Positions 1 to 64,000 of a stretch of 64,000 nucleotides of DNA are shown here, piece by piece. This stretch comes from a bacterium (GTDB lineage: Bacteria > Pseudomonadota > Alphaproteobacteria > Rickettsiales > RI-342), in NCBI GenBank assembly GCA_016124905.1, contig WGMV01000013.1:1-64000 (forward strand). Direction: 5' to 3'. The notes under the pieces are model-generated. The model was not told the origin of the DNA, did not search any database, and worked only from the letters and a program-made list of their open reading frames with translations. Numbering within the stretch: the first letter of the stretch is position 1; each line of letters starts with the position of its first letter. The position numbers were made by a program, and so were the translations under genes.

Positions 1-741
1 AAGTGCGGCAAACATGGAAAGTTCAGCAAAATCCGCAAGCTGCCAGCTTGGCAGTGCGCCTGGTGCGGTCATCATGTCCACCCGATGGCAGGCACACCAT
101 TTGAGCACACTACAACGCCACTGCAAAAATGGTTTTATGCCATGTATCTGTTCACCACTTCACGCCATGGTGTTCCTGCTAAGGAGTTACAGCGCCAATT
201 GAGCGTTACCTACAAGACGGCTTGGCGCATGGGACATGAGATTCGTAAGTATCTGGGTCAAGTTGACGGGGATGACGGGCTTTCTGGTCACGTAGAGATT
301 GATGAAACCTTTATTGGTGGCAAGGGCGGTCACAAGGACAAGCACAAAAAAACCATTGTGATGGGTATGCTTCAGCGCAACGGGATGCTGATGACGAAGG
401 TTGTGCCTGATTGCAAGAAAAGCTCTCTACTGCCTCATATACGCCAGAATATTGCGGCAGGTTCCCTGCTAAACACCGATGAGCATGTGTCCTATCGCCA
501 ACTAGCTAATGAGGGGTTCCAGCATGTGATGGTTGAGCATGGCAAGAAGCAGTATGTTAAGGGCATCCACCATGTGAACGGCCTGGAAAGTTTCTGGGGA
601 ATCCTCAAGCGTTCCATTAAGGGAACTTATATCCACGTATCGGAAAAGCACATGCCGAAATATCTGGCAGAATTTGAATACCGCCATAACATGCGGAAGC
701 ACACTGAATTTATGTTTGAACGGCTTTTGCTTTCATTCTAA
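1..741 (+). CDS. IS1595-family (ISXO2-like) transposase, 5' truncated by window edge
   Basis: The frame is open from the first base, so the start lies outside the window. The window opens inside an N-terminal zinc ribbon (KCGKHG, then QCAWCGHH near base 55), followed by the AGTPF and PLQKWF segments typical of IS1595 transposases. The ISXO2-like DDE domain shows IDETFIGGK, NTDEHVSY and HHVNGLESFWGILKR; counting from the methionine at base 85, the likely catalytic residues are D73, D132 and the N165/E168 region. It would catalyse DNA cut-and-paste. The 3' end looks complete (LLLSF then stop). Terminal inverted repeats cannot be checked because the left end is missing. Confidence 0.9.
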   Translation, partial: KCGKHGKFSKIRKLPAWQCAWCGHHVHPMAGTPFEHTTTPLQKWFYAMYLFTTSRHGVPAKELQRQLSVTYKTAWRMGHEIRKYLGQVDGDDGLSGHVEIDETFIGGKGGHKDKHKKTIVMGMLQRNGMLMTKVVPDCKKSSLLPHIRQNIAAGSLLNTDEHVSYRQLANEGFQHVMVEHGKKQYVKGIHHVNGLESFWGILKRSIKGTYIHVSEKHMPKYLAEFEYRHNMRKHTEFMFERLLLSF

Positions 742-768
742 GGCTAGAGCCATCTGGGTCTTGATAAC

Positions 769-916
769 CTCTATCATCGCGGTTCGTGAGACCGTTAATC
801 GCACTCCCTCCCTATGGGCGGGGAGGCATACGCGCATGTTCAGGCGAAAGCCAAAGGCGTATGCGGTCTCTCGATGATAGGCTTATCAACTCCCCGTTCA
901 CCAGAGCCAGGGAGGG
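769..916 (+). promoter_or_regulatory. Structured leader RNA with anti-Shine-Dalgarno, upstream of the lipoprotein gene
   Basis: Nested perfect helices are visible: 771-779 pairs with 872-880 (9 bp), 788-794 with 864-870 (7 bp), and 827-833 with 857-863 (7 bp). Inside the last lies GGC-GAAA-GCC (843-852), a GNRA tetraloop hairpin. CCCTCCC (806-812) is exactly complementary to GGGAGGG (910-916), the ribosome binding site of the gene at 920. The same C-tract can instead pair with GGGCGGGGAG (816-825), and CGGT (780-783) can pair with ACCG (791-794), so alternative folds exist. I recognise no known riboswitch class. It could also belong to the right end of the insertion element. Confidence 0.5.
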
Positions 917-919
917 CTT

Positions 920-1234
920 ATGAGAATCGTTACCGTTTTTCTTTCATGTGCAATACTAAGTGGGTGCGCCTTGGTAGAATCATCTCAAAATACCAAAATG
1001 GCTCAAGAGCAATACATCAAATGCCTGCAAGAAAACGCCAAGGTGGAGAAATGCGAAAACCTTAGAGCAATTTATCTGGTTAGACAGCAAGAGCTTGACC
1101 AGATAATGAATGCGTTGAAGCAAAACCCGCCCCCTCAGAATAATGAGCGTGATAGTCCAAGCCATTGGAATTATAATATGAACGGACAGTTCTATAGCTG
1201 TCAAAAGACAGGCAATACAGTTAATTGCTTTTAG
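920..1234 (+). CDS. Small predicted lipoprotein, unknown function
   Basis: The 104-residue product begins with a lipoprotein signal, MRIVTVFLSC then LSGC with the lipobox cysteine at residue 16, so the mature protein should be anchored in an envelope membrane. The rest is hydrophilic with several Cys (C35, C45 region, C98, C103), which may form disulfides, and a polar Pro/Asn linker. The start is supported by GGGAGGG at 910-916. Base composition is more AT-rich than the genes after 2.2 kb. The last 14 bases overlap, tail to tail, a 52-residue ORF on the other strand. No family recognised. Confidence 0.75.
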   Translation: MRIVTVFLSCAILSGCALVESSQNTKMAQEQYIKCLQENAKVEKCENLRAIYLVRQQELDQIMNALKQNPPPQNNERDSPSHWNYNMNGQFYSCQKTGNTVNCF

Positions 1235-1379
1235 GGGATTCGGATTCTGGCTTTGCCATGGCTTCAGCCAGCTTGTCAAACAACTCTTCATCGCCCGCAG
1301 ACGGATGCTCTTTGCAGAATCGCTTGAGCTTATTCTGTTTACGGGCTTCTTCTAGGCTTAGGTATTTACCGATGCCCAT
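1221..1379 (-). CDS. Short conserved-looking protein (52 aa), unknown function
   Basis: ATG at 1379-1377 reads MGIGKYLSLEEARKQ and ends with TAA at 1221. The product is charged and probably helical (FCKEHPSAGDEELFDKLAEAMAK). It overlaps the end of the upstream membrane-protein gene by 14 bases in another frame, which suggests translational coupling, and its own tail overlaps the lipoprotein gene on the opposite strand by 14 bases. The YLSLEEAR...FxKEHPSxGDExxFDxLxxAMAK pattern resembles short uncharacterised proteins I associate with alphaproteobacteria; that is from memory and not searched. Confidence 0.65.
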   Translation of the reverse strand: MGIGKYLSLEEARKQNKLKRFCKEHPSAGDEELFDKLAEAMAKPESESPKSN

Positions 1380-1926
1380 TGATGAATTCTTTTAAGTCTG
1401 AACGACGTACCATCAGATTGTTCCATATGGGGCTATCGTCATTGCGCGTGACGGCCGTGCCATCAATTCGTAAGGTTCCATCAAATGTGCCATCTTCAAG
1501 CCGGGGTATTTCCTCGATAGCTTTTGATGGTGCGCGCGCGCCGTACAGGTTGTATCTGCTTGCCAACTCATCGGTGAAATGATGATCTGGGTTTTTGTCG
1601 TACCTGCTTTCTGCTAACGCGCCTGTTTTGGTGTGGCGCAACTCTTCGTAAGACTTAAGCGCAGCATCGTTTAATCGAACAAGAAACAATCGCATAATTA
1701 TTCTTTCGAGGGGACTTAAAAACGCGTCAATGTCCCTCTTGAACATGTATAACAGTATGAATCCTAATGCGCAGCCAACGGCTACGCTTAGGCAGATGGA
1801 TTGACCATCAGAAAGGGCCGGCTCCATCATATTTTCCATCCATTTCGTAAGATGGAAATAGCCGCATATTCCGCCACATAGAGCGGTAAAAAAGACGTTT
1901 TTAATGATATTTCTGATGCTAAACAT
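1366..1926 (-). CDS. Hypothetical membrane protein with two N-terminal TM segments
   Basis: The 186-residue protein has hydrophobic stretches at about residues 8-25 and 42-62 (ICLSVAVGCALGFILLYMF), then a hydrophilic C-terminal region of about 115 residues with an RYDKNPDHHFTDE patch. No family recognised. No clear ribosome binding site precedes the ATG at 1926. Its last 14 bases overlap the 52-aa gene downstream, forming a two-gene unit on the minus strand. AT-rich codon use matches the lipoprotein gene and differs from the GC-rich core genes, so this patch was probably acquired with or near the insertion element. Confidence 0.65.
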   Translation of the reverse strand: MFSIRNIIKNVFFTALCGGICGYFHLTKWMENMMEPALSDGQSICLSVAVGCALGFILLYMFKRDIDAFLSPLERIIMRLFLVRLNDAALKSYEELRHTKTGALAESRYDKNPDHHFTDELASRYNLYGARAPSKAIEEIPRLEDGTFDGTLRIDGTAVTRNDDSPIWNNLMVRRSDLKEFINGHR

Positions 1927-2001
1927 CTAGCACAGATGTCATATTCTCTTTCAAGCGTCAACATATTACATACCTTCAGGGGATAATGTTGCGTTTTTGC
2001 A

Positions 2002-2038
2002 ACAACTCCTGCATTTGCATCGCAAATGCAGGAGTTGT
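2002..2038. terminator. Long perfect hairpin in the gap before motB
   Basis: Bases 2002-2018 pair perfectly with 2022-2038 (17 bp) around a 3-base loop. It is followed on + by CTTTGGTTTT, a weak U-tract. It may terminate transcription or be a palindromic repeat. It sits directly before a family A repeat (2051-2109). Confidence 0.5.
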
Positions 2039-2050
2039 CTTTGGTTTTGA

Positions 2051-2109
2051 TGTTCCCTGCTCTCCGTTGGTCGCAATGGAACAGTCGCTTGTGCGACGCT
2101 CTCGGCAGC
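2051..2109 (+). repeat. Family A palindromic intergenic repeat, copy A1
   Basis: Stem TGTTCC (2051-2056) pairs with GGAACA (2078-2083), followed at once by GTCGC-TTGT-GCGAC (2084-2097) and the shared tail GCTCTCGGCAGC. Related copies lie at 11992, 21040, 21111, 22444 and 31062 with compensating stem changes. Confidence 0.75.
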
Positions 2110-2194
2110 GCACTTTACCTATGGATACCGAGTTGCATTAACCGAAAATTGTCAATCTCCGCCTAGGTTTGGCAGGATTCCCGAGGAGCGCCCC

Positions 2195-3214
2195 ATGGCA
2201 GACGATGCCGAAAGACCGATAATCATCAAAAAAATCAAGAAAGGCGGCCACGGGCATCATGGTGGAGCCTGGAAGGTGGCTTATGCCGACTTCGTGACCG
2301 CGATGATGGCGTTCTTCCTGCTGTTGTGGCTGCTTTCAGCCACGACAGAAGAACAGAAAAAGGGCATTGCGGATTATTTTACCCCGACCATCGGCGTGGC
2401 CGGTGAAAAGGGTATCGGGATTGAGGGCGGCAAAACGCCCACCGAGGACGGGACATCGAAAAGCGACATGACGCCACCGGGCGTGGTGTTCGGCGCCCCG
2501 CCGACAGGGCCGATCGTCAAGGACCCTGAAGAGGTGAAAAAGGATTATGAGGCCGAAAGCGAAGCCATGAAAGAGCTGGAAACCCAGCTGAAGAACGCCA
2601 TCAGCAAGGACCCTGGGCTGGGTAAGTTCCAGGATAACCTGTTGATTGAACAAACGCCGGAGGGGCTCCGCATCCAGCTGGTGGACCAGGACAAGAAGCC
2701 GATGTTTGAGGCGGGCAGCTATATCCTGACCAGTGACGCCAAGGAAATCCTCAAGGTGCTTTCACCCGTGCTTCAGCAAATGCCCAACCGTGTTTCCATC
2801 AGCGGGCATACGGATTCATCCAATTATGGGGTGAACAAGGCCTACACGAACTGGGAGCTTTCCGCCGACCGCGCCAATGCCACGCGGCGCTTCCTGATGA
2901 ACCTCAACATGCCGACCAATAAAATCGTGGTGGTGAGCGGCAAGGCAGACATGGAACCGCTTTTACCGAACGACCGCGCCAACCCGCGCAACCGCCGCAT
3001 CAGCCTGGTGCTGCTGCATAAAAATATCTATCCGTACGATGTGCCCGCCACGGAAGAATTGCTGGACCCCGCGCTTGGCAACGATAAGCCCGCGGCTGTG
3101 CCGGCAGAGGCCCCTGCCCCGGCCGGAGAAAAACCTGCTGATGAATCAGTCGTTCCGCAAAACGCGGAGGGGGCGAAGGGTGAGCAGCCTCCAGGTGAGA
3201 CCAAGGCCGAGTAA
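2195..3214 (+). CDS. motB: Flagellar motor protein MotB
   Basis: The 339-residue stator subunit couples proton flow to torque. The N-terminus carries the MotB plug region IIIKKIKKGGHGHHGGAWKV, one transmembrane helix at about residues 29-50 (AYADFVTAMMAFFLLLWLL) with the proton-carrying aspartate at D32, then a linker and an OmpA-like peptidoglycan-binding domain at about 165-275 (SGHTDSSNYG, LSADRANATRRFL, NPRNRRISLVLL). The C-terminal 60 residues are Pro/Ala/Glu-rich. GAGGAG lies a few bases before the ATG. No motA is adjacent. The last 69 bases overlap the converging ABC permease gene. Confidence 0.95.
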   Translation: MADDAERPIIIKKIKKGGHGHHGGAWKVAYADFVTAMMAFFLLLWLLSATTEEQKKGIADYFTPTIGVAGEKGIGIEGGKTPTEDGTSKSDMTPPGVVFGAPPTGPIVKDPEEVKKDYEAESEAMKELETQLKNAISKDPGLGKFQDNLLIEQTPEGLRIQLVDQDKKPMFEAGSYILTSDAKEILKVLSPVLQQMPNRVSISGHTDSSNYGVNKAYTNWELSADRANATRRFLMNLNMPTNKIVVVSGKADMEPLLPNDRANPRNRRISLVLLHKNIYPYDVPATEELLDPALGNDKPAAVPAEAPAPAGEKPADESVVPQNAEGAKGEQPPGETKAE

Positions 3215-5710
3215 CACCGCCGTCAGCAGCGCAAAAAAGCCGGTGCCGAGCAACGTGGCAACACTCAGCTCAAACGGTGAACGCATGACCTCCGTCATCA
3301 TGACCCAGGTAGCCAGACTGCCCAGCACCCATGCGGCCAGTACGGCGGATACGCCCGTGACGGTGAATTCGGTGGCCAGCATGGTGAGGATGCGGCGGCG
3401 CGTGGCGCCCAGCACCTTGAACATGGTGTGATCGAACATGCGGTTGGACTGGGTGGCGGCAATGGCGGTGGCCATCACGGCGATGCCCATGGCCGTGGCC
3501 ACCAGCGCCACGGCCTGCACCACCTGGGCGATTTTCATTACCAGCGCGCTGGCATCCTGCAATGCTTCCTTCAGGCGCACCACGGGCACGCTCGGCATCG
3601 CGCCGGACATGGCGGTGAGGAAGGCGGCATCGGCATCCTCACCCCGTGTCTTCAGCGTGGCCATGTAGTTATGCGGCAGATGGCTGAGCGTGGTGGGGGA
3701 GAAGATGAGCGCAAAGTTCATGCGGTAATTGCGCCAGTTCACATCGCGGATGCTGGTCACCGTTGCCGTGATGGGCTGGCCCAGCACTTCCACCGTCAGT
3801 TGGTCGCCCGTTTTCAGGTGCATGCCCTTGGCGAGATCCTCCGTGATGGAAAGCTGCGGCGCGCCGTCGTAATCCTTCGGCCACCACGTGCCCTGCTTCA
3901 CGGCGCTTTCGGGCGGGGGTTCATCGCTGAAGCTCAGCACACGGTCTCCCTGGATGGCCCAGTTCACCTCGGGTGTGATGTCGGCATGGGCGGCGTCCAT
4001 GCCCTTGATGGCCGTGATGCGGCCGTGAATGGCGGGATAGGTGATGACCTGGCTGATGCCGGCGGTGTCCTTGCCGATGGATTCAAAGGCGGCGAGGTTT
4101 TCCTCGGGGATGTCGAGCACGAAATAGGTGGGCGCTTCCTCCGGCAGATCACCGCCGACCTGGCGCAGCATGTTATCCTTCATCAGCATGACGGCCACCA
4201 GCAAAGCGGTGCCCATGCCCAGCGAAAGAATGACGCTGGCGGTGGGCGCATGCGGGCGGGAGAGATTGGCCAGCGCATAGCGCCATTCCAGCCTGCCCTG
4301 CCGCGCCATGCGTGAAGCAAGCCAGCGGATGCCGGTGGCCAGCGCGGCTAACGCGACCATGCCGAGCGCGACGCCGCTGGCGAATACCAGCGTCAGCTTG
4401 ATATCTCCCACCACCTTGCCCGCCAGCAGCGCCATGAGGCCAATGGCGGCGGCATAGCCGATGATGTGGAACAGCGTAACCGGCGCATCGCCACGGACGA
4501 TGCCCGCACCGGCGCGGAATATCTGCGCGGGGCGGAACTGCGTGGCGCGGTAAAGCGGCCAGTAGCCGAAGGTGCAGGCCGTCAGCAGCGAAAATGACGC
4601 CACGGCGACCAGAAAGCCGGGCTTATATTTCCAGATGGGCGATATCGGCAATGCGCCCTCGAACATGGGCATGAAGAAGCCCGGTGCCAGACAGCCCGCA
4701 AGCATGCCGATGGAAACGGCCAGCGTGGCGGCGATCAGCAACTGGATGGCATAGGTCATGGCGATGACATTCATCGGCGTGCCAACGGATTTCAGGATGG
4801 CGATGTTGCTTTGACGGCGATCGAACCAGGCGGTGACGGCGTTGGCCACGCCCATGCCGCCAGTGACCAGCACCGCCAGGCCGACAAGGCCGATGTAGCG
4901 CTGCAGGCGGTCGAGCAGTTCCTTCAGGCGCGGCGCGGCATTGTGCCAGGTCTGCATCTTCCAGCCGCCCTTGGCGAAGAGGGTTTGCGCCCCGGCCACT
5001 GCGGCTTCGGCATTGGCAGGGTTTTCCAGCGCCACGCGGTAGCGGTAGGTCACGATCGAACCGGGGGCGATCAGCCCGCTGGCATCCAGCATGGCCTGGC
5101 TTGCCAGCACGCGCGGGCCGAGCAGATAGGTGTTGGTGACACGATCTGGCTCACGCGTGAGCACGGCGCGGATCATCACCACTTTCTCCCCGATGCGGAG
5201 GCGGTCACCGATATTGGCATTCATCACTTTCAGCAGATCGCGATCCACGGCGACGCCGAAATGGCCGTCGCGCTCGGCGAGGAGTTCATGAACCGGGGTA
5301 GCGGGTTCCAGTTGCACCGCGCCATTCAATGGGTAGGTCTCGTCCACGGCTTTCAGCTCGATCAGCCTGGTGGGGGGCGTGGCCTCCTTCGGCCCGTCCA
5401 GCAGGGTGGCCATGCTGCGCAGTTCCACTGTGTGCGACACACGGCCCTGTTTTTGCATCCATGCCAGTTCGTCGTCACGCGCGGCCTGGTAGGTGCGGCT
5501 GAGGCTGATATCGCCACCAAGCAGGGTGCGGCTGTCGGCTTCGATGCCGGTGAAGAGCGAATCCCTCACCACGCCGATGGCGGTGATGAGCGCCACGCCA
5601 AGCGCCATGGCCAGCAGCATCAGGCGCATGGATTTCATGCCGCCACGCGCCTCACGCAGGGCGAAGGCCGCAGCGATTTTAAGAAAAGGCGTTAGATCAT
5701 GCGGCTTCAT
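3146..5710 (-). CDS. FtsX-like ABC transporter permease, YbbP-like
   Basis: The 854-residue permease of the MacB/FtsX superfamily has two FtsX domains, as in E. coli YbbP. Membrane segments fall near residues 30-52, about 270-300 (GLAVLVTGGMGVANAV), 330-350, 380-400, 430-480 and three more in the last 150 residues; large periplasmic domains lie between. It partners with the ATPase gene just upstream, overlapping it by 14 bases. I chose ATG 5710 over an upstream alternative at 5737 because GGAGG sits 6 bases before it. Known YbbA/YbbP homologues neighbour tesA, as here; the substrate is unknown. The stop falls inside the converging motB reading frame. Confidence 0.88.
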   Translation of the reverse strand: MKPHDLTPFLKIAAAFALREARGGMKSMRLMLLAMALGVALITAIGVVRDSLFTGIEADSRTLLGGDISLSRTYQAARDDELAWMQKQGRVSHTVELRSMATLLDGPKEATPPTRLIELKAVDETYPLNGAVQLEPATPVHELLAERDGHFGVAVDRDLLKVMNANIGDRLRIGEKVVMIRAVLTREPDRVTNTYLLGPRVLASQAMLDASGLIAPGSIVTYRYRVALENPANAEAAVAGAQTLFAKGGWKMQTWHNAAPRLKELLDRLQRYIGLVGLAVLVTGGMGVANAVTAWFDRRQSNIAILKSVGTPMNVIAMTYAIQLLIAATLAVSIGMLAGCLAPGFFMPMFEGALPISPIWKYKPGFLVAVASFSLLTACTFGYWPLYRATQFRPAQIFRAGAGIVRGDAPVTLFHIIGYAAAIGLMALLAGKVVGDIKLTLVFASGVALGMVALAALATGIRWLASRMARQGRLEWRYALANLSRPHAPTASVILSLGMGTALLVAVMLMKDNMLRQVGGDLPEEAPTYFVLDIPEENLAAFESIGKDTAGISQVITYPAIHGRITAIKGMDAAHADITPEVNWAIQGDRVLSFSDEPPPESAVKQGTWWPKDYDGAPQLSITEDLAKGMHLKTGDQLTVEVLGQPITATVTSIRDVNWRNYRMNFALIFSPTTLSHLPHNYMATLKTRGEDADAAFLTAMSGAMPSVPVVRLKEALQDASALVMKIAQVVQAVALVATAMGIAVMATAIAATQSNRMFDHTMFKVLGATRRRILTMLATEFTVTGVSAVLAAWVLGSLATWVMMTEVMRSPFELSVATLLGTGFFALLTAVLLGLGLTWRLLTLRPLRVLRND

Positions 5711-6506
5711 ACATCGCCTCCGCGGCGGCGGAATCAAACAGCATGCCGTCCTGGATGATCACCTTGCGCTCGCAGGCATTGGCCAGGTGGACGTTGTGGG
5801 TGATGAGCACCAGCGTGGTGTTGTGCTGCTGCTGAAGATCCGAAAGCTGCTCGATCACCAGCGTGCCGGTGTCGAGATCGAGGTTGCCGGTGGGTTCGTC
5901 GGCCAACAGGATGGGCGGCTCGGCGGCGAAGGCGCGGGCCAGCGCGACGCGCTGCTGCTCACCGCCGGAAAGCTGGCTCGGGAAATGGTCGAAACGGCGA
6001 TCGAGCCCGACGCGGGCGAGCAGCTCACTGGCGCGTTCGCGCGCATTGTCGCGGCCGAGGAGTTCGAGCGGGACAAGGACGTTTTCCAGCGCGGTCATGG
6101 TGGGGATGAGATGGAATTGCTGGAACACAATGCCCATGGCGCGCTGGCGGAACAGGGCCAGACGGTCCTCATTGGCGCCTACCATGTCCATGCCTGCCAC
6201 AGTGACGGAGCCGGATGTGGGGCGCTCCAGACCGGCCATGATCATCATCAGCGAGGTTTTGCCGGAACCGGAAGGGCCGACCACGGCGAGCGTCTCGCCC
6301 CGTTTCACTTCCAGGTTCACACCGCGCAGAATGTTGACGGGCATGGATTTGCCCGGCATGGTGAGGTGTACGTCTTGCAGGCGAATGACGGGGTCCGTCA
6401 GGTCGAGCTCGATGGGGCCGGATTGTGCTGCGGAGAGACCACCTCCCCCCTTGGCCGAATTGACCATTGCACGCGCCTGTTGACGTATCGAGTCGAAACT
6501 TGCCAT
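5697..6506 (-). CDS. ABC transporter ATP-binding protein, YbbA-like
   Basis: The 269-residue cytoplasmic ATPase of the LolD/MacB type has Walker [11 protein letters not shown]-loop [13 protein letters not shown], signature LSGGEQQR, Walker [13 protein letters not shown] and the H-loop THNVHLA. It has an N-terminal extension of about 40 residues. It powers the FtsX-like permease encoded downstream (14-base overlap). The ATG at 6506 ([10 protein letters not shown]) is preferred to one at 6545, which lacks a ribosome site and would leave little room for the divergent esterase promoter. Divergent orientation to the tesA-like gene mirrors the E. coli tesA/ybbA arrangement. Confidence 0.88.
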
Positions 6507-6568
6507 TGCCGTCCGCCGTTCTTTATTGTGGGGGGTAGTGAGCATATCGCGTCAAAAAGGATTTGGCT

Positions 6569-7201
6569 ATGCGTCTTTCTAAGCTGTTTATTGTACTGTT
6601 TTTTTCGCTAGGCGGCATTTTTCCTGCCCTTGCGGAAGCCCCCGCGGCGGCCAGACCGGTTATCGTGGCATTTGGCGATAGTCTCTCGGCAGGCTACCGT
6701 TTGCCGCCGACGGATTCCTTTCCCGCGCAGCTTCAGGCTGCGCTGAATGCCGAGGGCATCGATGCGCGGGTGGTGAATATGGGCCTTTCGGGCGATACAA
6801 CGGCGGGCGGCGTTCGGCGTCTGGAGAGCGCGCTGGCGCAAAAGCCGCAACTGGTGATCCTTGAGCTTGGCGCCAATGATGCGCTGCGCGGGCTGCCACC
6901 GGCGGAGGCAAAGAAAAACCTGGCAACCCTGCTGGAAGGCTTCAAAAAAGCCAATGTGCCGGTGATTCTGGCAGGCATGCGCGCACCGCGCAATCTGGGG
7001 CCGGATTATACGAAGCGGTTCGATGCCATGTATGAAGAACTGGCCGAGCAGTATGGCGCCAGGCTTTACCCGTTTTTTCTGGAAGGCGTGGCAATGAACC
7101 CCTCGCTGAACCTGGATGACGGACTGCACCCCAACCGGCAGGGCGTGGCCATCATCGTCAAAGGCATGGTGCCTCTGGTAAAAGGGCAGCTGAAACGGTA
7201 A
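6569..7201 (+). CDS. tesA: GDSL-type arylesterase / multifunctional acyl-CoA thioesterase I (TesA-like)
   Basis: The 210-residue protein has a cleavable signal peptide (to about ALA-EA at residue 23) and an SGNH hydrolase fold: block I FGDSLSAGY with catalytic Ser38, block II GLSGDTTAGG, block III GANDALRG and block V DGLHPNRQG giving the catalytic Asp and His. It should act in the periplasm on esters or thioesters. ATG 6569 is preceded by AAAGG with 8-base spacing; an upstream TTG at 6563 is too close to that site. It is divergent from the ybbA/ybbP-like pair. Confidence 0.9.
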   Translation: MRLSKLFIVLFFSLGGIFPALAEAPAAARPVIVAFGDSLSAGYRLPPTDSFPAQLQAALNAEGIDARVVNMGLSGDTTAGGVRRLESALAQKPQLVILELGANDALRGLPPAEAKKNLATLLEGFKKANVPVILAGMRAPRNLGPDYTKRFDAMYEELAEQYGARLYPFFLEGVAMNPSLNLDDGLHPNRQGVAIIVKGMVPLVKGQLKR

Positions 7202-7224
7202 GCGCCGTTAAAAACCCGGCTGGC

Positions 7225-7935
7225 CTAAAATACCGGCTGGGCCTTGGGTGCAGAGGAAGGCTGCGCATCCTGCGAAGCGGACGAAGAGGCGGTCGACGAG
7301 CTGCCGTTGGCGCGCTCTTCCAGACGGCCGATCAGGTAATCCAGGCCCTTGCGGGAAATGACGGAGGAGAATTCCGAACGCTGGGTGTTGATCTGGCTGA
7401 CGCCCTCCACCACGATATCCATTACGCGCAGGCGGCCTTTAAGGCTGCCGACGCGGAACTGAAGCTGGATGTCGGATTCGCCCTTGCGATTGATGACGGC
7501 AAACACCGTGGAGGTTCCGTCCTGCTCCATACGGCTGTCGGTGATGTCGATCGTCTCACCGGTATATTCGTTGAAGCGGCGGGCGTAGGTTTTGATAATG
7601 TATGGTGCATAGGCTGTCATGTAGCGGCTGCGCTGCTCCGGCGTGGCGGTGCGCCAGTTGGCGCCGAGCACGAATTTGGCGAGCCAGTCCACATCCACAT
7701 AGGTTTCCAGCACCGTGCGCAGCGAGCGCTCGCGCGCGTCAGAATCCAGACGTTTGTTGGCGATGATCTCGATCACCTCGTCGCCCAGGTGCTTTACCGT
7801 GTCGCGCGCTTTGGACTGGATGTCGGCGGCGGCATGGGCGGCAGGGGCATGCACGAGCATGGCGGGGCCTATAACCGTTGCGCAAAGCAGCAAAGCAGTG
7901 GCCGTGTTACGGACCATGGAACGAATGGATAGCAT
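7225..7935 (-). CDS. mlaC: MlaC-family phospholipid-binding periplasmic protein (Ttg2D-like)
   Basis: The 236-residue protein has a signal peptide ending near AHAAAD (about residue 35) and a full MlaC/Ttg2 domain (ERSLRTVLETYVDVDWLAKFVLG, YAPYIIKTYARRFNEYTG, LRVMDIVVEGVS). It shuttles phospholipid between the outer-membrane MlaA complex and the inner-membrane MlaFED complex. It follows mlaA by 18 bases on the same strand. The C-terminal 30 residues are Ser/Ala/Pro-rich and probably disordered. The permease and ATPase genes lie 31 kb away at 39-41 kb. Confidence 0.9.
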   Translation of the reverse strand: MLSIRSMVRNTATALLLCATVIGPAMLVHAPAAHAAADIQSKARDTVKHLGDEVIEIIANKRLDSDARERSLRTVLETYVDVDWLAKFVLGANWRTATPEQRSRYMTAYAPYIIKTYARRFNEYTGETIDITDSRMEQDGTSTVFAVINRKGESDIQLQFRVGSLKGRLRVMDIVVEGVSQINTQRSEFSSVISRKGLDYLIGRLEERANGSSSTASSSASQDAQPSSAPKAQPVF

Positions 7936-7953
7936 GGGTCGGCTCCGAAATCC

Positions 7954-8790
7954 TTAGTGGCAGCGGGGCGTGTTCGCCGGTTGCCAACCAATGGTGGTGG
8001 TGTTGATCTGCTTCACACGGTATTGCGTATAAGCACTGCGGTAGGTCGCATAGGGATCAAACGAGGTGCGGGCGACGTCGTCGGTGAAATCGAGATTACG
8101 CTCACGCGTATCGACAACCGTTGCACCGGCACGCACGTAGTTTACGGCTGGCTCAAGCCCCCAGGTGAAGGGGTTGGCGGCGATATCCAGCGCCAGGCCG
8201 AACGTATCGCGCAGGTTGGACGGGCCGATGATCGGCAGCACGATGTAGGGGCCGGGGCCGGAGCCGTAATGCCCGAAGGTCTGGCCGAAATCTTCCTTGC
8301 GGTATTTCAGGCCGGCATTGGTGCCGGCGAAATCAAACAGGCCACCGATGCCGAGCGTGGAATTGAGCACGAAGCGCCAGATGCTGGCGAACATGTGGTA
8401 GGTATCACCCTGAAGCAGGGCGTTGACGGCGTTAACCGGCTCGTTCAGGTTTTGCAGCGCATGGGTGACGCTTTCACGCGCAGGCTGCGGCACCACGTTG
8501 CGGTAACCCACGGCAACCGGGTGCAGAAGAATGGTGTCCACCACATCGTTGAAGCCCTGAATGGCGCGGTTGACCGGCTCGATCGGATCATAGACCTCGA
8601 CATTCGCATCGGCGTAGGATTCGTCCATCCGGTCGCTGTCAGCGGGGGCGGAGGCAGCAGGCGCAGGAGCGGGCTTTGCCGCGCGCTTGACGGGGGCCGC
8701 AAATACATCCACCGGTGCGGCCGTGCCCACCAGCGCCACGCACATCACGGTTGCGAGAAGCGTTTTCATTCCTTGTTTAGCCGTCGTCAT
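7954..8790 (-). CDS. mlaA: MlaA/VacJ outer-membrane lipid asymmetry protein
   Basis: The 278-residue protein has a signal sequence, an Ala/Pro-rich stretch and the MlaA domain (YDPIEPVNRAIQGFND, NLNEPVNAVNALLQGD, NSTLGIGGLFDFA, EDFGQTFGHYG, GPGPYIVLPIIGPSNLRD). In E. coli MlaA removes misplaced phospholipid from the outer leaflet. I see no proper lipobox (TVMC does not fit), so cleavage may be by signal peptidase I near FAA. I prefer the ATG at 8790, with GAGGG upstream, to in-frame upstream codons at 8811 and 8829. It is cotranscribed with mlaC. Confidence 0.9.
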   Translation of the reverse strand: MTTAKQGMKTLLATVMCVALVGTAAPVDVFAAPVKRAAKPAPAPAASAPADSDRMDESYADANVEVYDPIEPVNRAIQGFNDVVDTILLHPVAVGYRNVVPQPARESVTHALQNLNEPVNAVNALLQGDTYHMFASIWRFVLNSTLGIGGLFDFAGTNAGLKYRKEDFGQTFGHYGSGPGPYIVLPIIGPSNLRDTFGLALDIAANPFTWGLEPAVNYVRAGATVVDTRERNLDFTDDVARTSFDPYATYRSAYTQYRVKQINTTTIGWQPANTPRCH

Positions 8791-9093
8791 GCAGTCATTG
8801 CCCTCAAACATTGTTATGCCGAAACCCAATACCCGGTAACATTTAAACTAGCATTTACATAACCTTAACATGCGGTTAGCATTTTCGGTTAGTTCCTGCT
8901 TCCTGCCGGGTGCGCGGTTTCGGCACACATTTCCATGGGCGTGCCAATACATCGACTTACGGCAATTGCCAAGCGTTTAAAGCAAAAAACTCCGTTTGTT
9001 GATAGTGCTTTTGCCATTTGCGCCTAACTGGTTTATTTTTTATGGAGTTGTTGCAACAATACCACATCCACCTTGCGCAAAGAACAGGTTTTC
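8791..9093. other. Divergent intergenic region between mlaA and metF
   Basis: About 300 bases, AT-rich near mlaA. It must hold the promoters of both genes, but I find no -35/-10 pair good enough to call. No SAM-II-like or other riboswitch core is visible before metF. A weak stem GGCAC/GTGCC occurs near 8921-8947. Confidence 0.6.
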
Positions 9094-10017
9094 ATGCCCG
9101 ATATTTCCCGGCTTATTTCGCACAATACCTCGCTGCCTCCCAAGGTTTCCTTCGAGTTTTTTCCTCCACAGAGCGACGAGATGCAGCGGCAGCTCTGGGG
9201 CTGCATTGAGCGGCTGGGCAGGCTGAACCCGAGTTTTGTTTCCGTGACTTACGGCGCGGGCGGCACCACGCGTGAGCGCACGCATGCCACCGTGGAGCGC
9301 ATCATCCGCGAAACGCACCTGCAACCCGCGGCCCACCTCACTTGCGTGGGGGCGTCGAAAGAGGATATTCTGCATGTGGCGCGGCGCTACTGGCAGGCAG
9401 GCGTGCGGCATATTGTGGCCCTGCGGGGAGACCCGCCAGCAGGACCTGTCGGCAGCGGAAAATATACGCCCCACCCCGGCGGTTATGCCTATGCCGACCA
9501 GCTGGTTGCAGGGCTGAAATCGGTGGCGGATTTTCATGTGAGCGTGGCTGCCTACCCCGAAATCCACCCGGAAGCCCCCAGCGCGCAATTCGATATTGAC
9601 CATTTGCGCCGAAAAGTGGACGCAGGTGCCGACAGCATCATCACGCAATATTTCTTCGATGTGGACATGTTCCTGCGCTTTATGGACAAGGTGCGCGCGG
9701 CAGGCATTTTCGTGCCGGTGATACCCGGCATCCTGCCGGTGACGAATGTGCAGCAGATGGTCAAGTTCAGCACCATGTGCGGCACCAAGGTTCCTGCCTG
9801 GATCACGGATATTTTCACAGGCCTTGATAATGACCCGACCACACGCCAGCTGGTGGCGGCGAGCATTGCCATTGAACAATGCCGTTTGCTCCAGCGCGCG
9901 GGCTATGACGCGCTGCATTTCTACACGCTCAACCGCGCCGAGCTGGTGCTGGCCATCTGCCATTTGCTGGGCATCCGCCCCGGCCATGAGGGGGCTGATG
10001 GACGGCGCATCGCTTAA
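9094..10017 (+). CDS. metF: 5,10-methylenetetrahydrofolate reductase
   Basis: The 307-residue flavoenzyme reduces methylene-THF to methyl-THF for methionine synthesis. It is a full-length MTHFR TIM barrel: VSFEFFPPQ near the N-terminus with the catalytic Glu, VSVTYGAGG, HLTCVG, IVALRGDPP, AAYPEIHPEAP, ADSIITQYFFD, PVIPGILPV, and HFYTLNRAEL at the C-terminus. ATG 9094 is preferred to an upstream TTG at 9073; only a weak AACAGG precedes it. The 3' end overlaps the DUF1285 gene by 20 bases. Confidence 0.95.
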   Translation: MPDISRLISHNTSLPPKVSFEFFPPQSDEMQRQLWGCIERLGRLNPSFVSVTYGAGGTTRERTHATVERIIRETHLQPAAHLTCVGASKEDILHVARRYWQAGVRHIVALRGDPPAGPVGSGKYTPHPGGYAYADQLVAGLKSVADFHVSVAAYPEIHPEAPSAQFDIDHLRRKVDAGADSIITQYFFDVDMFLRFMDKVRAAGIFVPVIPGILPVTNVQQMVKFSTMCGTKVPAWITDIFTGLDNDPTTRQLVAASIAIEQCRLLQRAGYDALHFYTLNRAELVLAICHLLGIRPGHEGADGRRIA

Positions 10018-10465
10018 ACAGCTGCCGCCGCTGTGCAACAGCCATATCCGCATCGATGCGGAGGGTAATTGGTGGCATAACGGCACCGTGTTTGCACGGC
10101 CGGAGCTGGTGAGGCTTTTCTCGACGATTTTGAGAGAAGAACATGGCGATTACCTGCTGGTGACGCCCGTGGAGCGCTGCACGGTGGAGGTGGCGGACCT
10201 GCCCTTCATCGCCGTGGATGTGGAGCGTGCGAATGGCATCATCACCGCCATGCTGAATATCGGCGAAAAGGTGGAAATAGGCCCCGAACATACCTTGGGT
10301 TTCGATGACAAGGGCCCATGGGTTGCCCTGTGGCGCGGGCTGCGCGCGCGGCTTTCGCGCCCGGCCTATTACCGGCTGGCGGAATGGGCGGAGGAAACCC
10401 ATGACGGCGGCAAAGGCGCGTGGTATGTCACCAGCCATGGCATGTCTTTCCGTTTGGACGAATGA
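9998..10465 (+). CDS. DUF1285 family protein
   Basis: The 155-residue protein has the DUF1285 pattern: IRIDAEGNWWHNG, ARPELVRLFSTILR, YLLVTPVERCTVEV and DLPFIAVDVE. The family is conserved in proteobacteria, of unknown function, and often lies near DNA repair or RNA processing genes. ATG 9998 has GAGGGGG just upstream and overlaps metF by 20 bases in another frame; ATG 9986 is an alternative. The stop overlaps the next start (ATGA), so the four genes from metF to cca look like one operon. Confidence 0.85.
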   Translation: MDGASLKQLPPLCNSHIRIDAEGNWWHNGTVFARPELVRLFSTILREEHGDYLLVTPVERCTVEVADLPFIAVDVERANGIITAMLNIGEKVEIGPEHTLGFDDKGPWVALWRGLRARLSRPAYYRLAEWAEETHDGGKGAWYVTSHGMSFRLDE

Positions 10466-10722
10466 TGCGATTTCTGATTAAATTCTGGCCGGTGTGGATT
10501 CCGCTGATTGTGTATCTTCTGTGGCGCACGGCTGTGGTGAATGAGGCGAAGAAGCGTGGCGCCGAACCGCCACCCATCACGCGCGGGCCGATTTTCACCG
10601 CCATTTTCGCGACATTCGCCATGATCATTCTGTGCTTTTTAGCGCTGGGGTTTTCGGAAGAAGCCAATGATGCGCTGCCCGTGGTGCCGCACCTGAAAAA
10701 TGGCGAGATCGTAGGGGGATAG
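10462..10722 (+). CDS. Small two-TM membrane protein
   Basis: The 86-residue protein has hydrophobic segments at about residues 5-22 (LIKFWPVWIPLIVYLLW) and 44-65 (IFTAIFATFAMIILCFLALGF), with a charged, Pro-rich loop (KKRGAEPPPITRGP) between them. It starts by ATGA overlap with the DUF1285 gene and ends one base before the cca start, so it is translationally coupled in the operon. It resembles short alphaproteobacterial DUF6111-type proteins next to cca; that assignment is from memory and uncertain. Confidence 0.75.
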   Translation: MMRFLIKFWPVWIPLIVYLLWRTAVVNEAKKRGAEPPPITRGPIFTAIFATFAMIILCFLALGFSEEANDALPVVPHLKNGEIVGG

Positions 10723-10723
10723 A

Positions 10724-11983
10724 ATGGGATTGTTTTCACGCAAGCGCGAAATCGTTTTGCCCCGCTTTTCTCCCGTGCCGGAATGGATGGGGCATGATTC
10801 GCTGAAGGCGCTGTTTGCTGCTTTTGCAGCGGAAGGGGAACAGCTTTGGTTCGTCGGCGGCTGTGTGCGCGACGGGCTGCTGGGATTGCCGGTGTCGGAC
10901 ATCGACATGGCCACCACCGTCCTGCCCGATGCGATGATGGAATTTTTGCCCAAACACGGCATCAAGGCGGTGGGAACGGGTGTTGCGCACGGCACGGTAA
11001 CGGCGACCTTCGGCAAAGAACATGACCCCGTGCAGATCACCACGCTGCGGCAGGATACGGCCTGCGACGGCAGGCATGCGGATGTGGCGTTCGGCACCAG
11101 CGTGGACGAGGATGCCAAGCGGCGTGATTTCACCATCAACGCCATGTATGCAACAGCCGATGGCGAAATCATTGACCCCACCGGCGGGCTGCATGACCTG
11201 GAAAAACGGATGATCCGGTTCGTCGGCAATGCGGATGACCGGGTGCGGGAGGATGGGCTGCGCATGCTCCGCTTCTTCCGCTTCTGGAGCCGATTCGGCG
11301 AGCGTGTGCCGGACAAGATGGCCATGCGGGCCATCAAGCTGCATCACAAGATGGTCAACGCCCTTTCGGGAGAGCGCATTCGCGAGGAGATGGGCAAGCT
11401 GCTGCTGACGCAAAACGCGGTGCTGGCGCTGGACTGGATGAGCCAGGTAAAATTATGGGTGCCGATTTTCGGCATGAAGCAATTGTTTTTGCAGCGGCTG
11501 GTGAAACTGCAATCTCACCCATTAGCCCCGCGTGAATGGATTTTGTTCCTCACCGCCATTCTGCCGCGTGACAAGGAGCTTGGCGAATGGGTGGGCGAGC
11601 GCTGGAAACTGAGCCGCAAGGAACGCAACCTGCTGGCCGTATGGCAATCCCCCCTGCCCTCGCCGCGCATGGGCGATGCGGAACTGAAAATGCTGCTGCG
11701 CGCGCATGGACGTTACATCGTGCTGGGGCAGCTCTGGCTGCTTTGGGCGGATGGTGTGCTGCCCGCCAACCGGCTGCAATATCTGCTGGAAATTGCGCAG
11801 GGATGGGAAGCGCCGGTATTTCCGCTAACGGGCAAGGATTTACAGAAGCTTGGCTTCCGTGAAGGCAAGGAACTTGGCATTGCGCTGAAACAGCTTGAGA
11901 CGAGCTGGGAAGCGGATGGCTATAGCCCCGACAAGAAAGCGCTGCTGGAAATGGCTAAGAAGATACTTGGTAAAGCTGCCTAA
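10724..11983 (+). CDS. cca: CCA tRNA nucleotidyltransferase / poly(A) polymerase family
   Basis: The 419-residue class II nucleotidyltransferase has VGGCVRDGLLG (about residues 43-53), the catalytic carboxylates in DIDMATTV, the RRDFTINAMY motif, DPTGGLHDLEKRMIRFVG and the EDGLRMLRFFRF helix, followed by the head/body helical domains. It adds or repairs the 3' CCA of tRNA; the closely related poly(A) polymerase role cannot be excluded. The start is one base after the upstream stop. The final codons and stop TAA (11981-11983) form the left arm of a hairpin, and a family A repeat follows. Confidence 0.92.
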   Translation: MGLFSRKREIVLPRFSPVPEWMGHDSLKALFAAFAAEGEQLWFVGGCVRDGLLGLPVSDIDMATTVLPDAMMEFLPKHGIKAVGTGVAHGTVTATFGKEHDPVQITTLRQDTACDGRHADVAFGTSVDEDAKRRDFTINAMYATADGEIIDPTGGLHDLEKRMIRFVGNADDRVREDGLRMLRFFRFWSRFGERVPDKMAMRAIKLHHKMVNALSGERIREEMGKLLLTQNAVLALDWMSQVKLWVPIFGMKQLFLQRLVKLQSHPLAPREWILFLTAILPRDKELGEWVGERWKLSRKERNLLAVWQSPLPSPRMGDAELKMLLRAHGRYIVLGQLWLLWADGVLPANRLQYLLEIAQGWEAPVFPLTGKDLQKLGFREGKELGIALKQLETSWEADGYSPDKKALLEMAKKILGKAA

Positions 11984-11991
11984 TCAGGCAG
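11976..11991. terminator. Stop-spanning hairpin at the end of cca
   Basis: CTGCCT (11976-11981) pairs with AGGCAG (11986-11991) around AATC. The cca stop TAA starts in the left arm and ends in the loop. No U-tract follows; the A2 repeat abuts it directly. Confidence 0.45.
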
Positions 11992-12054
11992 GGCTGCCGA
12001 GAGCGTCGCGCCAGCGACTGTTCCATTGCGTAACAACGTGAAGCAGGGAACATC
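11992..12054 (-). repeat. Family A palindromic intergenic repeat, copy A2 (inverted)
   Basis: Read on the minus strand: GATGTTCCCTGCT, then CGCAATGGAACAGTCGC, TGGC, GCGACGCTCTCGGCAGC. Stems are TGTTCC/GGAACA and GTCGC/GCGAC, as in A1. It lies between the convergent cca and phoB genes. Confidence 0.75.
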
Positions 12055-12064
12055 AAAATCCTCG

Positions 12065-12093
12065 GCATAATCAACCAGAATGGTTGATTATGC
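12065..12093 (-). terminator. Perfect hairpin spanning the phoB stop codon
   Basis: Bases 12065-12076 pair perfectly with 12082-12093 (12 bp) around AGAAT. The phoB stop TAA (12090-12088) is inside the stem. On the minus strand it is followed by CGAGGATTTT, a weak U-tract. Confidence 0.6.
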
Positions 12094-12810
12094 GAACGCT
12101 TCAGACATCTCCGACTTGCCGTCATTGACCTCCAGCGCGTAACCGGCGCTGCGCACGGTGCGAATGAGATCCGGCGCGCGGTCGTCAATGGAAAGGGCTT
12201 TGCGGAGACGGCGGATGTGCACGTCCACGGTGCGAAGCTCCACGTAAATGTCATGGCCCCAGACGGCATCGAGCAACTGTTCGCGCGAGAAGACGCGGCC
12301 GGGATGTTCCATCAGGAATTGCAGCAGGCGAAACTCGGTCGGACCGAGATGCACATCCTGCCCGCCACGCACCACGCGGTGGGCGGCAAGGTCCATGTTC
12401 ACGTCGGCATAGCTGATGGTCTTCTCTGCCAAAGCGGGGCGGATGCGGCGGAAAACCGCACGGATGCGAGCCACCAGCTCGGTAGGAGAGAAGGGCTTGG
12501 TCATGTAATCATCCGCGCCGCAATCGAGGCCGCGGATCTTGTCTTCTTCCTCCCCGCGGGCGGAGAGCATGATGACGGGGATGTTCTTGGTCTGCTGGTT
12601 GCGGCGCAACTGGCGGCACACCTCAACGCCCGACATGGAGGGAAGCATCCAGTCCAGCACGATGACGTCGGGCATTTTCTCGGAGACCATGAGGAGCCCC
12701 TCTTCGCCGTCGCCCGCACTGTAGACGGTGAAACCATCCTGCTCGAGATTGTATTTGAGCATGGTGACGATGGCATCTTCGTCTTCAATCACCAGTACTT
12801 TGGGTTGCAT
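12088..12810 (-). CDS. phoB: PhoB-type response regulator (OmpR/PhoB family)
   Basis: The 240-residue regulator has a receiver domain (1-120) with acidic pocket EDED, phospho-acceptor D53 in VIVLDWMLP, and the lysine of MTKPFSPTEL. A winged-helix DNA-binding domain follows (about 140-235: LGPTEFRLLQFLMEHPGRVFSREQLLDAVWG, VDVHIRRLRKAL, RTVRSAGYAL), very close to PhoB. It likely controls phosphate-starvation genes. ATG 12810 is supported by AGGTG seven bases upstream; longer readings to 12915 are not. No phoR kinase, phoU or pst genes are nearby, so it is an orphan here. It is divergent from comM. Confidence 0.9.
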   Translation of the reverse strand: MQPKVLVIEDEDAIVTMLKYNLEQDGFTVYSAGDGEEGLLMVSEKMPDVIVLDWMLPSMSGVEVCRQLRRNQQTKNIPVIMLSARGEEEDKIRGLDCGADDYMTKPFSPTELVARIRAVFRRIRPALAEKTISYADVNMDLAAHRVVRGGQDVHLGPTEFRLLQFLMEHPGRVFSREQLLDAVWGHDIYVELRTVDVHIRRLRKALSIDDRAPDLIRTVRSAGYALEVNDGKSEMSEAFA

Positions 12811-12955
12811 AACCGCACCTGTTTGTAGTTTAACCTGTTGGCAGCACACCGAACCGAATAGAATGGGGCGGCTGCTCCGATTGCACCACCTTACCCGCAA
12901 ACTACTAATAGCCAATTAACACAAAAGCTTCGAATATTTAGATATTGTTCACCAG

Positions 12956-14455
12956 ATGGTCACCCATATACGCAGCTATGCATTGCAGGGTCTGGACGCG
13001 CTCCCGATCGACGTGCAGCTTCAGATAAGCCAGGGAATGCCTGCTTTTACCATTGTCGGCCTGCCGGACAAGGCCGTGGGCGAATCCCGCGAGCGGGTGC
13101 GCGCGGCATTGCAGAGCCTGGGGTTAAGTTTGCCGCCCAAGCGCATCACCATTAATTTGTCACCGGCGAATATTCAGAAGGAAGGCAGCCCTTTCGATTT
13201 ACCGATTGCGGTGGGCATGCTGGTGGCGCTCGGGGCAATACCCGTGGAGGAAACGGCGGAGCTGGCCGTGATGGGCGAATTGACGCTGGATGGAAAAATC
13301 CTGCCCGTGCCGGGTGTGCTGCCCGCGGCGATGGCGGCGATGAACGAGGGGCTGGGACTGGTGTGCCCGGCGGCCAACGGATCCGAGGCGCGGTGGGCGG
13401 GGGAAATGCGGATTATTGCGGCAAGCGACCTGACCGCGCTCATCAACCACTTCAAAGGGACGCAGAGCATCGCGCAGCCTGCCCTGCCCCGTCAGGCGCC
13501 GCCGAATGTGGCGCGCGACATGAAGCATGTGCGCGGGCAGGAAGCGGCGCGGCGGGCGCTGGAGATCGCCGCGAGCGGACGGCATAACCTGCTGATGAGC
13601 GGACCGCCGGGCGTAGGGAAATCCATGCTGGCATCCTGCATGCCGGGCATCATGCCGCCGATGGACAGCCGGGATATTTTAGAACTCAGCATGATCGCCT
13701 CCATCGCGGGGTTGCTGGTGAATGGCGAATTGTCGGAGCAGCGGCCGTACCGTTCTCCTCACCATTCCAGCTCGATGGCCGCCATTATCGGCGGCGGGCG
13801 CAAGGCCTTGCCGGGAGAGATTTCGCTGGCGCATGGCGGTGTGCTGTTCCTCGATGAATTACCCGAATTTGCGCCACAGGTGCTGGAGTCGCTTCGTCAG
13901 CCGCTGGAGAATAAGAATGTGAGCATCGCCCGGGTGCAGGCACATGTAAGCTACCCGGCGAATTTTCAGCTGATCGCGGCAATGAACCCGTGCAAATGCG
14001 GCTATCTGGGCGTGGCGGGCAAGGCGTGCAGCGTGGCGCCGCGATGCGGGGAGCAATATACGGCAAAGCTTTCCGGCCCATTGCTCGACCGTATTGACGT
14101 GCATGTGGAGATGGCGGCGCAGGATACGCTGGATATGCTGAAAACGCCGGAGGGCGAGAGCTCCGCCACCATCGCCGCGCGCGTGGCGCGGACGTGGGAG
14201 ATTCAGCGCATGCGCTACAAGGATATGCCGAATATTCGCAGCAACGCTGATTTGAATGACGATGCCCTGAAACAACATGCCAAACCCAGCGATGCGGCAG
14301 AGGCGCTGCTTCAGCAATCCATCGCGCGGCTGAAGCTTTCCATGCGGGCCTACACGCGGATGCTGCGCGTGGCGCGCACCATTGCCGATATGGAGGCAAG
14401 CCAGACCATTGAGGCGCACCATATGGCCGAGGCGCTCGGCTATCGCCGGATGTAA
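12956..14455 (+). CDS. comM: ComM/YifB-family Mg-chelatase-like AAA+ ATPase
   Basis: The 499-residue protein matches ComM, the helicase that promotes branch migration during integration of transformed DNA. The N-terminal ChlI-like domain (1-170) has IVGLPDKAVGESRERVRAAL and SPANIQKEGSPFDLPIA; the AAA+ core has Walker A GPPGVGKS (216-223), the SPHHSSS segment, Walker B GGVLFLDELPEF and sensor AAMNPC. Cysteines CKCG, CSVAPRC may bind metal. LSGPLLDRIDVHVEM and a C-terminal helical domain complete the family length. It is divergent from phoB with no strong ribosome site. Confidence 0.92.
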   Translation: MVTHIRSYALQGLDALPIDVQLQISQGMPAFTIVGLPDKAVGESRERVRAALQSLGLSLPPKRITINLSPANIQKEGSPFDLPIAVGMLVALGAIPVEETAELAVMGELTLDGKILPVPGVLPAAMAAMNEGLGLVCPAANGSEARWAGEMRIIAASDLTALINHFKGTQSIAQPALPRQAPPNVARDMKHVRGQEAARRALEIAASGRHNLLMSGPPGVGKSMLASCMPGIMPPMDSRDILELSMIASIAGLLVNGELSEQRPYRSPHHSSSMAAIIGGGRKALPGEISLAHGGVLFLDELPEFAPQVLESLRQPLENKNVSIARVQAHVSYPANFQLIAAMNPCKCGYLGVAGKACSVAPRCGEQYTAKLSGPLLDRIDVHVEMAAQDTLDMLKTPEGESSATIAARVARTWEIQRMRYKDMPNIRSNADLNDDALKQHAKPSDAAEALLQQSIARLKLSMRAYTRMLRVARTIADMEASQTIEAHHMAEALGYRRM

Positions 14456-14510
14456 TGGAACTGCCATAGAAGTACCTTATTTTTACGTGATAAAAGACAG
14501 GGATAGATAG

Positions 14511-15314
14511 ATGGTGCTTGCTCAAACCGCCGTTGCAGATGCAGCCGTCAAGGCACGGCTTGCCCAGCTGGAGAAAATGGGGCTGAAAGTGATCGGCCCA
14601 TGGACGCAGATGGTGCTGGAAGGCCGTGCGCGGCAGGCGGAGCAGCTTCCCCTTTTCGCCGGGCATAACCCGCTGGATATGGCCTTCAGCCTTTTGCAGG
14701 AGCAGGATGGCGATGCACTGGCGCGCGTGCTGGCTGTTATGCCGCAGGAGCAGGCCATGGCCGATGCGCCGGAAGAGAGATTGCGAGCCCTGCTGGCACG
14801 CTCGCCCAATGCGCATCTGGAAGGCAACTGGCTGGTGATCGATGAGTTCATCAAAGGGCCGGTTGCGCCGGATGAAGAGGATAAAAAACTGCCGGTTCCC
14901 GATGAGGCGATGAAAACCCTGCAACAGGGGTTGCAATTGCAGGCACGGGTGCAGGCATTGTCGGGCGGGCTGGCCATCGGCCAGGCGGCAAACACGGCGC
15001 GGCGCATCATGAACCCCGATCGTCTGCGCGAGCTTGTGGGCGATGAGCAGGCCCAGCTGCCAACGCACGGGTTTCTCGCCCAGCAATTGCAGAAGCAGGC
15101 GCGTTCGCAGCAGCAGACCGTGCAGCAGCAATTTTTGAAAGACCCTGAGATTCAAGAGATTTTCCAGGCGTCGCTGGATTCAGCCATGGAGCTGTACAGC
15201 ATGTTCGCCGCCGCGGGTAACGAGGCGCAGGCCGCCAGCATGCTATCGCACGTTGCCGGGCTGCAGGACCAGCTCAACCGTATGAAAGACCAGCAGCAAG
15301 CGCGGATGAATTAA
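14511..15314 (+). CDS. Hypothetical protein, Gln-rich and helical
   Basis: The 267-residue soluble protein has no recognised family. It is mostly predicted helix with an acidic mid-region (VAPDEEDKKLPVPDE) and Gln-rich stretches near the C-terminus (QQLQKQARSQQQTVQQQ) that look like coiled coil, ending in QLNRMKDQQQARMN. No signal peptide or membrane segment. It lies 55 bases after comM on the same strand, behind GGGATAGATAG, and 40 bases before the MBL-fold gene, so it may be part of the same transcript. Codon use matches core genes. Confidence 0.7.
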   Translation: MVLAQTAVADAAVKARLAQLEKMGLKVIGPWTQMVLEGRARQAEQLPLFAGHNPLDMAFSLLQEQDGDALARVLAVMPQEQAMADAPEERLRALLARSPNAHLEGNWLVIDEFIKGPVAPDEEDKKLPVPDEAMKTLQQGLQLQARVQALSGGLAIGQAANTARRIMNPDRLRELVGDEQAQLPTHGFLAQQLQKQARSQQQTVQQQFLKDPEIQEIFQASLDSAMELYSMFAAAGNEAQAASMLSHVAGLQDQLNRMKDQQQARMN

Positions 15315-15354
15315 CCGGCGCATGCTAACGATGGTTTAATCATTTCAGCGTCTT

Positions 15355-16212
15355 ATGACGCGCATGTGTTCGATGGAAGTGACATTCTGGGGCGTGCGCG
15401 GCACGATTCCCACTCCCGGTGTGGATTTTGCGCGTTATGGCGGCAATACGTCGTGCGTATCGGTGAAATGCGGCGAACACTGGCTGGTGTTTGACGCGGG
15501 CACGGGCATCCATGCGCTGGGGCAGGCACATTCGGATATTTCAAATGTCGATATTTTCCTCTCCCACACGCATATCGACCATATCATGGGCTTTCCCTTC
15601 TTCCGCCCGCTTTACAACCCAACGGCGCGGGTTCGCCTGTGGGCGGGGCATTTGCGCGTGGGCAAATCGGCGGAGGTTTCGCCCACCATCCGCGGCGTGC
15701 TTTCCACCATCATGAGCCCGCCGATCTTTCCGCTGGTGATCGATGACCTGAAGGCGCATCTTTATTTCTATAATTTCCGCGCGGGCGAATCGCTGGAAGC
15801 CAAGCATCTGGTGGATCGCGGCATCCTTATCACCACGCACCTGCTGCATCACCCCGACCATGCCACCGCCTATCGCGTGGAATATGAAGGCAAGAGCGTG
15901 TGCTACGTGACGGATGTGGAGCATTCGCCGCCAGAGATAGACGACGCGCTGGTTGATTTTGTCGAGGGTTGCGACGTGCTGATTTACGACAGCACCTACA
16001 GCGAGGAGAATTACGAGGCGCATCGCGGCTGGGGGCATTCCACCTGGGAAGAAGCCTTGCGGATTGCCGAAGCGGCCAAAGTGAAACAGCTTGCGCTGTT
16101 CCATCACGACCCCGCCCTGAACGATGAAGCGCTGGATGCGCGCGCCAAAAAGCTCGCCACGCGAACCAAAGCGGCGTTCGTTGCCAAAGAAGGCATGGTG
16201 CTGGAGCTATGA
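15355..16212 (+). CDS. MBL-fold metal-dependent hydrolase
   Basis: The 285-residue metallo-beta-lactamase-fold protein has the metal motif HTHIDH at about residues 70-75 and further ligands in TTHLLHHPDH, VTDVEH and FHHDPA. The start VTFWGVRGTIPTPG...YGGNTSC is typical of the group that includes RNase Z-like and PqsE/phosphodiesterase-like proteins, so a cyclic-nucleotide or phosphodiester substrate is possible but not shown. Several ATGs (15355, 15364, 15373) could be the start; none has a good ribosome site. Its stop overlaps the next start. Confidence 0.85.
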   Translation: MTRMCSMEVTFWGVRGTIPTPGVDFARYGGNTSCVSVKCGEHWLVFDAGTGIHALGQAHSDISNVDIFLSHTHIDHIMGFPFFRPLYNPTARVRLWAGHLRVGKSAEVSPTIRGVLSTIMSPPIFPLVIDDLKAHLYFYNFRAGESLEAKHLVDRGILITTHLLHHPDHATAYRVEYEGKSVCYVTDVEHSPPEIDDALVDFVEGCDVLIYDSTYSEENYEAHRGWGHSTWEEALRIAEAAKVKQLALFHHDPALNDEALDARAKKLATRTKAAFVAKEGMVLEL

Positions 16213-16508
16213 GCCTTCAGCCGCTTTATGTTTGCGCGTACCTGATCGTCATCAATCTGGTCACGTTTGCATCCTACAGGATGGACAAACGCAAGGCGGC
16301 CAACGGGCAGCGGCGCATTTCGGAAAGCGCATTGCTGGTGCTGGCGCTGCTTGGCGGAAGCCCGCTCGCGTGGTTTGCGCAGAGGCATTTTCGGCATAAG
16401 ACGAAAAAATCGTCGTTCCGCGTGCGCTTCTGGCTGATCGTCATCGTGCAAATAGCGGTGGGCGCGGTGCTGCTCATCAAGCTCAATGGCTGGGACCAGC
16501 TTCCCTGA
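16209..16508 (+). CDS. DUF1294 small membrane protein
   Basis: The 99-residue protein has the DUF1294 signature: MDKRKAANGQRRISESALLVLALLGGSP followed by RHKTKKSSFRVRFW. Hydrophobic segments lie at about residues 5-22, 40-58 and 70-90. Function unknown. It is coupled to the MBL gene by an ATGA overlap. Its stop TGA lies inside a perfect 10-bp hairpin (16504-16525). Confidence 0.85.
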   Translation: MSLQPLYVCAYLIVINLVTFASYRMDKRKAANGQRRISESALLVLALLGGSPLAWFAQRHFRHKTKKSSFRVRFWLIVIVQIAVGAVLLIKLNGWDQLP

Positions 16509-16525
16509 CCATGTGCATGGTCAGG
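16504..16525 (+). terminator. Stop-spanning hairpin after the DUF1294 gene
   Basis: CCTGACCATG (16504-16513) pairs perfectly with CATGGTCAGG (16516-16525). The TGA stop (16506-16508) is in the left arm. It is followed by TAGTTGACTTTTGC and then repeat B1. Confidence 0.5.
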
Positions 16526-16539
16526 TAGTTGACTTTTGC

Positions 16540-16612
16540 TGGCTCGCGATGCTCGCTATCACGCGCCAATTATGGCGCGGGGCCTCAATGGCCCAGTCGC
16601 TGCGCTCCGGTA
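16540..16612 (+). repeat. Family B multi-hairpin repeat, copy B1
   Basis: TGGCTCGC...GCTCGCT, then CGCGCC-AATTAT-GGCGCG, then GGGCC-TCAAT-GGCCC, then CAGTCGCTGCGCTCC. Five relatives in the window keep these stems with different bases. Confidence 0.75.
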
Positions 16613-16618
16613 ATTTGT

Positions 16619-17038
16619 TTAGTCATCCTGCCCGAAACGCTGGCCGAGTTCGTCCATGCGCTCGCGGTCGCGATGTTCTTCGGCGTCTTTCGCCTTCTGC
16701 TTTTCCTTTTCCATCAGGATTTCGGTTTTCTTCACCTCACCAAACTGCACGGCCATCATGTTCTGCAATTCGTTGATCTGGTTGCTGAGGCGGACGATGG
16801 CGTGGTGGTATTGCTTCTGCTCGGCCATGTTCATCTGCACGAAGACGGGGTAATCCATCTGCATCATCGGGTTTTTGGCCACCAGCATGCTTTCGCGCTC
16901 CTTGGCGCGTTCCAGCTCCAGCAGCTTGAGGCCGAACTGGTCGCGCTGCGCCTCCAGCACCTGCATGCGCGTGCGCAGCTGGTCAAGCTCCTGCTTGCGC
17001 AGCTTCAACAAGGTTTTCAGGCTTTTGGGATTGGCCAT
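16619..17038 (-). CDS. fliJ: FliJ-like flagellar export chaperone
   Basis: The 139-residue, almost entirely charged helical protein starts MANPKSLKTLLKLRKQELDQLRTRM and continues as long coiled coil (LEAQRDQFGLKLLELERAKERES, LSNQINELQNMMAVQFGEVKKTEILMEKEKQKAKDAEEHRDRE). Length and pattern fit FliJ, the soluble stalk protein of the flagellar type III export ATPase FliI. No fliI is adjacent, so the assignment rests on pattern only. Its gene is flanked by family B repeats on both sides, and the stop TAG is close to repeat B1. Confidence 0.65.
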   Translation of the reverse strand: MANPKSLKTLLKLRKQELDQLRTRMQVLEAQRDQFGLKLLELERAKERESMLVAKNPMMQMDYPVFVQMNMAEQKQYHHAIVRLSNQINELQNMMAVQFGEVKKTEILMEKEKQKAKDAEEHRDRERMDELGQRFGQDD

Positions 17039-17046
17039 TTTTCCTC

Positions 17047-17112
17047 TAACCTTCGCTGCGCGAAGGACTACGCGCCCATTGGGGCGCGGGGGCCCAACTC
17101 GCTTCGCTCATC
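17047..17112 (+). repeat. Family B multi-hairpin repeat, copy B2 (divergent)
   Basis: Stems CTTCG/CGAAG, CGCGCCC/GGGGCGCG and GGGGGCCC, then ACTCGCTTCGCT. It lies between fliJ and the M23 gene, both on minus. Confidence 0.6.
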
Positions 17113-17119
17113 CATCGAT

Positions 17120-18652
17120 CTATTCGGCCGAGGCGACTTCCTGGTGCGCGCGGCCTTTGTCCAGTGCGGTCTGCACATCTGACTTGAAGGACTTGAATTT
17201 CTTGAGGTCTTTCCCGGCCAGACGGACCTGCGGCGCGAATTTCACGTTCTGCGGGTTCACCTGCGCACCGTTGACGAGAATTTCGTAATGCAGGTGCGGG
17301 CCCGTGGACATGCCGGTGCTGCCGACATAGCCGATCAACTGCCCCTGCTTGACGCCAACGCCCGGCCGTATCTTGGCGGCGATGCGGCTGAGGTGACCAT
17401 AGGCGGTGGCGAAGCCGTTGCTGTGCGAAAGCTGAATGTAATTGCCGTAACCACCCTTGCCGCCCGCATAGGCCACCTGGCCGTCACCGGCGGCATAGAC
17501 GGGAGTGCCCGTGGGGGCGCCGAAATCCACGCCGCGGTGCATTTTGGAATAGCCCAGCAGCGGGTGCATGCGCATGCCGAAACCGGAGGTGATGCGCGCC
17601 CCGTCAATCGGCGTGCGCATCAGGCCTTTGCGGACGCTGCGGCCATCCTCATGAAAATAACCGATCTGGTTATTGCCCTGGTCGAAACGGTAGATGGTGG
17701 TATCCTTGCCGCGCTGATCCAGCCGGGCATAGACGATGGAGCCGTTTTTCACCAGTTCGCCACGCTCATTGGTGGTGCGGTCCATCACTACGGTCAGCTT
17801 ATCGCCGGGTTGGATGTCGCGCTGGAAGTCAATGTCGTAAGAGAAGGCGCCAATGAGCTCCAGCAAGGCGGCCTGCGGCACGCCGGCGCTGGTGCCGGCC
17901 TGAAGGAACGAGCTGCGAACCCTGCCCTCCAGCTTCACGTATTCACGGTTGATGTCGATATCGATGGCTTCGGCGCGGAAGCCTTTTTTGGTGTCCGGCT
18001 TGACCACCAACTCACGCGTGGGGGAAATCTCCAGGCTGAGTTCGTCCACCGGGCGGTGGCCATCTTCCTGCACGGCATTGAGCGCAATGGACATGGTGCG
18101 CCCGGCCTTCAGGTCGTATTTTTTAAAGGCGCGCGCCATGGCGGCCACCACGGCCTCCGTATCCTCTTCACGCACGTTATGCGCGGCCAGCACCACGGGG
18201 ATGTCGGCGCTTTTCTGGATCTTCACCTGGGTGCGCACCACTTCCGGCTGCGGCTTGGCAACGGGTTTGGGCACAAAATTGATGGTCGGCACGGGAGGCG
18301 GTTCGGGCGGGGCTTCAGCCACGGCGGGCAATGGCTCCAGCGGCTGCTGCACAACCGCAGGCGCCGCAGCCGGCGCGGCAGCGGGCTGCACAAAAGCCTG
18401 ATCGGTCGCATCGCCGGGAACAGGTTCGGCCTGCTTCATGGCAAGTGGCTGCGCATTCTCTCCGGCCTGGGCCTGCTCCATATCCTCAGGGGATGGGAAA
18501 ATCGGCATAAACAGGAGGGCGGCCAGCCCGGCAGCGCCAAGCCCCGTGACCATGCCCGCACCAAATACGGTGGCAGGGCCTTTCCTGCGCAGGACATACC
18601 AAGGGTATTCAAATACGCTGATTCGCTTGTGTGGGACCTTGCTGTAGTCCAT
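17120..18652 (-). CDS. M23 family metallopeptidase (peptidoglycan endopeptidase)
   Basis: The 510-residue protein has one membrane anchor at about residues 28-50 (GPATVFGAGMVTGLGAAGLAALLF), a Pro/Ala-rich periplasmic linker (60-130), an OapA/LysM-adjacent-like region and a C-terminal M23 domain with both zinc motifs intact: HRGVDFGAP (HxxxD) and HLHYEI (HxH). It is expected to cut peptide cross-links in peptidoglycan. The ATG at 18652 (MDYSKVPHKR) is preferred over a GTG at 18673; neither has a good ribosome site. The gene stands alone, followed by repeat B2. Confidence 0.9.
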   Translation of the reverse strand: MDYSKVPHKRISVFEYPWYVLRRKGPATVFGAGMVTGLGAAGLAALLFMPIFPSPEDMEQAQAGENAQPLAMKQAEPVPGDATDQAFVQPAAAPAAAPAVVQQPLEPLPAVAEAPPEPPPVPTINFVPKPVAKPQPEVVRTQVKIQKSADIPVVLAAHNVREEDTEAVVAAMARAFKKYDLKAGRTMSIALNAVQEDGHRPVDELSLEISPTRELVVKPDTKKGFRAEAIDIDINREYVKLEGRVRSSFLQAGTSAGVPQAALLELIGAFSYDIDFQRDIQPGDKLTVVMDRTTNERGELVKNGSIVYARLDQRGKDTTIYRFDQGNNQIGYFHEDGRSVRKGLMRTPIDGARITSGFGMRMHPLLGYSKMHRGVDFGAPTGTPVYAAGDGQVAYAGGKGGYGNYIQLSHSNGFATAYGHLSRIAAKIRPGVGVKQGQLIGYVGSTGMSTGPHLHYEILVNGAQVNPQNVKFAPQVRLAGKDLKKFKSFKSDVQTALDKGRAHQEVASAE

Positions 18653-18835
18653 TCCCCGTACCGCTGCTTCCACTATATGTTGTGGTTAAGACTGTCTTAA
18701 CCGCTCTTTTATGCAATAGCAAGCACTATAGATAGTATGGCGAAACAATAATTTTCCAAAGTAGCAATGACGGATTAATAGACGGTTAACAGCCCTGTCC
18801 ACATTTTTGATGGCGAAATGACATACCAGATATAG

Positions 18836-18859
18836 AAAAGCCGCGCATTTCTGCGCGGC
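18836..18859 (-). terminator. Rho-independent terminator of phaR
   Basis: On the minus strand GCCGCGCA-GAAA-TGCGCGGC is followed by TTTT. It lies 29 bases after the phaR stop. Confidence 0.85.
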
Positions 18860-18887
18860 CTCGCTTCCCTTGATTATCAAGGAGAAT

Positions 18888-19442
18888 CTATTTGTCCTTG
18901 CGGAAGCTGCCGAGGAACATGTCCATGCTGTTCTGGAACAGCTCCATGTTCTGACGAGCGACGCCCTCGAACATCTGGAACGGGTTGAAATTGGCAAAGT
19001 CCTTGAAGCCCTGCTGCATGTTGCCGGTCATCGAACCAGTCATTGGGTTGAAGCCGTGACGGGCGAACATTTCCTTCATGCGCTCCTGGTTCTGGGCGAA
19101 CATCTGCATGCTGGCCTCCAGATAGTGCGGCACAAACTGATGGACGGAGCCGTCGTACATCTTGATGAGTTCCTTCAGGAAATTGGCGGGCAGCATGCCC
19201 TGCGTACCCTTGGATTCGCGGTCGAAGATGATCTGGATCAGCACGGAATGGGTGATGTCCTCGCCAGTGCGGGCATCAAGCACCTGAAATTCGGAGCCTT
19301 CCTTCACCAGATCATACAAATCATCCAGCGTCACATAGATGCTGGTGGCCGTGTTATAGAGACGGCGGTTGGCGTATTTTTTGATGATGACGGGTTCTTC
19401 TTTTTTGCTACTTGCCTGAGAGGCCTGGCCTTGGTTCGTCAT
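18888..19442 (-). CDS. phaR: PHB synthesis repressor PhaR
   Basis: The 184-residue protein starts with the conserved PHA-accumulation regulator DNA-binding domain: IIKKYANRRLYNTATSIYVTLDDLYDLVKEG and FQVLDARTGEDITHSVLIQIIFDRESKG. The following segment (PANFLKELIKMYDGSVHQFVPHYLEASM) is the PHB/PHA accumulation domain. The C-terminus is Met/Phe/Asn-rich. PhaR binds both PHB granules and DNA and represses phasin and its own gene. GGGAG precedes the start. It is divergent from the PHA synthase genes, and a phasin gene lies at 32.4 kb. Confidence 0.95.
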   Translation of the reverse strand: MTNQGQASQASSKKEEPVIIKKYANRRLYNTATSIYVTLDDLYDLVKEGSEFQVLDARTGEDITHSVLIQIIFDRESKGTQGMLPANFLKELIKMYDGSVHQFVPHYLEASMQMFAQNQERMKEMFARHGFNPMTGSMTGNMQQGFKDFANFNPFQMFEGVARQNMELFQNSMDMFLGSFRKDK

Positions 19443-19523
19443 CGATACTACTCCCGTTCTTGTCTATTGGGTGCATTTCCCGTATACCTAGCGCATTCAG
19501 TGGTATTTAGCAAATTCGGCGAG

Positions 19524-19988
19524 ATGGAACATCCTCATTATACCAGCAGTGGAAACGAGACGCTGGAAGCGATGGCCGCCAGGCTGATTGCCCAGTGGCA
19601 GCAGCATTTCGCCACCATGCTGAACGACCCAGAAGCCGTGCAGGCCATGCTGACGCTGGCGGAGCGCATGCAGCGCTTCTATCAGTTCCCCTATCAGCCC
19701 AACCCCTTTTCCACAGGCAATGCGCATGAAACCGGGCCAACATCCCAATTTTCCGCCGGGCAATTTCCCTTCGGCGGATTTCCTTTCGGCGTTCACGCAG
19801 CAGCACCAGAGCAGCCTAAACCCGCAGCCGGCAAAACCTCCGGGGGGATGCATGACCGGCCTCAGCCTGGGGCTGATGCTGGCGATGTGGCAAAGCTTAT
19901 CGTCCAGCTCAGTGCCCAGCTTGGCCGCATTGAATCCCGCCTGGATGCGCTGGAACAACCCGCACCCCCTGCCAAACCGACCGCTTAA
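19524..19988 (+). CDS. Putative PHA synthase small subunit (PhaE/PhaR-synthase-like)
   Basis: The 154-residue protein is encoded just before phaC and overlaps it by 137 bases in another frame. The N-terminal half is helical (ETLEAMAARLIAQWQQHFATML, EAVQAMLTLAERMQRF), the middle is Phe/Gly/Pro-rich (FPFGGFPFG), and the C-terminus is a short coiled coil (DVAKLIVQLSAQLGRIESRLDALEQP) ending PAPPAKPTA. Class III and IV PHA synthases need such a small partner whose C-terminal helix binds PhaC. I infer that role from position and shape; sequence identity to PhaE is not evident. The start ATG 19524 follows GGCGAG. Confidence 0.55.
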   Translation: MEHPHYTSSGNETLEAMAARLIAQWQQHFATMLNDPEAVQAMLTLAERMQRFYQFPYQPNPFSTGNAHETGPTSQFSAGQFPFGGFPFGVHAAAPEQPKPAAGKTSGGMHDRPQPGADAGDVAKLIVQLSAQLGRIESRLDALEQPAPPAKPTA

Positions 19989-21030
19989 CCCCGCATTGGC
20001 GCACAGCGCCGCAGGCCAGGTGATACACGATATTACCGATTACCTGAAAGGCGTGGCGCTGTATCAGCAGACGCCGCCGTTGCCGCGTGAGCCTTACATG
20101 GTGTTGTGGCAGCAGGGCAGCAGCGCACTCCGCATCATCAGCCACCCGGCGCCGGGAAAGCCCGCCTTGCTGCTGGTGCCCTCCCTCATCAATCGCTGGT
20201 GGATGATGGATATTCATCCGTCGCGCAGTTTTGTGCGGCACCTGGCGGCGCAGGGTTTCGGCGTGGCGGTGATGGACTGGCAGGAGCCGGGACCGGCGGA
20301 GCGGCATTTGAGCATCGACGGGTATATCACCCAGCGCCTGCTGCCCGCGATGGCGGCATTGCACCAGACGTGGCAGCGTCCGCTTTCGCTGATCGGCTAT
20401 TGCATGGGCGGGCTGATGGCGATGGCGGCGGCGCAGCTGCCGTGCGAAGCGCCGATCGCCAGGCTGGTGCTGCTGACCACGCCGTGGGATTTCCGCACGC
20501 CGGAAAGCAACCCGCTGATGCTGGAGGAAGGAAGCATCCGCGTGCTGGAAAGCGTGATTGAGCGCGATGGCTGCCTGCCTGCTTCCATGATGCAGCCGAT
20601 TTTCTATCGCACCGATATCTGGCGTTATGCAAGGATGTTTCAGGCACTCGGCAAACAAGGCGAGAGCGAACGCGCCCACGAGAACAGCGCCGTGGCGCTG
20701 GCCGTGCAGCGCTGGCTGCACGAGGCCGTGTCGATGAGCGCCCCCGCCGCGCGGCAATGCCTGGTGCGCTGGTTTGCGGAAAACCTGCCGATGCGCGGCG
20801 AATGGCGCATCAACGGCTATGACATCACACCTCAAACCCTGCCCATGCCCGTGATGCTGGTTTGCCCGACGGAAGACAAGCTGGTGCCGCCCGCCGCCAG
20901 CAAACCGCTGGAAAGCGCCCTGCCCCATGCACAGGTTCTGCGTCCCAAGCTGGGGCATATCGGGCTGATGAGCAGCCGCATGGCGCCGCAAGAGGCATGG
21001 GCGCCTTTAGCCGATTGGCTAAAGGCTTAG
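19852..21030 (+). CDS. phaC: Poly(3-hydroxyalkanoate) synthase-like protein PhaC, short form
   Basis: The 392-residue alpha/beta hydrolase has the synthase lipase box GYCMGG with nucleophile Cys184, the Asp in CPTEDKLVPP and the His in LGHIGLMSS, the PHA synthase triad. It polymerises hydroxyacyl-CoA into PHB. The NRWWMMDIHPSRSFVRHL and DWQEPGP segments also fit PhaC. Length matches class III/IV subunits rather than the roughly 590-residue class I enzyme. I chose ATG 19852, which has GGGGGG just upstream; a reading from 19720 would add 44 Pro/Gln-rich residues. The tail forms a 10-bp hairpin (21003-21026) just before the stop. Confidence 0.85.
   Translation: MTGLSLGLMLAMWQSLSSSSVPSLAALNPAWMRWNNPHPLPNRPLNPALAHSAAGQVIHDITDYLKGVALYQQTPPLPREPYMVLWQQGSSALRIISHPAPGKPALLLVPSLINRWWMMDIHPSRSFVRHLAAQGFGVAVMDWQEPGPAERHLSIDGYITQRLLPAMAALHQTWQRPLSLIGYCMGGLMAMAAAQLPCEAPIARLVLLTTPWDFRTPESNPLMLEEGSIRVLESVIERDGCLPASMMQPIFYRTDIWRYARMFQALGKQGESERAHENSAVALAVQRWLHEAVSMSAPAARQCLVRWFAENLPMRGEWRINGYDITPQTLPMPVMLVCPTEDKLVPPAASKPLESALPHAQVLRPKLGHIGLMSSRMAPQEAWAPLADWLKA
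21003..21026 (+). terminator. Hairpin at the 3' end of phaC
   Basis: Bases 21003-21012 pair with 21017-21026 (10 bp perfect, loop GATT), ending just before the TAG at 21028-21030. TTAGTTTAATCTTT follows, then repeats A3a and A3b. Confidence 0.45.
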
Positions 21031-21039
21031 TTTAATCTT

Positions 21040-21100
21040 TGCTTCCTGCTCCGCGATGCTATGCAATGAAGCAGTTGCTGGCGCAACGCTCTCGGCAGCG
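21040..21100 (+). repeat. Family A palindromic repeat, copy A3a
   Basis: TGCTTC (21040-21045) pairs with GAAGCA (21068-21073); GTTGC-TGGC-GCAAC (21074-21087); tail GCTCTCGGCAGC. Relative to A1 both stems changed with compensation. Confidence 0.75.
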
Positions 21101-21110
21101 GCTTATGTAA

Positions 21111-21171
21111 CTTGCTCCTTGCTCGTGATGCTGCGCAATGAAGCAGTCGCCAGCGCGACGCTCTCGGCAGT
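21111..21171 (+). repeat. Family A palindromic repeat, copy A3b (tandem with A3a)
   Basis: Tandem second copy, about 70 bases after A3a: CTTGCTCCTTGCT, CGCAATGAAGCA, GTCGC-CAGC-GCGAC, then GCTCTCGGCAG. It separates phaC from phaA. Confidence 0.7.
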
Positions 21172-21267
21172 ATGGCAGGAAAGTCGCATCTCCATGGCTA
21201 TTGCCAGTTAGCCCGGCTTTCGTTAAGTTGCCCGCGCATTTCATCCCAATTCACATACGAGGGTTCC

Positions 21268-22440
21268 ATGACCGAGGTCGTCATCGTCAGCGCATTGCGT
21301 ACCGCCATCGGGGCATTTCAGGGCGGTTTCTCCAACACACCGGCACACATGCTGGGCGCGGCGGTGCTGAAGGAAACGGTGGAGCGCACCAAGGTTGCGC
21401 CCGGCGATGTGTCCGAAGTCATCCTCGGCCAGGTATTGACCTGCGCGCAGGGGCAAAACCCCGGCCGCCAGGCGGTGATCCATGCGGGCTTTCCCGAAAC
21501 GGTGCCGGGCTGGGGTTTGAACCAGGTATGCGGCTCTGGTCTTCGTGCGGTGGCGCTGGGGTATCAGGCGATTCTGGAAGGCGGCAGCTCGATTGTGATC
21601 GCGGGCGGGCAGGAAAACATGACGCTTGCCCCCTATGCCGCGCATGTGCGCGCCGGATTGCGCATGGGTGACGGCAAGCTGGTGGACACGATGGTGTTTG
21701 ACGGGCTGACCGATGCCTTCAGCCTGAAGCATATGGGCATTACGGCGGAGAATATCGCCAAGAAATTCTCCATCAGCCGCGAAGAGCAGGACGCGTTCGC
21801 CGCCGCCTCGCAACAGAAAGCGGAAGCCGCCCAGAAGGCCGGTAAGTTCAAGGATGAGATCGTTCCCTTCACGGTCAAGGGCCGCAAGGGCGACACCATC
21901 ATCGACACGGATGAACACCCCAAGCATGGCACGACGATGGAAAGCCTCGCCAGCCTTCGCGCAGCATTCGACAAGGAAGGCAGCGTGACGGCGGGCAATG
22001 CATCGGGCATCAATGACGGCGCGGCCGCCGTGATGCTGATGACAAAAGAGGAAGCGCAGAAGCGCGGGCTGGAAATCATCGCCACCATCCGCGGCTGGGC
22101 ACATGCGGGCGTGAGCCCGGACATCATGGGCACCGGTCCGATTCCCGCCACGCAGAAACTGCTGAAGCGCATCGGCTGGAGCGTGGGCGACCTGGATTTG
22201 ATCGAAGCCAATGAAGCCTTCGCCGCGCAGGCGCTTTGCGTGAGCAAGGAGCTGGGTTTTGACGCCAGCAAGGTGAACGTCAATGGCGGCGCGATTGCGT
22301 TGGGTCACCCGATTGGCGCATCCGGCTGCCGCGTGCTGGTGACGCTGTTGCATGAAATGAAAAAGCGCAGCGCCAAAAAAGGCCTGGCGACGCTGTGCAT
22401 CGGCGGCGGCATGGGCGTGGCGCTGGCAGTGGAAAGATAA
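21268..22440 (+). CDS. phaA: Acetyl-CoA acetyltransferase (beta-ketothiolase)
   Basis: The 390-residue thiolase condenses two acetyl-CoA to acetoacetyl-CoA, the first step of PHB synthesis. The active-site nucleophile Cys lies in [11 protein letters not shown] (about residue 88), the His in [14 protein letters not shown] and the second Cys in [21 protein letters not shown] near the start and [15 protein letters not shown] are typical. ATG 21268 has GAGGG upstream; two family A repeats fill the gap from phaC. A related repeat (A4) starts 3 bases after the stop. Confidence 0.95.
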
Positions 22441-22443
22441 TTT

Positions 22444-22520
22444 TTGCTCCCGGAATCGCCCTGTTTGACGATTCCATGGAGCGCGCTCAAGGCTGGACAC
22501 GACGTCCTGTCGTGCATGTT
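22444..22520 (+). repeat. Family A-related repeat, copy A4
   Basis: GCTCC (22446-22450)/GGAGC (22478-22482) encloses GGAATCG/CGATTCC (22452-22458/22469-22475). After GCTCAAGGCTG comes CACGAC/GTCGTG (22498-22503/22509-22514). Same architecture as A5 with different bases. It lies between phaA and phaB. Confidence 0.7.
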
Positions 22521-22573
22521 TTGGGTGAAACCATACAAACCAAACGAACCTGATAATTGGGAGCTTGAATCAC

Positions 22574-23302
22574 ATGGGTAAAATCGCACTGGTCACCGGT
22601 GGAACGCGCGGCATTGGGGCGGCCATTGCCGTAGCGCTGAAACAAGCCGGACATAAGGTGGCCGTGAACTATGCCACGCGCGATTCCGTCGCCCAGACCT
22701 TCACGAAAGAAACCGGCATCCCGGCCTTCAAATGGGATGTGGCCGATTACGAGGCTTGCAAGGCCGGCGTGGCGCAGGTGGCTTCCGAACTGGGCAGCAC
22801 GGTTGGCATTCTGGTGAATAACGCAGGCATCACGCGCGATGGCTTCATGCATAAAATGACCTACGAACAGTGGGACAGCGTGATTCGCACCAACCTCACT
22901 TCCTGCTTCAACATGTCGCGCGCGGTGCTTGAATCCATGAGGGAAAAAAGCTTTGGCCGTATTGTGAATATCAGCTCGGTCAACGCGCAGCTCGGTCAGT
23001 TCGGCCAGACCAACTATTCCGCCGCTAAATCGGGCATTTTCGGCTTCACCAAGGCGCTGGCGCGCGAAACGGCGGCCAAGGGCATCACGGTGAACGCGGT
23101 GGCCCCCGGTTATGTGGATACCGAGATGGTGCAGGCGGTCAGCGAAGAGGTAATCAAAACGAAAATCCTGCCGCAGATCCCGGTCGGCCGCCTCGGCAAG
23201 CCCGAGGAAATTGCCCGCACGGTGCTGTTTTTGGTGGATGAGCATGCCGGGTTCATTACGGGCGAGACCATCTCCGTCAACGGCGGCCAGCATATGGAAT
23301 AA
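22574..23302 (+). CDS. phaB: Acetoacetyl-CoA reductase
   Basis: The 242-residue short-chain dehydrogenase reduces acetoacetyl-CoA to (R)-3-hydroxybutyryl-CoA with NADPH. Nucleotide motif TGGTRGIG at residues 8-15, NNAGITRD, catalytic Ser in [13 protein letters not shown] (Tyr, Lys) and the C-terminal [15 protein letters not shown] all match PhaB. ATG 22574 is chosen over a TTG at 22565 because GGGAG (22559 region) is better spaced. The last codons and stop TAA sit inside a perfect 15-bp inverted repeat. Confidence 0.95.
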
Positions 23303-23322
23303 CGCTTGCGTTATTCCATATG
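23291..23322 (+). terminator. Perfect 15-bp hairpin spanning the phaB stop codon
   Basis: Bases 23291-23305 pair perfectly with 23308-23322 around a TT loop. The left arm encodes the last residues HME and the stop TAA (23300-23302). No U-tract follows; repeat B3 starts 6 bases later. Confidence 0.55.
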
Positions 23323-23327
23323 CCCCG

Positions 23328-23392
23328 TGGCTGCGCTCGCTTTACGCGCCAATTAGGCGCGGGCCAATGGTCCAGTTGCGCTGCGCGCTTCA
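23328..23392 (+). repeat. Family B multi-hairpin repeat, copy B3
   Basis: TGGCTGCGCTCGCTT, ACGCGCC-AATTA-GGCGCG, GGGCC-AAT-GGTCC, AGTTGCGCTGCGCGCTT. It lies between phaB and the nlpD-like gene. Confidence 0.7.
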
Positions 23393-23560
23393 GAAGTATT
23401 TTTATAATGCAAATCGTTTTGCCTATTGTCCTTTAGGCGGAACTTCTTTTCCTGAGATCACTTAAGGATCGCTTAACTTATCTCTCCTAGCTTGAGATTG
23501 GCCAAATCTGCCCATGCTGTGGGTGGATTACGTAATCGTCTTTAAAGTCAGGAGTTTTTC

Positions 23561-24646
23561 ATGCGCGGCGCAACCATCAAGTCAGCCTTGGCTGGCATCA
23601 GTTTTCTGGCCCTTGCAGCCTGCGCGAGTCAAAACCCTGCCATGGTAGAATATAAGGGCGAGGAGTTTTTCGGTAAGGACAGGATGGAAACCGCCTATGG
23701 CTTTGCCAATCCGTCTGAAGCGCGGATAGCGCATGAGCCTGCCGTCAAGGCCGTGCCGAGTGGCTCCATCGGCGTGAAGGAACTGGAGGCACCCGCCCGT
23801 GTTTCCTCCCGTGATTTGAGTGCGCCGGCTAAGCCTGCTCCCATTGCGGCGACAGAACCGGCAAGCCTGAAACCGCTGCCACAGTTTTCCAGCGCATCTC
23901 CCGCACCCATCAGCGCGCCCACCACCCCCACGCTGACAGCCAAACCCGTTGCGCAAATCCAGACCGCCAGCGACCAGGACGGCACCCATGTGGTGCAGCA
24001 GGGCGAAACGCTTTATCGCCTTTCCAAATCCTACAATGTGCCGATGGATGCCCTTATGCAGGAAAACGGCATGAGAAGCCCGTCCGACCTGAAGCTCGGC
24101 ATGAAGCTGCGTATTCCCGGCAGCGCGCCATCGCTGCCCGTGGTCAGTACGGCTGCGGTGAAAGAGGTTTCCGCCCCGGCCGTGGCCATGGCGCCCAAAC
24201 CGGCGGTGCTGGAAACGAAAGACGCGCCCGCCAGCGCAACCCCCTTGAGCAAATCCGCTTTTGTGTGGCCGGTGCAGGGAAAGATCATCAGCCATACTGG
24301 AAGCAAGCTTTATAACGACGGCATCAACATCGCCGCGGCCGAAGGCACGCCGGTGAAAGCCGCCTCCGCCGGAACGGTGGTGCATGCGGGCAACCAGCTG
24401 GAAGGCTATGGCAACCTGGTCATCATCAAGCATGATAACGGCTGGCTCAGCGCCTATGCCCACACGCAGAACATGCTGGTGAAAAAAGGCGAAAAGGTGA
24501 ACCAGGGGCAGACCATCGCCTATGTCGGAAAAACAGGCCATGTGGACAGCCCGCAGCTGCATTTCAGCCTGCGCCAGGGCAAAGAGGTGAAAGACCCTAT
24601 TGCCGTGTTGGGCAAGCAGGATGATGTCACCGTCGCCGCTAACTGA
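23561..24646 (+). CDS. nlpD: NlpD-like LysM/LytM lipoprotein with degenerate M23 domain
   Basis: The 361-residue protein has a lipoprotein signal with lipobox LAAC (Cys 21), a long Ala/Pro-rich linker, a LysM domain at about 142-188 (HVVQQGETLYRLSKSYNVPMDALMQENG) and a C-terminal LytM domain (WPVQGKIISHTGS to the end). Zinc ligands of active M23 enzymes are missing: NDGINIAA replaces HxxxD and PQLHFSLR replaces HxH. As in NlpD and EnvC it probably activates amidases during division rather than cutting peptidoglycan. CAGGAG precedes the ATG. The stop lies inside an 11-bp hairpin followed by repeat B4. Confidence 0.85.
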   Translation: MRGATIKSALAGISFLALAACASQNPAMVEYKGEEFFGKDRMETAYGFANPSEARIAHEPAVKAVPSGSIGVKELEAPARVSSRDLSAPAKPAPIAATEPASLKPLPQFSSASPAPISAPTTPTLTAKPVAQIQTASDQDGTHVVQQGETLYRLSKSYNVPMDALMQENGMRSPSDLKLGMKLRIPGSAPSLPVVSTAAVKEVSAPAVAMAPKPAVLETKDAPASATPLSKSAFVWPVQGKIISHTGSKLYNDGINIAAAEGTPVKAASAGTVVHAGNQLEGYGNLVIIKHDNGWLSAYAHTQNMLVKKGEKVNQGQTIAYVGKTGHVDSPQLHFSLRQGKEVKDPIAVLGKQDDVTVAAN

Positions 24647-24665
24647 TGCGCTTTGCGCATCAGTT
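24641..24665 (+). terminator. Perfect hairpin spanning the nlpD stop codon
   Basis: AACTGATGCGC (24641-24651) pairs with GCGCATCAGTT (24655-24665). The stop TGA (24644-24646) is in the left arm. GTCTTTAG follows, then repeat B4. Confidence 0.55.
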
Positions 24666-24673
24666 GTCTTTAG

Positions 24674-24741
24674 TGGCTCGCTCCGCTCTCTGCACGCGCC
24701 AATAAGGCGCGGGGTGCGGTCGCACCCAGTCGCTGCGCTCC
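24674..24741 (+). repeat. Family B multi-hairpin repeat, copy B4
   Basis: TGGCTCGCTCCGCTCT, CACGCGCC-AATAA-GGCGCG, then GGGTGCG-GT-CGCACCC, a fully re-paired version of the third stem, and CAGTCGCTGCGCTCC. Confidence 0.75.
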
Positions 24742-24813
24742 AATTGGTTTTACCACTGGCACGCTTGGCAAAAGGCGCTATAACTCCTGACAGTTTTTGA
24801 ATCAGGAGTTCGC

Positions 24814-25218
24814 ATGTTCATTTCATCCGCTTTTGCTCAGGATGCCGCGCAGGCAGCCGTCGCACAGTCACCGCTTGGGCAATTCCTCCCGCTCATTTTG
24901 TTTGGGGCGGTGCTGTATTTCTTCCTCATCCGCCCTCAGCAAAAACGCATGCGCGATCATCAGGCAATGATCGGCGCGCTTCGCCGTGGCGACCGTGTGG
25001 TGACCGCAGGCGGCATCATCGGTGTAGTAACGCGTATCGAAGATGACAAACAGCTTGTGGTGGAAATTGCCGATGGCGTGCAGGTGAAAGTGCTGCGCAG
25101 CACGATCGGCGAAGTGCTTACCAAGAGCAATGCATCGGAATCAAAAGCCGCCAATGATGCGGGCGCCGATGCCGCCAAGGCAAAACCCGGCAAATCGAAA
25201 ACACTGGCCAAGAAATAG
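24814..25218 (+). CDS. yajC: Preprotein translocase subunit YajC
   Basis: The 134-residue protein has the YajC layout: a short Ala-rich N-terminus, one membrane helix at about 24-42 (FLPLILFGAVLYFFLIRPQQKR), then the cytoplasmic domain GALRRGDRVVTAGGIIGVVTRIEDD...VEIADGVQVKVLRSTIGEV. The Ala/Lys-rich tail is longer than in E. coli. It accompanies SecD in the holotranslocon and is six bases upstream of secD. TCAGGAG precedes the ATG. Confidence 0.95.
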   Translation: MFISSAFAQDAAQAAVAQSPLGQFLPLILFGAVLYFFLIRPQQKRMRDHQAMIGALRRGDRVVTAGGIIGVVTRIEDDKQLVVEIADGVQVKVLRSTIGEVLTKSNASESKAANDAGADAAKAKPGKSKTLAKK

Positions 25219-25224
25219 TTCCCC

Positions 25225-26796
25225 ATGCTTCACCAGCCCACCTGGAAGATCGTTTTTTCCGTTCTCGTCTGCCTGCTTGCCGCCTATGTCGCGCTGCCAA
25301 GCTTCTTCCCGAAGCTTCAGGGAAGCGGCCATTGGTGGGTGGCGCCGCGCAACGTGGTGCTGGGGCTTGATCTTCAGGGGGGCTCCTACCTGCTGCTGCA
25401 GGTGGATGAGAAAGCCTATTTCCGCGACCAGAACGAGCATATGGTGGATGCGGTGCGCAGCAACCTGCGCAAGGAAAGCATCGGCTACAAGGACTTGAAC
25501 GCCAGTGATTCCGGCGTGAGCTTCACGCTGCGCGACCCGGCCCAGGGCACAAAGATCGCCTCCATCGCACGCAGCGTGGATGACCGTTACTCCACCACCG
25601 TGGAAGGCGACAAGGTGACGCTCGGATTCTCCGACATCACCAGGGGCGAAGCCACGCGTCAGCTGCTGGACCAGTCCATCGAGATCGTGCGGCGCCGCGT
25701 GGATGAGACCGGCACGCGCGAACCCATCATCGCCCGCCAGGGCGACACGCGCATCCTGCTGCAGGTGCCGGGCTTGCAGGACCCTTCGCACCTCAAGCAG
25801 CTGCTTGGCAAAACGGCCAAACTGACCTTCCATATGGTGAGCGAGCAATATCGCCCCACCACGGCCCGCCCTGCCGATGTGCCGGAAGGCCTGATGGTGC
25901 TTCCCTATGAGATGGACCGCGCGGGCGGGCACAATGCCGGTTATGTCGCCGTGGAGCGTAAATCCCTACTGTCCGGTGATATGCTGGTGGATGCGCACGC
26001 AACCTTTGAGCGCGGCTCGCCGGTGGTGAATTTCCGTTTCAACTCGCAAGGCGCCAGGCTGTTTGGCGATGTCACGACCAAACATGTGCAGGAACGGTTT
26101 GCCGTGGTGCTGGACGGCAAGGTTATCACCGCGCCCACGATCAATGAGCCGATTCTCGGCGGCAGTGGCATGATTTCCGGCAATTTCACCGTGGACAGCG
26201 CCAACGATCTGGCGTTGCTGTTGCGCGCGGGCGCCCTGCCCGCACCGCTCACCGTGATGGAAGAGCGCAGCGTGGGGCCGTCGCTCGGGTCGGACTCGGT
26301 AAAAGCGGGTGCGCGGGCCAGCGTTCTGGCCATTGTGCTGGTGATGGGCTTTATGCTTGCCCGTTACAAATTATTCGGCCTGTTCGCCAGCATCGCGCTG
26401 GCGCTGAACATCGTCATCCTGATGGCGGGCATGTCGCTTCTGCAGGCCACGCTTACCCTGCCGGGTATCGCGGGTATCGCGCTGACCATGGGTATGTCGG
26501 TGGATGCGAACGTGCTTATCTTCGAGCGCATCAAGGAGGAAATCCGCAGCGGACGCACGCCCATGTCGGCCGTGGTGGCGGGTTTCGACCGTGCTTTCGG
26601 CACCATCATGGATTCCAACATCACCACGCTGATTGCCACCGGGCTGCTTTATTATTACGGCACCGGCCCCATCAAGGGTTTTGCCGTGACGCTGTCGCTC
26701 GGCATCATGACGTCGATGTTCACCGCCGTGACGGTGACGAAAATCATCGTGGCAAGCTATGTGCTGAAGCGCCGCCCGAAAACGCTGGCCATTTAG
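25225..26796 (+). CDS. secD: Protein translocase subunit SecD
   Basis: The 523-residue RND-type membrane protein uses the proton gradient to finish secretion through SecYEG. It has an N-terminal membrane helix, the SecD motif GLDLQGG, the large periplasmic P1 domain (about 60-330; IEIVRRRVDETGTREP, LLGKTAKLTFHMV), then helices from about 350 with LPGIAGIALTMGMSVDANVLIFERIKEE and FDRAFGTIMDSNITTLIATGLLY. It is complete. secF, normally next, is absent: the Mth938 gene starts at the base after the stop. Confidence 0.95.
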   Translation: MLHQPTWKIVFSVLVCLLAAYVALPSFFPKLQGSGHWWVAPRNVVLGLDLQGGSYLLLQVDEKAYFRDQNEHMVDAVRSNLRKESIGYKDLNASDSGVSFTLRDPAQGTKIASIARSVDDRYSTTVEGDKVTLGFSDITRGEATRQLLDQSIEIVRRRVDETGTREPIIARQGDTRILLQVPGLQDPSHLKQLLGKTAKLTFHMVSEQYRPTTARPADVPEGLMVLPYEMDRAGGHNAGYVAVERKSLLSGDMLVDAHATFERGSPVVNFRFNSQGARLFGDVTTKHVQERFAVVLDGKVITAPTINEPILGGSGMISGNFTVDSANDLALLLRAGALPAPLTVMEERSVGPSLGSDSVKAGARASVLAIVLVMGFMLARYKLFGLFASIALALNIVILMAGMSLLQATLTLPGIAGIALTMGMSVDANVLIFERIKEEIRSGRTPMSAVVAGFDRAFGTIMDSNITTLIATGLLYYYGTGPIKGFAVTLSLGIMTSMFTAVTVTKIIVASYVLKRRPKTLAI

Positions 26797-27183
26797 ATGC
26801 TCACCGCCCCGCACATGCGCGAGGCGCTGAAGATCATCCAGCGCTACGGGCCTGGGCATATTGTGGTGAACGGCACGTCCTACCGGGAGCCCATTCTGCT
26901 GGTGGCCAATCAGGTGTCGCTCTGGCCGGGGACGCGGGAACATTTGTGGGATGTGAATCTCTACGCGCCGCTATACCAGATGGAAGATTCACCGGAAGTT
27001 CTGCTGATCGGCACAGGCAGCCGCATGCAGATGGCGCAGCCGGTGTTTCGGCAGGCACTGAAGGAAAAATTCCCCGCCGGGATTGGCATTGAAAGCATGG
27101 ATACAGGCGCGGCCTGCCGTACCTACAATGTGCTGATGGGTGAAGGCCGCCGCGTGGCGGCCTGCTTGCTGCCGCTGGAATAG
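26797..27183 (+). CDS. Mth938-like (DUF498) domain protein
   Basis: The 128-residue protein has the Mth938/AAMDC fold pattern: IQRYGPGHIVVNGTSYREPILLV, PEVLLIGTGSRMQM and GIGIESMDTGAACRTYNVLMGEGRRVAACLLPL. Homologues in alphaproteobacteria commonly follow secDF; the mitochondrial relative NDUFAF3 helps assemble complex I. The squalene/phytoene-synthase-like gene at 28 kb resembles NDUFAF6, so both may share a respiratory-assembly role (inference). It starts at the base after the secD stop, so it is translationally coupled. Confidence 0.88.
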   Translation: MLTAPHMREALKIIQRYGPGHIVVNGTSYREPILLVANQVSLWPGTREHLWDVNLYAPLYQMEDSPEVLLIGTGSRMQMAQPVFRQALKEKFPAGIGIESMDTGAACRTYNVLMGEGRRVAACLLPLE

Positions 27184-27191
27184 GCATGAAA

Positions 27192-27218
27192 AAAACCCGG
27201 CCAAGGCGGCCGGGTTTT
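27192..27218. terminator. Bidirectional rho-independent terminator
   Basis: AAAACCCGGCC (27192-27202) pairs with GGCCGGGTTTT (27208-27218). It serves the converging Mth938-like gene and sodB. Confidence 0.9.
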
Positions 27219-27267
27219 CCATTTACTTTTCCTTGCCGGAGGCAAGGATACGCGCTTATGAGCTGGG

Positions 27268-27882
27268 TTACGCCGCCAGCTTGAATTCCTGCGTCAGATT
27301 TTTCGCTGCAAACTCCCAGTTGGCGAGGTTGGCCAGGAAGCTTTCCACGAAATCCGGACGGCGGTTCTGGAAATCCAGATAATAGGCATGCTCCCACACA
27401 TCCACCGTCAGCAGCGGGCGCTGGCCTTTGGTGATGGGGGTTTCGGCATTGGCGGTTTTGACGATGCGCAGCTCGCCCGCTTCTTCCACCAGCCAGGCCC
27501 AGCCGCTGCCAAACTGACTGACGGCGGCGGCCTTGAAGGCTTCCTTAAATTTGTCGAAATCGCCGAAGGAGGCGTCGATCTTGCCGGCGAGCTCGCCGGT
27601 CGGCTTGCCGCCGCCCTTGGGCTTCATGGAATGCCAGAAGAAAGTATGGTTCCACACCTGCGCGGCGTTGTTGAAGATGCCCGCCTTGGCGCTGTCGCCC
27701 GCGGTTTTGCGGATGATTTCCTCCAGCGGCAGGTTTTCGTATTCTGTGCCGGCGATCAGGTTGTTCAGGTTGGTGACATAGGCCTGATGGTGCTTGCCAT
27801 GGTGAAAGGAGAAGGTCTCGGCGCTCATGTGCGGTTCAAGGGCGTTGGGCGCGAAGGGGAGCGGGGGAAGGGTAAAGGGCAT
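27268..27882 (-). CDS. sodB: Superoxide dismutase, Fe type
   Basis: The 204-residue Fe/Mn SOD converts superoxide to peroxide and oxygen in the cytoplasm. Metal ligands are visible as H28 in [13 protein letters not shown], the His in [12 protein letters not shown], and the Asp and His in [12 protein letters not shown]. The Gln in NNAAQVWNH and the lack of the Mn-type signature favour iron. GGAGG lies just before the start. A reasonable promoter sits upstream (27915-27942). It converges with the Mth938 gene over a shared terminator. Confidence 0.95.
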
Positions 27883-27914
27883 GAATGCCTCCGTCTTATG
27901 TGTTGCATGGGGGT

Positions 27915-27942
27915 AATCTAGGGCCTATCCAACTTTTATCAA
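27915..27942 (-). promoter_or_regulatory. Candidate sigma-70 promoter of sodB
   Basis: On the minus strand TTGATA (27942-27937), 16 bases, TAGATT (27920-27915). About 30 bases of leader precede the sodB start. Match by eye only. Confidence 0.45.
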
Positions 27943-27961
27943 CCCCAAGCATCATGTTTCC

Positions 27962-28789
27962 ATGCTGAATAATCGTGAGATTGCCTTGCATTTGCAACGG
28001 CAGGACTATGACCGCTACCTGATGAGCATGCGCGCGCCCGCTGCACTGCGCCCGGCCTTGCATACACTGCTGGCGCTGAACCTGGAAGCGTCGCGCGTGC
28101 GTGAAAGCACGAGCGACGAGATGACCGGCCTTATCCGCCTCACCTGGTGGCGCGAGGCGCTGGCAGAACTGCGGGAGGGCAAATTGCCGCGCGCGCACCC
28201 GCTGGTGGAACGGCTGGCCGCCCAGCATATTGCCGAAAACCTGCCCGAAGCCCTGGTGGATGAATGGCTGGGTGCGCGGGAAAAGGACCTGGAGACCGCC
28301 CCTATTATGACGGTGGAGGATCTGCTGCATTATGCCGACGGCACCGGCGGCTGCCTGGCAGCCATGTGGCTGGCGCTTGCCTGCCCCGATGCCACGCAGC
28401 AAGCTACACAAGCCGCGCGAAACGCCGGCATCGCGTGGGCGTTGGTAGGCATTCTGCGGGCCATCCCCTATCATGCCGAACACGGGCTTGTGCTGCTGCC
28501 GCACAATCTGTTGAAGCTTCATGGGTTGAGTGCCGAGGCCATCCTGCATGGCGATGGGCTGAATGCGCTTTCCCCTGTTAATATGGCTATTCTGGAACAG
28601 GCGCGAATATCAGCACATGCAGCATGGAACGCACGCAAACATGTGCCGCGCCACGGCCGCGCGGTGATGCTGCATGCCTGGCTGGCATTGCGTTATCTTG
28701 ATATCATTCTGCCTGAAAAACCCTGGGAAGCACGTGGGCCGCGCCAACGCCCGCTTTGCCTGGCGCGGCTGGCCCTGCTGAGCATTTAA
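27962..28789 (+). CDS. Squalene/phytoene synthase-family protein (NDUFAF6-like)
   Basis: The 275-residue protein has the trans-isoprenyl synthase helical fold in a degenerate form: DYDRYLMSMRAPAALRPALHTLLALNLEASRVRE, LIRLTWWREALAELREG, and YADGTGGCLAAMWLALA. The Asp-rich DxxxD motifs of true phytoene synthases are not clear, as in the bacterial and mitochondrial NDUFAF6-type proteins linked to complex I assembly. Its location after secD-Mth938 is conserved in alphaproteobacteria. No strong ribosome site before the ATG at 27962. Confidence 0.8.
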   Translation: MLNNREIALHLQRQDYDRYLMSMRAPAALRPALHTLLALNLEASRVRESTSDEMTGLIRLTWWREALAELREGKLPRAHPLVERLAAQHIAENLPEALVDEWLGAREKDLETAPIMTVEDLLHYADGTGGCLAAMWLALACPDATQQATQAARNAGIAWALVGILRAIPYHAEHGLVLLPHNLLKLHGLSAEAILHGDGLNALSPVNMAILEQARISAHAAWNARKHVPRHGRAVMLHAWLALRYLDIILPEKPWEARGPRQRPLCLARLALLSI

Positions 28790-28861
28790 TGCTTTATTAA
28801 CCTTGCAAGGCTATCTAAACTGGACGAAAAAACAGATGATTACAGAAACAGGAGCAGGCAT

Positions 28862-28978
28862 ATGCGTTCTAAGCTCAACAGCTGGATGCACAGCAACCAG
28901 GACATGGTCATCACGCATCTGGCCACGGCCAGCTTTTTGTCTTCGGTACTGATTCTGCTGACGGTCGCCGTTTTCTAA
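28862..28978 (+). CDS. Small single-TM protein (38 aa)
   Basis: ATG 28862 follows AGGAGCAGGCAT, a good ribosome site. The product MRSKLNSWMHSNQDMVITHL continues into a hydrophobic segment (SFLSSVLILLTVAVF) and ends with TAA. The charged-then-hydrophobic shape indicates a small membrane protein. No family recognised. It lies alone between the squalene-synthase-like gene and a GNAT gene. Confidence 0.65.
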   Translation: MRSKLNSWMHSNQDMVITHLATASFLSSVLILLTVAVF

Positions 28979-29065
28979 CCGTTCGTTCAAAGGGCGTTGC
29001 ATAGCACGTTTACGCGGCTATACTGCCTTCCCCCTCTGTTGTGATGGGGGTGTTCAAGGATTGGT

Positions 29066-29560
29066 ATGGCGGTTACGGTTTCCCTCATCGATGTTTCAAA
29101 CCCCGCGCAGCTCAGGGCGTTCAAGGAATTGAACGAGGCCTGGATCGAACGGTATTTCCGTATCGAGCCCGAGGATACCGCCGCATTGACCGATCCCGTC
29201 ACGCATATCCTGAACCCTGGCGGGCTGATTGCCGTGGCGGAAGAAGATGGAAATTATATCGGCGCATGCGCCATGTACCGCCACAAGGACGGGCGCTTTG
29301 AGCTGACCAAAATGGCCGTGGACGAGAGCAGTCAGGCGCGCGGTACCGGCCAGAAGCTCGCGGAGTTTTTGCTGGATGAGATTCAGAAACTCGGGGCGGA
29401 TTATTGCTACATTATCTCCAATACCAAACTGGAGCGGGCCATCCGGCTCTATCGCCGCCTGGGCTTTGTGGATTGCCCGGAGGACCGGCATTCGCGCTAT
29501 GAACGCGGCAACATCACGCTCGAGAAATTCCTCACGGCTTCGCTCAGGAAGACCGGCTGA
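29066..29560 (+). CDS. GNAT family N-acetyltransferase
   Basis: The 164-residue protein has a GNAT fold: GGLIAVAEEDGNYIGACAMYRH (strands 2-4), FELTKMAVDESSQARGTGQKLAEFLLDE with the acetyl-CoA-binding Q/RxxGxG/A loop (ARGTGQ), and ERAIRLYRRLGFVDCP. The substrate is unknown. Its stop TGA overlaps the dnaB start (TGATGG), so the two are translationally coupled, an unusual partner for the replicative helicase. Confidence 0.9.
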   Translation: MAVTVSLIDVSNPAQLRAFKELNEAWIERYFRIEPEDTAALTDPVTHILNPGGLIAVAEEDGNYIGACAMYRHKDGRFELTKMAVDESSQARGTGQKLAEFLLDEIQKLGADYCYIISNTKLERAIRLYRRLGFVDCPEDRHSRYERGNITLEKFLTASLRKTG

Positions 29561-31059
29561 TGGCGGAGAACCTGGCCAGCATCCTTTCCCTGCAACCCGA
29601 AAAAGCCGAGAAAGGCTTTCAGGAACTGCCCCATAACATCGACGCCGAACAGGCGCTGCTCGGCATCCTGCTCATCAAAAACGACGCGCAGACCGATGTG
29701 GGGGATTTTCTGCGTACCGAGCATTTCTACGAGCCGGTGCATCAAAAGATCTATGCGGCCGTTCTGGCGCTGATGGAAAAAGGGCATATCGCCAACCCGG
29801 TAACCCTGAAGCATTTTTTCGATAAGGACGAAGCGCTGGCCCCGGTGGGCGGCGCGGATTACCTGCATCAGCTGGCGGCGAACGCGGGCATGCTGGTCTA
29901 TGCGGCGGATTATGCCAAGACGATTTACGACCTGGCGCTCAAGCGCGCGCTGATCGATATTGGCGAGACGGTGGTAAAGGAAGCCTATGTGCTGGAAGCC
30001 GGGGATTCGGCCTTCGGGCAGATCGAACGCGCGGAGCAGCAATTGTTCACGCTGGCCACCGTCGGCCAGGTGGAGCGCAGCGTCAAAGCCCTTTCCACGG
30101 CCGTGGCGGAATCCATCGCCCGTACCGAGAAGGCCTACCGCAACGCCGGGCGCGTGAGCGGCTGCACCACAGGCTTCATCGATATGGACCGGCTGCTGGG
30201 CGGGTTTCAGGATTCGGACCTCATCATCCTCGCCGGACGTCCGTCGATGGGTAAGACGGCATTGGCCACCTCCATGGCCTGCGAGGCGGCAAAGGCATTC
30301 GCCAAGGATTTCGAGGAAAACGGCAAGCAGGGCAAGTGCGGATCGGTCGGGTTTTTCTCGCTTGAGATGTCGGCCGAGCAGCTGGCGGGCCGTTTGCTCG
30401 CCGGTATTACGGGGCTCAATTCCTCACGCCTGCGCCGGGGCGAGCTGAACGAAGATGACTTCGCCAAGATGGTGGAAGGCAGCGTGGAACTGAGTGCGAT
30501 GCCGCTTTACATCGACGATACGCCGGCCATTTCCATCAGCGCGCTGCGCACCCGGGCGCGGCGCATGAAGCGCCAGCATAATCTCAGTTTGCTGGTGGTG
30601 GATTACCTGCAGCTGCTGCGCGGTACATCCGCCCAGGCGGCGACCAACCGCGTGCTGGAGATCACCGAGATCACGCAGGGCTTGAAGGCGATTGCGAAAG
30701 AACTGAACATCCCGGTCATCGCCCTCTCCCAGCTTTCGCGCGCGGTGGAGCAACGCGAGGATAAACGCCCGCAGCTTTCGGACCTGCGCGAATCCGGCTC
30801 GATTGAGCAGGACGCGGACGTGGTGATGTTTGTGTTCCGCGAGGAATATTACCTGATGCGCTCCATGCCGCGGGAGGATTCGCCCAAATTTCAGCAATGG
30901 CAGGATGACATGACCAAGCTGCACGGCATTGCCGAGGTCATCATTGCCAAGCAGCGTCACGGCCCGATCGGCAACGTGAGGCTCGCCTTCCACAGCGACA
31001 CGACGCGGTTTGCTAATTATGCGGGCGAGGATATGCCGGACATGATGGCAGAGTACTAA
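29560..31059 (+). CDS. dnaB: Replicative DNA helicase DnaB
   Basis: The 499-residue hexameric helicase has the N-terminal DnaB domain (IDAEQALLGILLIKNDA to about 120), a linker, and the RecA-like C-terminal domain: GFIDMDRLLGGFQDSDLIILAGRPSMGKTALAT (Walker A), VGFFSLEMSAEQLAGRLLA, LLVVDYLQLL (Walker B), IPVIALSQLSRAVEQREDKRPQLSDLRESGSIEQDADVVMF. Length and motifs are complete, with no intein. It opens DNA at the fork. A family A-related repeat follows the stop. Confidence 0.97.
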   Translation: MAENLASILSLQPEKAEKGFQELPHNIDAEQALLGILLIKNDAQTDVGDFLRTEHFYEPVHQKIYAAVLALMEKGHIANPVTLKHFFDKDEALAPVGGADYLHQLAANAGMLVYAADYAKTIYDLALKRALIDIGETVVKEAYVLEAGDSAFGQIERAEQQLFTLATVGQVERSVKALSTAVAESIARTEKAYRNAGRVSGCTTGFIDMDRLLGGFQDSDLIILAGRPSMGKTALATSMACEAAKAFAKDFEENGKQGKCGSVGFFSLEMSAEQLAGRLLAGITGLNSSRLRRGELNEDDFAKMVEGSVELSAMPLYIDDTPAISISALRTRARRMKRQHNLSLLVVDYLQLLRGTSAQAATNRVLEITEITQGLKAIAKELNIPVIALSQLSRAVEQREDKRPQLSDLRESGSIEQDADVVMFVFREEYYLMRSMPREDSPKFQQWQDDMTKLHGIAEVIIAKQRHGPIGNVRLAFHSDTTRFANYAGEDMPDMMAEY

Positions 31060-31061
31060 TG

Positions 31062-31152
31062 TTTTGCTCCCTGCGACGGACCCGCTTATCGAAAAGTGGG
31101 CCGTCGCAATGGAGCGTGCTCAAGGCTGCTCAGCGCGACGCACTGTCGCGTT
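31062..31152 (+). repeat. Family A-related repeat, copy A5
   Basis: GCTCC (31066-31070)/GGAGC (31111-31115) encloses GCGACGG/CCGTCGC (31073-31079/31101-31107); then GCTCAAGGCTG and CGCGAC/GTCGCG (31134-31139/31145-31150). It lies between converging dnaB and the protease gene. Its layout is identical to A4. Confidence 0.75.
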
Positions 31153-31163
31153 AACAGGCATTA

Positions 31164-31973
31164 TCAGTGTGAGCCGCCCGCATCGCAATGGATGTTGACG
31201 ATATAGCCCCTTGCCTGGCCTTCCACCTGGTCCAGCGCGTAATAGGACTGGGACTGGCGGCTGCGGAAATAGACGCCGTTATTCATCAGGAAGGGTTTGA
31301 GTACGTTGAGGGAAATGGCGACGTCGGCCTGTTTTACGGTTTCCTGGCCGCTCTGGTCGTCATGCACGGTCATGCGGGTTTTGCCGACCACCACGCCCAC
31401 CACGTTGCCGGCGGTATCCAGCAGCGGGCCGCCGCTGTTGCCCTGCAACGCTGCATCGCGGAACTGGATCCATTGGGGTTCGTTCATCGGCCCCTGAAGG
31501 CCGAGGATGATGCTTTTCTTCACCTTGTACTGGCCGGTGATGCCGGCTTCCAGCGGATAGCCCATCACCAGAACGGGGTCGTTGACGAGGATATCGCCCT
31601 GCTGATCGCGCAGGTTGGCCACGCGCGTGGGGCGCAGGTCGGTTTTCAGCAGCGCCAGGTCATACTGGTTGTTGGTGGCCATCACCCGCGCGGGTGTGGG
31701 TTGCACCGTGCCGTGCAGGGTGACGTTTTTGCAGCCGTGGATAACGTGTTCGTTGGTGATGATATGCCCGGTATTGCTGACGAAAAAGCCCGTGCCGGAC
31801 TGGATCATTTTCTGGCCGGGCTTGAGTGCCGGGGGCTGCTGCGCGCCGCCGCCGTCCCATTTCTTATAACCGGGGGGAATCTGCGCGCCGCCCTCGCCGG
31901 AAGGGGCTGTGAACTGTGCGGAAGCCGTGAACGGAAGCAGGCATAGCAGGGCGGCAAGAACGGGGCGGAGCAT
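31164..31973 (-). CDS. Trypsin-like serine protease, secreted
   Basis: The 269-residue protein has a signal peptide (cleavage near ASA-QF, residue 19) and a chymotrypsin/DegP-type fold: GTGFFVSNTGHIITNEHVIHGC (catalytic His), NNQYDLALLKTD (Asp) and FRDAALQGNSGGPLLDTAGNVVGVVVG (Ser in GNSGGP). There is no PDZ domain; about 60 C-terminal residues (YYALDQVEGQARGYIVNIHCDAGGSH) follow the protease. It probably acts in the periplasm on unfolded or envelope proteins; substrate unknown. It converges with dnaB. Confidence 0.88.
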   Translation of the reverse strand: MLRPVLAALLCLLPFTASAQFTAPSGEGGAQIPPGYKKWDGGGAQQPPALKPGQKMIQSGTGFFVSNTGHIITNEHVIHGCKNVTLHGTVQPTPARVMATNNQYDLALLKTDLRPTRVANLRDQQGDILVNDPVLVMGYPLEAGITGQYKVKKSIILGLQGPMNEPQWIQFRDAALQGNSGGPLLDTAGNVVGVVVGKTRMTVHDDQSGQETVKQADVAISLNVLKPFLMNNGVYFRSRQSQSYYALDQVEGQARGYIVNIHCDAGGSH

Positions 31974-32046
31974 GAAGGATATCCTGTGGATTTTCTACTG
32001 CATGCTACCAAGCGGCGGTTAAGATTCGGTATGTATAGCACCTCAT

Positions 32047-32078
32047 AAAAGGGGGGCGCACCCGCAAGGAGCGCGCCC
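32047..32078 (-). terminator. Terminator-like hairpin after the 25-aa ORF
   Basis: On minus, GGGCGC (32078-32073) pairs with GCGCCC (32059-32054), followed by CCCTTTT. It lies ten bases past the stop of the small ORF, which supports a real short transcript. Confidence 0.6.
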
Positions 32079-32087
32079 GACCCTCGC

Positions 32088-32165
32088 CTAGATGCCGTAT
32101 GCAAGCATCAGGGCGATTCGCAATGCCGCGAACAGCACCGCGAGAAGAAGAAGGAGTTTATCCAT
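32088..32165 (-). CDS. Possible 25-residue hydrophobic peptide
   Basis: ATG at 32165 encodes MDKLLLLLAVLFAALRIALM then LAYGI and TAG. It is a strongly hydrophobic single helix with one Lys and one Arg, like other small membrane peptides. It overlaps a preceding 44-codon frame by 8 bases, and a terminator-like hairpin follows at 32078. No strong ribosome site is apparent. Real coding is plausible but unproved. Confidence 0.4.
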   Translation of the reverse strand: MDKLLLLLAVLFAALRIALMLAYGI

Positions 32166-32292
32166 CTTTGGGAGTCTCCAGCTCCCGTAAATAAAACGTA
32201 CCGGCGCCAAACAGCTTACGCCACGCCGGTGTGCCTAATTTTTCCGCTGAAAAATTAGAAGACACAGCAAGAATGCGAACATAACGGCGCAT
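32158..32292 (-). CDS. Possible 44-residue basic peptide
   Basis: ATG at 32292 reads MRRYVRILAVSSNFSAEKLG, continues with TPAWRKLFGAGTFYLRELE and ends TPKDG. It is basic with Trp and aromatic residues. A perfect 10-bp hairpin lies inside it. No ribosome site is visible, so it may be chance. If real it forms a two-peptide unit with the 25-residue frame. Confidence 0.3.
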   Translation of the reverse strand: MRRYVRILAVSSNFSAEKLGTPAWRKLFGAGTFYLRELETPKDG

Positions 32293-32320
32293 GTGAACGG
32301 TTTTGTGACGATAGCCATAA

Positions 32321-32346
32321 AAAAGGCCCGCCGGAGCGGGCCTTTT
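32321..32346 (-). terminator. Rho-independent terminator of the phasin gene
   Basis: On minus, AAAAGGCCCGC-TCCG-GCGGGCCTTTT, followed by TT. The stem is perfect. Confidence 0.9.
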
Positions 32347-32365
32347 CACGTCCGTTCAGGATGCT

Positions 32366-33148
32366 CTAGTAAGAAGAACCCTGTTTGGAGAAGCTTTTGC
32401 TCAGGCGCTTGGAAGCGTTGGTGGCACGGCTTTGCAGCGGCTCAACGGCATCGTTGGCAAAACGGAAAAGCATGTCGGACATTTTGACGGACTGGTTGAA
32501 GAACAGGTCCACGGTCGTCAGGAAATACTTGTTCTGAACATCCATCACATCGTTGATGGTGCGGCAGCCCAGGAAGCTTTTGGAATGCTCCACCGAGTTG
32601 GTGAAGGCCTGGTTGGCAAAGCCGTAGATTTCCTCGGCCAGGTTGCGGGCAACCTCGCCGGTGATGTTGGTGGATTCCACCACGGCTTCCACATTCTCAC
32701 GCGACATGTCGAGCACTTCGGTCAGGTTGCGGGAAGCGGCCTCGGTCGTTTTGCTGAGGTTTTGAGAAGCTTCGCGGCCGAAAGCCATGAATTTGCTTTG
32801 GGTCTCGCGGATTTCACGCGCACCGGTTTCCCAGAACTCGCGCAGCGCATCGCCACCCAGCTTGGCGGCCTGGCGGGCGTTGGCTTCGAATTTCTCAGGG
32901 TTCTTCCAGGCATCTTTGGCGACCTGCTGAAAGTTTTTACCGGTTTCGTAGGCGGTTTTGGCCGTCTGGTAGGCGGCATCGGTCGCCTTGGTGGTGGCGG
33001 AAACCGCGTCGCTCACGACATTGCGCGCCGTTTCGCGGGCGGCAGCTTCGTTTTTGGCAGCGGCGGCGTTGAAGGCTTTCACATTGTCCTTGGCTGCCTC
33101 TTTGGCGGCATCCACGGCGGATTTCTTGGATTGGTTGGTCGTCGTCAT
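32366..33148 (-). CDS. Phasin (PHB granule-associated protein)
   Basis: The 260-residue, Ala/Lys-rich helical protein contains a phasin domain in its second half (about 95-210: REFWETGAREIRETQSKFMAFGREASQNLSK, SRENVEAVVESTNITGEVARNLAEEIYGFANQAFTNSVEHSKSFLGCRTINDVMDVQNKYF). The N-terminal 80 residues are repetitive Ala/Lys helices like those of AAK-rich phasins. It coats PHB granules. GGAG 7 bases before ATG 33148 decides the start. It fits the PHB locus at 19-23 kb, and PhaR probably represses it (family knowledge). Confidence 0.88.
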   Translation of the reverse strand: MTTTNQSKKSAVDAAKEAAKDNVKAFNAAAAKNEAAARETARNVVSDAVSATTKATDAAYQTAKTAYETGKNFQQVAKDAWKNPEKFEANARQAAKLGGDALREFWETGAREIRETQSKFMAFGREASQNLSKTTEAASRNLTEVLDMSRENVEAVVESTNITGEVARNLAEEIYGFANQAFTNSVEHSKSFLGCRTINDVMDVQNKYFLTTVDLFFNQSVKMSDMLFRFANDAVEPLQSRATNASKRLSKSFSKQGSSY

Positions 33149-33373
33149 AGCGGGCTCCATCTTCAAAAGCGGCGATTTTCCTGTGCAAATCGCCTATTTC
33201 ATCAAGTGTCGCAAGACTATAATGATTGCGCATCAACATGCAAGTGTTTTTGTGCGCCGCAACATAATCATTCCGTACGCGATATGTTGGGTTTATCTTG
33301 CGTAAAAATGGCTTCTGCGCCACAATGGGTGGTGTAAGTTTGCCATATTGATGAACAAGGCCCGAACGCCATT

Positions 33374-34822
33374 ATGACATTCGCTTCCCCCCTGAAAAAC
33401 CCATCCATAACGCAAAAAATGATGGGATTTATCATGGGCTTGGCTCTCATCTTCAGCCTTTTGCTGAGCCTGTGCTGCCCCGCGCATGCCGATGAACGCT
33501 TTGCCAGCTATGTGATTGAACTCAATAGCGGAAGGGTTTTAAACAGCAAAAATGCCGACGATCCGCGATTTCCGGCATCGCTGACCAAGACCATGACCAT
33601 GTACCTCACCTTTGAAGCCGTGAAAAACGGCAAACTGAGGTGGGACACGCCGCTTTCGGTTTCCGCCAAGGCCGCAGGCCAGCCGCAAACCAATATCGGC
33701 CTGCGCGAGGGCAATACGATCACCGTCAAGGAAGCCGTGGAGGCGCTGATTGTGCGCTCGGCCAACGATGCCGCCGTGGTGCTGGCAGAGGCAATCGGCG
33801 ATACGGAGTGGAATTTCGCCTTGAAGATGACGCAGAAGGCGCGCGCGCTCGGCATGAAAAACACCACCTTCAAAAACGCCAACGGGCTTCATCACCCGCA
33901 GCAGGTCACCACCGCCAAGGACATGGCGCGGATTGCCATTGCGCTGGAACGCGATTTTCCGGATTATTTCTACCTTTTCAAAACCATCGATTTCCGTTTC
34001 AAAGGCAAGACCTACGAAACGCATAACCGCGTAATGCGTTATTACCGGGGGGCGACAGGCCTGAAAACCGGCTTCGTCCGCGCATCGGGCTTTAACCTCA
34101 TCACCACGGCCAGCCGCAACGGGCACGATATTGTGGCCGTCATCATGGGTGGTGTCAGCTCCAAAAGCCGAGACAACCAGATGATCAGCATGCTGGATAA
34201 GAGCTTTGCACAGCTGGATGGACGGGCCCCCTCGAAGGATATGGCATTTGCGGACCTGGATAACAGCGATGATAATGACACGGATGACGGCGCCCCCACC
34301 TTACCCAAGGTGAGTGATGATGCCAAACCGGCCAATCGTTTCATGAAAGTGTTTGCCGGTAATATTCCGACGCCGGTTGCGGGCAAAGGCGCCCCCGCCC
34401 AGGAAGCTACACCGCAGGTCGCCATGCCGATGACTGCGCCTGCCGCGGGCACGCTCGCCACCAAGCCGACCGTGGCCGCGGGCATCGCCCCCGCCCCCGT
34501 ACCGCAGGTGCCCGCCGCGGCCATTACCGCACAGCAGAATGCCGCGCAGCTAACGCAACCAGGCGTAACCCCGACGGCGCGCTGGGGGATTCAGGTCGGC
34601 ACCTTTTCCGACCCCCATGATGCGGCGGCGGCGGTGGCGCATGCCTCGGCCCTGGCTAAAAACGCACTGCACGGTGCGGCCATCGCCATCACCAATGTGG
34701 GCGAAGGCCAAAGCAAGCTGCACCGCGCGCGGCTTGCGGGGCTGAGCCAGGATCAGGCACGCTCTGCCTGCCAGACGCTGCTTGCCGCGCAGGAATCCTG
34801 CTTCGTATTTCAACAGAACTAG
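33374..34822 (+). CDS. D-alanyl-D-alanine carboxypeptidase (DacA/PBP5-like) with SPOR domain
   Basis: The 482-residue protein has a signal peptide (to about AHA-DE, residue 39) and a peptidase S11 domain with SLTK (69-72), SAN (129-131) and KTG (231-233), the three motifs of low-molecular-weight penicillin-binding proteins. It trims the terminal D-Ala from peptidoglycan stem peptides. After an Asp-rich and Pro/Ala-rich linker, a C-terminal SPOR domain (about 400-480: RWGIQVGTFSDPHDAAAAVAHA, LHRARLAGLSQDQARSACQTL) should direct it to denuded septal peptidoglycan. This S11-SPOR fusion is common in alphaproteobacteria. Confidence 0.92.
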   Translation: MTFASPLKNPSITQKMMGFIMGLALIFSLLLSLCCPAHADERFASYVIELNSGRVLNSKNADDPRFPASLTKTMTMYLTFEAVKNGKLRWDTPLSVSAKAAGQPQTNIGLREGNTITVKEAVEALIVRSANDAAVVLAEAIGDTEWNFALKMTQKARALGMKNTTFKNANGLHHPQQVTTAKDMARIAIALERDFPDYFYLFKTIDFRFKGKTYETHNRVMRYYRGATGLKTGFVRASGFNLITTASRNGHDIVAVIMGGVSSKSRDNQMISMLDKSFAQLDGRAPSKDMAFADLDNSDDNDTDDGAPTLPKVSDDAKPANRFMKVFAGNIPTPVAGKGAPAQEATPQVAMPMTAPAAGTLATKPTVAAGIAPAPVPQVPAAAITAQQNAAQLTQPGVTPTARWGIQVGTFSDPHDAAAAVAHASALAKNALHGAAIAITNVGEGQSKLHRARLAGLSQDQARSACQTLLAAQESCFVFQQN

Positions 34823-34921
34823 CCAGACTATGATGAGTCCATCATGCCGCCCTTGCGGTGGCGGCCTGGGGCCGCGAGGCTTCTTAGCCTTACCCTACCC
34901 CTTCAACCAGAAGGCATAAAA

Positions 34922-34949
34922 AAAGCCGCGGCTAAATAGCCGCGGCTTT
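34922..34949. terminator. Bidirectional terminator
   Basis: AAAGCCGCGGCT (34922-34933) pairs with AGCCGCGGCTTT (34938-34949). It serves the carboxypeptidase gene (+) and the small Lys/Glu-rich gene (-). Upstream, 34829-34844 holds ATGATG-AGTC-CATCAT. Confidence 0.85.
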
Positions 34950-34969
34950 CGTAGAAAGAAAAGGAGCTC

Positions 34970-35149
34970 TTAGTGAGCAGCTTTTTCTTCTTTCTTTTCG
35001 GTGGTCGTGGTCGTGGTGGTTTCACCAGCAGCCGGAGCAGCAGCTTCAACTTTGGTTTCAACTTTTTTCTCTTCTTTTTTCTCAGTAGCTTGAGCAGCGA
35101 ACGGAGCAGCGATAACGAGGGCCAGAGCCAGAGCGAGCAGTTTTTTCAT
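34970..35149 (-). CDS. Small exported Lys/Glu/Thr-rich protein
   Basis: The 59-residue product begins with a clear signal peptide (MKKLLALALALVIAAPFAAQA) and leaves a mature part of about 38 charged residues (TEKKEEKKVETKVEAAAPAA, then a run of seven Thr and EKKEEKAAH). It is probably a periplasmic, disordered peptide; function unknown. I use ATG 35149 rather than 35161 because the first four codons would precede the usual signal. A good promoter (35207-35234) and a strong terminator mark it as an independent transcript. Confidence 0.7.
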   Translation of the reverse strand: MKKLLALALALVIAAPFAAQATEKKEEKKVETKVEAAAPAAGETTTTTTTEKKEEKAAH

Positions 35150-35206
35150 GATACAATCCATAGGTTTAGGAGTTGAATGGACATAGGTTGTCTACGTCTG
35201 TGGCGG

Positions 35207-35234
35207 ATATTATCGGGCTTTTTACTTCATGCAA
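35207..35234 (-). promoter_or_regulatory. Sigma-70-like promoter of the small Lys/Glu-rich gene
   Basis: On minus TTGCAT (35234-35229), 16 bases, TAATAT (35212-35207). About 50 bases of leader precede ATG 35149. Confidence 0.55.
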
Positions 35235-35245
35235 CGAGTGATGCG

Positions 35246-35269
35246 TTAGATTACATAGATTTAATCTAA
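35246..35269. repeat. 8-bp inverted repeat near the znuA 3' end
   Basis: TTAGATTA (35246-35253) and TAATCTAA (35262-35269), spacer 8. No U-tract, so termination is doubtful. It could be an operator; nothing more can be said. Confidence 0.35.
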
Positions 35270-35281
35270 GCGGTTAGCATC

Positions 35282-36181
35282 CTATTGCCGCGAATCGGCC
35301 TGGCAGGCGTTTGCAACGGTTGCGGCCAGCTGGCGCATGTGGGCCGCGTAGCTCTGGCCGGAGGCCATGTTCAGCCCGAGCGGATCAAGCGTCAGCACAG
35401 GCAGACCAAGTTCGGCGCCGAGCTTTTCAGCAGCGGGTTGCTGCTCGGGCTCGGTAATGAGGCAACAGGCCTTGCTTTGCACCAGCGCGCTTTTCAGTGC
35501 ACCCATTTTCATGCCGGAAATGCCCGCGCCCTCCAGCCCGCCGAGCGACGTCATGGTGCGGATGCCGTAGGCGCGCTCCCAGTAACGGAAGCCGTCATGC
35601 ATCACCACCAGCTGCATGGGCCGACATGCCAGAAGGCTGTTGTCGAGTTCGCGCTCCAGCGCTTTCAATTCGGCATCGAGCTTCAGCTCGGCGGCAATGG
35701 TGGCATTGGCGTGAGAAGGAAAGTCGCGCTGAAGCTCAATGGAGAGCCAATGCAGCACCTGGCGCAGCACGTCGGGCTCCATCCAGAAATGCGCGTCCAC
35801 CTTCTCAATTTTGCCGACCACGCGCAGCCAGGGCGCCGCCTTGGCGTTTTCCAGCATGTAGGTGAAGCCCGTATGTTTGGACTGCATCAGGGGAACAAGG
35901 CTTTGCTCCATATCGGGGCCAACCCAGATCACGGCATCGGCCTTTTGAAGGCCGGCGACGGCGGAAGGCGGCCAAGCGGCATCGTGCGCACCGCCGATGC
36001 CGGGCTTGAGCAGCACGTCCACATCCGCCCAGTCCTGCACCAGCTGGCGCACGGGCGCGGCGAGGATGGGAAGGCTCACCACCAGCTTCGCCCTGGGCGT
36101 GTCCTCCGCGCGCGCGGGCGCCACCCATGCCGCCGTCAACATGATGCCGATGCTAATGATCATCCGGATGATCCCGTGCAT
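35282..36181 (-). CDS. znuA: Zinc ABC transporter substrate-binding protein
   Basis: The 299-residue periplasmic protein has a signal peptide (to about ARA-ED) and the cluster A-I fold. Likely zinc ligands are the His in GGAHDAAWPPS, in VDAHFWMEPD and in VMHDGFRYWE, plus an acidic residue near LTEPEQQP/LDPLG. It binds zinc for the ZnuBC transporter encoded divergently. It lacks the His-rich loop of E. coli ZnuA. GGGGAGGGG just upstream fixes ATG 36181. Confidence 0.9.
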   Translation of the reverse strand: MHGIIRMIISIGIMLTAAWVAPARAEDTPRAKLVVSLPILAAPVRQLVQDWADVDVLLKPGIGGAHDAAWPPSAVAGLQKADAVIWVGPDMEQSLVPLMQSKHTGFTYMLENAKAAPWLRVVGKIEKVDAHFWMEPDVLRQVLHWLSIELQRDFPSHANATIAAELKLDAELKALERELDNSLLACRPMQLVVMHDGFRYWERAYGIRTMTSLGGLEGAGISGMKMGALKSALVQSKACCLITEPEQQPAAEKLGAELGLPVLTLDPLGLNMASGQSYAAHMRQLAATVANACQADSRQ

Positions 36182-36257
36182 GCGCCCCTCCCCTGCGATA
36201 AATCTGACAGGCGGCATCATGATGATGTATAGACGCTCATGCAATAGCCCAAACGTG

Positions 36258-37031
36258 ATGCCCATGGCCCGCCGCACCGATCACACCACCAACGCCACCG
36301 AGGAAATTCTGCTGAAGGCGGAACATCTCGGCTATACCACGCATGGCAAGGAGCTGCTGCGGCACATCCATCTGACGCTTCGCAAAGGTGAACTGTTCAG
36401 CCTGATCGGTCCCAATGGCGCTGGCAAAACAACGCTGGTGAACCTGTTGCTTGGGCTGGAAAAGCCGACGGAAGGGCATATCTGGCGGAAAGAAGGGTTG
36501 CGTGTGGGCTATGTACCGCAACGCATGGCCACCCATCCGTTTATTCCCATGACGGTGGCGTATTTCATCGGCGGCGATGGGGAGATGCTGGATACGGTGC
36601 TGCATGAAACGGGCATCGAACGCCTGACAGGGCGCATGCTGCACCAGCTTTCCGGCGGGGAATTGCAGCGTGTGATGCTGGCGCGGGCGGTGCTGAAGCG
36701 GCCGGATATTCTTATCCTCGACGAACCGGTGCAGGGCGTGGATGCGGAAGGGCAATTATCGCTCTACCGCTATATTGATGAAATCAGGCAACGGATGGGA
36801 TGCGGCGTGCTGCTGGTTTCGCATGATCTGAACTGGGTGCTTTCCTCCAGCGAATGGGTGCTGTGCCTGAACCAGCATATGTGCTGCGAAGGCAGGCCCG
36901 AGCATGTGCGCGGCAATGCGGCTTTCAAGGCCATGTTTCCGCAAAGCGCGATTGTGGCGCCTTACACGCACCATCACGACCATCACCATGCCGGGGTGCA
37001 TGTGCATGGAGAGGATTGCGCGCATGATTGA
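36258..37031 (+). CDS. znuC: Zinc ABC transporter ATP-binding protein
   Basis: The 257-residue ATPase has Walker A GPNGAGKTT, YVPQRMATHP (Q-loop), LSGGELQRVMLARA, ILILDEPVQGVD and the His of LLVSHDLNWV. The C-terminus carries a His-rich tail (THHHDHHHAGVHVHGEDCAHD) likely to bind zinc. It powers zinc import with ZnuB, whose gene overlaps its end by 8 bases. It is divergent from znuA by 76 bases. The start could be ATG 36258 or 36264; neither has a good ribosome site. Confidence 0.92.
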   Translation: MPMARRTDHTTNATEEILLKAEHLGYTTHGKELLRHIHLTLRKGELFSLIGPNGAGKTTLVNLLLGLEKPTEGHIWRKEGLRVGYVPQRMATHPFIPMTVAYFIGGDGEMLDTVLHETGIERLTGRMLHQLSGGELQRVMLARAVLKRPDILILDEPVQGVDAEGQLSLYRYIDEIRQRMGCGVLLVSHDLNWVLSSSEWVLCLNQHMCCEGRPEHVRGNAAFKAMFPQSAIVAPYTHHHDHHHAGVHVHGEDCAHD

Positions 37032-37833
37032 GTGGCTGGAGATGCATGACTGGCTGCTGCGCGCCTGGCTTGCGGCCTCCGCCCTGGCGGTGATGGCGGG
37101 GCCGGTGGGCTGCCTGGTAGTGTGGCGGCGCATGGCTTTTTTCGGCGATACATTGGCGCATGGGGCCCTGCTCGGCATCGGCGCGGGGTTGCTGTTTCAG
37201 GTGAATCCCTGGATCGGGGTGATGGTGAACAGCCTGGCTCTGGCCGCCGCGCTGACCTATGCGCAGCGTTACGCCGACCTGGCAAAGGACAGCTGGCTCG
37301 GCATTTTCTCGCACAGCATGCTGGCGGGCGGTTTGGTGCTGTATGGGCTAAGCGGCACAAGCTCCGGCGGGCTGATGGGGCTGCTGATGGGCGATGTGCT
37401 GGCCACCAGCTGGGAGGATGTGGCGCTGACGGCGGCGCTGGCGCTGGTGGCGCTGCTGGCGGTGACGCGTTATTGCTGGAAGGCGCTGGTGCTGGCCAGC
37501 ATCAACCCGGGCCTGGCGATGGCCGACGGGCTGCCCGTGCGCAAGGCCGAAATGCTGTTTGCCCTTACCCTGGCGGCGGCGGTGGCGGTGGCCATGCATG
37601 TGGTGGGCGTGCTCCTGACGGGCGCGCTGCTGCTGCTGCCTGCGGCCACGGCGCGTTTTATCGCACGCACCCCGGCGGGTATGGCGGTGTGGGCCATTGT
37701 CAGCGGGCTGGTGAGCGTGCTGATGGGCATGGCGGCATCGCTGCATTGGGATATCCCCACCGGGCCGTCCATCGTGCTGGCTAACACGGCGCTTCTGGCC
37801 TTAGTTTTTATCCATGGCCAGATAAAAGATTAG
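37024..37833 (+). CDS. znuB: Zinc ABC transporter permease
   Basis: The 269-residue permease of the ABC-3 family has about eight membrane helices and the motifs VVWRRMAFFGDTLAHGALLGIG near the N-terminus, SWEDV, and GVLLTGALLLLPAATARFIA. It forms the zinc channel with ZnuC; the genes overlap by 8 bases. The stop TAG lies in the right arm of a terminator hairpin. Repeat B5 separates it from alr. Confidence 0.92.
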   Translation: MIEWLEMHDWLLRAWLAASALAVMAGPVGCLVVWRRMAFFGDTLAHGALLGIGAGLLFQVNPWIGVMVNSLALAAALTYAQRYADLAKDSWLGIFSHSMLAGGLVLYGLSGTSSGGLMGLLMGDVLATSWEDVALTAALALVALLAVTRYCWKALVLASINPGLAMADGLPVRKAEMLFALTLAAAVAVAMHVVGVLLTGALLLLPAATARFIARTPAGMAVWAIVSGLVSVLMGMAASLHWDIPTGPSIVLANTALLALVFIHGQIKD

Positions 37834-37848
37834 GCCATGTTTTTTTTG
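37814..37848 (+). terminator. Terminator spanning the znuB stop codon
   Basis: ATGGCC (37814-37819) pairs with GGCCAT (37833-37838), followed by nine T. The TAG stop (37831-37833) is at the base of the stem. The B5 repeat follows at once. Confidence 0.75.
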
Positions 37849-37924
37849 CTGGCTCGCGTCGCTCGCTATTACGCGCCAATTATGGCGCGGGCCCTCAATG
37901 GGCCAGTCGCGCTGCGCGCTCCGG
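37849..37924 (+). repeat. Family B multi-hairpin repeat, copy B5
   Basis: Nearly identical to B1, but GGCCC-TCAAT-GGGCC replaces GGGCC-TCAAT-GGCCC (a compensated swap), and the last hairpin is GTCGCGCTGCGCGC. Confidence 0.8.
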
Positions 37925-37990
37925 TTAAAAAATACTGGCGGCAAAGCGTAAAACAAGGGATATTCCCCTGGTATTTTACACGGACCGTTT

Positions 37991-39112
37991 GTGACCCATA
38001 CCGCCACCCTCACCGTCGATCTCGCCATGCTCCGGCATAATCACCAGCAGCTGAAGAAGCTGGCGGGTGACAGCCGCGTGGCATGCGTGGTGAAGGCCAA
38101 TGCCTATGGAATGGGAATGGAGCGCGTGGCGCAGGAGCTGGCCATGGATGGCTGCCAGCGCTTTTACGTGGCCCATATGGAAGGCGCGCTGACGCTGGCC
38201 GAGCAGATTCCCTCCGTCCGCATCGCCGTGCTGCACGGGCCGGATAAGGACACGGCCCTGCCGATGGCGGAAGCCGGGCTGGAAGCGGTGATCAATTGCC
38301 CGGAGCAGCTTTACTGGTGGCAGGCGGCGGCAAAAAAGCTTGGACGCGCCCTGCCCGCCACGCTGCATGTGGACACGGGCATGCACCGGCTTGGGTTTGC
38401 CATGGAAGGTTTTACGGAGCTGTTCAACCAACCCGGCAGGCTGGAGGGTATTTCCGTCACCCAGGTGATGAGCCATCTTGCCTGCGCGGATGAGCCCGAA
38501 CACCCGCTGAACGGCTTTCAACATGCCAATATGTGCCTGGTGCGCAAGCAATTGCCGCATATTCCGCTTAGCTTTGCCAGTTCGGCGGGGATGTTTCTGG
38601 GGCCCGCCTGGCATTTTGACGAAGTGCGCCCCGGAGCCGCGCTTTACGGCATTCGCCTGACGCCGAAAATGCAGGAAGCAATCCATCCCATCGCCACGCT
38701 GACGGCGCCGCTGATAATGTTCAAAGACGTGAAAAAAAACGATTCGGTCGGGTATGGCGCAAGCTATGTGATGCCCGAAGACGGAAAGATCGCCGTCGCC
38801 CCGCTCGGCTATGCCGACGGGTTGCCACGCCGCCTGAGCAACGGCGGCCATGTATGGCTGACGGACGGCGTGCGCCATGTGCCATGCGAGATCGGCGGGC
38901 GCGTGTCGATGGATCTGGTAACGCTGATTGTCAGCGAACTGGAGGATGATTTCCTCCGCCGTGCATGGGTGGAATGGTTCGGCCCGCTGCAGCCGGTCGA
39001 AAAAGTTGCTGCGGAGGCAGGCACGATGGGGTATGAAATCCTGACGCTGCTGGGCAAGCGCCTTCAGCGTCATTACATCAACGGATTGGCGAGTGTTCAT
39101 GCGCATGCATAG
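37991..39112 (+). CDS. alr: Alanine racemase
   Basis: The 373-residue PLP enzyme makes D-alanine for peptidoglycan. The PLP lysine is K35 in VVKANAYGMG; the TIM barrel includes HVDTGMHRLGF and RPGAALYG, and the catalytic Tyr lies in VGYGASYV. The C-terminal beta domain has CEIGGRVSMDLV and GTMGYEIL. Translation starts at GTG 37991 behind GGACC; no ATG fits the family N-terminus. Length is normal. Confidence 0.93.
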   Translation: MTHTATLTVDLAMLRHNHQQLKKLAGDSRVACVVKANAYGMGMERVAQELAMDGCQRFYVAHMEGALTLAEQIPSVRIAVLHGPDKDTALPMAEAGLEAVINCPEQLYWWQAAAKKLGRALPATLHVDTGMHRLGFAMEGFTELFNQPGRLEGISVTQVMSHLACADEPEHPLNGFQHANMCLVRKQLPHIPLSFASSAGMFLGPAWHFDEVRPGAALYGIRLTPKMQEAIHPIATLTAPLIMFKDVKKNDSVGYGASYVMPEDGKIAVAPLGYADGLPRRLSNGGHVWLTDGVRHVPCEIGGRVSMDLVTLIVSELEDDFLRRAWVEWFGPLQPVEKVAAEAGTMGYEILTLLGKRLQRHYINGLASVHAHA

Positions 39113-39145
39113 GATTATGGTCGTTACCGGCGGGATGTGCCGCTG

Positions 39146-39964
39146 ATGGATGCCACCCCCGCAAATAACAACGGCTCATTTTTGCAGCGATTGAACATCC
39201 TTGCCGCCATCGGTGGCCCCGTTCTGCTGTTTCTTGAAGCGGTGGGCAGGCTGGCGCTGTTTACCGGCAACGGCATTCGCCATATGCTGACGCCGCCTTT
39301 TTATGGGCGCGCACTGTTTAAGCAGATGGTGGAAATCGGCTATTACTCGCTGCCCGTAGTGGGGCTGACGGCCATCTTTACAGGCGCGGTGCTAGCGTTG
39401 CAGAGCTATTCGGGCTTTTCGCGTTTTTCCGCCGAGAGTTCCATTGCCATCGTGGTGGTGCTGTCGATCACCCGTGAGCTTGGCCCCGTGCTGGCGGGCC
39501 TGATGGTGGCTGGGCGTGTGGGCGCATCGATTGCCGCGGAGATCGGCACCATGCGCGTGACAGAGCAGATCGACGCGCTGGTGACGCTTTCGACCAACCC
39601 GTTCAAGTATCTTTTCGCTCCGCGCCTGTGGGCCGGGCTCATCATGCTGCCCGCGCTGGTGGTGGTGGCCGATATCATCGGCGTGATGGGCGGCTACGCG
39701 GTGGCGGTGCATAAGCTCGGGTTTGCGACCGGTCCCTATCTGCGCGCCACGTTTCAATATCTGGAAACGAAGGACGTGGTTTCCGGCCTGGTGAAGGCGG
39801 GCGTGTTCGGCTTCATCGTCACCTTGATGGGCTGCTATCACGGCCATCATTCCAAAGGCGGCGCGCAGGGCGTGGGCATGGCCACCACCAATGCCGTGGT
39901 GTCTGCTTCCATCCTGATCCTGCTCAGCAATTATTTCATCACCGAACTTTTCTTTGCGAAGTAA
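39146..39964 (+). CDS. mlaE: MlaE-family ABC transporter permease
   Basis: The 272-residue permease has the MlaE signature (VEIGYYSLPVVGLTAIFTGAVLALQSY, TRELGPVLAGLMVAGRVGASIAAEIGTMRVTEQIDAL) and five membrane segments. It moves phospholipid between membranes with MlaF. ATG 39146 is chosen over GTG 39137, which sits on top of the GGCGGG ribosome site. The gene ends one base before mlaF. Confidence 0.92.
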   Translation: MDATPANNNGSFLQRLNILAAIGGPVLLFLEAVGRLALFTGNGIRHMLTPPFYGRALFKQMVEIGYYSLPVVGLTAIFTGAVLALQSYSGFSRFSAESSIAIVVVLSITRELGPVLAGLMVAGRVGASIAAEIGTMRVTEQIDALVTLSTNPFKYLFAPRLWAGLIMLPALVVVADIIGVMGGYAVAVHKLGFATGPYLRATFQYLETKDVVSGLVKAGVFGFIVTLMGCYHGHHSKGGAQGVGMATTNAVVSASILILLSNYFITELFFAK

Positions 39965-39965
39965 C

Positions 39966-40829
39966 ATGCCACCACGCAAAACACCTGCCAAAACACTGGG
40001 CAAAACCATCAAGATCGTTCCCGAGAACGCCCCCGCCAGCGACGCCGTGCTGGCCAGCGCACCGGTAAAGATCGCCGTTAAGGGCGTGACCAAGGGCTTC
40101 GGCCCCAAGCATGTGCTGAACGGGGTGGACCTGGAAGTGCGCAAGGGTGAATCGCTGGTGGTGATCGGCGGGTCGGGCACGGGTAAATCGGTGTTGATCA
40201 AATGCATCCTCGGCATTTTGACGCCTGACAGCGGCAGCATCAGCATCGACGGCAAGGAAGTGACCAACCTGCGCGGCAATGCGCGCGATGCATTGATGGG
40301 CAAGTTCGGCATGCTGTTTCAGGGCGGCGCCCTGTTCGACAGTTTGAGCGTGTGGGAAAACGTGGCCTTCGTGCCGCTGCAAAAAGGCCAGCTGAGCCGC
40401 AAGCAGTGCAAGGAACTGGCGGTGGAAAAACTGGCCGCCGTAGGGCTTTCCGCCGATGTGGCCAATTTGAAACCGGCTGAGCTTTCCGGCGGCATGCAAA
40501 AGCGCGTAGCGCTGGCACGGGCCATTGCCATCAACCCCGACATCATCTTTTTCGACGAGCCGACCACGGGGCTGGACCCGATCATGTCGGACGTCATCAA
40601 CGACCTTATCATCAGCTGCACGCGCCAGAAGGGGCTGACCACCCTTTCGATCACGCATGATATGGCGAGCGCGCGCAAAATCGCGCATCGCGTGGCGATG
40701 ATCTACAAGGGCAAGATTATCTGGCACGGGCCGGTGAGCGAGCTGGATAACTGCGACAACCCCTATGTGCAGCAGTTCATCCATGGTCGTGCGGACGGCC
40801 CCATCCAGATGGATGTGAAGAAGTTTTAG
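39966..40829 (+). CDS. mlaF: MlaF-family ABC transporter ATPase
   Basis: The 287-residue ATPase has Walker A GGSGTGKSV, LFQGGALFDSLSVWENVAF (Q-loop), LSGGMQKRVALARA, IIFFDEPTTGLDPI and SITHDMASA. It has a Lys/Pro/Ala-rich N-terminal extension of about 35 residues. It energises MlaE. The expected mlaD (MCE-domain) and mlaB genes do not follow; mutY is encoded on the opposite strand and overlaps the stop by 4 bases. Confidence 0.92.
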   Translation: MPPRKTPAKTLGKTIKIVPENAPASDAVLASAPVKIAVKGVTKGFGPKHVLNGVDLEVRKGESLVVIGGSGTGKSVLIKCILGILTPDSGSISIDGKEVTNLRGNARDALMGKFGMLFQGGALFDSLSVWENVAFVPLQKGQLSRKQCKELAVEKLAAVGLSADVANLKPAELSGGMQKRVALARAIAINPDIIFFDEPTTGLDPIMSDVINDLIISCTRQKGLTTLSITHDMASARKIAHRVAMIYKGKIIWHGPVSELDNCDNPYVQQFIHGRADGPIQMDVKKF

Positions 40830-41845
40830 CGCCGTTGCGCTGTTTCAGCATTCTCAAGCAATGCAAAGAGCTTATGCTCTGCCTTTGAACTAGGCAGCCT
40901 TCTAGCGGCGGGCAAGGTTACCCATTGCGCATGGGCCGGAAGCACCTGGGCATCTCCCTTTCCAATCATGTAGGCGTCGGCCAGCAAGGTGTAATGACTG
41001 TAGACCTGTTTGATGGAGCCGAGCTTTTTCCAGGAGGGGCCGATGGGCGCCTCCGGCGGTAGATGGTGCACCCGGTAGAGGCCGCCGAGATGGGCCTCGT
41101 CACGTTTCCACATGGCGATGTTTCCGGCATCGTCCGTTATCACCAGCCAGATCATGCGGCGGGTCGGCGTGGATTTTCTGGCTTTCGGCAAGGGGTATGC
41201 GCCCGGGTTCTCCTTGCCTTTGCATTGAGATGATAACGGGCACAGGCCGCAGGCGGGCTGGCGCGGGGTGCAGATCATCGCGCCGATATCCATCATGGCC
41301 TGGTTGTAATCGTCCGGGTGCTCCGTATCGAGCAAGGCCCAGGCAGCTTGCCACCATTCCTTTACGGAAGGATCCGTCAAGGCAAAGAAGCGGGCGAGTA
41401 CGCGCCGAACATTGGCGTCCAGCACCGGCGCGGGGTGACGGTATGCAAAGGCGGCGATGGCATGGGCCGTGCTCTGGCCGATGCCGGGCAAGGCCATGAG
41501 CCCCTCCACCGTCTGCGGCATGCCCTCGATGGATTGTTGGGCGGCCATATGCAGGTGGCGGGCGCGGCGATAATAGCCGAGCCCCTCCCATGCCTTCATC
41601 ACCGCCTGCTCATCGGCCTCGGCGAGAGAACGTATGGTTGGGAAGCGTTTCATGAAGGGCGAGTAAAAACGGTCCCTGACGGTGGCGACCTGGGTTTGCT
41701 GAAGCATGGTTTCGCTAACCCAGATGGCATAAGGGTCCCTGGTGTGACGCCATGGCAGCGATTTTCGCCCATGTTGTTGATACCAAACAAGAAGCGATGT
41801 GCGCGACGGTTGAAATTCTGGTAAGCTATTGAATATGAACGGCAT
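40826..41845 (-). CDS. mutY: A/G-specific adenine glycosylase
   Basis: The 339-residue repair enzyme removes adenine paired with 8-oxoguanine. The catalytic Glu is in [13 protein letters not shown]; the helix-hairpin-helix is [16 protein letters not shown] and the Asp follows in [13 protein letters not shown]. The iron-sulfur cluster ligands are [17 protein letters not shown] (Cx6Cx2Cx5C). The C-terminal NUDIX-like domain (about 230-335) recognises 8-oxoG. It converges with mlaF. Confidence 0.95.
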
Positions 41846-41948
41846 GGTTTTTTTATGAATATTTCGTGAATAGCAATATGCTTACTTGCGACGAAAAATA
41901 AACTTTCGTAATGTGGCGCTCCTTTGCAATCAAGGGCTTTGAACCTCC

Positions 41949-44033
41949 ATGCTCCGTAGTGCCGTGAAACGTTTTCAAGAATCAGCTGCCCAACCGGCAG
42001 ATATTGAACAGGAAAGTACCGGCGCACCGCGTGGCGCCGTGCTGCCCGCAAGCACTGTTCAAACGCCGAAAATCAAAATATCCCCCCGTGTTGACGATTT
42101 GATTAATCAAATCGGTGGCAGTGGCGCGGGTTATTCCACCGTGGGTCATACCCCGCAGGCAGGCCAGCCGGTATCCGGGTTTGGTAGCAGGCCCATTTCC
42201 ATGAGCGCATCTGCACCGGTGGCAGAAAAACCTGTGGAACCAGCCCCTGCGCCGGTGATGGCCGCTCCCGCAGTAAAACATGAAAAAACCTTAACCGAAG
42301 CTCTGGCCGCGCCATTGCCCGCGCAGCCCGCACCGCTTCAGGCAGAAATACCAGCCCCGAAGGCAGAGCAAGCGCCCGCGCCCATGCCTTTTGTGCTGCC
42401 TGCCAGCAACGATATTCCCGCGCCCATTCCCTTAAAGGCGCTTGCTAAAGACGTAAAACCCGCCAAGGCCGAGAAAATCGCGGAGAAATCGACGGCTAAA
42501 GCCGAGCCGAAAATGCCGGAATTCAAAGCACCCGAGGCAAAAAACACCGAACAGAAACCCGAGCAACCACTGCCCGAGCTGAAAGCGCCCGAGCCTAAGG
42601 CATCGCCCGCGTCACCCTTTACCACCCCAGCTGCGGCCATGCCGTTGAAGAAGGACCTCCCTTTTCGCATCATCAGCAGCGCGGAAGAGACCGTGGAACC
42701 TGCCGTCGGCAGCGGCGTCAGCGTGGCGGAATCGCTTTTCAGCTTTGCCACCAAGCCGGTGGCGAAAGCGGAACCCGCCAGGCCTGAAGCGGCCGAAACT
42801 GACAATATAAAGGCCGAGGCCGTGAATGTTGCGCCTTTGGCGGTGGCTCCGACGCCCGCTGCGCCGGAACCGGCCATGGCCGATAGCGCCAACCCCAAGG
42901 CGGTGGCCGACGCTGCCGCTCCCGCGACCGTTGTTGAATATAAGGAAGAACAGACAGCCACCATTAAAGAATCACAGGCTGCGCCCGCGCAGACGGAGGC
43001 TAAACCTGTCACCGCCAAACCGGCGCGTCCCTCGCTGAAAGACCGGTTCACGGCGGTCGCCTCCGAAGACAGCGCCCCTGCTGATGCGGCCAAACCCGAG
43101 CCAGCCGCACCGGCTGCGGACCGCGCCATCAACCCGTTTACCGGCAAGCCCTCCCTGGCAGACAAGCTGGCGGATAAAATGCAGTCCAAGGCGGCGCTCA
43201 ACCCAGCGCCCATGGGCAAAATCGCCCGCCCCGCAGCGCCACGGCCGGAATATGTTCTGACCGAGCAAAAGGAAGCCCGGTTCTGGAGCAAAATTCCCCT
43301 GCCCGTGCGCTACCTGATGATCGCAGCGGCTATTTTTGCGATGTACAGCCTGTTCATGTCATGGCTGCATGAGGATGAGCCTGCGCCGGTTAGCACCGTT
43401 GCCGAAGGTTCCGCCGATACGTCGGCGCTGCCGGTGGATGAACCGGTGACGGTGGAATCCTCCCACGAGGTGAGCAATGTTACCGCGCCGGTTGCAAGCA
43501 AAGCGCCGCCTTCGGCCATTCCTTCGCTGCCCAGCATGCCCAAAAACCCGGAAAGCCATAGCTTTAACGGCCCCGTGCGCACGGCAGCCCCCGTGGCGCC
43601 GGTGCTCGCCAAGCCGGTGGAACTGATGCCGAGCATCACCGTGACACCGAAAGCCGAAGTGAGCGGCGGCAGCCTGAGCAAGGCTCCGCTGACGGCACCG
43701 GCTTCGCTTCCGCAGCCGTCGCCGATGCGCAATGCTGTGAATACCGCGATTGCTCCGGAAATGCCGGTGGGCGGAGCAATGGGTAAACAGGAGCCTGTTG
43801 CCACCGCCGCGGTTTCTGCCCCGATGCCCGCACCCGCCGCCAAACCGATGCCGGTTTCTCCTGTTGCTTCCCGTGCCGCCGCGCCGGAAACTGTACGCCC
43901 GGAAACTGTACGCCCGGAACCTGTGCGCGCAGCACCCGCCAGCAGCACACCGGCCAATACGGCCCCGACGGTCGCCAGCAAGGCGGAAACGGTGGATGAA
44001 AAACGTCTGCTGGACCTGCTTCAGCGCCCATAA
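41949..44033 (+). CDS. Large Ala/Pro/Lys-rich protein with one internal TM helix
   Basis: The 694-residue protein is mainly low complexity (APAPV, KAEPK, PELKAPEPK). One hydrophobic helix lies at about 455-473 (YLMIAAAIFAMYSLFMSW), so about 450 residues are likely cytoplasmic and the last 220 periplasmic, again Pro/Ala-rich. Near the end is a tandem 15-bp repeat (43884-43928: ETVRP, ETVRP, EPVRA). No conserved domain seen. A short conserved-looking C-terminus ends DEKRLLDLLQRP. The next gene, a TAXI receptor, starts 21 bases on, so they are likely cotranscribed. Confidence 0.65.
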   Translation: MLRSAVKRFQESAAQPADIEQESTGAPRGAVLPASTVQTPKIKISPRVDDLINQIGGSGAGYSTVGHTPQAGQPVSGFGSRPISMSASAPVAEKPVEPAPAPVMAAPAVKHEKTLTEALAAPLPAQPAPLQAEIPAPKAEQAPAPMPFVLPASNDIPAPIPLKALAKDVKPAKAEKIAEKSTAKAEPKMPEFKAPEAKNTEQKPEQPLPELKAPEPKASPASPFTTPAAAMPLKKDLPFRIISSAEETVEPAVGSGVSVAESLFSFATKPVAKAEPARPEAAETDNIKAEAVNVAPLAVAPTPAAPEPAMADSANPKAVADAAAPATVVEYKEEQTATIKESQAAPAQTEAKPVTAKPARPSLKDRFTAVASEDSAPADAAKPEPAAPAADRAINPFTGKPSLADKLADKMQSKAALNPAPMGKIARPAAPRPEYVLTEQKEARFWSKIPLPVRYLMIAAAIFAMYSLFMSWLHEDEPAPVSTVAEGSADTSALPVDEPVTVESSHEVSNVTAPVASKAPPSAIPSLPSMPKNPESHSFNGPVRTAAPVAPVLAKPVELMPSITVTPKAEVSGGSLSKAPLTAPASLPQPSPMRNAVNTAIAPEMPVGGAMGKQEPVATAAVSAPMPAPAAKPMPVSPVASRAAAPETVRPETVRPEPVRAAPASSTPANTAPTVASKAETVDEKRLLDLLQRP

Positions 44034-44053
44034 TCGACTCAGGAGTATTTCTC

Positions 44054-45079
44054 ATGCGCATGTTCATCGCCGCTTCGCTGTTGCTGTGGCCAACGCTCGC
44101 GATGGCTTCCACCGATATGGTAATGCTGACCGGGCCCGAAACGGGGACTTATGTGCGCATTGGCAAGGATGTCGCAAAAGCCGTGGCCAAGGACGGCGTG
44201 ACAGTGCAGGTGGAAAGCACCGGCGGCTCGGTGGAGAATGTGAACCGCATCGCCCATGCGGAGGATTCGACGGTGGGTATTGTGCAGTCGGACGTGCTGG
44301 GTTTCCTCAAGCGTTCCGGTACGGCGGAAACCAAGGCCACCGCCAATAAAATCCGCCTGCTTTACCCGCTATACAACGAAGAGGTTCACCTGCTGGCGCG
44401 CCGCGATATTGCCGATGTGCAAGGGCTGAACGGCAAGCGCGTGGCGGTGGGCGCGGAAGGCAGCGGCCATTGGCTGACGGCCATGAACGTGATGTCCATC
44501 CTCGGCATCAAGCCGTCGGAAATCATGCGTCTTTCCCCGCCGCAGGCCGCGGCGGCCGTGCTGGAAGGCAAGGCGGACGCGATGTTCTTTGTCGGCGGCA
44601 AGCCGGTGAAGCTGTTCAAGAACATGGAAAGCCTGAGCAAGGAACCCTCGCCTGCTTATAAACAGCTGCTCGGCCAGGTGCATTTCCTCGCGCTGGAAGA
44701 CCCCAAACTGATGCGCGAATACAAGGCATCGGTCATCAGCAGCGCGGACTATCTCTTTTCCGACACGCGTGTGCCGACCATTGCGGTGACCTCGGTGCTG
44801 ATGGTGCATGGGAGCGACGACAAGGACCTGAGCGCCAGCGAACGCCGCCAGCGCTGTGAGGATGTGCATGAACTGGGCGCGGCCATCAAAAGCTCTTTCA
44901 GTGATTTGCAAAGCAACGGGCACCCGAAATGGAACGAGGTGAACCTGAGCGCACCTATGCCGCTGTGGCAGCGTGACAAATGCGTGGACGGCAAACCTTC
45001 CATGGCCAATGCGGAAAATGCAGTCGGCAAGCTGGAGAGCGATTTGTTGAAATCGCTTGAGAAGAATAAGAAGAAATAA
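44054..45079 (+). CDS. TAXI-family TRAP transporter solute receptor
   Basis: The 341-residue protein has a signal peptide (to AMA-ST, about residue 18) and the TAXI receptor fold: LTGPETGTYVRIGKDVAKAV, VESTGGSVENVNRIAHAEDSTVGIVQSDVL, LYPLYNEEVHLLARRD, VGAEGSGHWLTAMNVMSILGI and GKADAMFFVGGKPV. Such receptors deliver an unknown solute, often glutamate-like, to DctM-type permeases; none is adjacent, so it may act otherwise. CAGGAG precedes the ATG. Last 20 residues are Lys-rich. Confidence 0.88.
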   Translation: MRMFIAASLLLWPTLAMASTDMVMLTGPETGTYVRIGKDVAKAVAKDGVTVQVESTGGSVENVNRIAHAEDSTVGIVQSDVLGFLKRSGTAETKATANKIRLLYPLYNEEVHLLARRDIADVQGLNGKRVAVGAEGSGHWLTAMNVMSILGIKPSEIMRLSPPQAAAAVLEGKADAMFFVGGKPVKLFKNMESLSKEPSPAYKQLLGQVHFLALEDPKLMREYKASVISSADYLFSDTRVPTIAVTSVLMVHGSDDKDLSASERRQRCEDVHELGAAIKSSFSDLQSNGHPKWNEVNLSAPMPLWQRDKCVDGKPSMANAENAVGKLESDLLKSLEKNKKK

Positions 45080-45109
45080 AGCCTGTCATGTTAGCGTAGC
45101 GAAGTGGCG

Positions 45110-45778
45110 CTATGCCGCCTCGGTTTCCTCTTCTTCCACCGGCTCACCATCGAGCTGAAGGACATCCCAGAGTTCCTGTGCCAGCGCCTTGACTTCCGCG
45201 GCGGCGGGGGATGAAGGCTGGGTTTCCGTCACGCAGCGGCCTTCCATGATGGAGCTGGCGAAGGCGATGCGGTTGCCGAGGCGTGTTTCGGCAAGGTTGG
45301 GTAATTGCTTGGCGATGGCGTCAACCAGCCTGGCATTGGCGGCCACGCGGTTCATCACCACCATCACGGCCTGGCTGTCGTTGGCCGCCAGATCGAGCGT
45401 CGCCTTGGTGGCCCAGAGGTCGGTCGGGCTCGGCTGTACGGGGATGATGACCAGATCGGCGCTGCGGATGGCGGTTTTGGATTCGGTTTCGGTATGGGGC
45501 GGGCTGTCGATGATGATGACATCGTGGTTGCGCTTGAGGCGGGAAATCTCGCCACCCAGGCGCCAGCCGGAAAGCTGGGTGAAGTTCATGCCCGTATAGC
45601 CTTCGCCGAAGCGTTCCTCACGCAGCTTGTGCCATTGGGTGAGGCTGCCCTGGGGGTCGATATCAATGACGGCGACGCGCAGCCCGCGCTGGCTGAGGGC
45701 CACAGCGATGTGGGCGCTGAGGGTCGTTTTTCCGGCTCCACCTTTTTGCTGGGCAATGGTAATAACCTTGTGCGACAT
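45110..45778 (-). CDS. Orphan ParA-family ATPase
   Basis: The 222-residue P-loop ATPase has the deviant Walker A KGGAGKTT (residues 12-19), the switch VIDIDPQGSLTQWHKLREE, and VIIIDSPPHTE (Walker B). The C-terminus is acidic (GEPVEEEETEAA). It has no ParB or DNA-binding partner in reach, so it probably positions a cargo (for example a chemoreceptor or secretion complex) rather than a plasmid. It is divergent from tsaC-like with repeat B6 between. A 3' neighbour converges within 31 bases. Confidence 0.88.
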   Translation of the reverse strand: MSHKVITIAQQKGGAGKTTLSAHIAVALSQRGLRVAVIDIDPQGSLTQWHKLREERFGEGYTGMNFTQLSGWRLGGEISRLKRNHDVIIIDSPPHTETESKTAIRSADLVIIPVQPSPTDLWATKATLDLAANDSQAVMVVMNRVAANARLVDAIAKQLPNLAETRLGNRIAFASSIMEGRCVTETQPSSPAAAEVKALAQELWDVLQLDGEPVEEEETEAA

Positions 45779-45813
45779 AAGCCTCTCCGTTCGTTCACCG
45801 AATTTATTTATAG

Positions 45814-45838
45814 CTACTAACTTTCGTTAGTCGCTATA
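45814..45838. repeat. Imperfect hairpin upstream of the parA-like gene
   Basis: ATAGC-T-ACTAAC-TTTC-GTTAGT-C-GCTAT forms a nearly perfect stem. It abuts repeat B6. It could be an operator or a leader structure for the minus-strand parA-like gene. Confidence 0.45.
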
Positions 45839-45846
45839 GTTGTTGC

Positions 45847-45921
45847 CTAACCTGCGCTTCGCGCAGGACTGCGCCCGCATTAGCGGGCGGGGCCTCAATG
45901 GCCCAACTCACTACGTTCGTA
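45847..45921 (+). repeat. Family B multi-hairpin repeat, copy B6 (divergent)
   Basis: CTGCGC-TTC-GCGCAG, GCCCGC-ATTA-GCGGGC, GGGCC-TCAAT-GGCCC, then ACTCACTACGTTCGT. Stems 1 and 2 changed completely relative to B1, with pairing kept. Confidence 0.7.
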
Positions 45922-45939
45922 CAAGATTAACGCATAGCC

Positions 45940-46917
45940 ATGGTAAATCAAGCAGCCACTTCCATTTTAATGGCCGACCGCGAAGGAATTTCCCGCGCGG
46001 CCGCGCGGCTGCGCGAAGGCGGACTGGTGGCGTTTCCGACCGAGACGGTTTACGGCCTTGGCGCGGATGCAACCAATGCCGATGCCGTGGCGGGAATTTA
46101 TGCCGCAAAAGGCAGGCCTTCGGCCAATCCGCTGATCGTGCATGTGGGCAATCTGGAACAGGCTGCGCGTTATGCCGAGATTTCCACCGTCGCACGGCGC
46201 GTGCTGGAGCATTTCTGGCCAGGGCCGTTGACGATCGTGCTGCCGCGCAAAGCCGGTTGCGCCCTGGCCCAGGCCGTCAGCGCAGGTGGCGACACGGTGG
46301 CCCTGCGCGTGCCTGCGCACCCGCTGGCGCAAACCTTATTGGACGAAGCAGGCTGCCCCATCGCCGCGCCCAGCGCCAACCCGAGCGGGCGCATCAGCCC
46401 CACCACGGCGCAGCATGTGCTGAACGGGTTGCCGGATGCGGGCATTCTCATTCTGGATGGCGGGCCATGCGTGAACGGGCTTGAATCCACTATCATCCAG
46501 CTGACGAATGACGGGGCCACCCTGTTGCGGCCGGGCGGCATCACCCCGACGGAGCTTGCGGCTGTGATTCCGAAGCTCCGTGACGCGGAAGCCGTAAAAC
46601 CACATGCCCCCCTGCCCGCCCCCGGCATGCTGGAAAGCCATTATGCCCCGCGTCTGTCGGTGCGGCTGAATGCCATGGAGGTGCGGCCTGACGAGGCATT
46701 GCTGGCCTTCGGCCCTGCCATTCCCGGCGCGGTGCGGGTGGCGCAGCTGAGCGAAGGCGGCGACCTGGCGGAAGCGGCGCACCGGCTATTCAGCGCTCTG
46801 CATGCATTGGATGAAGGTTCCGGCTATGCATCCATTGCCGTGATGCCGATTCCGCAGGAAGGCCTGGGCCTGGCCATCAATGACCGGCTGAAACGGGCGG
46901 CTGCGCCAAGGCAATAG
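45940..46917 (+). CDS. tsaC: L-threonylcarbamoyladenylate synthase (Sua5/TsaC long form)
   Basis: The 325-residue protein has the YrdC domain (about 15-200: GGLVAFPTETVYGLGADATN, IYAAKGRPSANPLIVHV, WPGPLTIVLP, VALRVPAHPLAQTLL, PIAAPSANPSGRISPTTA) plus a Sua5 C-terminal domain (SHYAPRLSVRLN onward). It makes the threonylcarbamoyl-AMP used for t6A37 of tRNA. The longer Sua5 architecture, rather than TsaC, is shown by the C-terminal domain. No strong ribosome site is seen near 45940. Confidence 0.9.
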   Translation: MVNQAATSILMADREGISRAAARLREGGLVAFPTETVYGLGADATNADAVAGIYAAKGRPSANPLIVHVGNLEQAARYAEISTVARRVLEHFWPGPLTIVLPRKAGCALAQAVSAGGDTVALRVPAHPLAQTLLDEAGCPIAAPSANPSGRISPTTAQHVLNGLPDAGILILDGGPCVNGLESTIIQLTNDGATLLRPGGITPTELAAVIPKLRDAEAVKPHAPLPAPGMLESHYAPRLSVRLNAMEVRPDEALLAFGPAIPGAVRVAQLSEGGDLAEAAHRLFSALHALDEGSGYASIAVMPIPQEGLGLAINDRLKRAAAPRQ

Positions 46918-46945
46918 TGGAATTTAGGCTGATTCCAAAGACAGC

Positions 46946-46974
46946 TTGACGCCTTAAGGCCAAAGGCGCAGAAT
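46946..46974 (+). promoter_or_regulatory. Candidate sigma-70 promoter of ppx-rlmE
   Basis: TTGACG (46946-46951), 17 bases, CAGAAT (46969-46974). About 40 bases precede the start at 47015. Confidence 0.35.
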
Positions 46975-47014
46975 AAGCCCAAGTTCGAAACAAAAAATAA
47001 AAGGGCTAAGCCCA

Positions 47015-48109
47015 ATGACCTATACTGGCTATTTTCATGCCGGGCGTGAGCCTGGCCATGATTCGGCGCATGAGCCCCATGGCAAGCGGCATGGGGAGCG
47101 GCGTGAGCGCACGCATGCTCCCTATGAACGTCTACCCATCGACAAAAACACCCCCGTCTATGCCGCACTCGACCTCGGCACCAATAATTGCCGCCTGATG
47201 GTGGCGCGTGAGGAACGCGGACGGCTGAAAGTGATCGACAGCTATTCGGAAATCGTACGGCTGGGCGAAGGGTTAAGCCATGCGGGGCGGCTTTCGGACG
47301 CAGCGATGGAACGCACGCTGGCGGCGCTTAAGCATTGTTCGGAAAAACTCCAGAATTATAACGTGGTGGATAGTCACTTTGTGGCGACCGAGGCCTGCCG
47401 CCAGGCGGCCAATGGCGGCGAGTTCATCCAACGCGTGAAAGACCAGACGGGGCTGAACCTCAACATCATCAGCCATAAGGACGAAGCGGTACTGGCCTTC
47501 ATGGGCTGTTCACCGCTGCTGGATTCCGTGACGGATTACTGCCTGATGCTCGATATCGGCGGCGGCAGCACGGAGATGATGCTGGTGGATATGCGCAACG
47601 TGCTGGCACCGCGTGTGGTGGGGTGGGAATCCTACCCCGTGGGTGTGATGTCGGCGGCGGAAAAATACAATGCGCGCCGCATCGATGCCGCGCGCTACGG
47701 TGAGTTGCTCACCGAGCTGCGCGGGCCGTTCCAGCAATTCACCGAGCGGCACCGTTTTACGGAGCTGATGCAGCGTTACTATGTGCAGATGATCTGCTGC
47801 TCCGGCACGGTGACGACGCTGGGGGCGCTGTACAAGCAATTGCCACGTTACGACCGCCGCCAGGTGGATGGCATGCGCATGGACGTGCCCGCGCTCCAGC
47901 AGCTGATCGCCGAATTGCTGCAGCAGCCGTTCGAGACGCTGCAGGCCAATGCCTGCATCGGCACCGAGCGGGCGGATTTCCTCATGGCCGGGTGCAGCAT
48001 CCTGCAGGCGGCGTGCGAGGCCACCACCATGCAGTCCATCACCATTGCCGACCGCGGCGTGCGCGAGGGCATTCTGCTTTCCCTCTTTCAGAAGAATTTT
48101 CACGGATGA
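47015..48109 (+). CDS. Exopolyphosphatase / guanosine pentaphosphatase family (Ppx/GppA)
   Basis: The 364-residue ASKHA-fold phosphatase has a His/Arg-rich N-terminal tail (about 1-48), phosphate loop 1 ALDLGTNNCRLMVA, the DSHFVATEACRQA segment, and phosphate loop 2 LMLDIGGGSTEMMLVD. It hydrolyses polyphosphate or pppGpp. It lacks the longer HD-type C-terminal domain of E. coli Ppx, as in many alphaproteobacteria. The stop overlaps the rlmE start (ATGA). Confidence 0.9.
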   Translation: MTYTGYFHAGREPGHDSAHEPHGKRHGERRERTHAPYERLPIDKNTPVYAALDLGTNNCRLMVAREERGRLKVIDSYSEIVRLGEGLSHAGRLSDAAMERTLAALKHCSEKLQNYNVVDSHFVATEACRQAANGGEFIQRVKDQTGLNLNIISHKDEAVLAFMGCSPLLDSVTDYCLMLDIGGGSTEMMLVDMRNVLAPRVVGWESYPVGVMSAAEKYNARRIDAARYGELLTELRGPFQQFTERHRFTELMQRYYVQMICCSGTVTTLGALYKQLPRYDRRQVDGMRMDVPALQQLIAELLQQPFETLQANACIGTERADFLMAGCSILQAACEATTMQSITIADRGVREGILLSLFQKNFHG

Positions 48110-48837
48110 GCGGCAAAACAGGCTCAGGCGGCAAAAAGCCAGGCGGCGGCAGCGTCAGCAAAACGGGCGGGCAGCGTTACCTCAGCACGCGGGTGAAGAC
48201 GGCGCGCGGACGCAAGACCTCCTCCACGCTCTGGCTGCAGCGGCAGTTGAACGATCCCTATGTGCACCGGGCGAAAGCCGATGGCTATCGTTCCCGCGCA
48301 GCGTATAAGCTGCTTGACCTGAATGAGAAATTCCAGCTGCTGAAACCGGGCATGCGCGTGGTGGACCTTGGCGCGGCGCCGGGCGGATGGACGCAGATCG
48401 CCTGCATCATCACCAGGGCGGATGAACGCGACAAGCCCTCCGTCTTCGCCGTGGACCGGCTGGCCATCGCGCCGATGGCGGGCGCGGTGATGATGGAGAT
48501 GGATTTTTTGAGCGAAGGCGCCGAAGCCGCCATCATCCGCGAGGCGGGCGGCAAGAAGGTGGATGTGGTGCTGTCCGACATGGCACCCTCTTTCACCGGG
48601 CATGCGGCGACCGACCATCTGCGCACCATGGCGCTGGCGGAAGCCGCGCTTGACCTGGCGGAGAAAATTCTGGCCACCGGCGGCAGCTTCGTCACCAAGA
48701 TGATTCAGGGCTCGGAAACGCAGGTTTTCGTCAATCGTCTGCGCACACGCTTCGGCAAGGTACGCCATGTGAAGCCGGATTCCAGCAGGCAGGAATCGGC
48801 GGAGCATTTTCTGGTATGCACTGGTTTTAAAGGTTAG
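48106..48837 (+). CDS. rlmE: 23S rRNA (uridine-2'-O)-methyltransferase
   Basis: The 243-residue FtsJ/RrmJ-family enzyme methylates U2552 of 23S rRNA. It has a basic Gly/Lys-rich N-terminal tail, the SAM motif VVDLGAAPGGWTQIA and the catalytic K-D-K-E set: RAAYKLLD, VLSDMAPS, FVTKMIQG and ESAEHFLVC. The start overlaps the ppx/gppA stop by 4 bases, a common alphaproteobacterial pair. It overlaps the converging recJ-like gene by 4 bases. Confidence 0.95.
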   Translation: MSGKTGSGGKKPGGGSVSKTGGQRYLSTRVKTARGRKTSSTLWLQRQLNDPYVHRAKADGYRSRAAYKLLDLNEKFQLLKPGMRVVDLGAAPGGWTQIACIITRADERDKPSVFAVDRLAIAPMAGAVMMEMDFLSEGAEAAIIREAGGKKVDVVLSDMAPSFTGHAATDHLRTMALAEAALDLAEKILATGGSFVTKMIQGSETQVFVNRLRTRFGKVRHVKPDSSRQESAEHFLVCTGFKG

Positions 48838-51077
48838 GCCGCGCTGGGTTCGCTACGTGGTGTCTGGTCCCACAGCTCCTGCCATTTGTTGGCGACACGG
48901 GCAATGTTGCTGGAATATTCCGCATCCACCACATTCCATTGTTGCTCGACCGCCACGTCCGTCACCCATCGATCGGGGCCATTCATGTTCGGCTGCAGGG
49001 GAACGGGCAGTATATCAATAGGAAGCAGGCGGTATTTGGCCTCCCCTTTATCAAAATATTTCTCCAGTTCGGCCAGCATTTGCAGCGGCTGGCTATGAAG
49101 CTCCTCACGGTTGCGCGCCTCGGCATATATGAGATTCAGCATATCCCTTAGCTGAGGTTTGTCGGCTACGTTCCAGATGACAGCCGACGCTTCGTGCCCT
49201 TCGCCATCGCCGACGGTGTAGAATTGATGCGGGCGTTTGGGTTTTTCCGCATCTACCTGCCCCACTTCCTCCTTCGGTTCAGGGTAGATGAACTGGGCGT
49301 TGGCGATGAGGAAAATCGGCGCGCGGTTGCCTTCGCCAAACGGTTCCATAAGGCTTAGCTGCTCGGCCAGCTGGCCTATATCCTGAAGCCGGTCCGCCGG
49401 CAGGATGCCGTCCACACGGAAGGCCGGAGTCCGGTAGCTTTTCAATTGCCGGTTCACGGCGGAGCGGAATGTATCCAGTTCCTCCGGCGGCACGCTGTTG
49501 AAACCGGCCGCGCCGGCATGGCCGCCCGTGCGCCCGGCAATGTTGTTTTCCTGCATGGCAACCCTCAGTGCATGGCCGATATCCGCTCCCCAGGGAGCGC
49601 GCGCAGAAGCACTGGCGCGGCCACTACGAATGGCCCCGACCACTGCCGGGCGGCCATAGGTGTCCGACAATTTTCCTGCCAGCAGCCCGGCAATACCGCC
49701 CGGCATGGTGCCAGTCTCATCGATGTACCAGATGACGTTGTCCTGTTCGCTTATCGTTGTTTGCTCACCGACATTTTGCATCCACTCCTCGACGGTTTTC
49801 TTACGCTGGCTGTTCCATTGCTGGAGGATGGAGAACAGGCTGCGCACGGCATCTGCATCCTGGCTCAGCAGCATCTCCAGCGCTAGGTTGGGTTCCCCCA
49901 CACGCCCCTGGCTTTCGGGTATCAGGTCCAACTCATTCTGCGTCATCAGGTGATGCATTCGGTTGGCGGAGTTCAAAAGCGGACCGAGATCGAACCCGAT
50001 ATTCTTGGCGACCACCGCATCGGGGTTGAGGTATTGGGCTTCCTTGTTTCTGAGCTTGATTTCAGGGTCGATTGATTTGTTCCTGGCATTGATCTGCTGG
50101 TAACGCGGCATGGCCAGCTGGATAAAATAATTCAGCCCCGGCAAGGCGTTTTCCAGCGAGCCTTCGCGCATCATCTGCAGCAGCGCCAACCCTTGGGCCA
50201 CGAAGCTACGGTTGTAGCGGTTCAGCGGCATGACATCCGCCACCGTGGAAAGCGTGACGGAAGGTTTGTAACGCTGGCGCAGCTCCTCCGCTCCCATTTT
50301 TTGCGGCGGCAGCACCAGATGGTCGTCGATCCATTTATAATCCTTCTGGTATTCCTCCCATTGCTGGACCTTGCGGATGAACTGATAGGCCACCGCCGCG
50401 CCCGAAATGCCGTGCAGCCCGCTCAGATCATCGGGGCGGGCGGGATCCACCGCTGCGACCTCGGCCTTGATTTTAGATGAGATCCTGACCTGAGGAACGC
50501 CCATCTCCTCATCCACTTCGTGATGGTCCAGGATGATGACGTCATGATCCTTTTTGTTGAGGTAGGCGATCTCCTCGTGGCTGCCGATGGCGCAATCCAC
50601 AAAAATGAAAGTACCGGCGCCCTCTTTTATCAGGGCATCAAGCGCACGGTAATTGGGGCCGTGGCCTTCCTTGCGGGTGGGGCAGTAATAGAGGACATTC
50701 TCCGCGCCGATGGTATCGCGGAGCCAGTCCACCATGATGGCGGTGGCGGTGATGCCGTCGGTATCAAAATCGCCGTAGACGGTGATTTTCGGGATGGGAT
50801 CGCCTTGTTTCTGCGCTTCCACTATGGCCTTGTAGGCTTTGCTGAATATGCGCACGGCCGTGTGCATGTCTTCCATCTGGGAGGGAGGCACATCGTCGAT
50901 GGATTCCCCCAAACCGGGAAAGAAATCCTTATCCTGCATTTCACCGGCAAGGCGCGCCTGCGCAATGGACGAGGCAATCAACCCCATGTCATTGACGAGT
51001 GAGTAATCCGCCTGTTGTGGTGAATTTACGCGCCACGCATATCGCGCACCAAGCGCGGTTCGTTCCGAAGCCATCAT
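48834..51077 (-). CDS. RecJ-like single-stranded-DNA exonuclease (divergent DHH family)
   Basis: The 747-residue protein has a DHH phosphoesterase core: motif I TVYGDFDTDGITATAIM, IFVDCAIGS, motif III VIILDHHEVD and GGHAGAAGF of the DHHA1 domain, then an OB-like C-terminal region. The order matches RecJ, but motif I reads DFDTDG instead of the usual DYDxDG, the NAAGR-type motif appears as LLNSANRMHH, and a segment rich in insertions (about 330-470) is unlike E. coli RecJ. It may be a paralogue or a phage-type RecJ. AGGGAT precedes the start. Confidence 0.8.
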   Translation of the reverse strand: MMASERTALGARYAWRVNSPQQADYSLVNDMGLIASSIAQARLAGEMQDKDFFPGLGESIDDVPPSQMEDMHTAVRIFSKAYKAIVEAQKQGDPIPKITVYGDFDTDGITATAIMVDWLRDTIGAENVLYYCPTRKEGHGPNYRALDALIKEGAGTFIFVDCAIGSHEEIAYLNKKDHDVIILDHHEVDEEMGVPQVRISSKIKAEVAAVDPARPDDLSGLHGISGAAVAYQFIRKVQQWEEYQKDYKWIDDHLVLPPQKMGAEELRQRYKPSVTLSTVADVMPLNRYNRSFVAQGLALLQMMREGSLENALPGLNYFIQLAMPRYQQINARNKSIDPEIKLRNKEAQYLNPDAVVAKNIGFDLGPLLNSANRMHHLMTQNELDLIPESQGRVGEPNLALEMLLSQDADAVRSLFSILQQWNSQRKKTVEEWMQNVGEQTTISEQDNVIWYIDETGTMPGGIAGLLAGKLSDTYGRPAVVGAIRSGRASASARAPWGADIGHALRVAMQENNIAGRTGGHAGAAGFNSVPPEELDTFRSAVNRQLKSYRTPAFRVDGILPADRLQDIGQLAEQLSLMEPFGEGNRAPIFLIANAQFIYPEPKEEVGQVDAEKPKRPHQFYTVGDGEGHEASAVIWNVADKPQLRDMLNLIYAEARNREELHSQPLQMLAELEKYFDKGEAKYRLLPIDILPVPLQPNMNGPDRWVTDVAVEQQWNVVDAEYSSNIARVANKWQELWDQTPRSEPSAA

Positions 51078-51237
51078 CCATATCCCTGTTCATTTTTATG
51101 AATAGAGACTATGGGGCGTTGCTTCCGGCGGCAAGATTATTATGGCACTGCTCGCATGCAAAAAATGAAAGGCTTGCCGTTACGGGCAAGCCTTTCTGCT
51201 GATTTAGGAGTGGATGCTCTGGATCCTTCGCTGTGCT

Positions 51238-51354
51238 CAGGATGACAGTTTTCTAAGGCTTGCTACGCATAAATGCCGGGATCCACGGTTCGCGCTGCGC
51301 GCGCCCGAGGATGACAGTTTTCTAAGGCTTGCTGCGCAAGCCAAGAAAACTGTC
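51238..51354. repeat. Family C: tandem GGATGACAG repeats and large hairpin
   Basis: GGATGACAGTTTTCTAAGGC plus TTGCTRCGCA occurs at 51240-51269 and 51309-51338 (69-base period). The second copy forms a stem with the bactofilin end: GACAGTTTTCT (51313-51323)/AGAAAACTGTC (51344-51354) enclosing GGCTTGC/GCAAGCC. The bactofilin stop (51355-51353) lies in the right arm. Flanking GGATCC...GGATGACAG resembles the widespread GTCATCC/GGATCC intergenic palindromes. Confidence 0.75.
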
Positions 51355-51811
51355 ACTTTGCGCTGGTGAGGACGCGGACGTTCTCGATGAGTTCGAGCTT
51401 GGGCTCGGCGGCGGCTTCCTTGGCGTTTTCGATCACGTGATGGCGCTCGCTGCGTTTGCACTGGCCATCGATGAAAGCGCCGTCCTGCATGGACATGGTC
51501 TCATGGATGATGACGCCTTTCACGCGCGCGGTGGAGGCAAGATTGACGGATTTCGCCTTGATGATGCCGTTCACTTCGCCATGGATATGCACCACATTGG
51601 CCACCACATCACCACGGACATTGCCGTTTTCACGGATGGTGAGCGATTCGCATTTCACATTGCCTTCGATATGGCCGTTGATGTCGATATAGCCATCGCT
51701 GATCAGGTTGCCCAGGATGTTCAAGTCATCGCCCAGCACGGACGGCACGCCGACCTTACCGGAACGGACTTTCTTTTCGTTAGTTGGTTTGCTGTCTTTT
51801 TTGCCGAGCAT
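51353..51811 (-). CDS. Bactofilin
   Basis: The 152-residue polymer-forming cytoskeletal protein has a bactofilin beta-helix (about 25-125: NILGNLISDGYIDINGHIEGNVKCESLTIRENGNVRGDVVANVVHIHGEVNGIIKAKSVNLASTARVKG) between short polar tails. It assembles into filaments on the membrane and localises cell-wall enzymes. Its ATG lies 32 bases before the end of the M23 peptidase gene, so the genes are coupled; bactofilin/M23 pairs are a known functional module for cell shape. Confidence 0.93.
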   Translation of the reverse strand: MLGKKDSKPTNEKKVRSGKVGVPSVLGDDLNILGNLISDGYIDINGHIEGNVKCESLTIRENGNVRGDVVANVVHIHGEVNGIIKAKSVNLASTARVKGVIIHETMSMQDGAFIDGQCKRSERHHVIENAKEAAAEPKLELIENVRVLTSAK

Positions 51812-52967
51812 AGATACCTGCCTTGATGAAATTTTTGGGGTCCATGGGTTTGTCGTTCCAGCGCACTTCGTAATGCACGTGGTTGCCGGTGGAGCGGCCC
51901 GTGCTGCCCTGAAGGCCGACGGCGCTGCCGCGGCTCACCTGCTGACCGACCTTGACATCGATGCGGCTGAGGTGGGCATAACGCGTGCTGAGGCCATTGC
52001 CATGATCCACGATCACCAGGTTGCCGTATGCGCCATCGCGCTCTGCACGGACCACCTTACCGGGCGCCGTGCAATAGGCCAGCGAGTTGGGAGGAGCGGC
52101 GAAATCCAGACCATAATGCACGGCCAGGCGGCGCGTCAGCGGATCGCGGCGGGCGCCGAAGCCGCTGGTCATGCGGCCTTCCTTCACCGGGAAGGAAAGG
52201 GGAAGATTGTCATAGAGGTTGTTCAGCTGAATCAGGCGGGCGACCTGCTTGACCACCTCATCCTCGTTCGGCGTGCTGTAGGAAATGGGCTTGGCGGCGA
52301 TGTAAGGGCCGCCCTGATTCTTGTAATCCTGATTGTCTGAATCGCTGGCGATGGCGGGAGCGGGATTATCTGAAGATTGGCCGGCGGCGGAGGCCTCGCG
52401 CTCATGCGGCATGGCTTTTTTGGCGGGTGCCATGGTGTCCACCGAAAGGCCGGTCATCTCGATAATCTTGCGCAGGTCTTCAATCTGTACCCCGGCGCGC
52501 TGGCTGAGGTTGCTCAAGAAATTCTGCTGATAATTCTGCAGTTCGGTAAGACGGGTCTCCAGGTAACCGATGCGCTCCAGCACGGCGGAGCCTTCGGCCT
52601 TGGGCGCGGGCTCGCTGCCAGCATAATGGTCGAGCAGGAAGCTCTGATATTCGGGCTTGCCTTCGGCGCCGCCTTCTTTCACGAGGCGCATCATGTCGCG
52701 ATACATCAGGCTGTTCTGCGCGGAAAGCTCATTATTCTTCTGGTTCATTTCCAGAATGGCTTCCTGCTTGGTATCGAGCGTTTTCTGGTAACCGAAATAG
52801 ACCCCGGTGGAATAGGAAAACCACAGCAGACCACCGATCACACCGAGCGCAACAAGCCCCTGCAAACGGCTGTTCACCGGTATGTTACGCACCTTCGAAT
52901 CTGAGATGATGATGATCTTTCTCTCAGAAAAAAGCTGCCGGATGGTGCGTTTCAGTGCCTTCACCAA
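51780..52967 (-). CDS. M23 peptidase partnered with bactofilin
   Basis: The 395-residue protein has a short basic cytoplasmic tail, one membrane helix at about 35-55 (LVALGVIGGLLWFSYSTGVYFGY), a coiled coil (about 65-160: KQEAILEMNQKNNELSAQ, RIGYLETRLTELQNYQQNFL) and an M23 domain with intact zinc motifs HYGLDF (HxxxD) and HVHYEV (HxH). It cleaves peptidoglycan and should be placed by bactofilin, whose gene overlaps its end. Family members (for example LmdC-like) act in cell-shape control. Confidence 0.92.
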   Translation of the reverse strand: MVKALKRTIRQLFSERKIIIISDSKVRNIPVNSRLQGLVALGVIGGLLWFSYSTGVYFGYQKTLDTKQEAILEMNQKNNELSAQNSLMYRDMMRLVKEGGAEGKPEYQSFLLDHYAGSEPAPKAEGSAVLERIGYLETRLTELQNYQQNFLSNLSQRAGVQIEDLRKIIEMTGLSVDTMAPAKKAMPHEREASAAGQSSDNPAPAIASDSDNQDYKNQGGPYIAAKPISYSTPNEDEVVKQVARLIQLNNLYDNLPLSFPVKEGRMTSGFGARRDPLTRRLAVHYGLDFAAPPNSLAYCTAPGKVVRAERDGAYGNLVIVDHGNGLSTRYAHLSRIDVKVGQQVSRGSAVGLQGSTGRSTGNHVHYEVRWNDKPMDPKNFIKAGIYARQKRQQTN

Positions 52968-53074
52968 CTAACCTTTGCCGTCTTATTTTCCCAACCGATT
53001 GCGGATCGACCCTTGGTCCAACCAGCAATCCCCCAGAGCCTGCCAGTGTGGCATGATGCTTTGCCATGCCATCA

Positions 53075-54333
53075 TTATGTGCGGCGAAATGACGCCATAA
53101 ACATTCCATCTGTTTTATGGAGGTGGGGAGTTAATTGCAAGCGAGAGCTGATGGATTTTGGATTTTTCTTATCCACAGCCGCTATGGTTTCAGGTAAGGT
53201 TTCCCCTACAAGATATTGTATGTTTTTGGCAATTTCATCGACAACGTCATGATTCTCCTGCCGGTAGATGGAGCAGGTCGCGTATATCAGCCTGCCGCCG
53301 GGTTTGACCAGAGGGGCGGCATCGGACACAAGCCGGGTTTGCAGGCCGGTGAAATGCATCAGGCCCTGTTCCTCATAGCGCCAGCGGCTGTCCGGCGCGC
53401 GGCGCCAGGTGCCGGAGCCGGAACATGGCGCGTCCACCAGCACCAGATCAGCCGATTGTTCGGGTAATTGACCGGATATGGGGCGCGTTTCGTCGAGGAG
53501 ATGGGGGCGGATGATGGCGACCCCTGCCCGTCTGGCCCGTTTTTCCAGTTCATTCAGGCGGGTTCGGTCGATGTCGCAGGCGATGATCTCGCCCTTGTTC
53601 TGCATGGCGGCGGCTATGGCGAGCGTTTTGCCGCCCGCGCCCGCGCAGAGGTCGATCACCTTCATGCCGGGTTTGGCATCGGCGGCCATGGCGATGAGCT
53701 GGGAGGCTTCGTCCTGCACTTCGCACCAGCCATCCTGGAAAGGCTTGAGCGCGCTGATGTTCATGCGCTTTTCCAAGATGACACCATCAGGGGAATACAG
53801 GCCGGGCCGGGCAGCGATGCCTGCTTTGGAGAGGGCGTCCAACAGTTTCTCGCGCGTGGTTTTGAGGCGGTTGGTGCGGAGGGTGGTGGGCGCTTCCTCA
53901 TCCATGGCGGCCAGCAGGGCGGGAAGTTCATCGCCATATTGAGCGGCCAGCAGCTGGTGATTCCATTCCAGCAGGTTGGCGGCGATGTGGGCGGGCGGCA
54001 GGGGCAGGGACGGCCGCGCGGCAAGCGCGGAAGTTTCCGTTTCGGTCAATGGTTCGGGGCTGTAGGCACTGCCGTCGAAGCCGGATATATCGGCATTCAA
54101 CAGCATCAGGCTGCGGCCGGTCAGCGGCATGCCGAGCTGCTGCGCCTGCCATATCAGGCTTTGCCACTGACGCAGGGATTGCCAGAAACGCTCGGTGATG
54201 AAGCGGCGGTCGCCGCTGCCGATATAACCGCGCTCACGCAGGTAAGCGCCAAGGATACGGTCCGCCACGCCCTGCCCGCTTAATACGGCATCGAACAGTT
54301 CGGCCAATGCCTGGTAGCGGGCAGCCTGCTTCA

Positions 54334-54334
<1 letters not shown>
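53075..54334 (-). CDS. rsmB: 16S rRNA (cytosine-C5) methyltransferase, RsmB/NOP family
   Basis: The 419-residue protein has the NusB-like N-terminal domain (RYQALAELFDAVLSGQGVADRILGAYLRERGYIGSGDRRFI) and the SAM methyltransferase domain: VIDLCAGAGGKTLAIAAAM, ACDIDRTRLNELEKRA and the two catalytic cysteines in VDAPCSGSGTWRR and YATCSIYRQEN. It methylates 16S rRNA. The ATG at 54334 overlaps the guaB stop (TGATGA), so guaB and rsmB are coupled. Longer readings upstream run antisense-like through guaB and are ignored. Confidence 0.92.
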
Positions 54335-55830
<1,496 letters not shown>

Positions 55831-55934
55831 TCATAACCCAAAAGCGGGCGGCTGTCACCCAAATGTTCACATTGGTCAAAAATTAAGGGTTTTTTTCTAT
55901 TATATCGGCCTCGATACCAATATCGCGCATTTCC

Positions 55935-56699
55935 ATGGCTACCCTTGAAGAAATCAGACGCATGCTTACCCATACATCGGTTTTCGACCAGATGGAGCAC
56001 GGGTATGTGGGCGGCAAATGCGCCGAATTCTGCCATATCATCACCCCTTACCTAAAAAGCTGGGGCGTTCCTGCCATTGAAATGTATATGCAAAACGGGC
56101 CGCAGCATGCAGTGATTTTTGCCCTGTCCGACGATCATGGCGTTATTTTAATTGACCCGACGGCGCACCAGTTTCGTTTTAAAGGCGGTGAAAATGCGCC
56201 GCAAAGCTGGGTGTGCATGCCTATTGATGAGGCGTTTGACATGCATAAAGGCAGCGTGGCACATGAATATTGGGAAAAATGCACCTATGCGGCCATGCCG
56301 AATTTCCACAGGATTCGTGGCAGAAACCTGCCGCCGGAAGACCTTGTGCTGCTGGATTACCTGAGCCCATTGTTGAAATTAGGGCTGAATATGGAGCTGC
56401 ATCACATGGAATATTCGGATGAGGAGAATACCGAAATGGCGTTCCGCATCCTTCAACATGTGCATACTTATTCGGAAACGGAGGGTTATCAATCACCCTT
56501 TCTCAGCAATCTTGTGCCGCACGAAGCCCCTACGCCTGACCAGATGCTGGCGCAATTCGCCGCGCAGGAACAGGAGCGGGAATTGTATGTGGAAGAACGC
56601 TTCGCTCGCGACATGCAGGAAGTCATTTACAGCCGTTTTGTGCCGGAATTTTTGCAGCGCAGGGAGCTGAACGTAGTGCCTGACGGGCTTGGGCGCTAA
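55935..56699 (+). CDS. Unknown protein with transglutaminase-like Cys-His-Asp pattern
   Basis: The 254-residue protein has no family I can name. Its N-terminal half shows GYVGGKCAEFCHIITPYL (C29), GPQHAVIF (H58) and ILIDPTAHQF (D74). The order and spacing Cys-29-His-16-Asp are those of transglutaminase/arylamine-acetyltransferase-like folds, so it could be a papain-like hydrolase or acyltransferase. The C-terminal half is acidic and helical (EEQELY, ARDMQEVIYSRFVPEFLQRR). It has no signal peptide. Its last 4 bases overlap the DUF4160 gene on the opposite strand. Confidence 0.6.
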   Translation: MATLEEIRRMLTHTSVFDQMEHGYVGGKCAEFCHIITPYLKSWGVPAIEMYMQNGPQHAVIFALSDDHGVILIDPTAHQFRFKGGENAPQSWVCMPIDEAFDMHKGSVAHEYWEKCTYAAMPNFHRIRGRNLPPEDLVLLDYLSPLLKLGLNMELHHMEYSDEENTEMAFRILQHVHTYSETEGYQSPFLSNLVPHEAPTPDQMLAQFAAQEQERELYVEERFARDMQEVIYSRFVPEFLQRRELNVVPDGLGR

Positions 56700-57076
56700 C
56701 CCATTTTCTGAAAATCCAGCGCCGTTCCTCTGCCCTGATGCTGGGACATCCATTCCAGCGCGAGATCGGCGAAATGCTGATCCACCAGTTTTTGCGCACC
56801 TTCCAGGTCTTTTCCGACCATGCGCGGGTGCTTGAGGCGGTCGTCCATATCCAGCACCGCTTTGCCGGGGGTCGGTTCGGTCAGGTAAAAGAGCACCTGG
56901 CTCTCATCCAGCAACGGTGCGTTGCGCGCCGCGTTCAGGCACAGACGAAACTTGGCTTCCACCACGTCCTCCTTGCCCTGTTTCTTATAGACATGCACAT
57001 GGGCCGGCGGGTGCTCACGTTCGCCGGCGCTAAAGATAGCCACCTCATATTCACCGAAATGCCGACGATAGCCCAT
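56696..57076 (-). CDS. DUF4160-type protein
   Basis: The 126-residue protein carries the DUF4160 hallmark HPPAHVHVYKK (EREHPPAHVHVY...) after a short strand (FGEYEVAIFSAGERE) and a later acidic helical region. DUF4160 proteins are small, often next to DUF2442 genes in toxin-antitoxin-like loci, though no such partner is seen. ATG 57076 is preferred to a TTG at 57088 because GAGAGG precedes it. It converges with the Cys-His-Asp protein gene. Confidence 0.75.
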   Translation of the reverse strand: MGYRRHFGEYEVAIFSAGEREHPPAHVHVYKKQGKEDVVEAKFRLCLNAARNAPLLDESQVLFYLTEPTPGKAVLDMDDRLKHPRMVGKDLEGAQKLVDQHFADLALEWMSQHQGRGTALDFQKMG

Positions 57077-58424
57077 GCCGCCTCTCAAAGCTTCTCAGAG
57101 CTTTGTATCACAGCCGGTATAATATTGGATTAACGTGAGCTTTTAAGCCTTTTTCTTTGCCTTCACCTTGTGGCCGTGCTCGTCGAACTGCTCTTCTTCC
57201 GTCGAGCCTTTAAGGGCGGTCAGCGAAGTTTCCCCGCCTGAAATGGCGGTGGCGACCAGATCGAAATAGCCGGTGCCGACCTCGCGTTGGTGTTTCACGG
57301 CGGTGAAGCCACGTTTTTCATCGGCGAATTCGCGCTCCTGAAGCTCTACATAGCCGCTCATGCCGCGCTCTTTATAGGCCATGGCCAAATCGAACATGCC
57401 GTGATTGAGGCTGTGGAAACCGGCCAGCGTGATGAACTGGAACTTATAGCCCATCAGGCCCAGCTCGCGCTGGAAGGTGGCGATGGTTTTGTCGTCGAGG
57501 TTCTTTTTCCAGTTGAAGGAGGGCGAGCAGTTATAGGCCAGCATCTTGCCCGGGAATTTTTTGTGAATGGCATGGGCGAATTTCTGCGCTTCCTCGATGC
57601 TCGGGGTGGAGGTTTCGCACCAGATGAGGTCGGCATAGGGCGCATAGGCCAGGCCGCGCGCGATGGCGGCATCCAGCCCACCCTTATATTCATAGAAGCC
57701 TTCCACCGTGCGTTTGCCGGTGCAAAGGGCTTTGTCGACGGGATCGATGTCGCTGGTGATGAGGAAGGCACCGTTGGCATCGGTACGGGCGACGATCAGC
57801 GTGTCCACGCCCATGATGTCGGCGGCCATGCGGGCGGCGGCGAGTTTCTGTACCGCTTCGCGTGTGGGCACGAGCACCTTGCCGCCCATGTGGCCGCATT
57901 TTTTGGCGCTGGCGAGCTGGTCTTCAAAATGCACTCCGGCGGCGCCGGCCTCGATCATGCCCTTCATCAGTTCAAAGGCATTGAGGTTGCCGCCGAAACC
58001 GGCTTCGGCATCGGCCACGATAGGCACGAACCAGTCGATATTGTCCTTGCCTTCGGCATGGTGGATCTGGTCCGCCCGTTGCAAACACTGGTTGATCTTG
58101 CGGACGACATTGGGGACGCTATCGACCGGGTAAAGGCTCTGGTCGGGGTACATCTGGCCCGCGGTGTTGGCATCCGCCGCAACCTGCCAGCCGGAAAGGT
58201 AAATGGCCTGAAGGCCCGCTTTCACCTGCTGCATGGCCTGGTTACCGGTCAGCGCGCCGAGGGCGTTGACATAGGGCTCTTTCTTCAGGCTGTTCCAGAG
58301 GCGCGCCGCGCCGCGTTTGGCCAGCGTGTATTCGATCTGCACCGTGCCGCGCAGGCGTTCGACGTCGGCGGCCGTGTAGGGGCGCTCGATGCCTTTCCAG
58401 CGTTCGTCTTTCTTCCAGGAATCC

Positions 58425-60056
<1,632 letters not shown>

Positions 60057-60211
60057 GCTCTATCCTTTTGAATGGGAAGTTCATTTTTCATGGCGTGATT
60101 CGTCGCTGTTTTCTTGTGGCGGCGCAGCATGCATTTTTGCATGGAAAAGGGCCCAGGCGTACACAAAAAATTCAAATTACGACTTTAGAGTGATTTCAAA
60201 CAAGGGTGATT

Positions 60212-61972
60212 ATGACGGAAAAGCGCCTCGACATTGAGACATTGGCGGAAATTAGGGCCGCGGCGCATCGCCTGCGTGATGGAAATTTCAATGGGCGCAA
60301 GTTCGTGGCGCGCATGAACCCGCGCTACAGCAACATTCAGGAACTGGAGCGGGCAATCGGCTATGCGGTGATGGAAAGCGCTATGGTGGAGCTGAGAGTT
60401 CCCCAAGGCAAACGCCTGGCCTTCGGCACCGCATATCAGGAAGGCAAAGGCATCCATGAATGCGTGGGCATCGCGCTGGGCGATCGCAGCAAGCACCAGC
60501 TGTCCCAACGGGCCCATGAAACCCTGGCAAAGCTGGATGACTGGCTGGAGCGGCATCAAAGCTCGTTGCTGGACCTGCGCAACCCGGAAGGCTGGCTGCG
60601 CGACCTGCAGCAGGAATTCGGCATCACCATGCGCGAGAGCGCCTTTCGTTATGCGCTGGAGGATGAATATCAGGCATTGCTGACTAATTACGGTGAGGAA
60701 GAACTCGGCTTCAAGCTTTCACAATGCCTCAACGCCGTTATCACCAGCCTGTCCCCCGAGCATCAGGAACTGCTCTATACCTATCTGCTCGAGCCTACGT
60801 ATGTGGATGTGGATAATTCCATTCTGCGCCACCAGGATGTGCAGGACAACCTGAACCGGCTGCTGATTCGCACGGCGGACAATATGGGCGGCCCGGGCAT
60901 TGTGGATACCAACCTTACCGCAGGCAAATCCGAGGAAAGCCTTTATTATAAACTGCATAACGGCAAGCCGGATACTTCCCGCGCTTACCGGGATACGGAA
61001 GAATTTCTCGGCCAGCTGGTGAAGAAATGCGGCGATCTTTCAACCGACCATCGGGTGGTTTTCAGCGATAAAACGCTGTGGGACGTGCTGAACCATTTTT
61101 ACCGCCACCATACCGGGCATGGGCTGGTGCGCCCCTTCTATCCCAACTTCGTGAGGGACGGCGCGCGCGCGACATTGCTGCCCCATTCGCCCGACAAACT
61201 GTATGAAGTGTTAAACAAGCTTGCCAACCGAGATCTATCCAACATCATCCCGCGTGAGAATTATGGCTGGCTGGATGCGGAAAACGGCATGATTTACCCG
61301 GCGGGCTGGCTGCGCAGCATCTTTCCGGAACAGCGCGTTTCCATGGGCGGGTTCTCAAACGGCGTTGAAGTGCGCCGCAGCGGGTTGGTGTTCGGCACAT
61401 TCATGATCCCCTTCGATGCCGACGGCAAGCATGACACACCGGACGATACCGTGGTGGCGGAAGTGCAGGTCATGTCGCCCAACATGCAGGTGGCCAAACA
61501 TTGGGAAGACACGCTTTACAAGGCGAAAACCCATATCGACAAAAGCACGCCGGAAGGCGCCGCCGCGCATCAGGCCCTGGCACAGCTCGGGCTTACCTAT
61601 TACCTGACCGCCATGAACGCGGACGTGGCGCTGAACCCCAGCTGGGGTAATTTTTACCTGGATGCTTTTTTCAGAACCGCAAACGATCTGGGTGATATAA
61701 GGTATCAGTTGACCCCTGATGCGGGGGCCTCTTTCCTGGAGCATGCTTCCACTCCGAACGGCAATGTAACCTTTCTGCCGGAGTGGCTTTACGAACTGCC
61801 TCAAGGGGCTTTGCTTGATGAAAAAAGCCCGCCGACGTTCCTGCGCTTGATGGAAGGCATCGCCCTGGGTGCACTTCGCCAACTGCCTGACCATGTTCAA
61901 GAAGACGCCCTTGTCAGCCATTGCGCCGCCATGTTTGCGCAGCACGGAAGCGACATTTCCGCCGCAGCATGA
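60212..61972 (+). CDS. Large unknown protein (586 aa)
   Basis: I do not recognise a family. It is soluble, mixed helix and strand, with acidic character. A weak echo of the (p)ppGpp synthetase motif (VVAEVQVMSPNMQVAKHWEDTLYKAK) near residues 430-455 is noted, without other synthetase motifs. His-rich bits (HHTGHG) occur. AAGGG 5 bases before ATG 60212 supports the start. It is divergent from aceB and is followed by a PIN-like gene 67 bases later on the same strand, so they may form a unit. Confidence 0.6.
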   Translation: MTEKRLDIETLAEIRAAAHRLRDGNFNGRKFVARMNPRYSNIQELERAIGYAVMESAMVELRVPQGKRLAFGTAYQEGKGIHECVGIALGDRSKHQLSQRAHETLAKLDDWLERHQSSLLDLRNPEGWLRDLQQEFGITMRESAFRYALEDEYQALLTNYGEEELGFKLSQCLNAVITSLSPEHQELLYTYLLEPTYVDVDNSILRHQDVQDNLNRLLIRTADNMGGPGIVDTNLTAGKSEESLYYKLHNGKPDTSRAYRDTEEFLGQLVKKCGDLSTDHRVVFSDKTLWDVLNHFYRHHTGHGLVRPFYPNFVRDGARATLLPHSPDKLYEVLNKLANRDLSNIIPRENYGWLDAENGMIYPAGWLRSIFPEQRVSMGGFSNGVEVRRSGLVFGTFMIPFDADGKHDTPDDTVVAEVQVMSPNMQVAKHWEDTLYKAKTHIDKSTPEGAAAHQALAQLGLTYYLTAMNADVALNPSWGNFYLDAFFRTANDLGDIRYQLTPDAGASFLEHASTPNGNVTFLPEWLYELPQGALLDEKSPPTFLRLMEGIALGALRQLPDHVQEDALVSHCAAMFAQHGSDISAAA

Positions 61973-62039
61973 CGTGCATTTTCTGCATTGCTGCCATTCT
62001 TTTCATGAAACTGACAAAAACATGCCCTAATGAAAGGGC

Positions 62040-62963
62040 ATGTATCAAATCCCAGACCATTCCAATATCGTGCTTTACCTTGATTCCTGCGTCCTCAGCC
62101 CGGGCTGCGTGCAGGAGGCGCTTGCCTTTCGCAAGCTCATCAACGAAGGCACCGGGCATCATGTGGATATCGTCCTGATACCCGAAGTGGTGCGCGAGAT
62201 GCGTGCGTTCAGCAAGAATCTTTACATCAATTCCATCATCGATGAGGTGATACAGACGCTTCTGCAGAGCAATTCCAGACATCTTCCCGTCATTCCATGG
62301 ATCGGGGACGTATTTGAACGGCATGAGGATGAGTGGCGGCAGGTTCTGCGCGAGATCATGAACGAATATTTCACCGCGCATGACCAGCCGACCATCAAGC
62401 GGACCAATGCGGGTTACCAGCGCTTTGAGACGGATGAGCGGCTGCGACAATATGTTTACGAGCATCCGCGTATGGCCGATCTGCGGCAGTTCATCAGCGA
62501 CAATATCTATCAGACCGCCTTGCGGAAAGCCGTGGCCCATGACGATATCATCATGATGGATTCGCAACATGCCACCGATTCCATCGCCGATATCCGCTTC
62601 AAGCACTATTTCAGCTCCGACCGGGACCATAATATCGGCCTGCTGCTGACACGGGATACGGGGAATAAGGATGGCGCCGGGGCGCTTGCCTTCACGCTCA
62701 AATCCGACGTATTCGGGCGCAAGATCTGCTTTAACGTGGAGCCGGGGGCCATCACGGCCACGCTGAATGAGTTGTGCGAGCTGCTGGAATGCGTCGATAA
62801 CAGGGACAGCCACCTCGCCCAGCTTTGCAACGAGGCACTGCAGGATCTTTCCAAACACCCGCTGGAAGCCAGAGACCTTTTCGGCCATAAGGCATGCGGC
62901 TTTTATGATTTCAGCCAGTTCGCCAGCGACCATCTGTGGGGACCGGCGGTCAGCGGCCTTTAA
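62040..62963 (+). CDS. PIN-domain-like protein, unknown
   Basis: The 307-residue protein begins IVLYLDSCVLSPG with an early Asp (D15) and IPEVVREM (E49), and a later HDDIIMMDSQHATDSIAD and LLLTRDTGNKDGAGAL, an arrangement like the acidic residues of PIN nucleases. Between lie helices with no known domain. If it is a PIN nuclease, RNA is the likely substrate. It lies downstream of the 586-residue gene and converges with the next gene. Assignment is by eye only. Confidence 0.5.
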   Translation: MYQIPDHSNIVLYLDSCVLSPGCVQEALAFRKLINEGTGHHVDIVLIPEVVREMRAFSKNLYINSIIDEVIQTLLQSNSRHLPVIPWIGDVFERHEDEWRQVLREIMNEYFTAHDQPTIKRTNAGYQRFETDERLRQYVYEHPRMADLRQFISDNIYQTALRKAVAHDDIIMMDSQHATDSIADIRFKHYFSSDRDHNIGLLLTRDTGNKDGAGALAFTLKSDVFGRKICFNVEPGAITATLNELCELLECVDNRDSHLAQLCNEALQDLSKHPLEARDLFGHKACGFYDFSQFASDHLWGPAVSGL

Positions 62964-62982
62964 CCCGTCAGCGGTTAGCCGC

Positions 62983-64000
62983 TTATAGCTGAAGAGGCCT
63001 GAGCCTTAACTGGTCGGCGACCAGGCTGATCACATGGGAATCATTCTGGAAAATCTCGGCCAGTTTTTCCGCGCTGCGATCGCATCTGGTTTCATCCAGC
63101 TGCTGATATTTGGCCGCGATATGCTCGTCTATTTCATCCAGTGACAGAGGCTGGCTTACGGGAAGTTGCTCATCAAAACCGAGCCGATCCTGCACACCAT
63201 TCCATTGCTCCAAATCCAAATGGTGACGGCACAATTCAAACAATGTCCGGAAATAGGTCAAACGGCCTTCGGGGCCCTGGCTGAAAGCCAGCTTCCAGGC
63301 CTCTTCCTGAATGTTTGCATCCAATGCATTTTCCTGCACGAGATACTCTTCCATCAATGCGATATACTGTTTCACCACGGCATCCTCACCCAATGAATCC
63401 ATCAATGTGCGCGACGCGCCGCAGTCGCCGAAGAGACCGATATAAGAACCGTCCTCCCGCTGGAATGCCCATACATTATCGTAACGCTCATCCCCGACAT
63501 CGTATCCCTGCAGAAGGCATGCGACCCTCAGGGGATTGATGATATTGGCCTTGAGCCAGCCGAGTCCAAAGGCATTTATCTCATCGTTGCTCAACGCCCT
63601 TAACCCATGCTGGGCAAGGTTGAGCCTGTTGATGTTGGGAAGGACTTCTGCGTAGGTTTCTCCCATATCCATCAGGGCGTAGCTTTGAAGAATCTGCGGG
63701 ATAGGTTCCCGTTTAAAACCATCCCCGAAGGCGCGATCTTTAAACACAAAGCATTTCACAAAATAATTGGCGATGTTCGACCCCAGCCGGATAGCGCGGT
63801 CTCCCACTTCCAGCACCAGGGCTTCCTTGCCGTTACCGATCGGCAGGATAGGCGCGCAGCATATTTCGGGTATATGCGCCACAAGGGCGTTCACGGCCTC
63901 ATCGGGGCATGCGCCATGACTCAGCATGGTGAGCACCGAACCGTAGCTGTCGGCCATGGCCTTCATGATAACGGAAGGAGCGTCGTGTTGGCGGCCGATT
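62983..64000 (-). CDS. Unknown protein, possibly incomplete at the window edge
   Basis: The frame reads from the window end to a stop at 62983. A methionine lies at 63966 (MKAMADSYGSVLTML), but no ribosome site precedes it and the frame stays open to base 64000, so the start may lie outside. The protein (about 330 residues or more) has the segment IPEICCAPILPIGNGKEALVLEVGDRAIRLG and YDNVWAFQREDGSYIGLFGDCGA, faintly reminiscent of a degenerate kinase fold. No family recognised. It converges with the PIN-like gene. Confidence 0.5.
   Translation of the reverse strand, partial: IGRQHDAPSVIMKAMADSYGSVLTMLSHGACPDEAVNALVAHIPEICCAPILPIGNGKEALVLEVGDRAIRLGSNIANYFVKCFVFKDRAFGDGFKREPIPQILQSYALMDMGETYAEVLPNINRLNLAQHGLRALSNDEINAFGLGWLKANIINPLRVACLLQGYDVGDERYDNVWAFQREDGSYIGLFGDCGASRTLMDSLGEDAVVKQYIALMEEYLVQENALDANIQEEAWKLAFSQGPEGRLTYFRTLFELCRHHLDLEQWNGVQDRLGFDEQLPVSQPLSLDEIDEHIAAKYQQLDETRCDRSAEKLAEIFQNDSHVISLVADQLRLRPLQL

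Follow-up and report, generated by a model that had tools for sequence, protein, structure and literature searches.

Positions 756-896 (+) of the window, by which we mean the whole stretch of 64,000 nucleotides of bacterial DNA that was analysed, are a member of an RNA family whose structure is supported by sequence comparison. We regard this RNA as belonging, in divergent form, to an extended sRNA-Xcc1 superfamily. We consider it fairly probable (roughly 0.6) that it is a cis-acting leader of that superfamily, with the lipoprotein gene it precedes being carried as cargo of an IS1595 element. The family is common in Alphaproteobacteria and had previously been only half-recognised, but can now be described with switching states that are open to experimental testing. 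Its members are widespread and lie shortly before genes that are plasmid-borne, phage-like or carried by transposons.

Architecture of the leader RNA

The structured core comprises 153 model positions, with 55 pairs, and scores 89.4 and 99.9 bits against covariance models R1 and R2, respectively. Folding of the 184-nt region compared with shuffled sequences gives a z value of -2.75 (1/200), which is modest on its own. The original prediction placed a multi-helix leader RNA directly upstream of the gene, and this has been borne out by homologs that covary in 51 of the 55 pairs. Its four helices (771-779/872-880, 788-794/864-870, 827-833/857-863 and 843-845/850-852) are all exact in the window, as are the positions and complementarity of the CCCTCCC tract (806-812) and the GGGAGGG ribosome site (910-916) ahead of the ATG at 920. 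As a description of the family structure, the first, third and fourth of these helices hold and correspond to P1b, P4 and P5, whereas the second is private to the window copy. There, GAGACCG has an alternative pairing with 864-870, at a place where relatives carry P1c and a hairpin called P2. Absent from the earlier proposal were P1 (761-767/883-889, within the strands 761-769 and 880-889) and a competing helix formed by 816-825 and 890-899. P0, P1c and P2 are weak in the window copy. Based on the homology of the relatives' 3′ half to the Rfam family RF02221, the segment from 816 to about 899 is the counterpart of sRNA-Xcc1 (Table 1).

Table 1. Positions of the leader RNA components and neighbouring elements in the window.
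Feature	Position	Strand	Remarks
IS1595/ISXO2 transposase, truncated by contig start	1-741	+	PF12762, E 2.7e-41
Outer P0	757-759/892-895	+	
P1 5′ strand TTGATAACC	761-769	+	Partner 880-889; compensatory changes GATAA/TTATC, GAGAA/TTCTC, GGAAA/TTTCC
P1b 5′ strand, candidate copy-specific tag TATCATCG	772-779	+	8/8 paired in window
Variable junction P1c/P2: CGGT 780-783, ACCG 791-794	780-794	+	Worst-paired region of the family
P3 hairpin 5′ strand CTCCCTCCC, containing the C-tract 806-812	804-812	+	State A partner 816-825
Switch strand GGGCGGGGAG (also written GGUCGGGGAG)	816-825	+	Partner 804-812 (state A) or 890-899 (state B)
P4 826-833/857-864 (8 bp), apical P5 843-845/850-852, GAAA loop	826-864	+	Alignments of relatives
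P1b 3′ strand CGATGATA	872-879	+	Within the sRNA-Xcc1-like half
3′ tail CTCCCCGTTC	890-899	+	Outer P0 in state A; pairs with 816-825 in state B
Ribosome binding site GGGAGGG	910-916	+	Complementary to 806-812; -16.4 kcal/mol
Putative lipoprotein gene, 104 aa, MRIVTVFLSCAILSGC..., putatively leader-controlled	920-1234	+	ORF
Small accessory ORF of the IS, convergent with transposase; right border of cargo site	1221-1379	-	Beside transposase in ~40 relatives
Right inverted repeat of the IS ACATACCTTCAGGGGATAATGTTG	1968-1991	.	Resembles repeats with 8-bp target duplications in ~35 related loci

Homologs and covariation

The check proposed with the original prediction (a search of Rfam followed by an alignment of homologs) gave no Rfam match, and revealed homologs whose stems covary. 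Specifically, no match was obtained with Rfam at its cut-offs across the whole window, or at E values up to 5 for positions 500-1200, and BLAST uncovered no repeats of the window sequence in its own genome. The initial signals of a family were plain blastn matches to an unannotated leader on a Singulisphaera plasmid (74% identity, E 4e-15), to Shinella plasmids, and to a leader in another alphaproteobacterium that lies upstream of a different lipoprotein gene. Further queries with those matches reached plasmids of Rhizobium, Agrobacterium, Nitratireductor, Paracoccus and Neorhizobium, and overall the plasmid homologs are distributed among Rhizobiaceae, Paracoccus and a planctomycete. Model R1, built from a hand alignment of ten sequences with a common fold, matches 43 of 385 alphaproteobacterial genomes. 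Model R2, built from 58 matches, finds the RNA in 30 of 299 genomes across the phylum, gammaproteobacteria among them, and in 56 of 131 genomes from the order to which the window belongs, with up to 22 copies per genome. Three copies are present in the window's genome by covariance model, namely the window copy and two more, and three viral-contig loci also carry the RNA.

In the hand alignment of ten relatives, paired cells make up 96% and covariation scores 0.498, compared with 0.168 after shuffling. The alignment of 101 relatives, which was fitted to the model and leans towards it, has changes on both sides of the 51 covarying pairs and 92% of cells paired (66% when shuffled), and slid controls on this alignment all fail; the hand-fitted alignment of ten sequences gives the same result. 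Wobble cells are G.U in 540 cases and A.C in only 117, and therefore the folding molecule is the + strand RNA. Moreover, among homologs in unrelated contexts the RNA is always on the strand of the downstream gene.

Several loci have unusual arrangements. On the Shinella sumterensis plasmid NZ_CP132306.1 (L111), a group II intron (ltrA) resides directly before the RNA and, by comparison with the intact copy L101, seems to replace or split its first ~23 nt. Another locus (L195) has two full RNA copies in tandem (1216-1361 and 1501-1644) ahead of one gene, and copies lie 1.1 kb apart on contig C46 of genome G096.

Relationship to sRNA-Xcc1

It had originally been stated that the RNA matches no known class. 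This view should now be revised, as the RNA is a distant relative of sRNA-Xcc1 through intermediates. The window gives no RF02221 match at the gathering score, nor any with an E value up to 5 between positions 500 and 1200. Gammaproteobacterial members give sub-threshold RF02221 matches across their 3′ half, and there are intermediates that match both models: one locus (G733) scores 69.9 bits where the cut-off is 53, several G096 copies score 47-50 bits, and these hits coincide with R2 matches. The connection also appears from the opposite direction. When R2 was applied to twelve RF02221-selected loci that had been picked without regard to a 5′ half, eight matched at full length (E<=1e-5) and two more matched weakly. 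At these twelve loci, the upstream DNA pairs better with the 3′ part of its own sRNA than with that of the others (0 of 5000 permutations). Because most Rfam-selected loci also carry a base-pairing 5′ half, we infer that the annotated 88-nt sRNA-Xcc1 looks like the 3′ half of a leader of ~150-190 nt, produced by processing or by an internal start. The full-length leader would thereby correct the Rfam family boundaries of sRNA-Xcc1.

The 88-nt species was detected by Northern analysis in Xanthomonas, the only place where its ends were mapped (PMC2996969). sRNA-Xcc1 has also been described upstream of symE in integron cassettes (PMC12444791), and a Xylella genome has seven copies; transcripts have been seen in Xylella, and islands there carry C4 and sRNA-Xcc1 near each other (PMC12189769). 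Carriage on mobile DNA is shared by the family examined here, as evidenced by the IS1595 cargo site and the plasmids. Three further RF02221 loci are present in the window's genome.

Two mutually exclusive folds and their placement before genes

The idea of a two-state layout was right in principle, although the relevant partners are those of the switch strand, both of whose pairings are kept by covariation in relatives. Across 101 loci, own partners outperform swapped partners when strand 816-825 is paired with the P3 5′ strand (z -12.9) and when it is paired with the 3′ tail (z -16.2), compared with +0.6 for a control pairing; these swap tests ignore the relatedness of loci and so the z values overstate significance, but the direction is clear. 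In the window, the energies are -13.4 kcal/mol for the P3 helix and -17.2 kcal/mol for the state-B helix, which has 10 pairs. Comparison therefore supports the view that the RNA can adopt two exclusive folds, and mutually exclusive structures within a leader are what is looked for in a riboswitch or attenuator.

The distance between the end of the RNA and the start codon has a median of 57 nt (interquartile range 47-65) over 131 loci and is at most 80 nt in 116 of them, with distance and strand taken by an ORF picker that looks only downstream on the same strand. Promoter-like sites occur within 90 nt upstream of the RNA at 98 of 185 loci, compared with 35 when shuffled. Of these 185 loci, 137 have a hairpin starting at the tail (33 +- 5 shuffled), which is followed by a U-tract in 52 (0.7 shuffled). 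Given that 120 of the 137 hairpins overlap the state-B arm by 3 nt or more, many family members look like attenuators. The window copy is without a terminator hairpin.

In the window, the C-tract is an exact match for masking the ribosome site, as originally envisaged, and CCCTCCC has a more favourable pairing with this site than with each of 130 others. Support for such masking does not extend to the family as a whole, and many relatives carry a terminator-like hairpin instead. Pairing of the P3 5′ strand with the ribosome site was at first suggestive (own versus swapped z -4.0 overall), but the within-genome test (p 0.077) did not uphold it, and control parts of the RNA were equally strong, including the P1b 3′ strand (-4.4) and likewise the tail.

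A stem that differs in nearly every copy

Stem P1b is paired at 8/8 positions in 65 of 101 copies and at 7/8 in another 30, and yet its sequence is distinct in all 18 of the 18 copies of genome G096 and differs in nearly every copy elsewhere. Among disjoint closest pairs of copies that are at least 80% identical elsewhere, identity is 0.35 in P1b versus 0.83 in P4 (lower in 25/25, p 6e-8), and this value of 0.35 is the level found for random pairs. A second set gave 0.37 versus 0.64 (p 1e-5). Between closely similar copies, both strands of P1b have changed and the pairing has been retained. At two loci of one genome (L280 and L281), for example, the downstream proteins are nearly identical and the P1b stems are unrelated.

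The simplest reading of these data is that P1b has undergone repeated replacement under selection for difference, because compensated drift of the ordinary kind would not be expected to run so far ahead of P4. Judged by its sequence behaviour, P1b looks like a self-recognition tag. Cross-pairing of P1b strands within a genome is not below that between genomes (0.494 versus 0.467), and therefore the support covers the absence of P1b conservation and not active avoidance among copies. To our knowledge, no other family of bacterial leader RNAs has a private stem in every copy. If P1b is a specificity tag, mobile genes could tell their own copy from others by using RNA.

The window's genome carries the RNA or RF02221 loci at G000:C3:37674-37824, C43:9771-9918, C11:137065-137152, C2:103140-103227 and C39:8157-8242, and P1b stems differ among the copies examined. 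In genome G045, which holds loci L253 and L257, the P1b 5′ strand of L257 no longer matches its own 3′ strand and equals that of L252, as if the 5′ half alone had been exchanged between copies.

Genomic setting and downstream genes

The window opens within an IS1595-type element whose left end is off the contig. In ~40 relatives the transposase is followed immediately by the small convergent ORF, whereas the window and six relatives have an intervening stretch of 250-660 bp with unrelated sequence, which defines a cargo site. An inverted-repeat search without a requirement for target duplications gave noise, and 8-bp duplications were used to place the IS ends. Since the right end is placed near 1968-1991, the leader RNA and the lipoprotein gene are cargo inside the element. 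This location, with the right inverted repeat ~1 kb downstream, also argues against the suggestion that the RNA is a structured end of the IS1595-type element, and IS-end or MITE identity was rejected on this basis. The RNA is missing from the other cargo-bearing IS relatives. Searches of 88 related genomes, and of plasmids, phages and viral contigs, returned no relative of the lipoprotein.

Cargo content varies from copy to copy and includes GIY-YIG-like, zinc-ribbon and other small proteins. The small accessory ORF (~50 aa, RFCKEHP...ELFDKLAEAMAK) is without a Pfam match, is conserved across several phyla at loci such as L010, L012 and L045, and often overlaps the stop of the IS1595 transposase. 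Just beyond the right IS end, at ~2001-2040, there is a perfect long inverted repeat (CAACTCCTGCATTTGC ATC GCAAATGCAGGAGTTG) that is probably a terminator.

Genes downstream of the family members have no uniting pathway, and many are typical of mobile DNA. They encode prepilin-like proteins (9 of 109), resolvases and large serine recombinases (4), at least 4 HTH regulators, and antirepressors with P22_AR_N (3), Bro-N (3), Rha (3) or AntA (2) domains, in addition to porins, sugar enzymes, lipoproteins and unknown plasmid proteins. A lipobox-like start is present in 13 of 131 downstream genes. A defence set was considered and set aside, as PADLOC matches were scattered and mostly to HTH regulators.

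Proposed mechanism and alternative explanations

For a cis-acting leader we propose the following mechanism. State A has the 5′ and 3′ halves paired through P0, P1 and P1b, with strand 816-825 held in hairpin P3. State B has this strand paired to the tail (890-899), while the 3′ half folds alone in the manner of mature sRNA-Xcc1. Switching between the two would set expression of the downstream gene. For relatives with a U-tract, the tail doubles as the 5′ arm of the terminator hairpin, and so the fold should decide read-through. For the window copy, which is without this hairpin, state B would instead free CCCTCCC to cover the ribosome site. These effects proposed for state B on terminator and ribosome site would carry opposite signs. 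More speculatively, P1b might let the 3′ half of a copy find only its own 5′ half, either in cis or once it has been set free as a small RNA, and the private pairing might preclude cross-talk between copies. It is tentative, and somewhat to be doubted, that there is a complete self-recognition system in which a 3′ half of the sRNA-Xcc1 form, freed from its transcript, would affect other transcripts in trans only if their 5′ halves bear the same stem. If true, this would constitute a barcoded switch for dosage, incompatibility or immunity that is insulated from up to ~20 sister copies per cell.

The published view of sRNA-Xcc1 as a trans-acting sRNA stands against the cis-leader reading. A free-standing sRNA of this kind, for which the place upstream of a gene would be incidental or would be where its own terminator ends the transcript, accords with the Northern data and mapped ends of the 88-nt RNA from Xanthomonas (PMC2996969), with the Xylella transcripts (PMC12189769), and with the terminator-like hairpins after the RNA at 52 loci. 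We nevertheless judge it unlikely, given that start codons lie tightly 47-65 nt downstream and that the 5′ half is conserved and paired with the 3′ half, even at loci selected by Rfam. Furthermore, only ~20-40 nt separate the U-tract from the gene, and therefore there is hardly space for another promoter. Antisense control resembling that of C4 RNA is doubtful. Under this reading, as in phages P1 and P7, the leader would be cut to release a short RNA whose pairing with the downstream ribosome site, both in cis and in trans, confers immunity. Gammaproteobacterial members precede Ant, Rha and BRO antirepressors, the P3 5′ strand has CUCC with a perfect 7-nt match in the window, and Xylella islands hold C4 near sRNA-Xcc1 (PMC12189769). 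In contrast, the window copy precedes a lipoprotein gene rather than an antirepressor gene, such as is found in several gammaproteobacterial relatives, there is no Rfam C4 match, and complementarity to ribosome sites within genomes is no better than that of controls.

A ligand-binding riboswitch or a thermosensor would make use of the leader position, the two exclusive folds, the terminator overlap and the conserved unpaired core (GUAUG, AAAG). This possibility seems quite unlikely to us because the downstream genes share no common pathway, and because a ligand sensor would have no use for a private stem that is hypervariable. No observation favours a thermosensor in particular. Far less probable is a single-stranded-DNA promoter of the Frpo kind that is active on plasmid entry, even though several plasmid copies are near relaxase or conjugation genes. 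A template-strand fold would show A.C wobbles and is ruled out by the observed asymmetry, and many copies lie off plasmids, with ordinary promoter-like sites upstream. Finally, it is exceedingly improbable that the RNA is a structured IS1595 end or an inserted miniature transposon. The long imperfect inverted repeat adjoining the transposase is what such an element would present, but this explanation conflicts with the placement of the IS end and with other cargo-bearing IS copies that carry no RNA, and it is excluded by homologs that occur in other settings in a single orientation to the gene.

Comparison with known systems

The C4 antisense RNA (RF01695) of phages P1 and P7 is a leader upstream of antirepressor genes that is complementary to the ribosome site, and it gives immunity in both phages. 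The fold of the family described here differs from that of C4. Transcription attenuators and terminator riboswitches share with this family the exclusive helices that overlap a terminator hairpin before a gene. Unlike those systems, the leader family has unrelated downstream genes and a unique stem per copy, and the window copy is without a terminator. Frpo and leading-region single-stranded-DNA promoters (PMC11541004) are likewise multi-hairpin elements upstream of plasmid genes, some of them near relaxases, whereas in the leader family it is the + strand RNA that folds, and its members are found far beyond plasmids.

The closest known relative is sRNA-Xcc1, which is also linked to mobile DNA and has the same order of parts: the state-B helix, an AUAC/GUAUG segment, a small AAA hairpin and a GGUUUU..CCCCGG end. 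The Rfam model of this RNA spans 87 nt, is read as a trans-acting sRNA and misses the window. In contrast, the leader extends over ~150-190 nt and adds a conserved 5′ half, two states, an overlap with the terminator and a copy-specific stem.

Follow-up and report, generated by a model that had tools for sequence, protein, structure and literature searches.

Background

Small palindromic repeats occupy intergenic space in many bacteria, and what moves them outside RAYT systems, and why their hairpins remain perfect, are standing questions. RIME, Bru-RS, RPE and WPE are palindromic interspersed elements of other alphaproteobacteria, and an IHF binding site is a feature of some BIMEs of E. coli, gyrase binding being another trait of the BIME class. 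A REP is a single hairpin of 20-40 bp with an unpaired GTAG or CGTC tag; REPs are often found in head-to-head or tail-to-tail pairs, and the CGTC REPs have no known dedicated transposase (Di Nocera et al. 2013, PMC3733652). The CIR elements of Caulobacter and Brucella, as described by Chen & Shapiro 2003 (via PMC2229807), are intergenic alphaproteobacterial repeats of ~110 bp with palindromic arms, the two arms being long and accompanied by a conserved GANTC methylation site.

We consider it likely that the repeat described here belongs with these systems, as a REP/BIME-like family of palindromic mosaic repeats in Alphaproteobacteria, intergenic, non-coding and non-autonomous. In this reading a unit strings together small perfect hairpins, the loops of which are conserved and the stems exchangeable, in the order leading hairpin (different at nearly every site), linker, hairpin 2, hairpin 3 and conserved arm CCAGTCGCTnCGCTCC.

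Repeat units in the window

The window (the whole stretch of 64,000 nucleotides that was analysed) was searched with R1, a covariance model built from 26 copies of the repeat. Its matches are the six copies listed in an earlier note, all on the + strand with E from 2.7e-20 to 7.8e-10, and the next-best match in the window has E 0.81. A copy of the repeat is present at every one of the six coordinates. The window was also examined with finders of direct and of tandem repeats, the tandem finder recovering no member of the family.

Unit 1 (16539..16609, + strand, type 1) has the 5' arm CTGGCTCGCGATGCTCGC and the 3' arm AGTCGCTGCGCTCCG, with hairpin 2 at 16562-16579 (CGCGCC-AATTAT-GGCGCG) and hairpin 3 at 16580-16594 (GGGCC-TCAAT-GGCCC); 5' of it lies a long site-specific hairpin (16504..16525, +), after which comes the linker TAGTTGACTTTTG. 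Unit 2 (17046..17111, +, type 2), in the gap separating two minus-strand genes, begins with the hairpin CCTTCGC-TGC-GCGAAGG and continues with hairpin 2 (CGCGCCC-ATTG-GGGCGCG) and the arm AACTCGCTTCGCTC, its hairpin 3 having collapsed and been mostly lost. Unit 3 (23320..23388, +) is a degenerate type 1, recognisable from about 23328 onward, in which hairpin 2 is CGCGCC-AATTA-GGCGCG and hairpin 3 is GGGCC-AAT-GGTCC, and a long site-specific hairpin (GCATATGGAATAACGC-TT-GCGTTATTCCATATGC; 23290..23323, +) abuts it. At unit 4 (24673..24742, +), a type 1 with an alternative core (hairpin 2 CGCGCC-AATAA-GGCGCG, hairpin 3 GGGTGC-GGTC-GCACCC), the corresponding hairpin, AACTGATGCGC-TTT-GCGCATCAGTT, then GTCTTTAG, occupies 24641..24665 (+) on the 5' side. 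Unit 5 (37849..37922, +, type 1) starts 15 nt past the stop of the gene upstream and consists of hairpin 2 (CGCGCC-AATTAT-GGCGCG), hairpin 3 (GGCCC-TCAAT-GGGCC) and the 3' arm AGTCGCGCTGCGCGCTCC; the R1 match to it covers 37849-37919. Unit 6 (45847..45920, +, type 2) has the first hairpin CCTGCGC-TTC-GCGCAGG, hairpin 2 CGCCCGC-ATTA-GCGGGCG, hairpin 3 GGGCC-TCAAT-GGCCC and the arm AACTCACTACGTTCG; 5' of it, between two divergent genes, is the site-specific hairpin TATAGC(T)ACTAAC-TTTC-GTTAGT(C)GCTATA (45809..45838, +).

The stem alternatives quoted in the earlier note are found in these copies, and the loop TCAAT is indeed present in three of them (16540, 37849 and 45847). That no copy overlaps a called gene holds for genes supported by codon usage and fails for mechanical ORFs at 16529 and 45840, which do overlap copies. 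The description as a three-hairpin repeat fits hairpins 2 and 3, which are universal, and needs correction for the first hairpin, which is genuine in type 2 only, that is, among the six copies, at 17047 and 45847 only. The type-1 copies (16540, 24674, 37849 and the degenerate 23328) have no real first hairpin, and pairing between the type-1 outer arms, GCTCGC-nnn-GCTCGC and (A)GTCGCTnCGCTC, is only weak.

Unit anatomy

Across the genome from which the window comes, hairpin 2 is typically CGCGCC-AATAA/AATTAT-GGCGCG and hairpin 3 is GGCCC-TCAAT-GGGCC, GGGCC-TCAAT-GGCCC or GGGCRC-GGTC-GYGCCC; the conserved arm after them is CCAGTCGCTnCGCTCC or AACTCGCTnCGCTCG. The front of type 1, TGGCTCGC-nnn-GCTCGC, is a near-direct repeat that forms no hairpin, and that of type 2 is a genuine hairpin, for example CCTGCGC-TTC-GCGCAGG. 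In several units the loop of hairpin 3 holds an additional, nested hairpin, CCATGC-TYC-GCATGG. At least six stems exist for hairpin 2 and at least eight for hairpin 3. In the arrays on contigs C14 and C46 the whole core of hairpins 2 and 3 switches between members that have identical arms.

The loops of the two hairpins are linked, with ATTA and TCAAT together in 23 cases, AATAA and GGTC together in 21, and mixed combinations in 6. Because variants of hairpin 2 and hairpin 3 travel together as cassettes, the double changes in the stems, which had been taken to be matched and independent, are matched but not all independent. Likewise, since hairpin 3 has mainly two kinds of loop (TCAAT and GGTC), each tied to its own hairpin-2 loop, TCAAT seems no less a subfamily marker than a putative binding site. 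The proposal of an IHF site did not hold, as the consensus WATCAANNNNTTR occurs in none of 74 units of the window genome and in none of 58 Rhodospirillales units.

Copy number and distribution

When R1 was searched against the window genome (2.36 Mb in 47 contigs), about 76 units were obtained at E <= 0.1, and the flanks of 74 of the 76 were read, which gave 51 sites. Single units predominate; arrays of two to four units, spaced mostly 77-82 nt apart, are present on C8, C13, C14, C18, C25, C26, C36 and C46. Array lengths are underestimated, because contigs C13, C14, C18, C36 and C46 terminate in or near an array, and the repeat arrays account for where some of the assembly contigs break.

The family is found across the genome and, beyond it, in other genera. 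None of 54 relatives sampled from its own order or family contains a unit. When named genomes were scanned with a pattern, the family turned up in Magnetospirillum fulvum, Paramagnetospirillum kuznetsovii and P. marisnigri, with Magnetospirillum sp. SS-4, Novispirillum itersonii, Rhodospirillaceae LM-1 and others as further carriers; R1 also matches Magnetospirillum and related genomes, and the three carriers whose lineage was looked up are Rhodospirillales. Pattern matches in Gemmatimonadetes, Streptomyces and other organisms outside Rhodospirillales were judged to be chance or coding matches, the rest of the unit being missing. The Rhodospirillales unit reads CCTCAAnCGCCGGGC-[variable hairpin, loop mostly TCC]-TTGGCTTTCGCGCC-loop-GGCGCG-hairpin 3-CCAGTCGCTnCGCTCC. 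A second covariance model, R2, built without sequences of the window genome, finds that genome at E 4.7e-9 and is positive in 14 of 289 genomes sampled in the class. Its copy counts are 5 in the carrier G314 and, in eight further carriers, between 14 and at least 75 apiece. The window genome is itself probably alphaproteobacterial, as judged from a tmRNA match of the alpha type, which scores under the curated cut-off, and from the kinship of the R2 carriers at class level.

Covariation of the stems

Among the 74 units of the window genome, 96.8% of cells are in standard pairs and 67 cells in 9 pairs have changed on both sides (mean of 15.6 over 500 shuffles, no shuffle reaching the observed number; 0-3 in slid versions), and among 58 distinct Rhodospirillales units 96.0% are paired, with 98 both-side cells in 11 pairs (shuffled 29.4); these figures are indicative, since the structure guided the fitting of the alignments and the cells are not independent events. 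The stems do covary genome-wide, so the refuting outcome named in the earlier note, stem pairs that do not covary, was not seen. One-sided changes that keep the pair (wobbles) are rare, with 14 cells in the window genome and 1 in Rhodospirillales. That the stems mostly change on both sides at once suggests that the palindromes are kept as DNA. Template switching is a documented one-step maker and repairer of perfect stems (Monttinen & Loytynoja 2022, PMC8794818), and may be acting on the stems described here.

Mismatches of the G-T and A-C kinds are about equally common in hairpins 2 and 3 of the window genome (10:11), which agrees with palindromes kept as DNA, and G-T is the commoner in Rhodospirillales (17:5), an excess that leaves room for selection at the RNA level. 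The units may be read as structured RNA, that is, as hairpins transcribed at gene ends and selected as 3'-end stabilisers or bidirectional terminators; the strong covariation of the stems, the conserved loops and the Rhodospirillales G-T excess agree with such a role, with which the near absence of wobble intermediates is difficult to reconcile.

Site dynamics in Paramagnetospirillum

Unit flanks were placed in four Paramagnetospirillum-type genomes and the orthologous sites were read. One site is filled in two species (L210, L213) and empty in two (L211, L212), and another is filled in L222 and L224 and lacks the unit in L223 and L225. A solo box is all that is present in L217 and L221 (antisense CGCCTGAGGGACA / GGCGATTGAGGGACA), the orthologues L214, L218 and L220 having a full unit, and the size of an array differs between L226 and L227. 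From the presence and absence of units, the differences in array size and the solo boxes at orthologous sites, we conclude that the units behave as intergenic repeats that move or amplify. An insertion event flanked by a clean target-site duplication was not resolved, and the present/absent sites could also arise by vertical inheritance with frequent loss. Many units are trailed by another, truncated box (L118, L120, L122, L147), from which we infer that recombination from box to box would excise the unit, with a solo box as what remains.

Leading hairpin

A long, site-unique hairpin ending at most 14 nt before the first unit is found at 24 of 50 sites in the window genome, as compared with 12 of 3000 random windows. 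This hairpin is the longest one and stands upstream of half the sites; the first reading of the DNA overlooked it. It is as frequent at sites whose upstream gene is directed away (9 of 16) as at those with a co-directional upstream gene (15 of 33). Between the leading hairpin and the unit is a linker rich in T (CTTTTG and variants), which also joins the members of an array. At orthologous filled sites of the Paramagnetospirillum-type genomes the leading hairpins differ.

Arrays of the window genome carry the leading hairpin at their first member only, with a sequence unique to each site, and a second repeat family in the window shows the same layout, both of which would be expected if the hairpin were host DNA and the units inserted selectively beside pre-existing terminator-like hairpins. 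The Rhodospirillales units argue otherwise, because there the box and TTGGC flank the variable hairpin within the unit itself, and every array member repeats it; it has 18 distinct perfect stems among 34 units, with a loop that is mostly TCC, and some units have in its place the near-direct repeat GCTCGC-nTCC-GCTCGC, as in the window genome. The leading hairpin at 6 of 9 divergent sites of the window genome also speaks against this origin, which we regard as doubtful. A preference for pre-existing hairpins as targets is compatible with a mosaic repeat family.

Genomic setting

The units of the window genome are nearly all intergenic, as judged with a simple gene caller based on codon usage. 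Of 24 type-1 sites, 19 run in the direction of the upstream gene, usually 0-30 nt past its stop, and at co-directional Rhodospirillales sites the box follows the stop at a median distance of 12.5 nt. Together with the T-rich linkers after the leading hairpin, this co-directionality and closeness to stops are what hairpins selected as stabilisers or terminators of transcripts would exhibit. Yet orientation is unbiased both in Rhodospirillales overall (20 co-directional, 22 not) and at type-2 sites of the window genome (14 versus 11), 6 of 9 divergent sites of the window genome have the leading hairpin although no terminator is needed there, and units are present or absent at orthologous genes. 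Rfam, at gathering and at permissive E-value thresholds, returned no credible family match, only tmRNA and chance matches. Selection of the units as RNA is, on this evidence, unlikely to be the main explanation.

Where the upstream gene is oppositely oriented in Rhodospirillales, the box lies 7-8 nt from its start codon at 8 of 22 sites, and at those eight the antisense box reads GAGGGAC, at the position of a Shine-Dalgarno sequence. The antisense GAGGGAC may serve as one, and the family offers candidate cases of a mobile repeat providing the ribosome-binding site of a gene.

What moves the units

Of 15 carriers, 8 have no gene for a Y1/RAYT transposase (PF01797), among them genomes in which the units number at least 73, and reverse transcriptase genes (RVT_1, PF00078) are absent from the window genome and 8 other carriers; for these reasons we rejected both RAYT as the driver and a repeat that depends on reverse transcriptase, of the retron or group II kind. 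If the units were REPs that a RAYT/Y1 transposase moves, in the manner of GTAG-tagged REP/REPIN systems, this would account for a similar habitat, copy number and hairpins, and the window genome does have one weak Y1_Tnp gene (C25:70762). Besides the carriers that have no such gene, what makes this very improbable is that the Y1 gene of the window genome has no unit within about 1.5 kb, that a unit measures 70-90 nt and has several hairpins, and that instances of a GTAG or CGTC tag beside a hairpin number no more than 11 across the 74 units of the window genome and are absent from the 58 Rhodospirillales units.

No gene was seen that consistently adjoins the units. The gene between two inverted units at L168 was considered as a transposase and rejected, as its sequence, judged by eye, suggests a GNAT-like acetyltransferase accompanied by an antitoxin-like ORF. 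The mobilising agent may be either a dedicated one or a general process of recombination or replication.

Under the mosaic-repeat explanation that we prefer, units would have spread as DNA, probably via hairpins in single-stranded DNA on which an enzyme acts in trans. Arrays would grow, or units be reduced to a solo box, when the short repeats that end the units recombine unequally, and the stems would stay perfect as cassette exchange or template switching rewrites both arms together. Once settled, units are probably transcribed within 3' or 5' untranslated RNA and could be co-opted, for example as a ribosome-binding site. A bolder and rather doubtful extension is a class-wide superfamily of hairpin chains, in which the leading hairpin is rewritten wholesale at each site, spread occurs through a single-stranded-DNA process that needs neither RAYT nor reverse transcriptase, and the stems are renewed by template switching; if true, the superfamily would be a natural record of perfect DNA palindromes arising and being replaced.

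Comparison with known repeat systems

Neither the unit sequence nor such repeats in Magnetospirillum were found in the open-access literature. On our best reading the family is previously undescribed, RIME, Bru-RS, RPE and WPE having been compared by name and general anatomy only. The cultured Magnetospirillum-type hosts, with dozens of copies per genome, make it a clean comparative system, the value of which lies in its empty sites, solo remnants, variable arrays and two-sided stem changes almost without intermediates.

The family is of the same general kind as RIME, Bru-RS, RPE and WPE, a likeness of general anatomy. It resembles CIR in being an intergenic alphaproteobacterial repeat with palindromic arms, and differs from CIR, which has two long arms and a conserved GANTC site, in that GANTC occurs in 1 of 74 units of the window genome and in none of 58 Rhodospirillales units. 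Unlike some BIMEs, it has the IHF consensus in none of 132 units. Unlike REPs, its units are hairpin chains of 70-90 nt that form head-to-tail arrays and have no conserved tag. As with the CGTC REPs, it is a family without a known dedicated transposase. Its high copy number and its intergenic position beside gene ends (76 units, nearly all intergenic) are those of REPs, and its composite modules and tandem arrays, with type 1/2 arms, exchangeable cores and nested hairpins, are those of BIMEs. Like REP/BIME elements in general, the units are short, palindromic, intergenic, high-copy, near gene ends, in part clustered and patchy among species, with stems that are heterogeneous and loops that are set.

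Repeat architecture within and around the units

The main family of intergenic hairpin-chain units carries in both arms the sequence CTCGCTTCGCTC, a mirror repeat, whose base order along a single strand is unchanged by reversal, and not an inverted repeat; it is present in the 3' arm of all units and in the 5' arm of type 1, and also at some leading-hairpin positions in Rhodospirillales units. In the genome of the window (G000), contigs C13, C14, C18, C36 and C46 terminate within or close to arrays of this family, and the array sizes there are therefore not given by the assembly.

At loci L156, L157, L148 and L217, and at similar Rhodospirillales sites, only 7-8 nt separate the box end of the repeat from start codons, to which it would supply a Shine-Dalgarno-like GAGG; the solo remnant at L217 retains this sequence. 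At L168, two inverted units (847-929, minus strand; 1501-1583, plus strand) enclose a GNAT-like acetyltransferase gene, with an antitoxin-like ORF close by; this pairing is probably due to chance and not an autonomous element.

Other repeat families

A second family in the window follows the pattern TTCCTGCTC...CAATGAAGCAGTYGC....GCGRACGCTCTCGGCAG, with copies at 2053-2110, 21043-21100 and 21115-21175, the latter two a tandem pair of period 72. In front of the repeat, both sites have a long hairpin of their own (2002-2038 and 21003-21026, respectively) and a CTTTG linker, an arrangement of long hairpin, linker and repeat like that of the main family.

The only Y1/RAYT-like gene detected in G000 (L031, contig C25, 1282-1779, minus strand) is immediately adjoined by a CGTC-type REP, CCGTCATTCCAGCGAAAGCTGGAATCCA, at 1201. 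This juxtaposition contrasts with the CGTC REPs described previously, for which a dedicated transposase is reportedly missing (PMC3733652).
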